Source: Planoprotostelium fungivorum (lineage: Eukaryota > Evosea > Variosea > Cavosteliida > Cavosteliaceae). Taken from it: DNA of 64,000 bases. The stretch's first letter is position 1. Every line of letters starts with the position of its first letter. The notes beneath the pieces are model-generated. The model was not told the origin of the DNA, searched no databases, and saw only the letters and a list, made by a program, of their open reading frames with translations. The position numbers and the translations under genes are program-made. The stretch spans positions 105,499 through 169,498 of the forward strand of contig MDYQ01000034.1 of NCBI GenBank assembly GCA_003024175.1. The letters are read 5' to 3'. This document shows positions 1-64,000 of the stretch, piece after piece.

Positions 1-3000
1 GATGTCAGGAGATTCGTATGCTTCTGTTTGTTCCTCACCCTTTGAATTGAGGGCGATGGATGTGCTGGGTAAGATGGCTAATTTACCCCAGCCACCGTGA
101 CGCATGCAGGTGGACATGAAGTAAAGTTTCTTGTGTGGACCACTCAGACCTGATCACGTGTCATCCATCATGTCTTCATTCCATAGAGATGTAGATGTAA
201 AGACGATGGCAGTGATGTGCACATGATCATCATCATCGTGTCACAGATGAAAAAAGAGATGATCACCGTGCAGAGACAGATGCTTGAGATCTGATCTGGC
301 CACCGCTTGAAACATCTCGTAACTGAATCGGTAAGACACTCTCGTCGCCGTCACCAGATTCGCGGCGAAGGCGAAATTATTCGATTTGTACTGATCTACA
401 ACGTGCTGCATCCTCATGAGAACATAGTTCTCTTCTGATCGCCTCGGGTAATGGATTCTGGCGGGAGAAAATGTGACGGAGCCGTACAATTGTTCTTCTG
501 CCTGGAGACACTGCTGCCACACCTGATGATAGAGTCAGAAGAGAAGTAAGAATCGAGATGAAGTATGGTCTACAACGAGCCGTAACAAAGTAGAAGAAGA
601 GGGGAGAGAAATAAAAACGTACGGCAGGGACGTCTTCGAAGACTTCTGCCTTTGTGGGGGGCTTCACGATCGGCTACCATCGATCAGTTTCTTCTTTCAA
701 AGACATTTATATCTTTTTCTCTATTTCTCACCTGTCTGAATCGACTCATGACACTGCTACTCTTCGTCCTCTCGTCTACAATTCGATCACTCCCGTTTCA
801 TTCTTATGAAACCCACCGATCTTCGTCTTGTGTCTTCCGATGGGCATGGGTTTCGATTGTAGATTGACCACTTCTTCTCTCCTGGCCTCGCTCATATTCA
901 TCTGCTGGCAGATCTGTTGGATTCTGGCTTCGATGCGGTCCGAAGGCGCCACGATGAACGTACACGGGTGCGTACTGTACTTCTTGTTACACGTGATCTC
1001 CACGGCGACCAACGTGCGGCCGTGGCCTGGGAATGTCAGATGAAATCTCGACGAAATCTCTCACCGTAACAAGACGTCATCCAGCCTGATAAGTACCCGG
1101 CCAACGAGGCACATTCGTGTTGGTTTCCGCCTTCTGACAGATGAATCTGTTAAACCTTCAGATCTGGAGTTGTCGACGTCGACATTTACCTTCAAGAACA
1201 TGTCTTCGTAATCAGAGTAGTACTCCACGACTTGACATTTCGACCAGCCTGTTGGAGGTGAGAAAAGTCGACGAAAAGTCACTGACCCAGGTAAGAAGTA
1301 AAGATGGCACCCGCCAGACCCGGGTGTTTCAATTCAATGAGACCGAAAGCATCGCAGTACGCCTCGGCGTCCGCTCTGCCCATGACCATCCACCTGATTT
1401 TCCGTGAACCTTCGATCTACAACGCGACATTTCACCTGTGGTAATTGTGTCCTTCTAACGAGCGGCTGGGAGCCAAGAAACCGAGTTCGTCTCGTAAGAT
1501 GGAGAGCATGGTTGGACCCATTTCCTGCAGGGAAGAAGCTCTGAGTAGGAGCGAGTTGAAATCGGAGATGGTGATGATGCCCTGTCATGCGATGAGAAAC
1601 AATTTTATTAATAAAATAAAAATTGTCACCTTTCGGATGTCGACCCTCGTCCTCGAATTGAAAAATACCTTGGCTTTTCCCTCGATCTACAACGAGTCAG
1701 GGTTTTCCATTAAGAATAGCCTCACCTGTTCCAGCGGCCCTACAGCTTCGGGGCTCAAAATAACCTTCTTCTGTCTGTTTCGACTGATCCGAACGCCCTG
1801 CCAAAACAGAGTTCGATTCTTCACCTTACCAGAATCGTCGACAGGAGACGACGGTGCAGAATTGGCCTGCGAAACCGTCAGTCATCGCGTCGACAATTCG
1901 TAGACAGAGTTAAAGGTTTCGTATTCTGTACCTGTGTGGCCGGTGGGTTACCATCGTAACTCTCGAAAGAGGACTGCTGCCACAGAGCTGGTTCGGTGGA
2001 AAGAGATGCCTCGTACAGCTGTTCGTCGCTCATGATCGTGTCACCACACTTGAGCACGTTGAGGACCCTGGGCTGTCACCGTTTCAATCCCCGCTCCCTC
2101 CCATTTTTCTCTCTCACGTCGACGTAGAATTCGTACTCGTGGGACTGTTTCTCCCACAGGAAGGCCAATTGATTTTCGATCAATTTGATCGTATCGAAAT
2201 TTACCTTCGAAGACGTCAGAATGGAAAACTCGTGGAGAATTTGCGGAGAATTCACCTCTCCCTCCTCCGTGTAAGCTCGGTTCTCGTTGACAAACGTGAA
2301 ATCTCTCATTAAGAGTCCCAAAAGGGGCACCCTTGGTCCCACCCTCTCCACCACCTCCGCTCGGTACCTAACACGTCATTACGTAACTCGAAATCTCGTC
2401 GACATACCTGGCGAAATTCTTCCCCGGGCTCATCTTTGCGTCCAAGTCATCGTAATCGATCTGGTCGCGTTCCGAAATATTGATCCACGCTCCTTTCAAT
2501 CTCTGTACAACGTAATGATTCAAGCCAGACACGACTGCCATACAACCCTCGAAATTTCCGAGGAGATCGCAGCGCTGGGAAGGTCAGGGAGGTGATGGGT
2601 GATGACGTCACCTTGGCCGTGCGTATCATACGTTCGATGATTTCGGTCTGACCCGCCCGACTCGTTTCCGTTACGATGCAACATTTGACCCAATCACTGA
2701 TCTACAACGCGATAAGACATCTCCACGCGAATGAGATGTCATCGTATGATATCATCACGTTTGACGTGTACACATACATATGATATCTCGAAATCTCACC
2801 TGGTTGAACGTGGCCGTGAGATCGTCTATGCTCTTCGTCTTCCTCTTCCCTTCGTCCCAATTCATCTTCACCATGCACTCTGACCCTGTCGAAATGTCAA
2901 CGAGTTTTCATCGACTTCTCCTTCACCTTTCATCTTCCTAAATTCATCGTACAATCGCAGCGTCAGGGCATCGCCCACGGCTTCAGGTGTGTAACGTAGA

Positions 3001-3776
3001 ATTGGTAGCAATTTCGAGTTACGTATGCCCATTTGTATGGTGTCCACCCTGAACGATCCACTCCTCGATCGTGAAGTCTGAGAGAATTGAGTGAAATTTC
3101 GCGTGGCAGGTAACATCACCAGGTCTAGATTGGTAGAGTGGCGGCGAGGTTTAGAGTTGAACTTCTGCATGCGAGCGGCTGATGTGACGAGGGTAGAGGT
3201 CTTCTCGTTTAAAGGACGTTCTGAGTCGTTCGGTGTGGTGGAAGACGTGGAAGTGGGTCGAGATGGCTCAATGGGGGTGGCGATCGAATCGGCACGATGT
3301 GATTTCATCTTTCGGATGATGAGGCGGGAAGGATTGGCCAGCTGCGTGTAGAATGAACGAAAGGACACGTGTAGAAGATGTCGGGTGTATGAGATGTGTG
3401 ATTCGAGAAATGTGCGATTGATATGGGAAGATGATGCAGATCGGAAAGAGAAGGTGATGGTGTGGGCTCTCATCTCACCCTTATAAATAAGAGTTTCAAT
3501 TCGTTCTTTCTACAGGGAAACTCATCGACCCTCTGAACGATGGAGAGTCTATCCTTTGGAGAGAAATCATCTCTGAAACTCTCGTTGAACCACATCAATA
3601 AGAAATCCATGGCACTGAACGTGTCGTCAATAAATGCGTCAGATGGACACATGAGACATGCGATGTATACCTCTCCATGGCTGCAGGATTGTCTATACTA
3701 TCGTCTAAACTACTCCAGTTTCAGAGATGGTGTGTAATATAGCATCCAAGACTCACAATTTCTGCCATATTGCCAT
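1..3776 (-). CDS. RasGEF-domain guanine nucleotide exchange factor, 3' end outside window
   Basis: Exchange factor predicted to load GTP onto a Ras/Rap-type small GTPase at membranes. The start is read at 3776 (MAIWQKF spliced to HGEVYIACLM), because this ATG gives the phase needed to join exon 2. Exon 2 (about 3690-3482) has a helical REM-like look (DFLLMWFNESF). A serine-rich linker (about 3350-3050) precedes the catalytic RasGEF core at about 3000-2060: LPILRYTPEAVGDALTLRLYDEF, ATFNQ-ISDWVKCC, CRDLGNFEGCMAVVSGLNHYVVQRLK, MSPGKNFARYRAEV, VPLLGLLMRDFTFVNE. These match RasGEF helices in order. Downstream, about 2000-1, are several exons I cannot name (MVMGRADAEAYCDAFG, VEITCNKKYSTHPCTFIV, KKLYFMSTCMRHGGWG); a ubiquitin-like or FERM-like fold is possible. 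The last visible frame is still open at base 1, so the C terminus lies outside. Introns are short; several end in CGTTGTAG. Confidence 0.8.
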
Positions 3777-4487
3777 CAGTTCAGAGGGTTCTATATACTT
3801 TCTAAAGGTACAGATGAAAGTTCTCGTCTCAACTTCTAACCGTTAGATCTTCGGACACCATCACTCTTTCTCTCTCATCACCTCTATTCCGCGTACTATC
3901 AGAGAAGAGATCGAGAGCCCATCGATTCAACGAGGGAGGTGCCACCTTCTTCATCTCATGTGGTTGGAGAAATAACAACCGCCGCTGGTGTCAAAAAGTG
4001 TCAACCAACCACGGAAGCCTCAGCTGCGACCCGCACTTTAGCGTTGGAGGGATTCTGAACATCGATTTAATCGAGCGGAACAGGTGTACGATGGTTTAGA
4101 AGACGACAGTGTGCTGTGGCGTCAATACTATATCGTGATGAATGAAACAGGGAAAGTTATGAAGAGCCCCAGTAACACAATGAACTCTATCAACTCTGTG
4201 GACCAAAACGCCTCGGGCGGTACAGAACAGTACAGTACGAACCCTGGGATCGTAACAACTTGTCTATTTCTGGATTGAACGACGACCACCACTCGTCCCA
4301 TCAGATGGTGATTCACTCGAGGGTCACGCACTGCGAGGACGTCTAATAGAGGTGGGGAGGTTGTGTTGGGTGCCTCTTTTTGATCATTTCGGTTCAATTT
4401 GAAAATGTGAGAAAAAGATATCATGAAAGACGTCTTCCGAACATGAGATGCGATTGAGATTGTTACATCACCCCGCACATCATCACA
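3777..4487. other. Stretch without an assigned gene between RasGEF and BRX1 starts
   Basis: Divergent upstream regions of the RasGEF gene (-) and BRX1 (+). Two plus-strand open stretches exist: about 3894-4098 (ending IERNRCTMV-stop) and 4087-4278 (DDSVLWRQYYIVMNETG). A minus-strand frame at 4128-4478 is also open and hydrophobic in its last third. None resembles a known family and no convincing splice chain joins them. A small lineage-specific gene cannot be excluded. Confidence 0.35.
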
Positions 4488-6196
4488 ATGTCTAAGAGAA
4501 AGTTAAGAGAAGGTGAGATCGTGTTTCTGATGTGCATTCAATCAATCCTGAATCATATCTCGCACGATGTTGATATTGGAACATCTTCTCAATCCGTGTA
4601 GTTACAGCGCTGGTGAACAGCAACAATGAGACCTTCAAACATGTGAGTTGAAATGTTACTGTTTTCATTGATGTTGGAAAATTAGGAGATAGAGGAAGAG
4701 TTAATCATGGCTGAAGATGTAGAAGAAGATTTTGATGAGGACGTTGATGACGACGACGATGTCGATGACGAAGGAGGTGCGCTCGTCAGACATTCAATGT
4801 CAATCACAATCTCCACTTTGATTTCGATCCCTTACATGAATGCAGTCACCGAAGAAGAAGCCAAGGCATACTTGGCCTATCTCAACGATAAAGTGAAAGC
4901 CGAAGAGAAGAAAAACAATCGACTCCAGCCCCTCCGATTCACATCGAATGACGATGCCCCGAAACGTTTCTTTAACAAACAGAGAGTCCTCACTCTGGCC
5001 ACCAATGGTATTCACACACGTCACAGACATCTCCTCAATGACATACAAACCCTCCTCCCTCACTGCAAGAAAGAATCCAAGTTCGACCGAAATGGTACAC
5101 CTCGCGTTTCATTCGAATGAGACTGACGCGTTGTAGATCCCATCAGCAGCGTCACGGAGATCGCTGAATTGAGAAACTGCAACAACGTCATCTTCTTCGA
5201 GCAGACGCCCAGAGACTGTTTCATGTGGCTGTCCAAGAGTCCCAACGGACCCTCTGCCAAGTTCATCCTCTCTAACGGTACGAATTTATTTCATTTTATT
5301 TCGTTGAATTGGGACCTCAGTCCACACGCTGGACGAGTTGAAGATGATGGGAAACTGTCTCAAGGGAGGTCGTCCAATTCTTGTTTTCGACGACAATTTC
5401 GAGTCTAAGCCTCACTGGAAGGTCATCAAGGAACTTCTCTTCCAGGTAACCTCATCATCTCACCATCATCATCTTTCATCATCATCTCTACATCATCTCA
5501 TTCCGATCACCCGCATCATCATCGTCCACTCGTTCATCTCTCTCCACCACATGACGTCATGAGATGACCTCCCTCATCACCTTCATGACTCACCTTCTCT
5601 CAGACGTTCGGAACACCGAAGGGACATCCCAAGAGTATGCCTTTCATCGATCACGTCTACAGCTTCCACATCGCAGACGACCGCATCTGGTTCCGCCACT
5701 ACCAGGTGAGTTCCCGCCAAAAAGTGGTCCACCTTCTCATTCGAACGACCAGGTGGCCGAGGAGGACCCCGAGAAGAGGAGCGGTGAAGAGAATCCAACG
5801 GAGTTGGTCGAAATTGGTCCCCGTTTCATTTTGAACCCCATCAAGATTTTATCTGGAAGCTTCAGCGGTGGCACGTTGTTCCAGAATCACGAGTACCTCG
5901 CCGCTGTTCAGGTGATCAAATCTTCTTTTTTTTTTCACATTTTTGTGATGAAATCTTTTTCTTCGTGTGGAAATGTTTTTTTCGAGAAAATTTTTCTTTG
6001 GAAATGGCTGTGCGAATAAGAATGGCCGGTTGTAGATGGATGAGACGCTCATCATCATCAGGCCGAGAGAGATGCAAAGAAGCAACGCATGACGGGCAGT
6101 CAAAAGAGGACAGGGAACAAACAGAAGAAGGGAAAGAGGAAGGAGGAGCTCACGACACACGCCCCCACCTACCTCGACAATGTCTTCGAAGAATAA
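4488..6196 (+). CDS. BRX1: Ribosome biogenesis protein BRX1 (Brix domain)
   Basis: Nucleolar Brix-domain protein needed for 60S ribosomal subunit assembly. ATG at 4488 opens MSKRKLRE, followed by a small exon, an acidic exon (EEDFDEDVDDDDDVDDEG), then the Brix core: FFNKQRVLTLATNGI, RHRHLLNDIQTLLPHCKKESKFD, RNCNNVIFFEQTPRD, LWLSKSPNGPSAKF-type sequence (here MWLSKSPNGPSAKFILSN), LKGGRPILVFDDNF, HVYSFHIADDRIWFRHYQ. It continues EIGPRFILNPIKILSGSFSGGTLFQN and a lysine/glutamine-rich basic tail ending PTYLDNVFEE. At least eight short introns were read; the one at about 5096-5136 ends CTGACGCGTTGTAG. Convergent with the next gene, the two stops being 16 bp apart. Family assignment is secure; the second small exon is less so. 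Confidence 0.93.
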
Positions 6197-6212
6197 AATG
6201 TCTCTCCCTCTT

Positions 6213-6891
6213 TTATTTCTTCACGGCGTCTTCGATGTGAATGTGTCCGGGGCTGGGGTGGTCTAATACGCCCGTCCTCTCAACGGTGTGCAGTGGTGGA
6301 GGTGTGTTGTGATGGATGGGTAATGGCGTGGGGAGGGTTTCATTCATGAGACGATTGAGATCACTTCGAGCGTGAGCGTCCGCGATTTCGAGGTTGGCAT
6401 CGCCTCCACCGGTCACGGTTCTGATCTGGACGATGGTCGGTGATGGGAATGGAGATGGTGAGATGGATGCAATGTGAAGATCTCACGTCGGAGGCGAGGG
6501 CGTGGCGGCCTACGTAGGCAATGCCGAATGCAAACATGAGCACGCCGAAGGAGCTGATGGCTAGAGCTCTCGAAGCCAAACCGACTGGAGTCGCTTTATC
6601 TCTGATGTCTTTCATGAGTCGCTATCGATGGGTGAGGTGCGAAGATTAAAGTTCTCTTCAGCCAAGAGGTGAAACTCACCCCTTTGTGATTTCCTCTCTT
6701 TAATACTGCATTGACACCGACGAAGAATCCAATGGCAACACCAGCGGTTGCCATCCCTATAACGCTTCAGATGATGCAATGTCGAATCGATTAACCTCCA
6801 ATGATCCCCATGAGAGCCACTTTTCTCTGAGGTGTCGGCTGTATTTCAGGCGTCTTGATCGTTACGCTAGGTTCGTGGTCGGTATTCATGA
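6213..6891 (-). CDS. TMEM242-like small membrane protein
   Basis: About 150 residues with two membrane segments, read over four exons from ATG at 6891: MNTDHEPSVTIKTPEIQ, GGMATAGVAIGFFVGVNAVLK (TM1), ATPVGLASRALAISSFGVLMFAFGIAYVG (TM2 preceded by an ALASRAL-type motif), then a hydrophilic tail ending HIHIEDAVKK. The spacing of the two helices and the Leu-Ala-x-Arg-Ala-Leu motif before the second resemble TMEM242, a mitochondrial inner-membrane protein linked to ATP synthase and complex I assembly. The tail is longer than in the animal protein. Introns: GTTAAT...TTATAG, GTGAGT...CGATAG, GTGAGA...TCCAG. Homology is by eye only. Confidence 0.6.
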
Positions 6892-7763
6892 TGTTATGTC
6901 GATGTGATCTCGCCTGTAATTTTCGCTATCATCTACAAACACAAATTTCCATTTTCCACACAATATATCACTCTTTTGATGATATTCTGTGGAGGATGCT
7001 GGACATCCATGGCTATGAGCTGAAATCGAGCCAAGTAGACGCTTCCGATCTAATTCACCAAGTACATGACTTCCGTCACGGTCATCGATGAAACATTCAC
7101 ATGAGACGATCAAACTCTGTAGAAAAACTCTATGTATATGGAAAATTCAAATGGTACTGGACCGGGCCGTCGTCGTATGTCGTAGTCGTAAGGCTCCGCA
7201 GGGGGCTGAACTCGTTCATACTTTGAAAGGAGCTGAACCATCCGATAGCCTCTCCATCATCACCTGTCTCCTCTTCGCTCGGTCTAGCGTGCTACTGTGG
7301 ACACTCGGTATTGCGCGGGGGCTATGTGCAGAGTACTGCTGTGCTGGGCGCGGGCGTGTGATGGTACAGGTGGTAAGGTGAGGTGATCTCGTTGATGGTA
7401 AGGTTGTTATGAAGTTACACAAAGGTGAAGGTGCTTGTGGTCGACGGAAATATCGATGAGGACGACAGACGCAATTCATTTGGTTTCCGGTGGAAATAGA
7501 AACGAGATTGCGTCTGAGATCTTCGATCGACTTCGAGGTTTGTCATGGAACTTCAGATGAGGGGGTAGATTTGGGCTGTACCGCGATACGTCGCAGACAG
7601 ATGGGATCGTTGTAGTGCGGTAGATTTCAAACTGATTTTCATCGGGTCACGTGTGCGAGCAGACAGAGTGGGCCCACTCTGATTGACACCGAGTTTTTAG
7701 AGAACACGCTGAAGGTTTCATCTGAAGAAGAAAACACCGACGTGCTGTCTTCAAGTGAGATCA
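6892..7763. other. Intergenic stretch between two divergent genes
   Basis: Upstream of the TMEM242-like gene (-) and of the MBL hydrolase gene (+). Open frames at 7088-7381 (+) and 7216-7479 (-) have no recognisable family and no supporting splice signals; I regard them as chance. No tRNA or known ncRNA was recognised. It probably holds both promoters and the 5' leader of the hydrolase. Confidence 0.4.
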
Positions 7764-9513
7764 ATGAATGCAATCCTCGATCGTGAACAACACAATGTCG
7801 CAAAAATAGAGAATAGAAGAATCAACTCACTGTCTAATTCAAGATCAGATCCGTCAACATCAAATCGACGATCTTAGTTTTAGAGCCCCTTCCATCTCTT
7901 CATTATCTTCTTCAAGTGCCTCAGCACAAAGATTCATTCAACGAAATGGACAGCGCAGAGTGACTCTTCATTTCCATCTTCCATCCTCAACCATTCACAG
8001 AACGAACACAGCAGCCGCCCGCCTGAAAGAGGTCTACCCTGATCTCTTTTTGAAAAAGAAACAGATCAAAGCACGATCTGAATCAGACATCATCGTAGTT
8101 GGTTGTGGAACCAGCGCAGGTATGCCTCGTCTCGGCTGCCTTCTGGAGGTGATGTTATTCTTAGCCACGCACCATTGAAGTCCATGATACAGAGACCAAC
8201 CAAGTGTGATGTCTGTCTAGACGCTCTCACGCCCAACAGCAAGAACCGAAGGCGGAATCCCTCCATTCTCATCCGTTATAAGGGGAAACACAATATCTTG
8301 ATCGATTGTGGTGAGCAGATCGTCAGATGTCGATACATTGATCATAACACATTACACGCGTGAGCTGAAACATGAGAAGGAAAGACATTTCGTGAGTCGA
8401 TGGTGAACCTGATCGCCCGAACTGGCATCACAAGGATCGACGCCGTCATCATCACCCATCAGCATTCCGACGCCATCTTGGGGTGATTTTAATTCATTTT
8501 ATTCTCACATCCATAATCTGAGGACGTTTCCGTTGACTTGAAACAGCCTCGATGACCTGAGAGAGTTCACAGAGAACCACGCTGTACCTGTCTACGTCTC
8601 AGACGAAGATTTTCCGACCATCCAGAGAGTTTTTCCGTACCTGGTCGACACGTCCAAGGTGAGAGTCCATCTACAACGCGCAGACTCACCGTTTCCAGTC
8701 CACGGGGAGTGGTTACGTATCGAAGATCCAGTGGAAGCAGTTCTCTAGAAACGAATCGTTTGACGTGCTGGGTAAGAAGACATCATCGTGCGGCCGATCG
8801 CCTCATCATGGTGACACGTCACAGGCCTCACCTTCACCCCCCTCCGATTGGATCACGGTCCGGGTAATTACTGTCTGGGCTACGCCTTTGGAAAGATCCT
8901 CTATTTATCCGACCTCGTCGGCGTCACACCGGAAGCCCGACAGGTGCATCATGTCATCACCTCCATCTGATCACCGCAGACGGTCGAGCAGCTCATGAAG
9001 AACGAGGCGGGTGACATCGACGTAGACCTCCTCTTTATCGATGCCCTCCTCTTCCATCACACGAACGCGTCCCATTGGAATCTCGTCCAATCGATGAAGT
9101 TGATCCAAGAGTGGAAACCAAAGAAGACGTTGCTCGTTGGAATGGGCCACGAATTTGATTATCGTGTGACGAACAATGTGTTGCAGAGATTGAAAGTACC
9201 TTACGAGCCAGAGTTGGTGCGTCTCATCATCTTCATGCGAGATCACACGTGTTGATCGGTCGATGTTTCACGATCGATCGCATCACAACGTGATGATTGG
9301 ATGATGTCTGATGACACGATGTAGGAAGTGAAGAAAGAGAAGAAGGACAAATCGTGGAAGGAAGGAAAGACGGAGAAAGAAATCGAAGACATCAAGAAGA
9401 AGAAGAGGAGGACCATAGAGAGTGTCTTGAGAAAGGACATCGATCGCAGCGTTCTGGTGGACGTGGAGATGTCTTACGATGGTCTGTGTATTCCGGTCGA
9501 TCTGCCTCAGTAA
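7764..9513 (+). CDS. PhnP-like metallo-beta-lactamase superfamily hydrolase
   Basis: Cytosolic phosphodiesterase-like MBL-fold enzyme of the PhnP type, substrate unknown in eukaryotes. After an unresolved N-terminal exon (a possible ATG is at 7764; the coding frame is certain from about 7882) come IIVVGCGTSAGMPRLGC and CDVCLDALTPNSKNRRRNPS (a CxxC pair, as in PhnP metal-binding sequence), then ILIDCG and the metal motif ITHQHSDAILGLDDLRE. The usual final His of HxHxDH is Ala here, as is typical of this eukaryotic subfamily. Next are LRLDHGPGNYCLGYAFGKILYLSDLVGV and the C-terminal LLVGMGHEFDYR. A lysine/glutamate-rich insert (KKEKKDKSWKEGK) follows before the end CIPVDLPQ. About eight introns; the one after DTSK at 8659 contains ATCTACAACG. 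Confidence 0.85.
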
Positions 9514-9978
9514 ACGATTGTCCTCTCTCTTTTATGGGTCACGAGTGCATCACGTCTTCCCTGGTGTTGGAATCTGCGAACACAGAGAGGAACCAAGAAG
9601 TCGCAGCCACTTCTGGGCTTCGTGTGGTGAACTGCGGCTGGAACGATACCAAACCAGTGGAACCGTCGCTCTTCGTGATGAAATACAGAAATTTGGGGAG
9701 CAATTGCTCATCTTAATCCTCTACTTACGGAAAGAGCTGTCGAAATGTACTGTGCCGCTTCCGTTACAATGACATCGTCAGGTGTTTGAGGTGTGCTCCT
9801 GACATGTCTATGTATTTTCCGTCTAGTTCTCTCGTTTCAATCACTGTCTAGCGAGCTCACACCTCCTCCCCGAGCCAACAGGTAAGAGCGTCTCCCTATT
9901 CTCATCAGCGCCCTGACTCTGGAGCAAGTTGTACCACACACGCTCATCATCACACCCTGTACCTCCACGACAACGACC
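9514..9978. other. Short intergenic stretch with a weak ORF
   Basis: Lies between the MBL stop and the glucanase start. An ATG at 9534 opens 61 codons (MGHECITSSL ... VNCGWNDTKPVEPSLFVMKYR). The GWNDTK...LFVMKYR piece faintly recalls the PI31 proteasome-regulator N domain, but the rest does not, and no following exon was found. Likely 3' UTR plus promoter. Confidence 0.25.
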
Positions 9979-12115
9979 ATGCAACGCATCTTCTATTCCG
10001 TGTTTTTCACCTTCGTCACACTGACAGTGGTCTCTGGTCAGATCTACGGAATCGATTACACGGCCAGCCGAGACAACCCAGCCCGCTGCGCAACTTACGA
10101 TGAAGTCTATAATGATCTTCTCATCCTCCGCAACCACACGTCACAGGTCCGCCTCTATAACGTCCACGAATGTAATCAAGGTAACTTTACTTTGAGAGCC
10201 GCCAAGGCCCTTGGCATGAAGGTCAGTTGAACACATGCGATTAAAACACTCCTAACGAGAACAGGTCTTTCTTGGCATCCAGAATGATCCTCTCGATGTC
10301 GTCTATTGGAGTCTATACATCATCCAATGGGTGGATGATAATTACGGAGTGGCTGACATCATTACCGGCCTGACTGTCGGCTGCGAGTCTCTTTTGAGGA
10401 AAGATTTGACCGTAGAAACGGTAGTCCAACGGATCAGCCTGGTCAAGGTGAATAGAAGACACCGACATCATGGTCTCTGATCCGGTGTCTTTAGAACTGG
10501 ACGATATCCATGGGCTACACGTTTCCGGTCGGAACTGCCGAATATACAACCGCAGTCGTCAACTATGCAAAGCAGTTGGGTCCAGTCTGCGACATCATCC
10601 TCTTCAATGTGATATCATCTTGATGTCCTCTTCTTCATCTCACCTCTTTCAGATCTTCCCCATCTACGAGGGAACGCTCATCCGCTCCGCCACAGACACT
10701 TCATCTGCAGATCACATCGTGCAACGAGTGAAGACTGTCCAAGCTCAATACCCCAACACCACCGTCATGATCGGGGAGACCGGTTGGTCCTCTTATAATT
10801 CACAGAGCGCTCGGGTGATTCAACGTTCATTCATTAGAACATCATCCATCTCTCCGATCTTTGTTCCATGGATGAGACTGACAGGCCTTCAGAATGGAAC
10901 GATCACTCTAGATTGGTATCTGAAGCAGATGTCGTGCAGATGCTTTAAAGAGAACATCCCCCTCTTCTGGTTCGAAGCCTTCGATCAGCCTTCCATGACC
11001 GATCCGAGGTGCGCATTCACACGAGACATCACGTACTGACTCGTTGTAGAGAGGCAAACTGGGGTATTTACACCAATTCGAGACAGCCTAAGTTCAATCT
11101 GACATCTTGGGACTGCACGAGTGAGTCGTTGTATAATGAAATGAATCTCTTAGCATCTTCAGATAAGGGTTACCCTTACCTCCCACCCACTTCGACGTAC
11201 TACAACGCGCCAGTCTCCACGTCGGCACCCGTCGTCACGTGCCACAACATGTACGACACACTCCAATGTCGTATCTACAACGAGGACCCCTCTCAAGTCA
11301 ACTCAACCACCGTTGGAAACATCCTCAACTATCTCTGCAACCAAAACGAGGCGTACTGCTCTCAATTGGCCACCGGAGCAGCATACTCTCGTTGTAGTGC
11401 GACCCAGAGGGCCTCCTGGGCCATGGACCAATTTTGGCGGGAAAATCACAACGTCCAGGGCGAGACGGCCTGCCAATTCGATGGCTTGGGACAGATCGTC
11501 TACGACAATCTGGACGATACGTACGCCTGTCACTCCATGTACGCCTCCCTGTCTTGTCGGACTCCATCAGAGGACCCGTCTCAATCGAATGTGACGCTGG
11601 CTGGTGACACCCTTCAGTGGATCTGCTCGAATTTTCCGCAGAATTGCGCGGGCATCGCTCCAGGCGGTCAGTACGCAGGGTGTAACGTCGTAGAGAGGCT
11701 ATCGTACGCAATGGACAGATTCTACTCGGAAAACGGGCCCAGGCAGGGGGACAGCGCCTGCTACTTTGACGGACAAGGTCTCATCATCGAGAGGGTACCG
11801 TTGGACACGATCACTGTTGCCGTCTCGAACTCTCCCGCCATCTCTTCTCTCACGAACGTGCCGATGTCTTCTGAAACATCACTGACGTCTTCACATCTGG
11901 CCGCATCATCGTCTAGAACATCATCATCACCGCCCCGATCGGAAGCATCTTCATCATCGCCATCGCGAGAGACATCGGAGGAGTCAGGGACGACAGCGGC
12001 AGCGACCAGCGTGAAGGTCAACGATCCACAGAACTTGGGTGCACAGGGCTCAGCTTCTTATTCCTTACCGTGTACCATCCTCTTTTTGTTCACCGTGCTA
12101 TCCTTAGTATTGTAA
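9979..12115 (+). CDS. Secreted GH17 endo-1,3-beta-glucanase with two X8 (CBM43) domains and GPI-type tail
   Basis: Glycoside hydrolase family 17 enzyme predicted to cut or remodel beta-1,3-glucan outside the cell. A signal peptide (MQRIFYSVFFTFVTLTVVSG) is followed by QIYGIDYTAS, VRLYNVHECNQ, the acid/base region LTVGCESLLRKD (family VGNE, here VGCE), and the nucleophile MIGETGWSS, then IPLFWFEAFDQPS and NWGIYTNSRQPKF. Two C-terminal X8 modules follow, each with six spaced cysteines (CHNMYDTLQC..., CHSMYASLSC...), a Ser-rich linker, and a hydrophobic end (LPCTILFLFTVLSLVL) typical of GPI addition. Exon ends used: 10221/10265, an intron with GTGAATAG donor, GTGATATC donor, CGG before GTGATTC with acceptor CCTTCAG, and 11008/11050 (acceptor CTGACTCGTTGTAG). 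Asn to Cys next to the acid/base Glu is unusual. AATAAA follows the stop. Confidence 0.9.
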
Positions 12116-12332
12116 TAAACTCGACGAAATGAATGAAACGTTATCTCGTCACACGACGCACGATGCTCGACGAAGGGGTGTGTGATCTCACAAACGAAAG
12201 AGAATAAACTATTCCACAGTACACATCAGAGCCTGTACGTGGCACAGAGAGAGAACAAGAGCAAGTGTTTGAAAATAGATGCTATGTGAGATGAGAGATA
12301 GGTGGTAGTACAACACGTGTATTTCATTCGTG

Positions 12333-15300
12333 TCAAAAGAGGGTGAGCTTGAAAGATTGTTGGTAATCCATCGTGACTGGCCCATAGTCCCCCATCATAA
12401 ACTGGATGACTCCAACTGTCATCATCAGTCGATCACGATCAACGCTGATCCTCTCGATCATCATCACGAGTGTGCGATCACTCACTTGTTATGGAATCTT
12501 TCAAGAGAGCATTGATGGCACCACCCAGGTTGAACGCCAATTGAAATTTGATATCATCCAACTGTTTTGTATTGTGCGTCAGTCCAAATGGAACAGGAAC
12601 AATGGTCTGAGATGGTCAACACGAGATCACACATGACATCGTACCGAATAAGCCGTATCTTCCAGGTTTCCCATGAGAGACCAGTTGGAGCTGTCGTACA
12701 CCTGCGAAGAATGAATCGTGATTAAAATGAAATAAATCACCAGAAAATTCTGTAACGCTTTGATCGAATAGACAGTTTCGAATGGGTTGGCCAAGGTGAT
12801 GACAGTCTGTACGTAAGTGAAAGAGAGAGCCGGTTTCACTTGTACCTGTGCCACGTCATCATCCTGTTCCGTCTACAACGCTCACTTTGGCCAGGAGATG
12901 TGTCTTCTGACCGGTGAAATTCATCTGCGTACTGAGACGTAACATTCCATCCGATAGGAGGGGCACGTTACCGTGGTTACCATGCAATTGGATGGTAGAA
13001 CTGTTGCCCTGAGTGTAACGAGAGAAGAACACTCTCTCGGCCGACTTATCACTGGGTGATACGTACATTACGTCTCCGGACACACTGTACACGCGTCAAC
13101 GCTCCGAATTCTACCCGAAATTTCACCTGTTATCACCGGGCTTCAGATTGACATTACGCATGGTGATGTTACCGATCGAGGTGCCTTGAAAGAAGATGTC
13201 CAGAGCTAGGGAAGACACTTGTAGTGAGACAATGGTGGGGTTACGTATGATTACGTCGGCAACCATGGTTAAGCCCCATACGTAACCACCGGTCACGGCT
13301 TGGTTGTCATCGACCATACGGATCGATCCCGCGGGGAAACCGGAGAATCCTACGGAATTTCAGTGTCACGTACGTACCGATGCGTAGAGTACGTACCCCC
13401 GATGTACACGGGAGACTGGAAGGGTATATCGTCCAAGACGAAAATTCCGAGAACGGTCGATACGTAAGCCTTGGCCCATCCACCGATAGTTACGTTGGTC
13501 CCTTCCGTCAGAACGATATCTTATATGATGTCATGATGACGTCATCATGCATCATTCTCACCTGAAGTGACACGTCCGAATTTTTCTCTGTCTGAAACGA
13601 TGATGGAGGTACCGCTCATGCTGAACTGCAATATCTGCCCCGCCTGATCACTTTTGGCGGGAGAAAATGGAGAATAATCTGTGGATGAAGCGATGATGGC
13701 GTTGTCCCTTATCATCTGCAATTTGACGGCGACCTGGATCGTGTCAATCTACAACGGGATGGTGGCGGGTTGTAGATGGATGGTACCTGGGTGACGGACA
13801 GTGGAAAGTCGAAGGGTGAGTAGAATCCGGCCGTGACGTCACTCGATAGAGGCACCACGCCCGAATCCTGGGAATCACCACCGATCCCGGGAATGGTCAG
13901 TCCCAGGGATCCCAAAGTCAACGCACCGATCAACTTCATATTGGATGGACCTGTCACCGTGAGACACGGTTTTACGTACGTACAGTACTCACCGACGACG
14001 GTCGTGGTGATGTTGAGGGAGCTGATGATGTCTAAAACCCAACGAGGTCTGTCATCACTTCTCTTCCTGTGGTCGCTGTCATCAGTTCCCGTGGCAATCA
14101 CTTCTGTGGGTAGACCGTGTACGTATCGATTGAAGAATTCTTCGATCTACAACGAATAAAANTGAGACACGGTTTTATGTACGTACAGTACTCACCGACG
14201 ACGGTCGTGGTGATGTTGAGGGAGCTGATGATGTCTAAAACCCAACGAGGTCTGCCATCACTTCTCTTCCTGTGGTCGCTGTCATCGGTTCCCATGGCAA
14301 TCACTTCTGTGGGTAGACCGTGTACGTATCGATTGAAGAATTCTTCGATCTACAACGAATAAAAAATAATTCCGTCGATCTACAACGCACCACCGGGGCG
14401 GCGAGAGTCGAATTTTCCGGTTTCAGTTCTCCGGACGTAACGATGACGTTGGCGCCTGGTACTATGGTAACGTCGTACGCTTTTACGTTTCCGATGCATT
14501 GTCCCGATCGGTACAGACGTAAAGGCATATCACCCATGTACATGCTGATCACCTGGAGGGTGAGACGAAATTTGGATGAAAACTCACCGATGGGTTCTGT
14601 AGAACGATGGTGATGGACATATTGATGCCACCGGTGAGGGTGTTGGAAGGCATGTCCAGGCGGGAAACTGTGTTGTTGGCCAGGTTACCGAAACCTGAAA
14701 TTTCGATGAGTTTCCTCTTCGTACAATGTGGGTATTCACCGACGACCTTCACTTCCTTGTTCAACTTGATGTGACTGCAAAAGTCAACCTCTTATTTTAA
14801 TCCTATTTTATTCGTTTTATATCCTAGACAACATATGAACGATCCACGTGTGATGATTTCCATCTTTCGTTCACGTGTGACAATTTCTATCTCATGTTCG
14901 CATGTGATGATGTCAGATGTCGATGCTACAAAGATGGAATGGATGAGAAGTTGTCTCACGGATAATAGTGACCCAACACCGTCACGTGGACGACACCACT
15001 CAATTTCCACATCGTATCGTTCTTTGCAACCAGATCCTGGGCAAAGTGTGTCCACTGCGTGTGATTGGTGATGCCCACCACCTTCTCGTTCAGAGCGATG
15101 TCTGTCGTCGATCCCTTCGTTCGTATCAGGTGAGATGATGCAATGCATCAGATGCATCAGATGTATCAGATGATGAGTGTCTCACGTGGGTCGTTGTATC
15201 GGGGAGGAACATGTATGCCATCAGAACGTCTTCATACGAGATGGTGATTGAACCTTCGGGTGGTGTGGCGTCCACGACGGGATCCGTCTTTCCGTCTGGA

Positions 15301-15811
15301 TTGGATGTCAGAGATGCATGTACCGAAAAAACATCACCATTCGGGTCGTCTGCTATCGGTGTTATGCGAGCAGAGAAGGGTCCATAATTCGACAATTTCG
15401 CCGTCCCATTCACGAAGAACATCCGATCGGTCGGCTTTAACATGTTGATCTCCAAAAATGTGAGAGCGCAGTGATTCACGATGGCCTGAACGATGGCAGG
15501 CAATACGACATACACAGTGATGATTGCACCTGGCTCGGTGAGGAATGTATACCTATAATGGACTCACCGACGAGGAGATTGATTAACAGGAAGATCACAC
15601 CGGCCCAGCGAGGAATCTTTGGAAACCTCTTCATTATCGGTTTCCTCAGCCACGCCAAGATCGCATTGACCTTCACATACATCCTGTCTCCGAGCGCCGA
15701 TCCACCTCCATAAGGTTCATCGGCATCATTGGACTCTCCGTCAAAGATGAGAGACGCTCTGTATCCGTTACCATCTAATGATTTCTCAACTTCACCTCTC
15801 GTGTTGTACGT
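12333..15811 (-). CDS. DUF3712-like membrane-anchored protein
   Basis: N-terminal acidic cytosolic segment (DGESNDADEPYGGG), a basic stretch and one transmembrane helix (AGVIFLLINLLV joined to GAIITVYVVLPAIVQAIV), then a long extracytosolic region of beta-sandwich-like repeats: CALTFLEINMLKPTD, VNGTAKLSNYGPFSARI, ITISYEDVLMAYM, GFGNLANNTVSRLDMP, MKLIGALTLGSLGLTIPG, IIRNPTIVSLQVSSLALDIFFQG, YVQTVITLANPF. The LxxxxxxLxxP...F...G...LxNxGPFxAxI pattern is that of DUF3712, seen mostly in fungi. The stop is at 12333-12335 (...QSFKLTLF). The frame is open back to 15811 but the start exon is unresolved; the first Met in frame is at 15682. At least 12 short introns. The exon coding RPRWVLDIISSLNITTTVV is present twice because of the duplication around the N at 14162. 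Confidence 0.7.
13747..13778. repeat. Inverted pair of the intronic CTACAACG motif
   Basis: ATCTACAAC at 13747 and GTTGTAGAT at 13770 face each other across about 14 bases inside one intron of the DUF3712-like gene, able to form a hairpin. Confidence 0.85.
13960..14364. repeat. 202-bp direct duplication flanking a single N
   Basis: Bases 13960-14161 and 14163-14364 are the same 202-bp sequence, differing at four positions (acg/atg, gtc/gcc, cag/cgg, ccg/cca), with one undetermined base at 14162 exactly at the junction. The unit carries one exon and its flanking introns of the DUF3712-like gene. This is what two overlapping contig ends, or two alleles, would look like when joined with a filler N. 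Confidence 0.95.
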
Positions 15812-16640
15812 TCATCTGGGCTGTAGTTTTGTGGGGATCGGGTATTGACCGCGAATTCCGCCACGAGAAATCTGACAGACGAGTCCCCCAACAACAGCAA
15901 TCAAAGCTACATCCGTGGAAAGAAAAGATGAGACGGTATTGTCTCGATGAAGGTACGATATAATGATTCATCCAAACCGTGATTTTTCCAACCATCATCA
16001 CAATTCACTGTTAGATCATGTTGAATTGAACGTGGCAGCTCAGTGGCCTCAGTGCACAAGTCAGGCCTATACAGCTTCACTGGTCGATCGAGGTCCTCTC
16101 ATCTCGGAGCCCTCTTCCACAGCGGTATATCAGATTTGTTTAGACATCCCAGCGGCTGCTTGTGTCTGGATGAGAAGTCACCTTATCGAAAGGAGAAGTC
16201 CGCGGACTACAAAGACTGAAATAGACAGTAACAAAGCACGAGAAAAACAAGCTTCCTTCTTTCTCCTCTTCGTCTCACCACTGCAGCCACCTCAGGCCCC
16301 TTCTGCCCCTCTTCTCACTTCTATTCTTCCTCTTTGCTGCTCGTCTCCGTGCTTTCTTGTGTTTACACGTGTTTCTGTCAGTGGGTTACGAGGACTCTCC
16401 TCTACACCTCTGTCCTTCTTCACCTGTTGGGGCTTCATCGGCCTCCACCTGCCTCTCTCTGAGTGTCTAAACCAGAAGCTCCTGTGTTTACTCGTGTTTG
16501 CTCGTGTTTGCTGTACGAGTTCGCCGTCCACTGTGCTCATTTTCCGTAGAAGGATAAATTTCGACAGCCCGCAGATCTTTCACCTTGACAACCACCTTAC
16601 AGCACAAGAGAGAGCCCATTTCACTTTCAGACACCATCCG
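15812..16640. other. Divergent upstream region and pyrimidine-rich leader of the Ca2+ ATPase
   Basis: The plus-strand frame open from 15963 into the ATPase start is CT-rich (about 16250-16470) and of low complexity, so it looks like 5' leader or promoter rather than protein. A minus-strand stretch around 15840-15900 (ALIAVVGGLVCQISRGG) may be an upstream exon of the DUF3712-like gene. A GTGTTTACACGTG / GTTTACTCGTGTTTGCTCGTG repeat cluster lies at about 16358-16512. Confidence 0.4.
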
Positions 16641-19600
16641 ATGGCAACAGCAGGGGCGATTCACGATGAATCGTGGACGGTGAAGGCAGACGAGCTGGTC
16701 GATTTCTTCAAGAGGAGGGATGAAGGAGATGGACAGTCGTTGAAGGAGCTGAGGAACAAGTACAATGGTCCAGAGGGATTAGCACAGCTTCTAAAATCAG
16801 ACGCGAAACACGGATTGTCTGCAGAGGTGAGAGACATCCAACAGAGCTCAAATGTATGATATGGTTCTGATACCCATGTTTCAGGAAGTTCCCTCTGCTT
16901 ATGCAGCCAGAAAAGAGATCTATGGAATCAACATCATCCCAGAGAAATCACCTCGAACCTACTTCGATTTCCTCTTCGATGCCTTATCAGACAGAACTCT
17001 CATTATTCTGATCGTTGCCGCCGTTCTATCCATCGGTTTAGAGACAGGATTTCCACCTCCGGGCGCTTCCAGAGCGTGAGTACCACCTCCTTAAAATAGA
17101 CACAAAAAAGTGAAGCACCTTCTAATGCAAAAAACAGTATCGCCTGGATTGAGGGAGTTGCCATTCTCATCGCCGTAGCTCTCGTCTCCAATGTGACGGC
17201 GGCCAATGATACCATCAAAGATCGAAGATTCAGACAGTTGACCGCCATCTCTGAGGATCGCAAGGTCCGTTGCATCCGTGGAGGACAGTGGTCGGTCATC
17301 TCCGTCAATGACCTCTTGGTCGGTGATATCGTCAGCGTAGAGACGGGAGATCGAGTTCCAGCCGACATAGTCCTCTTCGAGTACCAGGGCCTCCGCAGCG
17401 ATGAATCCTCCATGACTGGAGAGAGCGACACCGTAAAGAAGAACAAGGAGAACCCATGGCTCCTCTCCGGATGTTCGGTGAGACGGTGCATGTTCCATCT
17501 TCCATGCTGATGGACGTTTAGATCTCCGAAGGAACTGGTAAAGGAGTTGTCATCTGTGTGGGACCTCAATCTCAGTGGGGACTTATCAAGGCCTCCCTGG
17601 ATCAGGAAGAGAGGAAGACACCTCTGCAGGAGCACCTGAATGACTTGGCCGAGAACATCGGTAAGGCGGGTCTCGCCGCCGCCACGATCACACTCATCGG
17701 ACTCTTCATCCGAGTGAGTCATCACGACCACGATCTCTCATACATCCGTCTTCTAAATATGTTCCACCGTCACATCATCATCGCCTTGTCCATCCATCTC
17801 ATCATGATGATCACGATCTGATGTCACATCAGTGGGCCGTCCTCACTTTCCCACCCGGACAACCTCACGTGTGGAACAGCTACTACCTCGGAGAGTGGAT
17901 CCGATTTGTCATCATCGCCATCGTCATCATCGTCGTTGCCGTGCCAGAAGGTCTCCCCCTGGCCGTGACGCTATCTCTCGCCTACTCCATGTTCAAGATG
18001 ATGAAAGATCAGAACCTCGTGAGACATCTCGCCGCCTGCGAGACCATGGGTGGTGCCACTCAGATCTGCTCCGATAAGACGGGTGGGTCCATCTACAACG
18101 TTGTAGACGAGCTGACCGGAGCAGGTACCCTCACGCAGAACCGAATGACTGTCGTGAGATTGTGGGCCGCCGGGGTCAAATTGGAAGATCAACCGAAGGA
18201 TAAATCTGCCTTCACTCCGAAGGTGATCAAGTGATGAGAGATGAGGTCATGACGCTCATGACAGATCTTGGAACTGTTGAACGACGGAGTGTGCATCAAC
18301 TCATCGGCTGCCATTCAGAACAAGGACACCGAGAAACCAGAATTTGTGGGTCTGAAGACAGAGTGTGCGTTGCTCATGATGGCATCCAATCTGGGAACCG
18401 ATTACGAGACCGTCCGAAGGTACGTCCCTCTCGATTTTATTCTATTTTATTTCTCTCCACGTGATGTCTCACCCTCCTCTTCAGCCGCGGTAATGTGGCT
18501 CGCGCCTGGCCCTTCTCTTCTAAATTGAAGAGAATGTCGACTGCCGTTCGAACCGAAGACAAGATCCGTCTCTACACCAAGGGAGCTTCTGAAGTCATTC
18601 TTGACCTCTGCACTCACCAGTTCAACGCCGACGGCAGTGTAAAGAGCATGTCAGAGGAGAACAGGGAGATGCTGAACAATCTCATCAACACTTGGGCTTC
18701 TCAGGGGTTACGTACCCTTACGCTCGCAGCTCGCGAGCTTCCCAAGGAGACTGAATTCAGCGACGAAGGAGAGTGCCCGTACGAATCCAACTTGACCCTC
18801 ATCGGTATCGTCGGTATTCAAGACCCTCTCAGGTGAAATTCCGCGTAGATTCCAACGAAATCTCACGTAATTCTCAGACCCGAAGTCCCCAACAGCATCA
18901 TGATGTGTCAGCGAGCCGGCATCACTGTCAGAATGCTGACGGGAGACAACATCTTGACGGCCAAGCAGATCGGTAAATCGTGTGGAATCCTCACTGAAGA
19001 AGGAATTGCCATGGAGGGCCCCGACTTTAGAAAATTGAGCGTAGAGAAGATGGATCGAATCATTCCACGCCTCCAGATCATCGCTCGTTGCTCGCCCGGT
19101 GAGAATTTTCCGAGAATTTTCGAAGAAATTTCTGACGGTGGACAGAGGACAAGCTGACCTTGGTGAAGAGACTGATCGAGTTGGGAGAGGTAGTTGCCGT
19201 GACTGGTGACGGTACGAACGACGTTCCCGCCCTCTGCGAGGCCGACGTCGGTTTCGCCATGGGTATCTCCGGTACGGAGGTGAGCGTCTACAACGTTGTA
19301 GATCGAGTCACGTGACCCTCCTCAGGTGGCCAAGGACGCCTGTGACATCATCTTACTCGACGACAATTTCTCCTCCATCGAGAGGGCCGTCATGTGGGGC
19401 CGCGGCGTCTACGATGCCATCCGCAAGTACGTAACCCGAAATTTCACCGGAATCTCCCTGACATCCCCCAGGTTCATCCAATTCCAGCTTACCGTCAACA
19501 TCGTGGCCGTTACCGTGGCCTTTGTCGGAGCCGTATCGGGTGGTGACTCCCCTCTACAACCCGTCCAGATGCTGTGGGTCAATTTGATCATGGACACCAT

Positions 19601-20605
19601 GGCTGCGTTAGCTCTGGCTACTGAGAAGCCAACCATGGAGCTGTTCAACCGACCACCACACGGCAGACACTCCCCTCTCATCACGTGGAGGATGTGGAGA
19701 CACATTGCAGGCCACGCCATCGTTCAGTTGGGTGTCATGGGCTGGTTGTACTACGGTGGATCTCAGGTAGAATCGGTCGAAATTTCGCGACTTACGTACG
19801 AAGGTGTCCTTCTTCGAATACAACGAGCCACACGAGAGCGAGATCGGCACCCGATTCGCTGACCAGGCCGCGTACGAAGTTGAAGAGAGAAATTACGAGA
19901 CGAGAAGAAGCACTGTCATCTTCAATACCTTTGTCTTCATGCAGCTGTTCAACGAACTCAACGCGAGAAAACTAGAGGACGGTGAGTGTGGTAGTCGACA
20001 CTCTAGCCTGACGTGTCGACAGAATTGAACATGCTGAAGGATATCAAGTCCAGCTACCTCTTCATCGGTATCTTCTTCATCACTGCGATAGTGCAAGCCA
20101 TCATCGTTGAATTTGGCGGTGAATTTTCAAAGACAACTCACCTCAACGCGAAGACCTGGGCCGTGTGCCTGGCCCTCGGATTCCTATCGATCCCCGTCGG
20201 TACGTAACGTACGTACGGTAGTTGTGACTGAGGGTATTCAGGTATCTTGTTACGCTTCATACCCGTACCGGCAGATAAGGAGCGTACGTCCGCTCCACCC
20301 GAGTACGTCGCCGACGAGGCCGAGCTGACGCTGATGGAAGACGTAAGTCGAAATGTCATCGGTTTCCACCGTCTCACCCCCCGCAGGTTCGCAAGGAAGA
20401 GGCGGCACGTTCGCGTCGACCCTCTAAGAGTTCGAGAGCGCATGAGCCCAGCGACACGTTGGTGGACAATTATTTCCCGCCTTCTTCCCCTCGCAGGACG
20501 CCAAAGGGAAATTGGGCTTATGCAAAGAGGATATTGTGGCAGGTGCAGGTGGTGGCTGCCTTTCGAAAGCCGTCGCCGAAGCTCATCTCTGGGTCGCACA
20601 TCTGA
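16641..20605 (+). CDS. Plasma-membrane-type Ca2+-transporting P-type ATPase (PMCA/P2B)
   Basis: Pumps Ca2+ out of the cytosol at ATP cost. ATG at 16641 opens [20 protein letters not shown]. Domains in order: TM1-2 ([35 protein letters not shown]), actuator domain with [12 protein letters not shown]3-4 with [20 protein letters not shown], phosphorylation motif [13 protein letters not shown], nucleotide-binding KGASE ([10 protein letters not shown]), TGDN, hinge [24 protein letters not shown]5-10 with [16 protein letters not shown] and [17 protein letters not shown]. The C-terminal tail is short and basic, ending LISGSHI. The hinge reads TNDVPAL where the family has TNDAPAL. An intron (about 18082-18123) interrupts the DKTGT signature and contains the perfect palindrome CTACAACGTTGTAG; another before [11 protein letters not shown] also contains it. 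Contractile-vacuole or plasma-membrane localisation is possible by analogy with amoebozoan PAT1. Confidence 0.95.
18091..18107. repeat. Intronic palindrome CTACAACGTTGTAG in the Ca2+ ATPase DKTGT intron
   Basis: ATCTACAACGTTGTAGA lies inside a roughly 42-nt intron that splits the codons of the phosphorylation motif. The 14-bp core is a perfect palindrome. Confidence 0.95.
19286..19303. repeat. Second intronic palindrome CTACAACGTTGTAG in the Ca2+ ATPase gene
   Basis: GTCTACAACGTTGTAGAT occurs in the intron between GISGTE and VAKDAC. The core is identical to that at 18092-18105. Confidence 0.95.
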
Positions 20606-21429
20606 GTTATTTATATGGACTTTCATCGTTAGTTACATGTAGATATAATAAATGTTCATTAGTGAATGAGTTCGATTTTATCGTGCATGGAGGTCGTGTC
20701 GGTCACTACTGCATGTTCACCGACACATGCATGCATCACTCTAGAACACTGTCCTCTATAGCCGAGGTGCAGCTCATGCATGTCTGGTGCAAGCAAGGGT
20801 CCAGGCTCTATCTATCCCAGGGAGGCCTCCCACACTATTATATCGCTACCTGGCGCGATGTGACAGCAGTGATTGAGTTACTCACAAAAATCCCGCCGCT
20901 TTCATCCACTCCTCACCGTGAGGCGATGACATTTTAGATGTGCGACTCTTGTTCCTCTTTATAAGATGCTTCCGATGCTCTTGCGACGTCTGCAGCGTCA
21001 CATCCACAAGAGAACGCTGCCCACTCGGATGATATAACCTCTCGACCTGAAACGAATACAAACTTTTGGAGGAGCAGTGGTGAGTCAGTGTGATACTTTC
21101 GGCTGAATGTAGCATGAAAGAGGACAAAACTGTGTAGCTCCACTGAAACCGCGTAAATGAACATGAAAGGAGGAACGAATTGTTCCGTCCTTCTCGAAAA
21201 TATGGATTCTCTTCGCTGTAATGGCTGGCGGCTGCTACTCGAAAGCACCTTAGGCGCGTATATCACCAATGAAATCGAATCATCTTGTGGCAGTGTCCAT
21301 AGAGATGTCTTCTGGGGTGATGTGTAGGCGGTTACAACTCTCAACACACGACGAGGATGAATGGTTCGTAGGACGTAGTGACATTCTCGAGTCTCTGTAT
21401 CATTCTTGACTGCAGTGCAAACGACCAGC
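20606..21429. other. Intergenic stretch between two same-strand genes
   Basis: Contains the 3' UTR of the Ca2+ ATPase (ATAATAAA at about 20646) and the promoter of the EGF/7TM gene. A 186-codon minus-strand frame (20934-21494) overlaps the start of the next gene, shows no family resemblance and no splice pattern, and is treated as chance. Nothing else recognised. Confidence 0.4.
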
Positions 21430-22924
21430 ATGCGATCGATCTGTATCCTCTTCGTGTTGGCTCTACTGCCTCTCATCATCGCCGCAAGTAACACAACCTT
21501 ATCGGGCTGCGTCCCTGACTGCAGTGGTTACGGGATATGTTTATACACGAACACATGCAAGTGTCTGAGAGGCTGGGTACCCTCTCGCACACCCGAAGGA
21601 CTCTCGCAGTGTGTCACGAGTGAGTCTTGAACGTTCACCTCTCCTTCTGACATGAATGAAGCTTTCTTAGACATCGGATGGAGAGGGCCCATCGTGTCCA
21701 TGCGCGTCGTCTTCTCCATAGTCTTTGGAATCGAAGTCCTCTTGATCTCTTACCGTATCCTCTTAGAGTTTCTCTCGAAAGGCGACAACCACTATCTGGC
21801 ACCAGCCGGCGTTACCCGTTTGATCTTAGGAGTCTTGTGGATCGACACTTTCTGTGAGTAATGAATACGGGTCACCTCATTTATATAGTTTCGCAGTGCA
21901 GCTGATCCAATACTCTGTCGACTTCAAAGGCATATTCTATACAGGGAACGAATGGGCTATACAAACTTTCTCTTACATCGAGATCCCCGATCTGGTCTTG
22001 ATGTTCAGCATCCTCTTAGCTTATTGGTGTGTTCCACTATCCACCAAGTATTCTGACGGTACGGTTAGGATCGATTTCTACCAAGCTTTAATGATGAAGA
22101 TCAAGAAAGAGCACATGTTACGAAAGATCAACTCGAATTACAGGAGTGAAGTCTCCTTCGAAGACATTCTTCTACAGGTGACACCGTCCTCCATCTATCT
22201 CATCACGATAATTTACGTCTGCAACAGATGTCTCGCATGCGAATCGCCAAGATGGTCATGGTAGCTGTCACCCTCATCGGCTACGCCCTCTTTATCGCCT
22301 TTGTGAGTCTCAACACCTGTCTCTGCCTCACCGTCTAAACAGATGGTGGCCATGAAGTTCACCCGAGATGATGGAGATCGATGGACATACATCGCGCTGG
22401 TCACGTATTACGCTGTCCTTTGGGTCGTCATCGGCGTCGGCTTCACCATCTCTGGCTATAAGCTCATGCGACTCATGCCAGAACAAGTCGGTCGACGAAT
22501 TCGAAAGGTACAGAGACGTAAATGCCGTTCACCTCTTAACCTTTTCCAGTTGACCTTCAAGATCATCGCGGTGGCTGGTGTCTTGATCATCGCCAACGTC
22601 CTCAGTTTCGGTTCCATCGTCGCATCGACGCCGGGGGTGTCCCTCTTTCTCATCAGAACTGGCATCGTCTCCGCTCTCACTGCCATCGCCAGGTCAGAAC
22701 ATCCATCAGACACACATCCAGCTGTCTTCTGACGATCCATCAGATTAATCATCATCGACATCTACCTTCCCTTCTTGGGCATCTTTGGAGGCAAAACTCG
22801 ATCGAGCGGCTCTGGCTCTGGAACACAACAGACATCATCGGGTCAGATCGATGATGGAAAGTTGGCATCGGCGGATATCGAATTGGCTGTCGCTAGCCAG
22901 CCGGCCGTCTCGAGTGATTTGTAA
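21430..22924 (+). CDS. Signal peptide, EGF-like motif, seven-transmembrane protein
   Basis: Candidate surface receptor or channel-like protein. ATG at 21430 gives a signal peptide (MRSICILFVLALLPLIIAA), then one EGF-like motif (CVPDCSGYGIC, TCKCLRGWVP) and seven hydrophobic segments: RVVFSIVFGIEVLLISYRIL, VTRLILGVLWIDTFC, LVLMFSILLAYWCVPL, MVMVAVTLIGYALFIAFMVA, IALVTYYAVLWVVIGVGF, KIIAVAGVLIIANVLSFGS and LIRTGIVSALTAIAR with IDIYLPFLGIFGG. The cytosolic tail is Ser/Gly-rich and ends VSSDL. No GPCR family signature (DRY, NPxxY) is visible, so a ligand or G-protein link is not claimed. Seven or so short introns; AAAATAAAATAAA follows the stop. Confidence 0.75.
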
Positions 22925-23143
22925 AATAAAATAAATGTCAAAGATGGGCGTAGATGAGATCGACACAGAGATGATTCACATCGTTAATCGAAAGACGATG
23001 GGTCTCGTCCATGAGAACACCCAGATGGAAGTGGTTCGTCTCGTCTGTGTGCAACTCGCTGACTAGTTGCCTGATCTCGTTTCATGATGCAATCGGTGTG
23101 GTGATGATGAAATGACCTCTTTACAAAATGTCTTTATTGCAGT

Positions 23144-23890
23144 CTACCAATAAGGTCTGTGAGAAGGGCAGTGGTAGCCGTTTGGATTGATGTCTAAATA
23201 ATCCTGATGGTAGCCCTCTGCCTCATGCCACTCTGAAGCGGGAACAACTTCCGTGGCAACCTTGTACAGGTGAGAAGAATGGTATTTAGGGTTTATCTCA
23301 CCTTCTTGCCGCCGAATCGACCGGCTTTCTCGATGTCAGCGATGACGGCCTTCGCTGTGGTCGCTTGCTCATCATTGTGTGTGAAGATGGCTGAGCGATA
23401 TTGAGTTCCACGATCTCCCCCCTGTCTGACGTTCAGTACTTGATGTGTGATGTTTCATCGTAGTGTGAAGAGATGGAGGATGGTGATGTAATTCTCACCT
23501 GGCCTCCGACATCGGTTGCATCGTGTGTTCTCAGGAAGAACTCGAGGATCTCTGCGTATGAGATCTTGCTGGGGTCGAATGCAACACGAACGGCCTCGGC
23601 ATGTCCGGTGGAACCAGTGCAGACCTGTCGGTGTGAACAGATGAATGATTCATTGATTTCAAATGGATCACCTGTTTGTAATTGGGGTTGGCGGCGTGTC
23701 CACCGATGTATCCGACTTTCGACGAGATGAGACCTTTGCCTCCGTATTGTTTCTTCACGATCCAATCTGGGCCCCAGAAACAACCGGTAGCGATGGTGAT
23801 CACCTCTTCTTTCGCACTTGGAGGAGAGGTCTCTCTCTTCTTAGCAGCCTCGATGGCAGTGGGTGTCGTTGGTTCTAACTGGGCCAACAT
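23144..23890 (-). CDS. msrA: Peptide methionine sulfoxide reductase MsrA
   Basis: Reduces the S-epimer of methionine sulfoxide in proteins, using a catalytic Cys and thioredoxin. From ATG at 23890: [25 protein letters not shown] (catalytic Cys in GCFWG), [66 protein letters not shown], then [29 protein letters not shown] with a C-terminal Cys that may resolve the disulfide. Introns are short. An upstream ATG (MGGQHQF, about 23950) would add residues only through an implausibly short intron, so the 23890 start is preferred. The gene is convergent with the 7TM gene. Confidence 0.92.
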
Positions 23891-24340
23891 TAATCGCTTG
23901 CATTCGAACGACTGTTCGACTCACAAATTGGTGTTGTCCTCCCATCTTTGTGTCTTCTTGTTTCTGTTGTTGAGTGACTGCTGATTCCGTGGAGTTCGAA
24001 AATCAGCTTGACGTCATCATCACCTGACCTGAAATTTCAGTCACCCGTTGTAGAGGGGTAGATCATTTTCGCCTAATATCTCTCTGCTATGCCCTTGAGA
24101 AGGTACAGCACCACACCTCCTACACTTGTACCCTCAGTTACCAATACATTTCGTATTCTGTGTCGATGGTGTTTCCGTTTGATATTCGTTCCAATGTCTT
24201 AAATATCTTCGGATATATTTAATTGCAAAGAATGGGGAGGAGAATCCTCCAAGTTGACGTGAAACAAGGCTATGGCACGTCACGCGTCAGGAATGCAGAC
24301 AAAATCTTCTGCTTCCCTTTCAAAAGCACAGCCCCCAAAG
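23891..24340. promoter_or_regulatory. Divergent promoter region between msrA and the GtaA-like gene
   Basis: Roughly 450 bp between two outward-facing genes with no convincing coding frame. An in-frame ATG at 24272 precedes the preferred signal-peptide start at 24341. It contains AT-rich stretches (GATATATTTAATTGC at about 24212) that may be promoter elements; this is inference. Confidence 0.4.
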
Positions 24341-27217
24341 ATGAATAAGCGCCTGGCCCTGTTGGCCTTGACATTGGCTCTGGTTGCCGCCGGACCTCTA
24401 GTCGATGGCTTCAGACCTCCCGCCGTTCCTCTGATCGTCTTCGATCCTTACATGAACATATGGTCTACCTCTGACAAGCTCTATGATTCCTGGCCCAACA
24501 TCTGGTATGGACAAACCAAAGGTAATGGATCTTCAGTCGAAGAGGCAAAGTTGACCGCGCGAAGGAATGTCGGGAGCCATTCGAGTCGATGGACGGACCT
24601 ACAGATTCATGGGATCATCTCCAGACTTCCCTAATACGGCTGAGCAGACTTCTGTCAAGGTGGTTCGATGAGAGACGAAAATCACCTGATCTAATACAGG
24701 TGCAACCGACCACCACGATCTACACGTTCAACGCTGGACCAGTTGAATTGACTCTCAAATTCATCAGTCCTACCATTCCCACAGACCTTGAACTTCTCGC
24801 TCAGCCCATTACCTACATCACCTTCCGTGTCAAATCGACCGATGGTCACTCTCATCAAGTAGAAATCTACTACGATCAGTCCGGAGAATTTGTCACCCAC
24901 AAGCCTGATGTAGACATCACCTGGGACAGAGGAAATGTTGGCTCACTGATCTACGCCAGAATGGGCACACAAGCTCAGACTCTGTTCAAGCCCGTCGGTG
25001 ATGCCGTAGGGATCAACTGGGGGTAATCATTCTCGATGATATCCCATCTCATTCCAATCAGACACGCCTACGTTGCCGTTCCCTCCTCGGATGCACGTGT
25101 CTCGGTCAATTCGGATGCAACCTCCAGACAATCGTTCGCCCAATCTGGAACCATCCCAAAGGAAGATGATGGACGTAAGCCAAGACGCGCCAATGACCAG
25201 TGGCCCGTCATCGCAGCTCGTTGGTCCTTCAACGTTGGGGCCGCGGATTCCACCACGTAAAGACTTTCATCTCATCATCTCGACTCACATCACGTGCAGC
25301 AAGTATCTCATCTTCGCCTACGATGACGTCTTCTCCCTCTCTTGGTTCTCCACCCCCTTCCCAGCCTACTGGTACTCCACCATCACCATCTCCTTCTCAT
25401 CCTCTTCAGGAAGAAATCGTTCAACTCCACCGACGCCCTCCTCAACAACGCCCAGAAGCAGATGAACAACTACATCTCCCAGACGGAGAGATTGGACAAG
25501 GTGGTCATGTCTCAGACACTCTCGGCTGGTGGCTCTCAATACTCGACCATCGCCTCTCTCGCGTGGAGGCAGACGTTCGGTGCTACCAAGTTGGTGTGGA
25601 ATACGCAAAAGGAAGAGCTGTGGTACTTTCTGAAGGAAATCTCTTCGAACGGAGATTTCAATACGGTTGACGTTCTGTTTCCCGCCATTCCACTCTTGTT
25701 GTGGGCGAATCCGAATTTGGCCGAGTTGATTCTACTACCTCACTTGTCTTATGCCGCCAACGAGGCACCCATTCGGTATGGATTAGAATGGGCTCCACAT
25801 CAGGTGATGATGATGACGATGATGATGATGACTGAAGAGATGACAGTTGGGCGTGTACCCTGTGGCCGATGTGACACCCCAAGCACAAGAACAGATGCCC
25901 GTGGAAGAGTCGGGAGACCTTCTACTCATCATCGAGTGGCTGGCTAAGACGAACGCCACCGAATACACTTCTCGCATCTATCCAAGATACAAAGATGTGA
26001 GATCCATCACCTTCTCTTCGAAAGATATTAAATGTCTAAAAAATATCTTCGTTCTGACTCGTTGTAGACCATCGACCAGTGGGCCAATTATCTCATCAGT
26101 GGATACAACTCCCCCCAGAACCAGGGTCCATCCGAAGAAGGTTGACTGGTTGTAGATGGATGACGTCATCGCTTATGGTAGTAGGTATCGATAGACCAGG
26201 CAGCGACCTCCCCGGTGATGCAGGTCAAGCCAGCAGCACCGAAGATTGCAGAAACCAGTGAGTCATCGTCATCATCGTCATCATCATCACGACACACGCT
26301 GAAGACGTCAGGTGCCTCAACAACCCCAACTGTGCCGCCTGGGTGAGTCATCACGTGATCTCCGATGACGTGTGATGACGTCATCAGGGATTCGACACGT
26401 GCGGCAGCGGTAAGTGTTGGTTCAAGGGTACGAACACGGCCACCACCCCCAACAACTGCAGAACTTCCGGTTATTTCGAGGGAAAATTAGTCCTGCCCGA
26501 TCCAGGCTACCAGCTCTGTACCGACGATTTCTTGGGCGTGAGTCGAACTGACGTCGACCATCTACAACGCGCTCACTCGATCCAGCCCATCCCTCACAAC
26601 GTCAACTTGGCATCCAAGGGAATCATCGCGGTCGACGCCTACGCTGATTTCCTCATTGCCATGAACAGAAAGGACGAAGCGCAGAACTTCAAGACGGTGG
26701 CAAAATCATTTGCAGACCACTGGGTCAGCCAAGGCTTCGAAAAGGACCACTACAAACTGCAGTACGACCTGCCCGACTCGTACTCGCTGCAGTACAATCT
26801 CGTCTTTCAAAAGTTTCTCAAGATCGAAACGTTCGACAAGACCATATTGGAGAACGAGGTGAAGACATGAGATCATCCGCATGATGACGTCTTCAGGCCA
26901 AATACTACTTCAACCACCACTGGAACCGTTACGGTGCTCCTCTCAGCTCACAGACGGAAGCTCAGCCCGAGCACTTTACAAAGTTGGACTGGTTGGCGTG
27001 GTCCGGCACATTGACCAGTGATGCCACCTTGGCCGCACACTACTGGGAGGCGATCTACCTCTTTGCTCACGAGACGCCCAGCCGTGTTCCTCTTTCCGAT
27101 TGGTACAGGACTCACGATGCGAGACAGCAGGGATTCCAGGCCAGACCCGTCGTGGGAGGCTTCTACGCTTGGATGTTGGTCCAGGAGGGTGCGAATGCCA
27201 AACTGCAATTTCCCTAG
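24341..27217 (+). CDS. Secreted GtaA-like glutaminase-family protein with an inserted PAN-like module
   Basis: Resembles fungal GtaA (DUF4964-DUF5127-DUF4965-DUF1793 architecture), annotated in fungi as extracellular glutaminase. The preferred ATG at 24341 gives a signal peptide (MNKRLALLALTLALVAAG). Landmarks: RPPAVPLIVFDPYMNIWS, QPTTTIYTFNAGPVELTLKF, VEIYYDQSGEF, YLIFAYDDVFSLSWF, QTLSAGGSQYSTIASLAWRQ, FNTVDVLFPAIPLLLWANP, YGLEWAPHQ, YPVADVTPQAQEQMPVEESG, KGIIAVDAYADFL, LQYDLPDSYSLQYNLVFQKFL, YYFNHHWNRYGAPL, LDWLAWSGTL, ending GGFYAWMLVQEGANAKLQFP. Between NSPQNQG and QLCTDDFLG is a Cys-rich block (GSDLPG, CRNQCLNNPNCAAWGFDTC, GKCWFKG, NNCRTSGYF) like a PAN/apple-type module. Many short introns; the one ending at 26067 has CTGACTCGTTGTAG. 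Confidence 0.82.
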
Positions 27218-27297
27218 ATAAATGTGTCGTTATCCATCAAAGATTCGCATGAAGTCATCGAGACAAGATGAAGGAAAACAGATCCGATGCAGTTCTT

Positions 27298-27686
27298 TTA
27301 TTCAGAGTCGTCATCATCGTACGCAGTGTGTGTCGGTTCGTCTCACGGCACAATCAGAAGGAGCAGGAACGCGATGCTCTATCTGGGCTGGGTACGGCCA
27401 TACTCCGTACACCACAGCCTCGTCATACACTCGCCTTCCTTCATCGTAGAGACCCTCGAAAGGGTTGCTCCACTCCGGCCAGATTCAATCACTTTCGTGT
27501 ATCATCTGTGCGGTCGATGCAATGACACACGGTCTTCTGCCCGAAAGCATACTGGCCGTACGTCTTCCATCGGTCGTCGGTCTCCGTCTGTCTCAAAGGA
27601 GTACGAATCGCCTTGAACATCAAGTTCATCATCCCTAATATAGTGTTCACTCGCACAGCTTTTTCAGACGATGATGTAGAGGACAA
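27298..27686 (-). CDS. Small hypothetical protein
   Basis: Two or three exons on the minus strand give a compact, charged reading: MMNLMFKAIRTPLRQTETDD, RWKTYGQYAFGQK, then, after a putative intron starting GTGTGTC, EWSNPFEGLYDEGRRVYDEA, VVYGVWPYPAQIEHRVP and an acidic end DDDSE. Tyrosine and tryptophan content and size recall small respiratory-complex subunits, but I do not recognise it. A 3' AATAAA-type signal overlaps the stop. Exon limits are uncertain. Confidence 0.4.
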
Positions 27687-27916
27687 CGCTGATGTATAAA
27701 AGAGTCAAGTCGAAGGTTCTATCTTTCCTCTTTCTACCGTGTGCTGGATGAACTGATTGCAAATCTACTCGTGTGAAAGAGAAAGATGTGATGTGACATG
27801 ATGAGATGGAAAGAATGGTTATGGTACAGGACTCGAGTGTATTGAGACACGAAGCAGTCCCGATGTGAGACCATCAAGCTCATCGATCAGACACCATCAT
27901 CTCCGTCATTCTGAGC

Positions 27917-30900
27917 TCAAAATGTATCAATCGCAGTACAGTCCATCTCAGGTGCTACCTTCATATTCCTTCGAATGTAATACAACTGCGCAGAATCAGC
28001 CACCGACGTCTTTGAAGAACAAACCTGGATGGCCTTATAGACGAGATAGACATTGACGACCACAGCTGCCAACGATCCGATGATGACTAAGAACAGCATG
28101 ATGCCTGGAATCCAATAATACGCTGAATCGTTGCGGAAGACATCGACGGGGGGCGACACCGCGACGTACATGGATGTCATACCCAGCAGCACCAGCAGGA
28201 CTCCCTGCAGGAAGGTCTCTAACCAATTGACCTGTTTCACTCGTCAGCTGTCGTTACAGAGATGCGAGCGCGATCTGCATGATGAAGACGGTGGACTCAC
28301 CGCCGAGTCTTTGAAGGGAAACGCCCAAGTGTGAGCCGTGGCGAATACCGTGATGATGACGAACGTGACTACGAAACGGACCGGATGGCTGGAGGAATTG
28401 AACAAAGATTGAAATAAAGAGGTTCTCACTTTTGGATGGTGAGAATCGCAAAGGTGACGCAAGCTCGACGGAAGATGAGCGAGAGATTCCAGTAGAACGA
28501 TTCCTTATTAAATCGATCGAATAGAAAACCGAATCTAATGTCATCAGCTTCATCGATCGTGATCGTGATCCGTCACCTCTTCATGAATCTGGAATCTTCG
28601 TTCTTCTGTCGATACTGACTGATGGCAAAGATGGTCGTGGAGAGGAAGCCGATGACGTAGATGATGATGAAGAAGACACTCAAGGGCAGGTAGCTGACGT
28701 TCCAATGTCCCTCGAAGCATCTGACTCTCGGATCTGCGTAGAGGGACGTCGTGCCGTCGGTATTGTGATAACAGAAGTAGGCATCAAATACATTCTCGCA
28801 GACGATGACGAACACCATGTCGAATACCAAGAGGCACATGTTGATGAGATGATCGATCTCTACGTTCAGGTTGAATGACAAGAGACGGTACAATTGTCTC
28901 TTCATCCATCCAGTTCTGGTCGGGATGGTCTCAACGAGGAACCTGGTAGGGTGAGAAGAGAAGAGACAAAGTTTCACCTCCGACTGAGCCAATTGTATGC
29001 TTCTGATCCCACTTTCATTACCACGCAGAAGAGGAGGAAGATGAACGGAAGGCAATTGAGCAGAGCATAATGATAGAGTGCGTTCTGTGTGGCCGTCATA
29101 CATCCGGGTGCGAACGTGTCGAAGTTGATGGTGAACTGGGAGAATCCATTGAAAAAGACTATCAGAAAGGCAGGGTATTCTTTTGCTAATTTGCTAAACA
29201 GAGAGACCACTGGTGAATCGAGTGAGATCAGGTTTAAGATACAATCTCACATTGTAAGAAGGCCAAGAAGATGGATAGGGAACTTTTCGCTGATTTCCAG
29301 TAAGGATTGTTGGGTGGAGCTGAGATGATGTGATATAATCCTATTGTGAGGATGAAGCCCAACAGTCCTACGACAAATGTCCAAAATAAGAACCGTGATG
29401 CTCTGGAACATTCTATCTTCTGGTTCAACCGATATTCGATCATTCGTGACGTCGGTTGTCGTTCTCCTCACCTTTACACGAATTAGAGACCCTATACCAA
29501 CCGTTTGAACACTGCGCACACAGGTCTCCTTCATAACCTTTTCTCATCAGATGGATTTGTACGTGACAGCTTCACCTTGGTTACAGCAATTCACCGTACA
29601 ATTCGGACCAGCGCCTGGACAAAAGAGCTCGCTCACACACAGGAAGAATTCCGTTGGTTCTACCTCACTGTTCCAATAACCAACTTCAGCCACTGGTACA
29701 GCGATACCTCCCGTACAATTCGCTCCGTCGGGACATGGTACACACGGTACCGTTAACGAGGAGTTGATGGCGTATGTACCTGTCACCATCACGTCAATCT
29801 CAGAGATCTATCATCGATCACCTTCTTCGCAGACACACTGATCAACGGAGATAGCCGCTCTGTCTATACTCCTTTTGTTGGTGGGACAGCTTGTACACGA
29901 AACAGATTTTTCGTTGGGCTGGTAGGTCGCGAAATCGCACGGAGAACATTTGACGGTCCCTGGCTGAGAGGCGTACGTTCCTACGGGACAGACCGTACAG
30001 TGTCGTGAATTGTCCGAATTTGAATACGTACCAGGCGGACAGATCTTACATTGGAGATCGGTATCAATAAAGTTTCCCGCGTGGCACCCTGACCATTCAA
30101 ATTTTGAATTTCATCGTGACTCACCTTGGGAGACAAAGCTCATGGAGAATCCTCTGCCTTCTGAGTAGTTGTCTGAGAAGAAAGTAACGGTCACGTTACG
30201 AGATACGATGAAGGGGGATACCATATATCCGTAAGACTCCGTAACTATACGTCCATCATCATCTGTGAATTTGATCGTGATCAAGTCCTCCAGATTATCC
30301 TGACCAAGTGAGTTAAACCTCCTCTCATTTAACTCACCAGATTGATGTACTGAAAGGTGAGTTGTAGGGGGTAAGGCTCTGTATTGTGGAGGTCCCACGT
30401 GCACATGGTATTAGGAAGGTACTGATACGGAGAAGTGTTTGTTCCAATGATGCCTGAATGGGCAGATAATTTCTGGGTGACCTTATTGGGACAGCCATAG
30501 CTACAGTCCGAGCCGAAAAATCCGTCGGAGCATTCGCAGAAACAAGATGAACCGGGGGTACAGATGCATGATCCCTGGTTGGAGCAATTGAGAGGGCACG
30601 ATGATGTGGTCGCCAGGGGAGATATACAACGTGCATCATTGCTGGGCAGAATCTGATCGTGATCAGACGATCTCGATGGCATCATGAAAGTTGACGTGAG
30701 AGGGCTCACCTCTATATCTTGCTTGGCGATGTATTGACAGCCATCGTTAGAGAGAAAGAAGAATGTCAAGTTCCTCGGTGTGTCTTGTGTGAAATTGCGC
30801 GAGCCTCCATAGCTCACGGCTGCACCGCTCGGGACATAATAATACCAGACGATATAATTCAGACAGAGGTCCTACCGATCGCCGTGAGATGAGACGTCTA

Positions 30901-31647
30901 AAAAGAGGCTCACCGAAGATAATTTGGTCCCGTCGTATTCTCCAACGGTGAGACTCGTGTTATAGATGCCGAGCCAATCAGTGGCAGTTGGAGTCACCAC
31001 GCTCACTGCAGCTCTACCCCACGAGAGCGTGAAAACTTCTAAAGGACATGCTATTGCGGGCAGGTGGAAATACACATCGCATGTTTCTGAGGCAGTCAGT
31101 CTTGAGACGCAGAATGAACACACCTCCGAAGAAATTTGGGTTACACGCACAGAGGCCGTCGATGCAAGAGCCATTTGGTGCGTGACAGTCCAATGGGCAG
31201 ATTGGACATACTTTCGTGAGATGAAGGGAGAAGATCTCTCTTCCAAATTTCACCAGCATGGTGAAGTTGATCGTCTTTCCGTCGTAGACAGAACATTCTA
31301 TCTCTATCGTCGTAGTGTTGGGTGAAATGGATGAAACGTTGTGTGATAATGCCCTCGATCCACACGGATAGAGCTCGATAGAAGGTCCGATAGTGATATT
31401 TGAAGCGTTCAAGTGCATTAGAAGGCTGTTGCGAAACGTGAATGAGTTTACCCCAATGGACATTTCTAGCGCTCAGATGAGATCAGGTTGCCGTCTTCTA
31501 TTCACCTTCACACGAATAGAAGAAAGCATCTTGAACTTGTCCGTTCGTTACAGCACCGATCGTTGCATTATCAGAGGCCAGTGTGATGTCCGTTGCAGCT
31601 GCGATGCTGAAAAAGGACAGCACGAAGAGCCAAACCAAGCTCATCAT
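27917..31647 (-). CDS. Large receptor-like protein: CUB/EGF, GCC2/GCC3 repeats, multi-pass membrane region
   Basis: ATG at 31647 opens a signal peptide (MMSLVWLFVLSFFSIAAA). The ectodomain has a beta-rich N-terminal part, EGF-like units (CPICPLDCHAPNGSC, CSNQGSCICTPGSSCFC), a CUB-like stretch (YQYLPNTMCTWDL, LQLTFQYINL, VTVTFFSDNYSEGRGFSMSF) and Cys-rich ephrin-receptor-like GCC2/GCC3 repeats (CPPGTYSNSDNSRHC, CPVGTYASQPGTVKC, CPDGANCTGGIAVP). The C-terminal half has about eight hydrophobic helices, including FWTFVVGLLGFILTIGLY, FLIVFFNGFSQFTINFD, CLPFIFLLFCVVMKVG, FIIIYVIGFLSTTIFAISQY, FVVTFVIITVFATAHTWAF and IMLFLVIIGSLAAVVVNVYLV. It ends MDCTAIDTF. This arrangement is common in free-living protists; ligand and signalling route are unknown. 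More than a dozen short introns. Confidence 0.8.
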
Positions 31648-31994
31648 CGTAGCCTGAGAGGCTGCGGTGTTGCTTTTGGAGTCCTCTCAATCTTTCACAG
31701 GAAGGCGGTTGATTTCCGCACCTGTCTGACGAACGAGCCTTTAACGAACCTTTATTAGATCGGCCGGTCAACATCCGAAGCATTATCAGTCACCGTGGCA
31801 ACTGACGACACGACACCTTTCCCTCAAACACATAAAAATAAACCTCGCACAACCGAGATTTCGCTCCCTTTCAGAGCCTCAACATAAACACGCCACAGCA
31901 ACTCCATGCGGTGCTCATCATCGTCTTCCAAAAGCGTCCCGTTCTCGGATACCCCGAACGAAGCCAAATGTTCCCGGAAAACGAACAACTACAT
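31648..31994. other. Intergenic stretch between two minus-strand genes
   Basis: 3' flank of the PP2C gene and promoter of the receptor-like gene. No coding frame of note. A purine-poor AT-rich patch (CATAAAAATAAACC at about 31841) could be a polyadenylation region for the plus strand by chance. Nothing further seen. Confidence 0.4.
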
Positions 31995-33859
31995 TTATAT
32001 TGGATTGATCCTCTGTATGGCCTCCAGATCTTTCAACTTGACCAATAACACCGTCGTGTTATCATCCGTCGCCTTCTTAACGGCCAGGTCGACCAATTTA
32101 CCGCAGATGGTGTCTAAATCCCGCACTCCCTCCTGCAAGATGTAGTTGATGGCCTGACGGGTCGATACCACGTCCCAAAATCCTGTCTCAAATGAGTCAC
32201 GTGACCTGACGACCTGACTCACCGTCGCTGGCTAGCAGCAGAAAGGAGTGGTCCGTTGTCAGGGGAACCTGGATGATCTCTGGTTCGGCAATTAATCCGG
32301 AGGTTTTTCCGTGGCAGAATTCTTCCTGCTTGAAGTAGAAATCACCGATAGCCCTCGTGACTCCCAAATTGAGGAGGGCGGGATTCAGGTGGGGATGTCC
32401 CAATCTCGACTCCTTTCCCGCGTTAATTCGTCCCAAATGTTTTTCTCGGAAATCTCACACCTTGAAGATGCAACCCTTGGCGGCGATGACTCTCTGTTTC
32501 TCTTCCAAGTTCTTTGGTGTGTGTGGCTTTGTCAGCTGTACGGGCTGGCCTCTCGTGCAGATGATGGCTGCAGAGTCTCCCACATTGGCCACGAAAAGTG
32601 TCTGGTTGTAGATGAGACCCACGCAGGCGGTCGTGCCGACCCCTCCCGGAATTCTGTTCTCTCGGCTGTACTGAGGAGGGTGAGGGGGGGATCGATCTAC
32701 AACGTGCCACCTCTTCGAATGCGATCTCGGCCATGCGAAACCCCTCTCTGATGGCACTCTCTGTGTCGGTCGTGAATTTTGGATTCGTCACGATGAAAGA
32801 ATGTAATTTCTGGGCGACAAAGTCGGCTGCCTGATTACCTGATCATGCGATCAGATCGGATGATCGCATGGTGGAGGAGAAGGGAAGAGACGGTCGTGAG
32901 ACGATGAGCTCACCCCCGTGACCGTCGTAGACACCGAAATAAGCGTAGTCGGATTTCTCTTCGATCTGTGTGATGGCCTTCTCTTCATCGGGCCTGCGGA
33001 TGGATGGAATGTTCTCATCTTCTTCAGATTTTTTACCAAAAGGAATGACCTGAAGAGATCAGATGATGATGATACGAGCGGATTGAAATGGGACGATGTG
33101 AAGAGGATGATGATGATTTACCTTCGACGTATCCTCCATGGTGGGCTTGTTTCCTTGTGTCGAGGCGATGGCAAATTGGAGGGTGTGGGCCAGAGAAGTC
33201 CTTCTCATTCTGGCCAGACTCCTGTCATCTAAATGAGGTGGAAGGTGCTGAAGTGGCGCTGTAAATTGATTCTGAGGGACGCTCGGTGGACCATCGAAAA
33301 CGGAGCTAATTATGAGTCACGTGCCAACCTTGAATATCACATATGATCTCACGAGATTCGCGGTGGTAAGATCTGAGGACTCCTGATACGGATGTTGTTC
33401 AAACTGGGTTGTTTCTGGAACATGGGTGGTTGTGATGGTGGTTGAGACGATGTTTGTGATGGCGGTTGCTGTTTAGATTCTACAGGGGAGCCAGCGGGCT
33501 GCGACTGTTGTGTCTCTGGTGTCGTCTCTGAAGGTGGCACTGGAGGTGTTTGTGTATTGCTGCCATTGACTGCTGGGGTCGGAGGTTCTACCTTAGCTGG
33601 CTGTGTTTGTGTCTTATCTCCTCCATTCTTCTCTATAGAAGGTTCTGTCGGATGTTTAGTCTGTTGATATCGAAGAGACAGAATGACATAATGGCTCACC
33701 CTCTTCGATTCTGATGTCTTTAGCGGCCGGTGCTTTAACGGGAGTATCGGGAGCTTTCCTTTTCGTCGACGTCTGTTGCTGGTCCTCCTCTTCTGACGAT
33801 GAATAATCGTCGTCAGATTCCGCCTCTTGCATCCAACTGAATGCCTTAGGTGCGGCCAT
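31995..33859 (-). CDS. PP2C-family serine/threonine phosphatase with a low-complexity N-terminal extension
   Basis: Metal-dependent protein phosphatase. From ATG at 33859: MAAPKAFSWMQEAESDDD, an acidic then Pro/Gln/Ser-rich extension (QQPPSQTSSQPPSQPP), then the PP2C core: FAIASTQGNKPTMEDTS, YAYFGVYDGHGG (metal Asp), GVGTTACVGLIYNQTLFVANVGDSAAII, QPVQLTKPHTPKNLEEKQRV, LNLGVTRAIGDFYFK, EIIQVPLTTDHSFLLLASDG, FWDVVSTRQAINYIL, and ATDDNTTVLLVKL. All four metal-binding motifs (DGHGG, GDS, SDG, DN) are present. It ends AIQRINPI. The N-terminal 170 or so residues look disordered and may be regulatory. An intron at about 32705-32660 contains ATCTACAACG. Confidence 0.93.
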
Positions 33860-34148
33860 CGTGTCCTGAGATGGTCGCTCCCGTGATGTGCGCCTTGAAT
33901 TCTAAATCTCTTTGAATTTACTCCTTGACTTTTCTATCAAAACAACCTGTCCGCAGCAGTGTGGGACAGTTTCAATTTTCCCCACGCTAAGCTGCAGCTT
34001 CAGACGAGCGATGGTTGTGTTCGTCTTCTCTATGTGTCTCCTAGAGGCAGATAGATTCGATCCGCTTTCCGCTATAGAATATCATTCGCGACGTCACAAT
34101 CTGATGAGGTTATATAACAACACCCTCCTTTATTTACACATGAGGAGT

Positions 34149-34718
34149 TCACAGTCTCCTGATTGCTCTCGCTCTCGCCGTGATTGTTTCGGAATGCCCT
34201 TCGTATCTGGCCCTTCGATTCTGAAACCTGATCACATGGATTAGACGGCACGACGGATCATCGTGGTCACCATATCTGTACACTTCTCTCTTTGGCTCCG
34301 AATCGTCTCGCGAGGACCTCTCTTTCTTCTGATGTTGGATAGTGAGTTCTCTCGTATACCCGCTTGAGTTCCTCCAATTGTACGTGATCGAATCTCCTTC
34401 TCATCTGGTATTCTGTGGTGGATCAATCGACTCACAGCTCGATTGTCCTCACTGTTTGTAGTCTCTCCCTTTCTATCATGATCACCAAAGTAGAAGATCC
34501 GACTCCCGTTGCAGATCGGTTTGGGGGATGATGTCGTTGGATTCGACATTGAATGGATCGGATGAGATAAGAGGCGATCGACGTTCATAGCTGTTGTCGG
34601 GGTGATGAATATGATCGCATGCCTCGCGGTGCTCCGTTCTTCGCCGTGCGGCTGATCTAAGTGAACCACTGACGCGGCAAGTGTGAATCTCTGCGACCTC
34701 TCGCGGTGAAATCAACAT
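34149..34718 (-). CDS. Small homeobox transcription factor
   Basis: Read from ATG at 34718 (MLISPREVAEIHTCR), a hydrophilic N-terminal region (DNSYERRSPLISSDPFNVES), then a homeodomain near the C terminus: MRRRFDHVQLEELKRVYERT, HYPTSEEREVLARRFGAKER, SVQIW joined to FQNRRARYEG. The last piece is reached only by removing a 47-nt intron that starts GTGACCACG and ends GTGATCAG, splitting the Trp codon of the recognition helix (TG|G). Helix 3 keeps Trp48, Phe49, Asn51 and Arg53 of the canonical domain, so sequence-specific DNA binding in the nucleus is expected. It ends ARAIRRL. The exon joins between about 34500 and 34400 are less certain. Small size (about 150 residues) is unusual but not unique. 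Confidence 0.85.
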
Positions 34719-35144
34719 TACTTCTATCCAGGGAGTCAAATGCGGAAATACTATATGCTAGACGTTCCTTCACGTCAGCCAGACGTGATTGTGCACGTTA
34801 TGACACCGAGGGGGTGTACCCAGATCACGCCTCTATGCAATAATACTCGCCCGGTTTGTGTGACCCGTCAGGATGTCTCAGTCGTACCCTCCAGTAGCAC
34901 AATCACATATGACACAATCAAATACATACCCGAATGATAATGAGTTCGAAAGACGAGAAGAAGATCCTATCCCTTCTTGATAAAGAGTCTGTCCTCCTGC
35001 GTGTGTGGCTCTTCGCGCTCATTTTTATATATTGTTCCCGATAGGTCACCTGACCGAAGCTTCTCGAACCTTCATGAAACCGATCGGGGCGCGATACCTT
35101 CCATGGCCGATCGAACATAGTAAAGAACACATATATCCATTCAG
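34719..35144. promoter_or_regulatory. Divergent region between the homeobox gene and the dioxygenase gene
   Basis: About 426 bp between outward-facing starts, without a convincing reading frame. TATATA-like runs (TTTTTATATATTG near 35022; ACATATATCC near 35129) sit within about 20-120 bp of the dioxygenase ATG and may be core promoter elements. This role is inferred from position. Confidence 0.4.
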
Positions 35145-36205
35145 ATGACAACCCAAATCTCCAGAGCTCCCGCCATGTTTGTGCAACACGGAGGTCCGTG
35201 AATGTATGAAACCAAAGTATGCTGACATCAATGCAGGAGGACCCATGCCTCTTCTCAATGATCCTCATCATGAGATGCTCATCCGATATATGAAGGTGGT
35301 TGATGTGGCACCCGTTTTCAATCGCTGATCCATTTGCAGGGTAGAGGTGCACAGATTCTGGCAGAGAACCGACCGAAAGCTATCGTACTCGTGACAGCTC
35401 ATTGGGAGACCGATCACCCCTCCATATCTTCGGGACCGTCGCACCCTCTCTATTATGATTACTACGGATTCCCTCCCGAAAGCTACGCGATCAAATACCC
35501 AGCCCCAGGCTCCCCACAGGTGATGCGTATCACGTGGGGATATTCGAATGAAGGACGATCAGGTGGCTAAGAGGGTGCAAGATCTGTTGACTCAGAATGG
35601 ATTCAAAGTCACAATGGATGAGAAGAGAGGTTGGGACCATGGTGTCTTTGTCCCTATGGTCATGTTGAGGCCACAAGCAGACATCCCCATCGTACAGCTG
35701 TCGGTTCTAAACAGCCAAGATGCCAACGAACATCTCAGGTCAGATCTCGACATCAGACAAGATGTAACTTACGTCTGATGATCATCAACAGATACGGACA
35801 AGTGTTGTCCTCTCTTCGAGATGAAGGTGTGGCCGTCATCGGCTCTGGCATGACATTCCATAACATGAGAACAATGATGAGCCGCTTCAGTGGTCAGGGA
35901 TCATCCAAATCGAACGTGAACGACTCGTTCGAAAAGAACTTGAGTGAGGCATTCCAAACCCCCTCTTCTACTGACAGAATCGAGAAGATGAAAAAGTGGG
36001 AGGCCTGGACAGGTGACTACCTTCCATGTCTATCCATCTTCTGATGGTCTTCTGTAAAGGTGCGCGTGATGCCCAACCGAAGTCAAGATCAGAACATTTC
36101 ATGCCCGCATTGGTAGTGGCTGGTGCTGGCGGTGATGTGGCAGCTGAAGAGAAGGACGTCAGCATGCTGGACTTCAAACTGAGCTCTTTCGCGTTCCTCT
36201 CGTAG
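35145..36205 (+). CDS. LigB/DODA-type class III extradiol ring-cleavage dioxygenase
   Basis: Non-haem metal enzyme related to 4,5-DOPA extradiol dioxygenase, opening catechol-type rings. From ATG at 35145: MTTQISRAPAMFVQHGG spliced to GPMPLLNDPHHEML (the family HGGGPMPLL motif, first metal His), QILAENRPKAIVLVTAHWE, YDYYGFPPESYAIKYPAPGSP, GWDHGVFVPMVMLRPQADIP (second His), QLSVLNSQDANEHL, VIGSGMTFHNM, KKWEAWTG joined to ARDAQPKSRSEHFMPALVVAGAGGD (third His region). It ends LSSFAFLS. Length about 270 residues fits the family. Five or six introns of 40-50 nt. The natural substrate cannot be told from sequence. Confidence 0.92.
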
Positions 36206-36702
36206 AAGTATTTAATAGTAGCTGCATCAGATGATAAAAGATGACATTGCATTATTTATATACCGAACGTTTCCTTTATATTAATACATACATACACATC
36301 AGATGAGAGGATGATAGATATCTCTCCGTTGAATAGCTGGATGCCATCCTTCTCTCCACGGTAATAGTTGTCTTCCACTGGCAACTTCTCTCCTGATCCT
36401 CTCGATCCACTCATTCTTCTTCGTTCGCCTCTTTCTCCTCTGCACTCTGAACGGGATGGCCGTCATCGTGTCTTGTTTGTTTGCATGTTTCGGTTGGGGT
36501 TTGTGGGTGGGCAACTTGTGGCGGGTTCATTCAAAAGTCATATGGTCCATTCTGCTTCCGTTGACCCGCATGAGAGCGTCAAAGAACATGATGGAGAGAA
36601 CGTGAGACGGGAAGAGGGTGAGAGACGAACACGAAGTTGCCGATGATGATGATCGTCTACATTTGACTTGGAGAATGCATCACGTGGAAAAATGGACTCT
36701 AT
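36206..36702. other. Stretch between convergent DODA and GDAP2 ends, possible small minus-strand exon
   Basis: Holds the DODA 3' UTR (TATTAATACATACATAC around 36280-36300). On the minus strand two frames are open: 36299-36514 (basic, PFRVQRRKRRTKKNEWIERI) and an alternative at about 36420-36300 (LPVEDNYYRGEKDGIQLFNG). Just upstream of these is MFFDALMRVNGSRMDHMTFE (about 36589-36530). A small spliced gene is possible but I could not assemble one that makes sense. Confidence 0.3.
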
Positions 36703-38870
36703 TTATAATATCTCGTGGGCGCTCGCCGCCGTGCTCGCCGTCGCATCCCAACTCGTACCGTTCTTCATCGAGTCGAATCTACAACGTTGTAGTGAGCATC
36801 GATCTACAACGATCACGTGCTCACTTGTAGATGTCCGGAGTGATTCTCAATTGTTCGGCCGTGAAGAATTGGAGGATGTCTTTCAGATTGGAGTAATAGA
36901 ATACACGCGTCGCGAGAGCTTCGCTCATGAAGGGACGGAAGATGGCACCGACGAACTTCATCCAGAAGGTGGGGTGGATGACGTAACATCCCAAGAGGTA
37001 GGGTGCGAATCTGAAGAAGGGAAATGAGATTCTGGTGATGGACAGATGACAACGATGCAGGATGATGCAGGATGATGCAGGATGATGCAGAATGATGCAT
37101 GATGATGAGTCGCGGATAGCTCACTTGACTTCGAATATCTGATGAACCAGCTTCAGCCACGTGTATTCTGGAATACATTCGTACTTCATGTTCGTGTGGA
37201 AATACACTGTCTCTCGTTAACACATGGTCTATAACGATTCTCATTCACCTAAGACAAATTTCTTCTGTCTGATACTATCCATCACCTGTACAACCACTTA
37301 ATACGTGATCCACGAAATTCCGACGAAATTTCGCATCGCAGTGAATCTTTGAGATGTCTCATACGACGTCTCACCTTGATGACGTAAGTCAGGACTCGAT
37401 GTAGACTGACCCCCGGTGGTAGATTCTTACCGACGATGGTGATGATTGGATCTCCGCGACGATCTACACCCGATCTGTAGATGATGTTGAGGGCCTCGAT
37501 GTCCTTCAGATCTACCGTCTTCGATTGAAGGAGAACGCGATGGTACAATTTCTCGATGTCCGCTCTGTCTCTCGATTCGTCTGCACCATAGTTCACCGTC
37601 TCTCTATCGTCTCGTCAATCTTTTTCTCTTTTTTTCCGTGTTTCAATATCATTTTTTGTGAATTCGTATTTTCTTTTTTCTGTACAAAATTCTTCACCTC
37701 TTCGTTCGGTCTGGGTTGTCCACCATTTTTGTCAGGCCAGAAGCGTTGATCGCCTTCGCTTTTGTATTTTCGATCACTTTCGCTGTCTCTGTGGGTTCCA
37801 CTGCGTCTTCTTCCTCTTCTTCTGATTCTGAATCCGATTGGTACTGGCCTGGAAAGGCTGATATACGGATCTACAATGGTCACGTGACTCGTAGGGTGAG
37901 GTAGCATCACCTTTCTCTCCTCTACAACGGGTTCACCGTACTCATTACCTACATCGGCAGGCAGCATAGCTATCCCTTCTTTCTCTTCGAGAAAATTTCT
38001 TGGAAAATAGATGGGAAGGAGCTGAGAATTTGAGAAAAGTAAGATCGCACGGTGCATCATCACCTTTGCATATAGATCGTGGAGAGGTGTAGAACCGAAA
38101 CAGAGGACGATGGCGTCCATAGAGTGTCCGTAGTGCTGTAAGAATCGGTAGATCGTTCCTGTCATCGTCTTCAATGTCTGATGTAAAATGAGATGACCTC
38201 CTTACGTAATGCAATGTGTGCGCCGATGTCGTCGGGGAAACCTTTCAGCATGGAAGAGATGGGTGTGATGGCCAATGTTCTGATGTTGTTCTCTCGTGCA
38301 AGATGTAAAACACTCCTGTAACAGCAGAAGAGAGCGTTCTCAGCTGCATATCGGAATCGCTCGTGATAGCGAGGTCCAACGGTGCTGGAGGAGTCAGATC
38401 GAGGATGGAAATGTATGATTCTCACTTCATGAAGTGTGGGCATAAAAGTTCGTAACCTTTCAACAATCTGGCCTCACCGGTGCGACAAGCTGTTTCGATT
38501 CAATTCGAGAGGGCGAATGATGATTCTCACTGTCTTGTCTCCTCAAATCGGCAATGAAATGGGGTCCCGCCTTCTGAAGGATAGCCTGCGATAGATCGCT
38601 GGTAGAACGCGAGCTATCCGTGATCGGATGAGCGAGAGCTTCGGCTTTGAGGAGGGTCGGATGATGTTGTGTGATGTAAACCTTTGAATCGATCGGCATT
38701 GATGACGAAAAAATAGAAAGATCAGCGTTTACCTTCTTATTGATGTCTTCATTGCAGGGAAAGCGAGATCTTTCGGTCGGCTCTTCTAAAGAGATCTCCG
38801 GAAGAGTTGCATGCCAGCAAGCGAGGCTCTGAATATCGATCGCCTCTGTCTGTGGCTGCTCCTTCGTCAT
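36703..38870 (-). CDS. GDAP2: GDAP2 homologue (macro domain plus CRAL-TRIO domain)
   Basis: Protein of unclear role, linked elsewhere to differentiation and stress. From ATG at 38870: ERSRFPCNEDINKK, then the macro domain: AEALAHPITDSSRS (replacing the usual IVNTSNE), LQKAGPHFIADLR, STVGPRYHERFRYAAENALFCCYRSVLHLARENN, FPDDIGAHIALR. Next a conserved linker (YFPRNFLEEKEGIAMLPADVGNEYGEPVVEERKV), then the CRAL-TRIO region: LKDIEALNIIYRSGVDRRGD, IITIVGKNLPPGVSLHRVLTYVIK, CYVIHPTFWMKF, YYSNLKDILQFF, and the end IYKFDSMKNGTSWDAT...AHEIL. The order matches animal GDAP2 throughout. The last intron (about 36825-36781) is nearly all motif: two CTACAACG half-sites plus the palindrome, whose TAG is the acceptor. 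Nucleotide-binding residues of the macro domain look poorly kept. Confidence 0.9.
36778..36833. repeat. Cluster of CTACAACG half-sites forming most of the last GDAP2 intron
   Basis: The palindrome TCTACAACGTTGTAG (36778-36792), a half-site CGATCTACAACG (36800-36811) and a partial TTGTAGATG lie within 56 bp. On the gene strand the intron's acceptor is the GTTGTAG of the palindrome. Confidence 0.9.
37057..37110. repeat. Short tandem repeat in a GDAP2 intron
   Basis: A 10-bp unit (AGGATGATGC) is repeated about four to five times with minor changes (agaatgatgc, atgatgatga). It is one of many GATGATG-rich intron interiors in this window. Confidence 0.8.
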
Positions 38871-38983
38871 GATAGAATGAGCCGAGGCGGGTGGGCTGTG
38901 CCTTCCGTTGTTTTTCTCCGCGCAAGAAATTCACCTTTGATCTACACAGGAAAGATCGCACACAGATCGCATCACATTTGACC
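38871..38983. promoter_or_regulatory. Bidirectional promoter of GDAP2 and HYPK
   Basis: Only 113 bp separate the two divergent start codons, so both promoters and both leaders must share this DNA. A CGTTGTTTTTCTCCGCG block (about 38917) is the only notable feature. Inferred from position. Confidence 0.5.
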
Positions 38984-39427
38984 ATGTCAGACGAACAAGA
39001 GGAGATCGAGAACGAGGAGCAGCAAGTGAGCAAGACAGCCTCACAGAAGGAGCAGGCTCAGGCTATGTCCAGCATGTCCGCTGGATCGAACCAGGAGCAA
39101 TCTACCTTCGATGCAGCCAAAGCGGAGAGGGTGAGCACATCTTCATTGTATGACTCGACCTAACGAGATTAGAACGTGAAAGCATTACTTGCCGCTCAGA
39201 AGCAGGACCAGAAGGCCAAACTACAGAGGTGATGGAGTGCGATGCATTCATCTTCCACTTCTGACATTCCATGTAGAGAGAAAGAGCTGGCCGCCATCAC
39301 AGTGAAGAAGGAAGATACACAACTGTTGGTCGATCAATTGAATCTCACCACCGCCGAGGCCGATAGAACTCTGAGGGAACACCAAGGAGACGTTCGTGCG
39401 GCTCTCAAAACCCTGGTCTTCGCTTGA
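38984..39427 (+). CDS. HYPK: HYPK homologue (NatA regulator, UBA-like C terminus)
   Basis: Small acidic protein that binds the N-terminal acetyltransferase complex NatA at the ribosome. ATG at 38984: MSDEQEEIENEEQQ, an Ala/Ser/Gln-rich middle, AKAER joined to NVKALLAAQKQDQKAKLQR, then the conserved C-terminal domain EKELAAITVKKEDTQLLVDQ, LNLTTAEADRTLREHQGDVRAALKTLVF. The signature xREHxGDVxxAL is that of HYPK (and the NAC-alpha UBA). Two introns: GTGAGCAC...GATTAG and GTGATGGA...TGTAG. About 110 residues, the usual size. Confidence 0.93.
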
Positions 39428-39773
39428 TAAAGAGTCTCTAGTTGTACCTGTCAACACATTTGCCATCGTGCGAAGGAGTCGAAAGAAGAACCTTTACACC
39501 TCATTCATGAACGAAGTCGTATCATCAACGGGTCTATCTTGAACTTCCATCACATTCTTACTTTTTCAAATGATACATCCATCCTTTCTAGACGATGACC
39601 AGAGATTATTGAATGGCAGCTGTTCCATCTGCGGCAGAAGGCTGAGAGACATCTTCAGACGAGGCACGAAGGTAGGGTTGTAGGTGTACGCACTTCGGCT
39701 CAATTTCACCGAATCTTCTCTTTCAGGAAACAAATCATTTCCCGATCGAAACAACACATTTGATCATCGAAGC

Positions 39774-41304
39774 ATGACCTTGGGTGATGATCTCGTTAGG
39801 ATATCAAGGCCACCGGTCGTGTTCCTCTCGGGTCTATTCCGCATGATCCTTCCGAACTTCTTGTCGGTATGGATGGGAGGAATCTTCATAGCTGCTGGTC
39901 ACACACTGCGAGCCACACAGGAGATAACGCGTCAACAGCTTCGTCAACAAGAGGATGCAGGTCGAGCCCTCACACCACGCTCACGGTGAGTTGTTGTGAC
40001 GTAATGGAAGTTCATGTGTGTAGATTGTGGAATCAAGAAGAAGCTCACAGACTCAAATTGGATCTCATACAGAGAGATATGGATGCAGAGAGAGAGAAAA
40101 TCGGCCGTATGGTCGAAGAGTTTGAATACTTGAGAGGTACGAGAGAAGAGATGCACAAGGAAGCCCTCCAAGATCTGGAGACACAGCTCGAGGCTGCCAA
40201 TCAGCGTAATCGCGATCAAGAGGATCAGATCCGAAAGTTGACTGCCGTTCGAGCCAGAATCACGAACAGAGAGAAGGTGACAGAAGAGATCTTGTCTACC
40301 ACTCGATCATTTTTCCTCGTTCCATCATCGTGTTCACGTTTACGCAGGAGCTAGAACACCAAGTCAACCAGTTGAAGAAGGAACTCAGTAAGAGACAAGA
40401 AGATGTGAAGACGGTACAGAGACAGGTGTGTTGATGATGTCCACCATCATGTGCTAATCGTGACACACAGGCGTATGAGACCTCGAATGAAAGAAACAAA
40501 GAAGTGTCTTCAAACCAAAAGAAGGTGTCTACTGTGGTTGGACAAGTGCACTGGAATAGATAGTCTCACTTGTGGCGATGTCGTAATGGATGCAACACCA
40601 GATGATCGTGGATAGAACTGACCATGGACAGTAAGCTGATCGACGTGGCTCTCATGTGTTCAGAGTTGTGCGTCTATCGTGGTTTATGCTTCGTGTCTGC
40701 ATTCACACCAATCGATGATTCGATTGAGCCTGCCTTGATTGGAATACGTTATTTTGAATTCAGCGTTGTAGATGCAAAACGAGAAGGCGGGACTTCAAAT
40801 TTTGAAAACCGTTGAAAGGGAAGCATCAAGAGAGGACGGTTTCAAGGACTATCGAACACTCACGTTGAAGAGGCATCTACATACTTGCAGAGGTCCATCC
40901 TATCGCCTCCAGAACCCAATGAAATGCAAATCTCGAAGACGACCGCCTCTGCTCCAATGCTGCCGCCAAGAGAAACCTCCTCCTCTTATATGTTCCCTCC
41001 AAAACTTTTTCGGTTGGCCACTCATATGGGCATCTTGTCCTCGAATTCATCTCCCCCGGCCCGACTCAACCGCTCGACACCGACCTGGAACCATCCCGAC
41101 CTCCAACGAGAGCCCTTGGGGCATTCCGTTGGACATCACCTCATTAGCCATCTCTTCTCATCGTCCTCCAATTCTCCAGTGAGTCTACCGACCTCTCCTC
41201 TATCGCTGACTCCTTCAGAGTCTCTAAAAACGTGTCCGGAGGGACGCGGTAACACATCTTCATGTCGTGCTGTATGGTCTTTCACCCCGACGTGCGGCCA
41301 CTAA
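39774..41304 (+). CDS. Coiled-coil protein with N-terminal hydrophobic segment and Ser/Pro-rich tail
   Basis: The reading VVFLSGLFRMILPNFLSVWM-GGIFIAAG suggests a membrane anchor. It leads into TRQQLRQQEDAGRALTPRSR, then a long coiled coil: LWNQEEAHRLKLDLIQRDMD, REKIGRMVEEFEYLRGTREE, ALQDLETQLEAANQRNRDQE, ELEHQVNQLKKELSKRQEDV, KEVSSNQKK. A 247-nt intron (40525-40771), several times the local norm, precedes NEKAGLQILK. The C terminus is Ser/Pro-rich (RSILSPPEPNEM, SSSSNSPVSLPTSPLSLTPS) and ends PTCGH. The start is uncertain: ATG 39774 is in frame; an upstream exon at about 39570 (SCSICGRRLRDIFRRGTK) could belong here but does not join in phase. It ends 7 bp before a tRNA gene. Confidence 0.6.
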
Positions 41305-41311
41305 TCACCAC

Positions 41312-41406
41312 TCCTCGATAGTATAGTGGTGAGTATACAAGCCTGTCAGAAACGCTAGAAATAGCGCAGAACGCTTGGGACCCGGGTTCAATTCCCGGTC
41401 GGGGAG
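41312..41406 (+). tRNA. tRNA-Asp (GTC) with intron
   Basis: Cloverleaf read directly. Acceptor TCCTCGA pairs with TCGGGGA; D arm TAGTATAGTGGTGAGTATA; anticodon stem CAAGC with GCTTG; loop CTGTCA+C with anticodon GTC; T arm CCGGGTTCAATTCCCGG; discriminator G. A 23-nt intron (41349-41371) sits at the canonical site after position 37 and folds as a small hairpin (CGCTAGAAATAGCG). A TTTT terminator follows at about 41410. A-box (TAGTATAGTGG) and B-box (GGTTCAATTCC) are both intact, so it should be an active pol III gene. Confidence 0.97.
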
Positions 41407-41982
41407 CTCTTTTGCCCGTGCGGTGTCTGTTTAGGTGAGTCATTTGGCTCTTTTTTCTCTGTTTTGGCCGTTTTTTTGCGTTTCTACTTGGTTTTGTTGA
41501 TTCGACGAAAAAGGCTACGATACGATCGAATTAGAGCTTTTTTTCGGCGAAGGCGATGGAAGTTGATAGAAATAAACGTCGAAACATCGCTTTTCTCCAC
41601 GAAAATCTTATAAACAGAGAGATTTGGTGTAATCACACGACAAGAGCAGCTAGAAATGAACACTTGTTTTATTTGTCATATCGGTCATTTTGCCAAGTGC
41701 GTCGTAAAATGAGTACAAATCAATTACAGACTGCCAAAATCTAGGTTAATTTCATTTTGAAGAGAGAGAATGTTCGATATTCGGTAAAAAATGAGTCGCT
41801 CATTTGTAGATCCATCTTTTGGACAATTTCGCACCACCGAACCAGAGCGATGATTATCCTTCAGACTGACTGCAGCGTGATCGTTATGGACTCGTGGATC
41901 CTTTTCTCATGTGCACTGATCGAGAGTTTGTAAACAATCAAGTGTCCTACACAAATAAACAACGAGACATCGCCTTCTCCAT
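41407..41982. other. Intergenic stretch after tRNA-Asp
   Basis: T-rich runs just downstream of the tRNA (TTTTTTCTCTG, GTTTTTTTGCG, CTTTTTTTCGG) resemble backup pol III stops. A 62-codon frame at 41556-41744 has no recognisable content. Otherwise AT-rich and apparently non-coding; it includes the 3' flank of the LDAH gene. Confidence 0.4.
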
Positions 41983-43241
41983 TTATTGATCTGCACACAG
42001 AGGCTTGTGGTGATCGAACCATTCGGCAATACGATCCACAACTTGGCTCGAATGATGAATGACGAAAGCGTGAAGAATGCTCTCGTCTGCCAGATGTGCT
42101 TTCGCTTCAGGGAAACTCTCTACGATTCCATTCATCTCGTGCGATCTTCACGAGATGCTCACCGATCATGTCGTTGTAGTAAGCCTCTGGAGCGTAATGG
42201 TCTTTCGGTCCATATAAGAAGTAGATCTGCTTTCGTCAGCGATGATGTCTGATGACGCTGCGTCATGATGGTGATCGTGTACCTTGTCTAGATGTGCGGT
42301 GATGGCCTGGGTGATCTCTTCATCGAGCTCACCGATGTGATTGTATTCCTCGTATGCCATGGATAATGCATTCAGCACGCAGTGGTAACTGTAGAATGTT
42401 GATTGAAGGAGATGGGATGCCTTGCTCACTCTCGGTTGTCGTTCACAGTGTCACGGACTCCTTTGATCTGCATGATGGTGAATGGATGATCGATGTGTGA
42501 TCGAGTGAATCGGTTGATGTAGATATCACCTGCGTCGCTGGGATTGCCTTGAATATCTTCTCTAGCAGCCATTGAGGTATGTAATGAACGAGACCAGATG
42601 ATGCTTGTCGCAATATGGGAAGCATGACAACCTGATCGCATTCAGGATGAGACGTGAAACAGAATGTCTCACGTTAACGGGAAACCGGATGCCGACGTTG
42701 AGGTTTCTAACTGTTGGGAATAAATTGATCAGCTGCACGATGTTGATGTCTTTGTATCTTTGAAGAACCTGTTGTCTTTAGAAGGTGAGGTGTAGATGGA
42801 ACGCATCACCTTTAGAGAGATGTAAGAACCAACGGAATGGGAGATGATAATGATCTTTGAGTGTTTCTCTTTCAGAACGTTTTGCACGATGAAGTCTCTC
42901 TTGTGTTGAATCTGATTGTCTAGAGTGAAAATGCGCTTTCCATTCTGACCTGGACAGCCGTGACCTGCGTGACCCACTGAGATGTGTCAGCGATGAGATT
43001 GCAACAGAAATCGTTGACCTCCATAAACAGAGAAGACACCTCCCAATCGATCAAAGAGTTTGTCGATGAACTCAATGTAGAAATCGACGAAGCCAGGGTT
43101 ACCTGTTCTCTTAATGAATACAAGTATGATGCATCGGGAGGGAACTTCACCTGGCACGACAACAATGGCCGTGTCATGTTGTTGTGTCGATCTCCTGACG
43201 TAAGTCCGGGTGGCAATATCGTTCACAGTGACAGTTTCCAT
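41983..43241 (-). CDS. LDAH: Lipid droplet-associated serine hydrolase (LDAH family)
   Basis: Alpha/beta hydrolase of lipid droplets. From ATG at 43241: METVTVNDIATRTYV, TAIVVVPG joined to NPGFVDFYIEFIDKLFD (the family IPGNPG motif), GHAGH, FTLDNQIQHKRDFI, IIIISHSVGSYISLKVM (nucleophile elbow; here SHSVG for GHSIG), INLFPTVRNLNVG, HYIPQWLLEKIFKAIPATQ, SHLLQSTFYSYHCVLNALSMAYEEYNHI, FLYGPKDHYAPEAYYNDM (Asp/His region), ending HAFVIHHSSQVVDRIAEWFDHHKPLCADQ. Length and motif order fit the family. Intron 1 lies inside PGNPG. The first elbow Gly is Ser, a tolerated but uncommon change. Confidence 0.9.
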
Positions 43242-43482
43242 TATTCGATCTTTCGATGTTGCGATGTGATGTTGGATGATGTCAATCGGAACAATACTCC
43301 TCGGTCCGGATAATTATCCCAGAGGACACACGAAGAAGAACAACACAGCTGCTCAATCAGTGTTCAATTGGTGAAAACTGTTCGTTCTCACGATCGACGC
43401 GAAGATGGATGTCCTTCATCATCACGATGATCAGTTCTTTCCACATCGCCAAACGAAGACACTCTTAGAATACAAACAACAT

Positions 43483-46433
43483 TTAGTAATATCCTTGATC
43501 GTAACCCTCCTGATATTCCTCCTGATATCCTTGATGATAATCATGCTCGTGATAGTTCTGATCCTCATTATCCGACCACACATTATCCGACCAGACGTTA
43601 TCCGATAGAACAGGATCAGACCATGGTTCCGCCTGTTGATTCGGACTCATCGGATCATGCGACACTTGATGACTGGATGGCAGTTTGTCCCTCGACTTCT
43701 GCTGCTGAAGAGTCGTCATCATGTGGGATTCTGAATTGTAGGCGAAATAGGCGGAAGAGAAGATACCGATAGAATATTCGTTCTGTTTGATCTGACTCTG
43801 AATCTTATCCAAAATGTCTCTTCCTCTCTCGATCTCTCTGTCCTGTGTCGGTGTCAGTCATGTCACGATCTTTCATGATCGGTGATGTGATGATGGACAG
43901 TTGAACTGCGATGGTGGATGACCACATCAACTCACCCCAGATAACGACTCTAAATCGTGCTGAGGTGTAGGTAGATACGATAAGGTCTTGTTCTGAGTCA
44001 TAGCGTTACTCAGAGCCGTCCAGCCCATGCAAGTGATCCCGTTGTAATCCCAATATAGAGCTTTCAGCCTCGTGTTGCTTCTCATCGCCTCGGCCAGAGC
44101 AAGCACAAAATTATCACCACCACGATTTCCAGTGAGGACTAATTCTTCCAGCTGGCACGGGGGTCACATTCGAATGCGACCCCTCTACCTTACCTGTGGG
44201 TTGGCAGCGAGGACGGTTGCTATGGTAGCGAGATCTTTTCCGATGCTATGGCGGCCGTTATCACCAGCGATGGCCAAGTGACGAACTAGTCGTTGTGAAA
44301 AATGGCGGGAAAAAGTGGCGGGAACTCACTGGTGGGGTGCTGTCGGATCAGCGTGGCTATTGATTGACACAGGGACGTCATCTTACTGGCGGTACCCTGT
44401 CTGAAATTCCAAGAGAGGTCCAGTAGCTCTAGTCCACGATTTGAAATGAGACCGTCGATCATTTTCGATAAATGTTTCTTCTGGAACGAACAATTCTGCA
44501 TGTACAACCTGCGTGACGTCATCCTCCGTGTCACATACGTGATGAAACGTACCTCGTGATGTTCTGATTCTCTGATAAGGCGGGAGCGATGGGTACGGCT
44601 CTGTCTACACCGATTGGATTGAACGAGATATCCAATGACACATCCCTCAGTTTCACATTCGTCGTGACGGACTTGATGATGAGAGAGCCAGTGAGGGACT
44701 TCATCTTACAATGGGAGAAGATGATGTGTCTGTCAGGTTTCAGTGAGTTTTCCGTGAAATTCCTCTCACTTCAAGGTAGAAGAATCGGAGATGAATTTCG
44801 TGACGCTGTACACGACTGAATCGTCGACGAGATTTCCGGACAGATTTAGATAAGAGATCGGCATCTTGTTCGTGTTGTTCACCAGGGCACGGAAGATCTA
44901 TTTCTCCGTCAGGTCACATTCAGATGAAAACTGTCACCTGTCCCACATCTACCTTGGTGTTCATAAGATTGATGGAATTGAAGGTCTGACTGGTCAGCCG
45001 TCCCAGCCACGAAGAGAGCTCCGTGCAACCTGATGAAGGATGATGAGAAGACGATCGAACAGATGATGAGAACATGATCGAACAGATGATGAGAAAGAGG
45101 ATCGTCTCACCTGTCTCTCCCAAGTTATTGTTCGATAGATCGAGCGTGGTGAGAAATTTCGTGACTTCTCTTCCGTAAGACAGACCGGACAAAAGAAGTT
45201 GTGAGGCCTTGGGTGACATACTACAACCAGCTAAAATGAATCTGACGAGCGATCGGTTCGTGTGTTGTAATCCATCTCCCAATGCCTTTGCAGCTGTCCC
45301 ATCATCAACACGATCATCATCATCCATCATGACATCTCACCTTTACTGCTGAATTTGTTTCCGCTTAGATTGATCTCATCGAGTGAATGATCTGGATTAT
45401 TCACAAGAGAGTGACCGAGGGCGGCGAACGCATCCGATGATGCACCCATCTCGATCAGTTCCAATTTGTTGACGTATTGATTGGCCGCCATGATGTTCAC
45501 CACGCTCAACACGATCTGTCATCACATCATCCAAGAGAAGCGACGTCATCATCTCTTACCTCCTCTCGTCTGACGTGATTGCACCTTAGACTCCGAAAGT
45601 AAGGATTACTTCGAAGAGACAAGAAGAGTGGACGGAGCATGAGGCCATTACTTCCATCCGAGTCGATGCCGGTCAGATCAGAGAAGACAAAGTCCGTGCT
45701 ACCTGAGAGAATGAGACGTCTATAAGAAGGGGAAAGTCGACACCGTTGGACGTGCGATCGTTGATGTATGATGTGACTGCAGGTTGTGGCTTTACGTTGA
45801 GATAGCCACACCATGCTTCGTACGTGTTCAATAATCCTTTCGAAGGACCAAAGTCTGCAATGAGATTTAGACGTGGCGATGTGACCGATTTACCGAATGA
45901 TTGAGGGGTGGGGAGGCGGGTGTTCGGGATGATACTCCAATCGATGGAGACCTTCTTGCTGAAGCCATTGCTGATCTTGTGGTATTCATTCGCGATGGTT
46001 TGTAAAAGATCTCCCACAGAAGTCTCTGTGATGTCAATGTCGAAACCTTGAAAACGGATGACCATCTGTGCGAGTTGAGCGATAGAAGAACACGTCCGTT
46101 CACCTTGTTTGGTTCCGAGCTGGTGATCTGAGTGATATCAAACAAATGGCCCTCTCTTTGAACCTGGGTCTTTCAGAAGACTGACCATAGAGTTTCACGA
46201 CTCACTGCCATCTTACCGACGAGTGTCTTCTTAAGAGAGTAGATTCGGTAATCGTTGGACACCACGATCAACCGATTCTGAAAGACGTTATTGCAGTTCC
46301 TCTTTGTGACCCATTTCATGTATAGAGCCGATCCTCCTTTGAGGACCTCCTGCTGCACATATGCTGTCGCATCCGTTAGTACATTTCGTACGGCGAAGAA
46401 GTTCTCATCTACCCGATTCAGTTGTCTTTGCAT
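43483..46433 (-). CDS. CARMIL-like leucine-rich-repeat actin regulator, short form
   Basis: Capping protein/Arp2/3/myosin-I linker family. From ATG at 46433: LNRVDENFFAVRNVL, then a PH-like domain (NRLIVVSNDYRIYSLKK, GHLFDITQITSS, VVIRFQGFDIDI), a linker (LLNTYEAWCGYLNVK), and LRRs of CARMIL/RNI type: LFLSLRSNPYFRSLRCNHV, MAANQYVNKLELIEMGASSD, SLDEINLSGNKFSSK, SLVRFILAGCSMSPKASQLL, LTTLDLSNNNLGETG, FNSINLMNTKVDVG, LELLDLSWNFRQ, LEELVLTGNRGGDN, LKALYWDYNGIT. A helical piece (DILDKIQSQIKQNEYSIG) and an acidic/aromatic low-complexity tail (SDNVWSDNVWSDNE, HQGYQEEYQEGYDQGYY) follow. I see no basic CPI-like capping-protein motif or proline-rich SH3-binding tail. Many introns, one with a doubled GATCGAACAGATGATGAGAA unit. 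Confidence 0.8.
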
Positions 46434-46704
46434 CTTGACCTTGCTTGAGTGCCGAAACCATCCGAGAAGATGCGGTCTGTTGTTGCGTGTCGGTCAGGTG
46501 TCTCGGTTTATTACGGTATTACACCTTCGGTCCGATTTCTTTACACCGTCATCCCCCGCTCATTCTCGTTCAAACACACACTCTTTCTCCTTCATTCTTC
46601 ACAGTGAATATCTTGAACGTTAGAATGCAAATAAGGCTGGTGATCGACTACTATTTCTCACTATCTACGCAAAGGGAACAAAGACACAATCCAACTCTAT
46701 ACAT

Positions 46705-48848
46705 TTATGACTTGTCTCCCAAAAAGTTTCTCGGTACGTATCCAACAGCTCCATCGGCTTGAGCGATCCACCAGTCATCCTCTTGGTTCAAGACGTCCAC
46801 CATCGTCCCCCTCTTGAACGTGAGATCTCCTTCACACTCCCCTTCAAAGTCACTCAGCCCAACCATCTTCCTTGGCGTCACGAGGCTCAAATCGAAGACG
46901 AAATTAGAAGGGATGTAGCCCGTCTTGCCGTAGAGCTCGGCCAAGATCCAGCCGTCGCTGCTCTCGTCGACGTAGCGTAAGAGGTCGCCGTCTAAAAAGT
47001 CGAGCTCGTCCGTCTGCTTTGCGGCGTAGTCAAAGAGGGCTAAGAGAATCCTCCTCTTCTCTTCCTTCTTGTGCTTCGGTGGGGCGGGGGTGTTGGCTGG
47101 GGTCTGAAGGGCGCGGAAAGAAGAGGGACTCTGTGAATTGGCAGATTGGAGGAGGCCAGAAGAGGACATGTCGCTGCTGGTGGAGTAGCCGGATACGGAA
47201 GATTGGATAGAAGGCAGCTGAGGGGAGGGTTGTAGAGGGACCTCTTTGATGGGGGAGGGGCTGGGGGGGACGGTGGGGAAGAGGGCGGGGGTGACCCTAC
47301 CGTACGTAAGTCGAAATGTCGTCGAATTTTCAGATCTCACTTGAAACCGCGGGGGGGTCGAGGTGGCTTCTCTGCCGCTTGGTCTTCGGGTGTCCCTGGG
47401 CTTCCCATGTGCCTCGCCTTCTCGATGAGTTTCTTCACTGACCCCTCTTGGATGTTCCTGAGTGTGTCTGTCCTGCGGCTGTGGACGTTCGATGGAGATT
47501 GATTGTGTCGAGTGATGGGAGGTGATGCCATCTTTGGACTCATCGGTGCCGGTGACGAATTTCTCCGGACCACGCGGAATTTTTCCGTGCTGTCCGATTT
47601 GTCGGCGGTGGGGCGTACTGGCCGCTCCGGTTTCTTCGCGGTAGTCGACATTGTTTCGTTCTTATTCTCCGTGGGCTTGAACTCTTCCGTCTTTGTCGAC
47701 ATTTCTTCTCTCGTCTCTTCCCTCATGGACTGTACGTACGGTTGAAAATTCGGCGGAATTTCGTGCATCGTGGAGGCTGGATCCGACAGCTGGATCTGAT
47801 GCTTGAGGGTGGATATCTGTACCTCTAAAGCGAGGACGAGATCTTGAAGTTCTCGAACCTTCTCCCTCTCTCGGTTCAGTTCGGCAGAGCAGGCGAGGAG
47901 AGTGGCGGAATTTTCGCAGTCATGCGGCTCTTCTCTGTCGAGAGGTGCATCGCGTAACTTTAGACCCTGCACGGCCTCTATGAGGGAGTCGATCTCAGAT
48001 TTCATCTGTGTCGATTTGCTGCTCTGTTCTTCGGCTTGTTCTTGATATTGATGGATGATCTGGTGTCCGTCAATCATCACGGAGATCGATGTGGATGAGA
48101 TGATGGAGAGGGATGGTGTCTCACCTTCTCCATCATCATGCGGTCAAAGTGGATGTCGCTGAGTATGACTTGGATCTTCTCATTCATCTCGGCTTCTCTC
48201 TTTTGATAATCTTCCACGATGGCCAGAGCTTTGGATTCGCCCATGACGGGACTGTCTTGCACTTTGGGCAGCAGACGTATGGAATTGTAATTCAATTTCC
48301 GACGCATGCCAGGTGTCGTGCTCTCTACGTGCTTCAACGTATCGTTGCCTGCGACTTTTGTGTTGTGATTTGATGGTACCTGTCATACCGTTAGACATAG
48401 TCCTGTATCGGTCTAAATATTCACATATGCTTTGGCCGGTCGCGATCTTCCAGGACAATTCGTCGGAGAGCTCTGCGACGGAGGTGGTGATGCTTGTCTC
48501 GGAGGTTCCATCCATTCTGTGAATAATCTTGGTTTACTTGGCTTCTTTATCAGTTGGTGACTGGCCGGATGAGGTGTCTCTCCCTCGGAGATAGTCATAC
48601 GTCGGCTCGGCAGAGATTGGTAGCATGCCGTCTTATGATCTTTAGGTCCTCGCACTAATTCATGTGCCATCCCTTATTATCACGTGTCAGAGGAGTGCGA
48701 AGCTATAAGACGATGATGTCTCACCTTGCGATAGATCCAAGATCAACTTGGAGGTGATGATTGGATTCACATTGAGAATAGATGAGATATGGTTCGCTTG
48801 CAAGATTCTCTTCTTCTTCGTTGACTCTGCGTCGGCCGCATTCGACAT
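46705..48848 (-). CDS. Coiled-coil adaptor with two C-terminal SH3 domains
   Basis: Cytoskeletal or endocytic adaptor by domain content. From ATG at 48848: MSNAADAESTKKKRILQANH, a helical N-terminal half (LSDELSWKIATGQSICEYLD, ALAIVEDYQKREAEMNEKIQ, HQYQEQAEEQSSKSTQMKSE, ELNREREKVRELQDLVLALE), then a Pro/Ser/Lys-rich linker (PERPVRPTADKS, SSPAPMSPKMASPP, PPRPPRG). The first SH3 reads ILLALFDYAAKQTDELDFLD, GDLLRYVDESSDGWILAEL, YGKTGYIPSNFV; the second MVGLSDFEGECEGDLTFKRG, VLNQEDDWWIAQADGAVGYV, PRNFL. Both keep ALYDY/WW/Pro/Tyr ligand residues. The PxxP linker could bind its own SH3s. The helical part might be BAR-like, which I cannot establish. N-terminal exon joins at about 48700-48500 are uncertain. 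Confidence 0.8.
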
Positions 48849-49075
48849 CGTTCGGTGATTCTAGCCGACACCCCAACGAAACGTATATATGTTTTTGTTT
48901 GTCAACATCGAGTCCGAAAATTCATCCAATTTCACAAACGCCAAACAAACCGAAAACCCGTACGCAACTGACAGGTACAAGAGTGGTGTACCCTCTATGT
49001 CGAACGTGGTACAAGTCATATGACGAGTCACGGGATATTAAAGACAGAGGAGGAAGATGTCTTTATCATCGATAC

Positions 49076-50300
49076 TCTTGGAAGTTCTGGTGACCTGTGG
49101 AGATGAGGTGCTTCCTTACACGAGTAAAGAGAAGTAAATGCACCTGTCTTCTTTGCATGCTCTAAGGCTTCTTTCTCTCCCTTCAGACCAGTTTGGCAGA
49201 CACCACAACGGAGAGAGAAACCTCCAGTGTCTGTAAATTCTCTCGCCTGCGATGTCGTCAACATCGATGTCTTCATGCATCGAGTCGCTCACCTTGTTGG
49301 CTTCTTGAACGAGTTTCATGGCTTTGTTCGTGGCTGCGTCATCTTTTGGAGAGAAGATGGTGATGTCCATGTCCTCTGGGAATGAAGGGTCGAAGGTGAA
49401 GGCCATTGCATCGTAATGGATGCCGTCTGTCTCTCTTTCACGTTTCTTCCTCTCTAAGAAACTCACCGTAGATGAGAAAGACTCTCTGTATGAAAATGAG
49501 ATGAGATCGAGTGTCGACGGTGCATCACCTGTTTGTATCCTTTGCCCTCTCCATAGTTGTATACTTTGGTCGTCTTGATGTCGAAGGCGGAAATCTCACA
49601 TTGGTAGTAATCAGCCAGGATGGACAACTCGATGCCTCCTCCCCATGATGTATCTTTCAACAACCAATTTCTATACTCCGTGTTCGTCTTTCCCAATATC
49701 GCTTCATTGTATTCATCAGGATCAGATGCAATCGTATCGACAATGATCTACCTCTTCATCAATTTGATCTCCCATCTCCCTCACCTTTCGAAGACGTGGG
49801 CCCACTTTCCTGTCTCTGCCTTCTAAAACGTAACCGATGGAGTTAAAGAGGCAGGAGTTGTCAGAGTCCACGACACGCCGCACGACCGTTCCGTCTGAAG
49901 GTGTTAGACCGACGTCCGTGATGGTGATGTCGCGTTTCGGTCTCTCTGATTTAGAAGGTGGGGCAATGGTTGCTGTCGAGATGATGCTCGATGTGGGGAT
50001 TGTTCCAGTCGAAATTGGTTCGGTTCTTACTTGTATCGTAATAGTGTCATTTCCTTGAATGCCCGCTGCCTGTAGAGTTGTATCATTTGAACATGAGATC
50101 TCTTTTGGAGGAAACCCCGTAAGAACTGAAGCTCAGCATCAGTCGAGAGAAAGGCTAAGAGATGCTCGCACCTTTCTGTAAGTTGGCAGGAATGCCAGTG
50201 CTCTGTTCGATCAGTGCCTGCAGATCGGAGAACTTCTTATCAGGTTCTATCGATACGTGCTGGCTTCCCTTTGAACTGCTCCTCACACGTAAGTTCAGCA
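49076..50300 (-). CDS. YOD1: OTU1/YOD1-type deubiquitinase
   Basis: Cysteine protease that trims ubiquitin chains, working with p97/Cdc48 in ER-associated degradation. From ATG at 50300: a UBX-like N-terminal domain ([53 protein letters not shown]), then the OTU domain: [19 protein letters not shown] (Asp and catalytic Cys), [52 protein letters not shown] (catalytic His), and a C2H2-type finger [24 protein letters not shown] joined to HQNFQEYR. Domain order and length match YOD1. The last intron splits the finger before its second His. Confidence 0.95.
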
Positions 50301-50743
50301 TGATGTCGCTGACGTTGATGGATGATAACGCTCATGTTGGCTCAGTAAGTCTCTACACCGCAGTGTTAGTTGGTTTGTTTCTATCTTTTTTTTTTGGAGA
50401 ATATCGTACATTTGGTATCGCGAAACTGGGAGACAGGAAAAGGTATAGAACCCCACTGTACTATGACATGCCCGCTTCAATTTACCTGCACCTGAGATAG
50501 GCAAGAGGGGGATTCGGAAAAACTCCTAGCCCTTCCTCACACTGCGAACTTTCGAGGGCCCAACAAATGCGGATGATATGTTTTCACCTCATCTCAATCA
50601 CAGATGCCACTACAACGATTGTCATATACAACATTATGGGCTGCATCACGGGAGCAGCATCAGCGATCGTTAACTCGTATCGCCCTATTCAACATTCTTT
50701 ACAGATGGAAGAGTAGAGGTGTTTGACTCTATCGTATTTTATT
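50301..50743. other. Intergenic stretch between OTU1 and the secreted-protein gene
   Basis: Promoter side of OTU1 and 3' flank of the next minus-strand gene. It contains a T9 run (about 50387) and no coding frame of interest. A terminal ATTTTATTTC (about 50737) is AATAAA-like on the minus strand and is the probable polyadenylation signal of the secreted-protein gene. Confidence 0.45.
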
Positions 50744-51604
50744 TCAAAGACGAGTCCGGGTGGGGAAGATGGTGTGTCTGGTTCTGTGAGTTCTACGGGT
50801 CTTGGTGGAAGATGTAGATTCGGTGGAGTTGTCGTAATGGATGTGGGTGATGAACTGGACAGGGATCTCCTTCAACTCCCAAGCGACGGCCCTGAGATGG
50901 ATGAGTTGATGTCTAAAGAAATGATGCATGTGACGATGGAGATACGTACTCGTCTTCGAGATGGGCGGTGTATCCATAGATCTCTCCGGCGTGGTACTCA
51001 GTGCGAACGAAAGACTTGGGTGAGAATCTCTCCTTCAGAGTGGTCATATGGGTGGCTCCTATGATGTTGTCAGAGATGGAGTTACGAAAGAGAGGACGTA
51101 CTATCTTCGGCGGAGTAGAAGTCCCAGAAGGTGATCTGAAACTCGTTCTCGTTGGCGTAAGGGCTGTCGGGGTTGGTGAGAACGGGGGGAATGTGAGCTC
51201 TTCCATCGACTTCGATGAACTCGTAGAGATCGTCTCTTGTGCGTTCCTGAGCGAGGACACTGATGATGATTCAAAATCGGAACGAGAATTATATATCATC
51301 CGACTCACTCTGCCTCCAGGTGAGCAGAGAAGGCTCTGAAACTACCGAGCTTGAAGACATGGCTGATGGTCGTTCCGGCGGTCTGATTGACCTCGGCGAT
51401 ATGCTTCTCCACTGCGTCATTGTGAGTCGTACGAAGATCAGAAGAGGAGGATGTCTCACCCAACTCGTCAGAGACTTGGTCGGGTGGCAAGAAATTCAAA
51501 ATGTAGTTGTGGAGCTGCCAATCGGGGCTGTGCTCATTGTTGAGGGGAACCTCAGCGAAGGCGACGGCGGCGAGAGCGACAGCAAAGAGGATGCACAACT
51601 TCAT
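50744..51604 (-). CDS. Secreted protein of unknown function
   Basis: From ATG at 51604: a clear signal peptide (MKLCILFAVALAAVAFA), then EVPLNNEHSPDWQLHNYILN, FLPPDQVSDEL, VEKHIAEVNQTAGTTISHVF, KLGSFRAFSAHLE. After an intron come RTRDDLYEFIEVDGRAHIPP and VLTNPDSPYANENEFQITFW-DFYSAED, then ATHMTTLKERFSPKSFVRTE and YHAGEIYGYTAHLED. The final exon reads RAVAWELKEIPVQFITHIHY or a basic alternative ending FPTRTRL. I do not recognise the family. The last exon's phase is not settled. Well supported as a gene by the signal peptide and consistent splice sites. Confidence 0.65.
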
Positions 51605-51884
51605 GTCTACCGGATGTGAAGAATGATGGAATGTGTGGGCTGGTGGCGGTTGTAGAGATGTCAGTTTTCGTCAGGAAAACTCAGAAAATAGACCGAAGAC
51701 AGAGTACTGACAGACACAAACGAACAGGCAAGACGACAATTCAAAGGAACCTTTTGGAAAAGCGCGTTAGTTAGAAGACGAGCATCCATGGTAATTTTGC
51801 GTTATTATACCGTGTGCTAAAGAAAGGTAAACATTCACATGGCCCGCACAATACGAAGAGACTGTCTGTACAGATTTACATTCA

Positions 51885-54800
51885 TCAGAGCACCTGCATC
51901 ACGTCATCAGCCAAAGTCCACACATCATGAGATCTTCCCACCTTCTGTATGGTGATCGACTTTCTGATGTGTTCCTGCATGGAAGGACTGCTCGACCAGA
52001 TCTGAACAAAGTTGTTGGTCGATTGTCTCAATATCTGCTTGCCATGACTCTGAAGATTTCTCTCCGCTCGCACTTGTGACTCGTGGAGATCGTTGAGCGC
52101 CTGCTGTAAGATTTCGAGGTGTTCTTTGCTGCGTCGTCTCATCTCTTCTAAGACCTTCTCGAGGGCCTCGGATTGTACTCTCTGGTGCTCCAGACGAAGT
52201 TCGTGTGCTTTGTGGAGCTGTCATCGTTTCATCAGTTGAGGCAATGGTGATGATGCTGTGTGTGGATCATGTGATGATGTTGACGATGATGTGACGTGAT
52301 GATGGTGTGATGATGGATCACTGACATCCGTCTTTTGTATGGTGAAGGGAACACCCATCAAGTCGTTCATTCGACTCTCTGCTTCTGTCTTCTCGGCGTT
52401 ACTGATCTCCGTCTGTTCTGTCATCAAGTGGAAGAAGAAGTCTTCTAGGTCTTGTTCCTCCTGAAAATAAAATCTATCGCATTTGAGTTGTCACGATGAG
52501 ATTCGTAAGATGATGATGATCATCATCGTGATGATGTTGCTGATGACGAGATCTCACTTGATGATGGAGACTTCTTCTTCCTGCTTTCGCTCCGTTTGTT
52601 TCTGGATGTTTGTGACAAAGTTGGTTTCGAGCGTATTGATCTTTTTCAAGAGCCGCAGCTGTTGAGCGTTCTCCCATTGCAGTTGAATGATGCGAGCTTC
52701 GTGTTTCCTCAATTCTTCTTTCATCTATCTCGGCCATCAATCTCACCGACCGAGATGACGATGATGATGTGATGATCATGATGGTGTCTGTGATCACCTC
52801 TAAAGATGACGATAAGTTTTCGGTAAATTTCTTATCGTTGGCTTCAAAGTGGCTTCTTATCAGCGTCGCATGGTTGAAATTGTACAGATTGATCAGATCC
52901 CTCTTCCTCGACTTTCCCGCGCTTCAGTCGATTTCAAATTTCGAATTCCTCACCTCCGTCTTCAACGTGACTTCTTCGAGGTGAACTTCCAGGGTGATCA
53001 TCAACTTTTCGAAATCTTCGTTGAGAGCATATCTCATCTGTGTCCTCAACTCTCTCAGTCTCTGTCGCATTTGCATGGTGAATTGATCCACAAATTGTAC
53101 CTATCACCCATCAGCCATCCCGATGACGTCACGATGACGAATGATGACGTCATCACAACTTACTTCGTAATCTACGGCGCTCCTGGCGCAATCGTATTTA
53201 AGCCTCTGCTGATCTTCTGAAATGGCGGCCTTCTCTGCAATTATGGAATCTTTCAGCTTCTGTTGAGCTTCCTCGTACTCTTGCATGAGTTCGGCTTGAT
53301 GCTGGCTATAAATAGCCTCGTTGGTCTGTCTGTGTTGCTCCTCCATGGCAACCGTGTCTAATTTCGGATTCTCTTGTGATAGAACTTTCATCTGTCTCGT
53401 TGTAGATCGAGACCGAAAAGATGAATCACCTTGATCTTCTGCTCTTTCATCCTTTGTTTCTCTTCAATTCTGAATTGTTTCGTCCTTCTCTGCGTCAATT
53501 TTATCAAAGACGAAATCGATTACCTCGTCTTTTGATTGCCTTCAATCTCGCTCAGACCCTCTCTGTTGCTCTCCTCCAACGCCTCACACCTCAACGCGCT
53601 GATCCGGTCGATCATGAGCAAGCGTCCGATCACGTTGTGTCTCTGAACTTTCCTCTCTTCAAAGAAGATGCCGTTCTTGATGTGTACCGCCGTCGACGCG
53701 TAATCTTTGAACCTCTTGATCCTCTTCGAGAGCGTCTCCTGTTGGTTCTCCCTCATCTTCTCGTTGAGGCTGAGGAGACCTTCGAATGCGGCTTGGTCGA
53801 CGGCCTCGCGCGTCACTTCGTCTTGTGACAGACGGAAGAGGAGGTTGACGGTTGAATTCGGTAGATCTGAATGGTTCGATTGGATCTTAGATCGAGTGCA
53901 GTGAGATCTGGCCAGTTTGATTCGGTCCTGAAGCGTTCAGTGTCGCAGTTGGGATGCATCGATATGTGGGAAGGGAGATTTCTATGGAATTTCTATGGAA
54001 TTTCGATCACTTTCGTCCAGGTCTCCAATGTCTTTCTCAATTGTTTGAGTTGAGCCCTCTGTTCTTGCTCTAAGGCTTGAGCTTGGTGTTGGTGCCGATT
54101 GGACGTTTCAGATTCTCTTGTGGACATGCTCTTGTTCGCTTGTTCTCTGTACTGCTGCAGATTCTTCTCTCTGTCTTGTACAGATTGGATCAAAGACTGC
54201 AAGAGGGAGTCCTGAGCAAGTTTGAATTTCAAAGGCGGAGTGTGGCGGGAACTCACTTTCATCAGGCGACGTTGTATGGAATTTGGGTTGAGGTTTTCTG
54301 TGGACGTTCGGAAATATTTTGCATCTCCACGATTCGATGGGAAGTTTGAATTCTTCCCACGTATGATGTCGTACAACACGGCAGCTTCACTATACGAAGA
54401 GTCATACTCTGTAGAAAGAATAAAATGAAATAAAATGCACACCCCGTGAAAATGGGAGGCATCATTTTCGATGCTGGTTTCAGATCTTCAATTCTAAATT
54501 TGGCTGGAGAAGATGGAATCTGTTCTCGTGAGAACAGATAAAAAGATAAAACCATCGATTGACAAAAAAATCTCACTTCGGGGAATAAAAATTCTTCTCG
54601 GCTCCAACCACTCGGGTTTCGACTGGCCTTGGGAAGGACTGGAGTGATATGCTCCACGGATGATTCGGACACGGCCTCATCGTAAGAGGCTACCGTGTAC
54701 GTCAGGCGAGATTTCATCCAATTTTCTCACGTAAAGTAGGATAGCTGTACTGTTTGACCATTTGCGGTTGCGATTCGTACGGGTTTTCATCGAATTTCGT

Positions 54801-55937
54801 GCTGTACACGTCTGATCCCAAGCTGTCCTGTGGTTCCGTGGAACCAGTCTCATCATCGGATGGAACGGACGGATTTGGGACCACAGAATGTGAGGGATAG
54901 TAAATCGTCCGTTCGTTTTCTTCGATCAAACGTGGAGACATCGAGCTGCCTGCTTCTCGTGTATCTACAGCGGTGAAACTTTCGGTGCTGGTGCTCAAGC
55001 TGGCGCTGATTCGGTTTTGGTTGCGCAAGGTGAGCCTCTACAGTCATTTTTAATTTTTTTGAAAGAAGAATGGTTCCACATGGATGGGAAGGTGATCGAT
55101 CCGAGATGATCGATGGCAGAATGATCACGATCGAGATGATGGTGGTGGTGCGATGATGAGAGTGACTCACCTCTATGTGTGCGATGTACTTGTCATTTGT
55201 CGGTTGCATTACTTGAAAATTTTCGTGGAAGGTTCGCAACGATCGATTGAACGCCTTCCCCCGTTAGATCGTCTCGAATTTTTGTGCCACCTCACCTTCT
55301 CCCTCTTGATGAATCTAACAGAGTCCATCACATCTCGCTCGTCAGCATCGTCATCCGAACCGATGTCGTCTGACGTCATTTGCTCATAGAAGCTACTGTT
55401 TGTCATCGTGGTGGTTGTCATCGTCTCTGGTCTATAGCTGAAATCCTTCTTTTCGCATTCTATCGATGTGGGATCGTTTCGACTCAATTCTTCTCTTTCG
55501 GTATAGAGATAATTGTTCCTTGAGAAAATGAATGAGTGAGAGTTGATATATAGAGATGGAGTGAACATTTGGTCGATGATTTTGGGTGTGGACGATGGGT
55601 CATCGACTCACATTCCAATCTTGTTGGGCCTGTCTAAAGACAGTGATCTCGATGGTAATGCACCGCCAGGTAGCTTCCGAAGAGCAGCTCTGGGTGATAC
55701 AGAAGGAATCGGAACGTCTAATGTTTGCTCTTCCGGTTCTTTCAAATAGTATCGATGTTGCCCTAAAAGTGCGGTTGATTCTGGATTAGACAATGTTCTG
55801 TCTCGTGCCCCTCGATCAATGTCAGCTGATGAATTCCGCTTTGGTTCTTCACCTATAGATCGACTGTGACCTCTTTGAAAGGGATGCGATTGATTGTCCG
55901 ATCCCATTTCCGCCTCTACCTCTTCGACCATCATCAT
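51885..55937 (-). CDS. Long coiled-coil protein with disordered N terminus
   Basis: From ATG at 55937 (two more ATGs follow): a hydrophilic, Ser/Arg-rich region (PFQRGHSRSIGEEPKRNSS, SALRKL-type stretch, PSRSLSLDRPNKIG), an acidic patch (DDIGSDDDADERDVMDS), low-complexity segments (SHSVVPNPSVPSDDETGS), then more than 700 residues of mostly coiled coil: LLQSLIQSVQDREKNLQQYR, QALEQEQRAQLKQLRKTLET, FEGLLSLNEKMRENQQETLS, YSQHQAELMQEYEEAQQKLK, MQMRQRLRELRTQMRYALNE, ARIIQLQWENAQQLRLLKK, AHELRLEHQRVQSEALEKVL, HLEILQQALNDLHESQVRAE. It ends LADDVMQVL. The region DYASTAVHIKNGIFFEERKV is not heptad-like. I do not recognise the family; a cytoskeletal or centrosomal role is only a guess. About 15 introns. 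Confidence 0.65.
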
Positions 55938-56158
55938 TATCGCCGCTGCTCTCCTCAATCACACATGCACACTCAGCACGATTTGCAGTTGCGCTGACAG
56001 ACTTCAATGAAAGAAGCTTTACGAATGCACCTGTTCGATCGGGAGGACAACTAAGGAGCTGTGTGTTCAGATTGATTTGTGCGTGAAAAACCGGCATCGA
56101 TTTTGACGCCCTATTTATTATTTTCGCTCCCAACGTCCAACCATCCACAGGCGGCAAG

Positions 56159-57163
56159 ATGGCAGAAGAAGTACACGTGAAAGCCCCCAACGCTTGTAAA
56201 TATGATCCAGTCGAGAAGATGACGACCTCGATGATACTGTATGTTGTCATTATGAAGGTGAAGTCTGAGACCGTCGATTTATTCTGACAGAGGTGATAGA
56301 TGGTCGGTGCCATGTTTCTCAACTTTGCCATCAACTTTGGTATCGGTATAGCTCAATACATCCACAAGTCACCCATTCGCATTTGGCAATTCCCCAACAC
56401 CCTCGCAGGAGACACTGCCGTCACCATCTTCATCCAGGTAACACCTTTACATTCCATTTTCCGAGCTCGCGAGGATCCTCCTCGATTCTCCTCGCTCCTC
56501 CTCGCTACTCCTTCACCCTCTAATTCATTCCAGGGAGTCCTCTCTTGGGTCATCGACGGCATGCTAACTTCCAATGACGTCAGAAGAGGTGATTGGCCCT
56601 GGCACCTCCGCCCCCTGCGCCCACCCGCTTGGATCCAACACTCTGAGGGCGTCACCCGCTGGTTCTTTTCCAGCAACCCCGATCTCTTAGAGCCTGGCAT
56701 CTCATTCAAGACGAGATTGATCCGATTGGCCCATCAGATCCCTAGAGCTCTCATCTACTGTCTCCCCATCTTCGTCATCTTCTGGCCCCTCTCCATCGGT
56801 TTCCTCTACGCATACAACCGCGACGGTGAGTTCTTCACGATTTTCTCTTTGACCGTAACCGTATCACCAGGCTACATCGAGCCCGGTTTCCCGGCCGCCG
56901 CCCTGTTCAAGGGCTTCTTAGGTGGCAGCATGGGATTCTTTCAGACCGCACCATCCACTCTCTTCGCTTTCTACAAGAAGGGTGAGCGCCTCCATGTCAA
57001 CGTGGAGCAGGGGGAGACCACTGGACTCTTGTCTGATGGTAGAAACGTAGGATGGTATACTGAAGGACAAGATGTGGCCAGGAGAGACGCATTGGTGGAG
57101 GTGACCATGGAGAAGGAGAGTGGAGAGAACAAGAGGGAGGCGGAGCAGAACACTCAAGTTTAA
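56159..57163 (+). CDS. Conserved-looking multi-pass membrane protein
   Basis: From ATG at 56159: MAEEVHVKAPNACKYDPVEK, a first helix spanning an intron (SMILYVVIMK joined to MVGAMFLNFAINFGIGIAQY), IWQFPNTLAGDTAVTIFIQ joined to GVLSWVIDGMLTSNDV, a loop (WPWHLRPLRPP), further helices (IYCLPIFVIFWPLSIGFLYA; FPAAALFKGFLGGSMGFFQT), and a charged tail ending EAEQNTQV. The motif FPNTLAGDTAVT followed by WxxDGxL resembles a fungal/protist family of predicted membrane proteins, but I will not name it. Shares a 221-bp divergent promoter with the coiled-coil gene. Confidence 0.75.
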
Positions 57164-57403
57164 TTTATAGATGGTCTCATCATTTCTTCGCATTGGATGT
57201 TGTGTCTTTGGGCGGTGGCTGTGATGGTCGATGTTGTTGGATTAATCGACGTTGATCTACATTTGAAGCTGATCAGGTTCTGGGTACACGGGAGAGACAT
57301 TTGGCAGAATCACTTAAATCTCTTACCAAGAGATTTTGCTCTTGTCATCAAGTCACAGGAGTCACCGTTGAGTAAGAGCAGAAGTATCCGCTGACACCGA
57401 ACG

Positions 57404-59554
57404 ATGTCCCTCGCATGTGACCCTCGATTAGACTGGCGGAACTGTTCCGAAGAGTGGAAAGGTCAGCTCTCTACGTTTTACTATGCAGGTGAAAGATAAT
57501 CAGAGGTCGTCGTGCATGTTTGACGAGCGAAGCTTGCATTTGGTCAACATGCACTCTTGTGACGTGCGCAGCTCGGGCTATCGGCACATACTCTCGAAGA
57601 GGGTGGCCAGGACAGCCAGACTTTCTCATCCTTCCACAGATCGTCGGCTCTGGTGAATGGAGAGTCGTCTTTCATTCTGACTCGCCTCAGCTGCACTCGT
57701 TGCCTATTCTTTCTGGCTGGCTCTCTCTCTCTCTTTCACTGCTACTTACGTTTCTTCTGTCGCCACAGAGTTCTTGTGGTCTTTGCCTCTCGCTCTGGAC
57801 GCCTACAGTCACGTGGCTCTCTCCATTCTGTTGCGGATGGTCCAAAATGCATCACCTCACGATCTCTTAGAATCGAAGAAGTTATACGCTAGGGCCAGGT
57901 TATTTGGAATCCTCTTAGGGGTACCTCTATTAGAGTGCCATCTTCTCATGTTATCAGATATTTTGCATCATCGGAGTGGGTGCAGGCGCAGCTCTGATAG
58001 CAGTCCATCCACAGTACGGAAGATACAGCATTCTCTTGTCTGTCATACCTTCGGCTGTCGTCAACATCGTGTTTCTGGTCCTCATGTCTCTGTCACTTGT
58101 CGAAGCGAAGAGGGTGAGACTTTCTCGACTCTCTTTCATTTTAATCTTCGCTTCACTCAGCAATCGCTTCGATGACAAGAGGATCGTGTTGATGATCTCA
58201 TCTCATTAGACCGTGCTCATCCTCTCAACAGACAACTGGAAGACTGCCAAAGAAGGCGAAAGAGTCTATCTTCTTCTGTCTCGTCTACAAAGCTCTCTGG
58301 CTGCCCGCTTTCATCGCTTTCTGCGCATCTTACACTCAGATCTTGAGCATCAGCTCTCTGGGTGGCTGGCTGGCTCTGATGACATGGCTGCTTCTGTTCA
58401 GTCAGTTGAGCATCATCGAACTATGCGCCATGGTAGCGAAAGAGCAGTTCACGCTGAAGGGAATGCAGAAGCTGAGGCCAAAGGTGAGTCGTAGAGATCT
58501 CGATCATTTGATGGGAAGCTTATGGTGGGTGAGGTGGTGGTCACGATGGGAGGTATGACGAGTGAAGGTGCAACGACTGAGGTCACTGATGCATGTGAGT
58601 GAATATAGATGATTTCAAAGAAGAAATGTCGACGGAGAACAGATAAATCATCATCTGAAGAAGAATGCGCTGGAGGAGTCTGCAAGCCCGTACACAAGGT
58701 AGACATCAAGATTGCGAAAGAGATGGCAGCGCCTGTGTGGAGTAATCCGCCCAAGTCATGGAACGAGCTGTTTTCGTTCCCCCATCCCATCAACGAGTGG
58801 GACACACGCATCCACGGTGACCCTTCCTTTACATGTTTTGTACATATAACTCTTCATCGATCTCTGTTGTCTCTGAAGTGTGTCAGGATTAATGTCAGCC
58901 ATGGTCGGAGTGGTCATACTCATTCTTGCTGCTGTCAGACCAGACGTTCAGGCGTGGTATCTGTATGCATGGCTGATCTATGGGTTTCTGAGCCGCTTTC
59001 TGTTTGGACCCAAGTTTGACCCACAAGCTTGGCTTGTCGTCTTGGTCGTCGTTCCTCTACTCGACTTGAAGTGTGACGAATCTGTCCTGTATATCTCTGA
59101 TACAAGTCAGACCGATCTTTGTTCCTGGCCCACCCAAGCGGTTCGCTCAGTTCTGCGGCTTGATGGCTTCTGTCATCTCCTTCATTCTGTACATGATACC
59201 TGTCAGAGTGGCTGCTCTCTGGGTCTTAGCCATGCTTGTCGTCTTGACTATCGTGCAGAGCGTCCACGGCATCTGTGTGGTAAGGACAGAGAGTGATGTA
59301 TGCAGACGATGCTGAGAGGAGACAGGGATGCTTTATGTGGCACATGATGGTAGTGATGGGAGTGCTGAGCGAAGAGATGGAAGCCAAGTGAGACAGACGG
59401 GTGGCTGTAGATGCAAGCTGACGAGAGCAGATCGACGGCAGAGTTCAAGGTCAGATCACCCACGGACTCGGCGACAGGGATGAGTCGGACACGAACAGCA
59501 GAGCCGATCAATTTCAAGCTGCAAACCATCAAGGATGAAACCAATTCGGTGTAA
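57404..59554 (+). CDS. Multi-TM protein with C-terminal DUF4395-like domain, array copy A
   Basis: First of three tandem paralogues. From ATG at 57404: MSLACDPRLDWRNC, STFYYAA joined to RAIGTYSRRGWPGQPDFLIL, then helices (ALVAYSFWLALSLSFTATYV), LWSLPLALDAYSHVALSILL, NASPHDLLESKKLY, IIGVGAGAALIAVHPQYGRY, VVNIVFLVLMSLSLVEAKR, KESIFFCLVYKALWLPAFIA, LGGWLALMTWLLLFSQLS, EQFTLKGMQKLRPK. A hydrophilic part has ECAGGVCKPVHKVDIK. The DUF4395-like end: ILILAAVRPDVQAWYLYAWL, FLFGPKFDPQAWLVVLVV, PIFVPGPPKRFAQFCGLMAS, and after a final 46-nt intron (about 59280-59325) GICV joined to GCFMWHMMV, restoring the family CVGC. A last exon starts at 59412 (MQADESRSTAEFKV) and stops at 59552. Reading through the 46-nt intron would give an earlier stop at 59313. 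Confidence 0.78.
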
Positions 59555-60083
59555 AACAAACAAGCGGATGTACATACGTATTTATTTCTGGATCGGGGTC
59601 GACCGGCGTGGTGGATATAGTTGAACGATCGTCACCCAATAAGACGATCAGTCACAATGGCATTTGAAAATATAAGAATGTTACATCATTCGGCGGATGG
59701 ATGTTTCGGCTCAAGAATTGGTGGCGTATGTGACATGCTCCGACTCCATATGGAAGGTCTTTCAGCTTCTTCGACACTTACGTTGCTCCTGTCCACGTAA
59801 ACCCTAGATTGGTGGTTTGAGCTGGGTCTCTTGAGTGAATGTGATCGATATCGGTCCTTATTGTACGTATTCTTCTGTCGTTCGTTGCCATCGTATCATC
59901 GTCATCCTTTTCGGGCCCACCCAAATCAACTGATTGATTTGACAACCAGCCGCGAGTTCGTCGAACGAGGTTTCAGCACCTTAAAGGCTCGTGAGATGGC
60001 GTATGGCTTATTCGAATGCTCTCGTCATCAAAGTCAATAAATGCCTAGGAAAGAATTGGGAAGTATCACCCGAAACACCAACC
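59555..60083. other. Spacer between array copies A and B
   Basis: No gene seen. It contains the probable polyadenylation region of copy A and the promoter of copy B. Frames at 59831-60040 have no recognisable content. Unlike the flanking genes, this spacer does not resemble the B-C spacer on inspection. Confidence 0.45.
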
Positions 60084-62273
60084 ATGTCCCTAGCATGCGA
60101 CCCTCGATTGAACTGGCGGACCTGCTCCGATGAGTGGAAGGATCAGCTCTCTACGTTTTATTATGCAGGTGTGACAGTGTATGAGATCCAACTTCCAAAT
60201 GATTGCGCGAACAGCGTGCATTTGGTCAGCCAGTACGTTTGTCACGTGTTCAGCTCGGGCCATCAGCACATACTCTCGAAGAGGTTGGCCAGGACAGCCA
60301 GACTTTCTCCTCATTCCACAGATCATTGGCTCTGGTGAACGGTATCATATACTCTAGACATGCTGACGCGTCATAGCTGCCTTCGTGGCCTATTCTTTCG
60401 GGCTGGCCATTTCTGGTGGTTACATATCATCCACTGCCGCTGAGATCCTGTGGTCTCTACCTCTGGCCATAGACGCTTACAGTCACGTGGCTCTGACCAT
60501 CCTGTTGCGAATGATCCAAAATGCATCACCTCACGATCTCTTAGAATCGAAGAAGTTATATTCCAAGGCCATGCTCTACGGGGCCCTTTTGGGGGTATGA
60601 GATATTCACGATGAAGTTGACTCACTCTTTCAGATGTTCTGCATTGCCGGAGTGGGTGCAGGCGCAGCTCTGATCGCAGTCCATCCACAGCACGGAAGAT
60701 ACAGCATTCTCTTGTCTGTCATACCTTCGGCTGTCGTCAACATCGTGTTTCTGGTCCTCATGTCTCTGTCACTTGTCGAAGCGAAGAGGGTGAGACTTTC
60801 TCGACTCTCTTTCATTTTAATCTTCGCTTCACTCAGCAATCGCTTCGATGACAAGAGGACCGTATTGATGATCTCATCTCATTAGACCGTGCTCATCCTC
60901 TCAACAGACAACTGGAAGACTGCCAAAGAAGGCAAAAGAGTCCATCTTCTTCTGTCTCGTCTACAAAGCTCTCTGGCTGCCCGCTTTCATCGCTTTCTGC
61001 GCATCTTACACTCAGATCTTGAGCATCAGCTCTCTGGGTGGCTGGCTGGCTCTGATGACATGGCTGCTTCTGTTCGGTCAGTTGAGCATGACAGAGATCT
61101 GCGCCACAGTAGCCAAAGAGCAGTTTACGCTGAAGGGAATGCAGAAGCTTAGACCAAAGGTGAGTCGTCGAAATTTCGATGACATCTCAGGAAATCTCAC
61201 GAGATGTACAGGTAGTGATCACGATGGGAGGTATGACGAGCGAAGGTGCAACGATTGACGCCGCTGATGCTTGTGAGTTTGTGTCGAAAGACTTGTGGGC
61301 AGCGAACACTGACATCGAACAGATAAATCATCATCTGAAGAAGAATGCGCCGGAGGGGTCTGCAAGCCCGTACACAAGGTAGACATCAAGATTGCGAAAG
61401 AGATGGCAGCGCCTGTGTGGAGTAATCCGCCCAAGTCATGGAACGAGCTGTTTTCGTTCCCTCACCCTATCAACGAGTGGGAGGCTCGCATCCACGGTGA
61501 AAAGTGTTCGATTTTAACTTTTGTACAATTTTATCTTCTCCTGATGAGGATCATCTATTTTATCATCATTTTATTCTATTTTCATTCGTGGTAATCTTGG
61601 TTTAGGACTGATATCTGGCATGATCGGAGAGATTATACTCATTCTTGCTGCTGTCAGACCTGACGTACAGGCGTGGTATCTGTATGCATGGCTGATCTAT
61701 GGATTTCTGAGCCGCTTTCTGTTTGGACCCAAGTTTGACCCACAAGCTTGGCTTGTCGTTCTCGTCATCGTGCCTCACCTCAAATTAGAGTGAGTTATCA
61801 TCTCATAGAGCTACTCTGACGTAAGTCAGTCCCGTGTTCGTCCCCGGCCCTCCCAAACGGTTCGCTCAGTTCTGTGGCTTGATGGCTTCTGTCATCTCCT
61901 TCATTCTGTACATGATACCTGTCAGAGTGGCTGCTCTCTGGGTCTTAGCCATGCTTGTCGTCTTGACTATCGTACAGAGTGTTCATGGTATCTGTGTGGT
62001 GAGGACAGAGAGTGATGTATGCAGACGATGCTGAGAGGAGACAGGGATGCTTCATATGGCACATGATGGTAGTGATGGGAGTGCTGAGCGAAGAGATGGA
62101 AGCCAAGTGAGACAGACAGGTGGCTGTAGATGCAAGCTGACGAGAGCAGATCGACGGCAGAGTTCAAGGTCAGATCGGCAACGGATTCGATCACGGGAAT
62201 GAGTCGGACACGAACTGTAGAACCCATCAGTATCAGGCTGCAGACCACCAAGGACGCGAGCAGCTCAGTTTGA
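60084..62273 (+). CDS. Multi-TM protein with C-terminal DUF4395-like domain, array copy B
   Basis: Second paralogue. ATG at 60084: MSLACDPRLNWRTC, STFYYAA joined to RAISTYSRRGWPGQPDFLLI, AFVAYSFGLAISGGYISS, LWSLPLAIDAYSHVALTILL, IAGVGAGAALIAVHPQHGRY, then a block nearly identical to copy A including an intron, LFGQLSMTEICATVAKEQFT, VVITMGGMTSEGATIDAADA, YKSSSEEECAGGVCKPVHKV, INEWEARIHG joined to LISGMIGEIILILAAVRPDV, PVFVPGPPKRFAQFCGLMAS, GICV joined to GCFIWHMMV, and the last exon MQADESRSTAEFKV...TKDASSSV with stop at 62271. The last exon differs from copy A mostly at third codon positions and both end in -SV-stop, which supports it as coding. Confidence 0.8.
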
Positions 62274-63101
62274 ATCAAGATAGTAAATGTATTAATAATA
62301 ATAGATATTTATTTAAAATAATCACCGCTGACCGCTGTTTTCCCGCTCATCGTCAGAGATGAAGCGACCATTTAACGATAATATAATTATATTATTTCAT
62401 CACTTAAATTAAGCCAAACATCACGTGACCGATAGATTGTCGAGAGAAAATCGCCCCTTATTACGATTAGACCAAGGCTTAATTTTGTACCACAAAATTG
62501 CGGAAGGCCCAGTCCTCCAATGGTGGAGGTTTCTCTCATCCACCTCACTCTTTGCCTTGTGAATGAGTGATGACCATAAGAATCATGCCGTTGTCACTGA
62601 TGTTGAAGTGCTGCAGGTGGTGATTGAATCAATTGTCGTCACACGATTATTCGACGACGAGGGTCGAGGAGCTTCGGAAGCCAACAATGGATTGCCATAG
62701 TCGGATAGGAAAACAGCGACGTGTAATCACATCACATCATAGATCTGTATTGCTGCAGAGGTTCTCAACACAATGATAGATGACATAGTTGTCGCCTATG
62801 CTTACCAGAGAGGCCTCTCTGGTAAGCAGGCGGATCACCCACGCAGTGAGATAGATGAGAGGAAGACCCAGTTGGATGACTTTGCATCTTGTGATGGTTG
62901 TTGCGGTACAAAAACTGGATAAGCTGTGAATAAGGGGCGCATAAGTATCTATGCTATAAAAAGAATGTCTCCTACTCCTGGAGAGCCTCCGGGTCCGGTT
63001 CCGTGTTCGCGGAGATCTAATAGAAACTTCGTATTTTACATAGAGATACAGCAGCTGCCACATAACACCGGAAGGCCTATTGACACAAAAGCCACAAGTC
63101 G
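62274..63101. other. Spacer between array copies B and C, with an unassigned minus-strand frame
   Basis: AT-rich start (about 62275-62420). A minus-strand frame ending at 62737 (hydrophobic piece IQLGLPLIYLTAWVIRLLT) is open for 162 codons but crosses into the start of copy C and its hydrophobic part lies on the perfect palindrome at 62800-62827. I do not call it a gene. Confidence 0.4.
62800..62827. repeat. 28-bp perfect palindrome
   Basis: Left arm GCTTACCAGAGAGG at 62800-62813 is followed immediately by its reverse complement CCTCTCTGGTAAGC at 62814-62827, with no mismatch and no spacer. It lies in the B-C spacer, about 275 bp upstream of the copy C start. Confidence 0.95.
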
Positions 63102-64000
63102 ATGTCCCTCGCATGTGACCCTCGATTAGACTGGCGGAACTGTTCCGATGAGTGGAAGGGTCAGCTCTCCACGTTTTACTATGCAGGTGGAAGATAATCA
63201 CAAACGAAGTGAGATGTTGTCGCACACTGACTCAGCAAACAGCTTGCATCTGGTCGGCGTGCACCTTATTGACGTGCACGGCGAGAGCCGTCGGCACATA
63301 CTCTCGAAGAGGGTGGCCAGGACAGCCAGACTTTCTCATCCTTCCACAGATCGTCGGCTCTGGTGAATGGAGAGTCGTCTTTCATTCTGACTCGCCTCAG
63401 CTGCACTCGTTGCCTATTCTTTCTGGCTGGCTCTCTCTCTCTCTTTCACTGCTACTTACGTTTCTTCTGTCGCCACAGAGATCCTGTGGTCTTTGCCTCT
63501 CGCTCTGGACGCCTACAGTCACGTGGCCCTCTCCATTCTGTTGCGGATGGTCCAAAATGCATCACCATCTCAGCTCTTGGAATCGAAGAAGTTATATTCC
63601 AAAGCCAGAATTTATGGAATTCTTCTGGGAGTATGTTTTCGTGAAGTTGACATCTTCTCATTCTCTCAGATGTTTCCCATCGCAGGTATGGGAGGTGGTG
63701 CAGCTCTAATTGCCTACTTTCCACAATACGGGAGATATAGTATACTCTTATCCACCATACCATCTGCTCTTCTCAACATCCTCTTTCTCGTTCTAATGTC
63801 CCTCTCCCTTGTAGAGGTTAAGAAGGTAAACTCTTCTTCAGATTTCATTCTCCACATCATCCCACGAGCATCATTGCGATAGCACCATCATCAGCGTGCA
63901 CGATGCTGATGATCTCGTCAGACGTCGGCAAGATTCCCAAAGAAGGCGAAAGAGTCTATCTTCTTCTGTCTCGTCTACAAAGCTCTCTGGCTGCCCGCTT
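63102..64000 (+). CDS. Multi-TM protein of the DUF4395-like array, copy C, 3' end outside window
   Basis: Third paralogue, cut by the window edge. ATG at 63102: MSLACDPRLDWRNC, STFYYAA joined to VGTYSRRGWPGQPDFLIL, ALVAYSFWLALSLSFTATYV, LWSLPLALDAYSHVALSILL, NASPSQLLESKKLYSKARIY, IAGMGGGAALIAYFPQYGRY, LNILFLVLMSLSLVEVKK, then TSARFPKKAKESIFFCLVYK. The acceptor used by copies A and B in intron 1 (CAG) is CGG here; an AG six bases downstream (GCGAGAG) keeps the frame with two residues lost. Exon 2, intron 2 and the start of exon 3 are essentially identical to copy A. Confidence 0.75.

What the first reader, a model, noticed from the sequence alone, without database searches (positions are those of the whole stretch)
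1..64000. A dispersed palindromic intron motif (CTACAACGTTGTAG and half-sites) across unrelated genes
Seen: the decamer ATCTACAACG or its reverse complement occurs near 394, 1414, 1684, 2699, 5129, 8669, 13747, 14144, 14347, 14378, 18091, 19293, 26560, 32694, 36802, 40764 and 53399, nearly all in introns (one copy, 11273, is coding). About 0.1 is expected by chance for a 10-mer on both strands of 64 kb. Full palindromes occur at 18092, 19288 and 36779. It lies in either orientation relative to the host gene. Inference: it could be a splicing aid (hairpin or factor site), a DNA-binding site placed in introns, or the scar of introner-like intron gain.
Basis: partly seen in the sequence, partly recalled or inferred. 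Interest (0 to 1): 0.9.

Follow-up and report, generated by a model that had tools for sequence, protein, structure and literature searches.

The report
Exact palindromic word in short introns
In one stretch of an unidentified single-celled eukaryote's genome, the same short palindrome-forming DNA word sits almost unchanged in many tiny predicted introns of unrelated genes, which suggests that something in the cell reads it, most likely as double-stranded DNA.

Summary
In detail: 19 ATCTACAACG against 0.12 expected, and three perfect CTACAACGTTGTAG palindromes. The window looks eukaryotic; its genome is not held. My own gene finder gives 20 gene models and 240 introns, median 46 nt. Of 33 CTACAACG words, 24 lie in introns (2.14/kb in short introns, 0.17 in exons, 0.23 between genes). 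Six introns end exactly in CGTTGTAG, so the word's TAG is there the predicted 3' splice site. Conservation is sharp-edged; exact intronic copies number 24 against about 0 expected, one-mismatch copies 12 against 4.7. An eroding mobile element should leave decayed copies and similar flanks, so an introner scar is not favoured for this word. Copies occur in both orientations (sense-biased 14:3), as palindromes, and above chance outside introns. Other palindromes and perfect inverted repeats in general are enriched in the same introns. Best reading (0.38): a site read on double-stranded DNA inside gene bodies, some copies doubling as acceptors. An RNA splicing element (0.30) is a close rival. What reads it is unknown, and all rests on one 64-kb window.

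The parts
1394..1435 (-). 42-nt intron (RasGEF gene), sense CGTTGTAGATCGA 11 nt after 5' splice site
   Evidence: gene named by Pfam, but this junction lies outside the Pfam match
1687..1725 (-). 39-nt intron ending in CTGACTCGTTGTAG (branch-like CTGAC plus word as 3' splice site)
5095..5136 (+). 42-nt intron of Brix-domain gene ending in CGTTGTAG
   Evidence: junction inside Pfam match
8659..8698 (+). 40-nt intron with solo antisense word (CTACAACGCG); metallo-beta-lactamase-fold gene
   Evidence: junction inside Pfam match
11009..11049 (+). 41-nt intron ending in CTGACTCGTTGTAG, in a GH17-like gene
   Evidence: junction inside a weak Pfam GH17 match
12846..12885 (-). 40-nt intron, sense word 5 nt after 5' splice site
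13734..13786 (-). intron with ATCTACAAC and GTTGTAGAT as 9-bp inverted arms, loop 13
14350..14390 (-). 41-nt intron with two sense words 30 nt apart, the second at the 3' splice site
18083..18124 (+). 42-nt intron with perfect palindrome TCTACAACGTTGTAGA, splits the DKTG|TLT motif of a PMCA-type Ca-ATPase
19280..19325 (+). 46-nt intron with perfect palindrome, same Ca-ATPase (GTE|VAK)
25997..26067 (+). 71-nt intron of glutaminase (GtaA) gene ending in CTGACTCGTTGTAG
   Evidence: gene named
26538..26585 (+). 48-nt intron with solo antisense word (assigned by hand; gene finder read it as coding)
   Evidence: junction inside the Pfam GtaA match of the protein without it
32671..32710 (-). 40-nt intron of PP2C gene, sense word 6 nt after 5' splice site
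   Evidence: junction inside Pfam match
36779..36824 (-). 46-nt intron with sense word, then perfect palindrome whose TAG is the predicted 3' splice site
53392..53429 (-). 38-nt intron with solo antisense word 6 nt from its 3' end
7608..7615 (.). intergenic copy of the word, about 330 nt before a predicted ATG
24046..24053 (.). intergenic copy between two divergent predicted genes
40764..40773 (.). intergenic copy of the decamer
11200..11397 (+). three exonic copies within 200 nt of one coding exon

Best explanation
CGTTGTAGA(T/C)(C/G)G / CTACAACG is a sequence-specific recognition site, not a remnant. Shown in this window: it is kept almost letter-perfect in predicted introns of unrelated genes; on average its flanks share nothing; it occurs in both orientations, as solo half-sites and as perfect palindromes of two half-sites that share the central CG; it is also above chance in exons and between genes. 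Inferred: it is read as duplex DNA by a protein that binds a palindrome as a dimer or a half-site alone, acting inside gene bodies (transcription or chromatin), with introns carrying most copies because they are the least constrained DNA inside genes. Also inferred: where a copy lies in sense just behind a CTNAC branch-like site, its TAG serves as the 3' splice site. Other palindromes enriched in the same introns (TGACGTCA, GTCACGTGAC, GTACGTAC) would be sites of the same general kind.
For: Exact intronic copies 24 (each palindrome counted twice) against about 0 expected, one-mismatch copies 12 against 4.7; for the 10-mer all 10 one-mismatch forms differ at the first, second or last letter. 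Information content is near zero outside roughly -6 to +12 of the core in 26 non-coding copies. Antisense copies in introns 5 against 0.06; three introns hold an antisense word and no sense one. Three perfect palindromes, none with 1-2 mismatches. In exons 6 against 1.77 in synonymous-codon resampling (0 of 60 reach it), between genes 3 against 0.25 (0 of 100). The six exonic copies are 3 sense, 3 antisense (read). Other palindromes behave alike in introns: exact TGACGTCA about 8.6-fold above chance with one-mismatch forms at 1.2-fold; GTCACGTGAC 6 counts against 0.27 with one-mismatch forms 2 against 2.8. TGACGTCA is 0.71/kb in short introns, 0.06 in exons, 0.16 between genes.
Against: Density is about nine times higher in short introns than between genes, odd for an ordinary transcription-factor site. 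Intronic copies are sense-biased, 14 to 3. Six of 39 TAG acceptors carry CGTTG before TAG, and three introns share the end CTGACTCGTTGTAG, which points to splicing. The exonic excess leans on three copies in one exon. Some word-bearing intron pairs share more than the core: 19280 with 32671 over about 33-35 nt, 8659 with 26538, 18083 with inverted 19280, which suits common descent. Position-clustering of the sites, as in a control region, was not found. The likeness of TGACGTCA and GTCACGTGAC to bZIP and bHLH sites is recalled, not tested. No binding data exist.
Confidence: 0.38

Rival explanations
1. RNA-level splicing element: CGUUGUAG(AU) in the pre-mRNA is bound by a splicing factor, either as an extended branch-to-acceptor signal or as an intronic enhancer; palindromic introns fold it into a small hairpin.
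For: Sense CGTTGTAG is the top intron 8-mer, 18 against 0.10; 14:3 sense bias; six introns end in it; three identical ends CTGACTCGTTGTAG; introns fold slightly better than shuffles, mean z -0.34 +/- 0.09, against 0.04 in exons and -0.11 between genes.
Against: Three introns carry only the antisense word and three carry palindromes; position along the intron varies from 3 nt after the 5' site to the very 3' end; stems with one mismatch show little excess, G-U no more than A-C overall (arms 8: 5 against 3.0 and 5 against 4.5; arms 7: 13 against 10.6 and 20 against 13.6); the share of strongly folded introns (z < -2) is 6.1%, the same as between genes; excess also outside introns.
Confidence: 0.3
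2. Introner-like element: many of these short introns arose from small inverted-repeat insertions, and the word is a terminal inverted repeat that brings its own 3' splice site.
For: Introns at unrelated positions share sequence far above chance: alignment score >=26 in 52 same-strand pairs against 4.8 and 24 opposite-strand pairs against 2.8 among 154 introns, while exon and intergenic controls are near chance, with a small excess in minus-strand exons (4 against 1.2, 3 against 0.7); perfect inverted repeats with arms >=8 in 20 of 188 introns against 3.1; more than in chimeras of swapped intron halves, 14 against 3.3; a few word-bearing pairs align over 20-35 nt.
Against: No consistent direct repeat at splice junctions in 201 introns; no average similarity beyond the core; few decayed copies; reverse complements of introns do not score as introns above shuffles except at the highest cut (8 against 3.8 at score 9).
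Confidence: 0.17
3. Mutational origin: quasi-palindrome correction or template switching keeps making perfect inverted and direct repeats in short introns, and the shared words are by-products.
For: Both inverted (17 against 2.9) and direct (16 against 4.8) repeats >=8 nt exceed shuffles in 188 short introns; stems with one mismatch are hardly in excess; intron words are found inverted in the intron's own 60-nt flanks slightly too often at 7 nt (57 of 175 against 44.7).
Against: Does not explain why the same 8-12-nt word recurs in unrelated genes; no excess of flank copies at 9-10 nt; intergenic DNA shows a weaker excess of inverted repeats (5 of 259 against 1.9).
Confidence: 0.06

Closest known systems
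Introners of Gozashti et al. 2022 (PMC9860276; passages seen)
   Same: Related sequence in introns of unrelated genes; some families carry terminal inverted repeats and their own 3' splice site
   Different: There intron families are grouped by sequence similarity, and 49 of 130 assessable families show target-site duplications; here on average only 8-12 nt are shared and no consistent duplication signal was found
Amoebophrya introner elements (PMC7789003; passages seen)
   Same: 8-20-nt inverted repeats inside introns, direct and inverted repeats together
   Different: There mostly non-canonical splice sites and 3-5-nt direct repeats overlapping the junctions; here GT-AG models and no such signal
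Symmetrical sister stwintrons of Hypoxylaceae (PMC8469720; passages seen)
   Same: Internal palindrome, inverted repeats, no flanking duplication
   Different: There 45-55-nt terminal repeats and highly similar sister introns; here short words
ATF/CREB (TGACGTCA) and E-box (CACGTG) palindromes bound by bZIP and bHLH proteins (recalled, no call)
   Same: Exact short palindromes read on duplex DNA; both words are denser in these introns than in exons or between genes
   Different: I know of no factor for CTACAACGTTGTAG; a full-text search for it and for its 12-letter core found 0 papers in the held open-licence library

Membership tests
Introner / introner-like element | Copies similar over most of the intron | tested here: not met
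   Near-zero information outside the core in 26 copies; the best word-bearing pairs align over about 20-35 nt, so a few pairs may be kin
Introner / introner-like element | Target-site duplication at the junctions (some families) | tested here: not met
   201 introns of all kinds, isolated positions up to z = 3.1 but no run of matching positions; not tested on word-bearing introns alone
Introner / introner-like element | Inverted repeats within the intron (some families) | tested here: met
   20 of 188 with perfect arms >=8 against 3.1 expected; among word-bearing introns 5 of 17
Introner / introner-like element | Intron presence/absence between strains at the copies | not testable with these tools
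   Own genome not held, no relative found
Amoebophrya-type introner | Non-canonical splice sites | tested here: inconclusive
   My gene finder allowed only GT/GC-AG (script first given); word-bearing introns in conserved domains fit GT-AG
Duplex DNA recognition site | Palindromic and orientation-independent | tested here: inconclusive
   Palindromes and antisense copies present, but 14:3 sense bias in introns
Duplex DNA recognition site | Core kept exact, flanks free | tested here: met
Duplex DNA recognition site | A protein binds it in vivo | not testable with these tools
   needs pull-down or footprinting
RNA splicing element | One orientation in the transcript, fixed place relative to splice sites | tested here: not met
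   6 of 19 word-bearing introns have it at the predicted 3' site, the others at varied places; three are antisense only

The most novel reading that the evidence does not exclude
The short introns of this protist carry a small vocabulary of exact palindromic sites read on duplex DNA inside gene bodies: introns serve as docking places for DNA-binding proteins, and the spliceosome makes second use of some of them as acceptors.
Probability: 0.25. Interest if true: 0.8.

Novelty: new variant of a known kind. Interest (0 to 1): 0.55.

Why it matters
Introns of about 45 nt are usually thought to hold little more than splice signals. A nearly letter-perfect word repeated through them would mean that they carry a second message, and would give a direct way to ask whether compact genomes use introns as DNA-level control sites or as splicing code. 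It also shows that repeated intron words need not be introner scars.

Tried and rejected
Introner scar with target-site duplication: tested, no consistent signal. Introns spliceable from both strands: suggested by CTCAC inside introns, dropped because 22 of 29 CTCAC start 12-19 nt before the 3' end and so look like branch sites, antisense CTGAC is not enriched (GTCAG 7 against 4.9), and antisense intron scores equal shuffles except at the top. RNA hairpin selection: weak folding excess and little excess of G-U stems. Copying from own exons: no excess at 9-10 nt, a weak antisense one at 7 nt (57 against 44.7) and 8 nt (17 against 12.9). Local clustering of sites: none within 1 or 3 kb; 13 of 19 intronic sites lie in the first 20 kb against 6.1 expected, but that cut was chosen after seeing the data. 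Relatives elsewhere: a 17-mer gave 4 viral contigs, taken as chance and not read; a 24-mer gave 0 genome contigs; metagenome contigs were not open to search. Rfam at gathering cut-off: only a tRNA. Organism: amoebozoan-like by impression only (Protostelium was a guess behind paper searches); not established. Gene finder: one search ended in an error, over-called introns (803) and was dropped, one search added an intron cost and is the one used.
Full report
WHAT IS THERE. ATCTACAACG occurs 19 times on both strands against 0.12 expected, and CTACAACGTTGTAG three times, with none at 1-2 mismatches. The window is 46-52% G+C by 4-kb block and has intron-rich genes and a tRNA-Leu with extra length, so it is eukaryotic; no whole genome is held for it. 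I therefore built a two-strand gene finder from the window itself: 20 gene models, 240 introns, median 46 nt, about 35.8 kb coding. Some models surely fuse neighbours or misplace ends; at least two introns were missed (26538-26585 and one near 19426-19470), and long predicted introns are the least reliable.

ARE THE INTRONS REAL. The two palindromic introns of the Ca-ATPase gene fall at DKTG|TLT and GTE|VAK; the spliced protein aligns to plasma membrane Ca-ATPase 2 (9gsd, E 1.5e-159) without a gap at either place. Junctions of word-bearing introns in the PP2C, metallo-beta-lactamase-like, GH17-like, GtaA (26538) and Brix genes lie inside Pfam matches of the spliced proteins; those at 1394 and 1687 lie outside the RasGEF match and the one at 25997 outside the best GtaA stretch. 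No RNA evidence is available.

WHERE THE WORD LIES. Of 33 CTACAACG words, 21 are in introns of up to 90 nt (2.14/kb), 3 in longer introns, 6 in exons (0.17/kb) and 3 between genes (0.23/kb); introns make up 24% of the window (binomial p = 5e-9). Exonic copies exceed synonymous-codon resampling (6 against 1.77) and intergenic copies a Markov null (3 against 0.25); three of the six exonic copies lie in one exon. In introns the sense form CGTTGTAG occurs 18 times against 0.10, the antisense form 5 times against 0.06 (before the hand-assigned intron was added). Without the tandem-duplicate copy and the palindromes the count is 14 sense to 3 antisense. Six introns end exactly in CGTTGTAG, 6 of 39 TAG acceptors; three share CTGACTCGTTGTAG, a branch-like CTGAC plus the word.

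HOW IT IS CONSERVED. Aligning 26 non-coding copies in one orientation gives CGTTGTAGA(T/C)(C/G)G with weak extensions to about -6 and +12 and nothing beyond. In introns there are 24 exact and 12 one-mismatch copies of the 8-mer, expected about 0 and 4.7; all ten one-mismatch forms of the 10-mer differ at the first, second or last position. Palindromes count twice in these numbers. An exact core with unrelated flanks is what a recognition site gives; an eroding repeat should give graded decay and shared flanks. Against this, a few word-bearing pairs do share more: 19280 with 32671 also share their last ten letters, and 8659 with 26538 and 18083 with inverted 19280 align over about 21-22 nt.

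THE WIDER SETTING. The word is the strongest case of something broader. Short introns hold perfect inverted repeats: arms >=8 in 20 of 188 introns against 3.1 in dinucleotide shuffles, and 15 of 171 against 3.6 without the word. Hairpins with arms >=8 and loops of 3-25 nt are 16 against 2.1 in short introns, 6 against 2.5 in long ones, 11 against 11.1 in exons, 7 against 5.0 between genes; palindromes of 12 or more are 13 against 3.0 in short introns, 4 against 9.1 in exons, but also 8 against 3.4 between genes. Direct repeats are in excess too. Both survive a null that swaps intron halves (14 against 3.3, 9 against 3.0). One-mismatch stems show at most a 1.5-fold excess at arms of 7 and none clear at 8 and 9, G-U no more than A-C overall. 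Introns also resemble one another above chance in both orientations (score >=26: 52 against 4.8 and 24 against 2.8 in 154 introns; without the word 25 against 2.8 and 10 against 2.3 in 137), while exon and intergenic chunks are near chance, with a small excess in minus-strand exons (4 against 1.2, 3 against 0.7). Recurrent items include TGACGTCA, GTCACGTGAC, GTACGTAC, GTGAGTTCCCGCCA at three 5' splice sites, and a module near TCGACGACATTTCGACTTACGTA.

HOW IT MOST LIKELY WORKS. I favour a site read on duplex DNA by a sequence-specific protein within gene bodies (0.38), because copies are exact, palindromic or half-site, occur on both strands, and are above chance outside introns. The acceptor use of six copies would then be secondary. 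A splicing element in RNA is a close rival (0.30), resting on sense bias, acceptor use and intron preference. Introner-like gain (0.17) accounts for shared sequence and inverted repeats in the intron set as a whole, and may well apply to some introns, but less well for the exactness of this word. Shown by calls are location, orientation, exactness and the wider repeat excess; the reader of the site and its effect are inferred.

AGAINST WHAT IS KNOWN. Passages, not whole texts, were seen of three papers: introners across eukaryotes (PMC9860276), Amoebophrya introners (PMC7789003), symmetrical stwintrons (PMC8469720). All describe larger shared units than here. A full-text search for the palindrome found no paper; a search for introner with Amoebozoa listed two papers, of which I saw only the listing; the library holds only open-licence papers. 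That TGACGTCA and CACGTG are bZIP and bHLH sites is recalled.

LIMITS. One 64-kb window, self-made gene models, no expression data, no relative, no named organism. Many tests were exploratory, so single p-values should be read with that in mind.

Noticed in passing
13960-14364: A 203-bp tandem duplication (98% matches) covering parts of introns and exons, with a single N at 14162 near the joint; it may be an assembly artefact and doubles one motif copy.
   Followed up: partly
57400-64000: Related genes in tandem whose proteins are alike but whose introns at matching places have partly diverged; introns at 58484 and 61160 carry GAGATCTC and GAAATTTC at the same place, a paired change that keeps the palindrome (read by eye).
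   Followed up: no
5706, 44286, 54212: Three introns begin with the same 14 nt, GTGAGTTCCCGCCA.
   Followed up: partly
2368, 19767, 47297, 20343: A second intron module near TCGACGACATTTCGACTTACGTA; in 20343 it lies inverted so that its GTAAGT is the predicted 5' splice site.
   Followed up: partly
all short introns: Branch-site-like CTNAY near the 3' end, mostly CTGAC, CTCAC, CTCAT, CTGAT; CTCACC is 16 against 3.0 in intron interiors.
   Followed up: yes
1-20000: 13 of 19 intronic copies of the word lie in the first 20 kb against 6.1 expected; none of the 29 merged sites lies beyond 54 kb (cut chosen afterwards).
   Followed up: partly
41312-41407: tRNA-Leu (CAG), 96 nt by ARAGORN, possibly with a short intron.
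   Followed up: no
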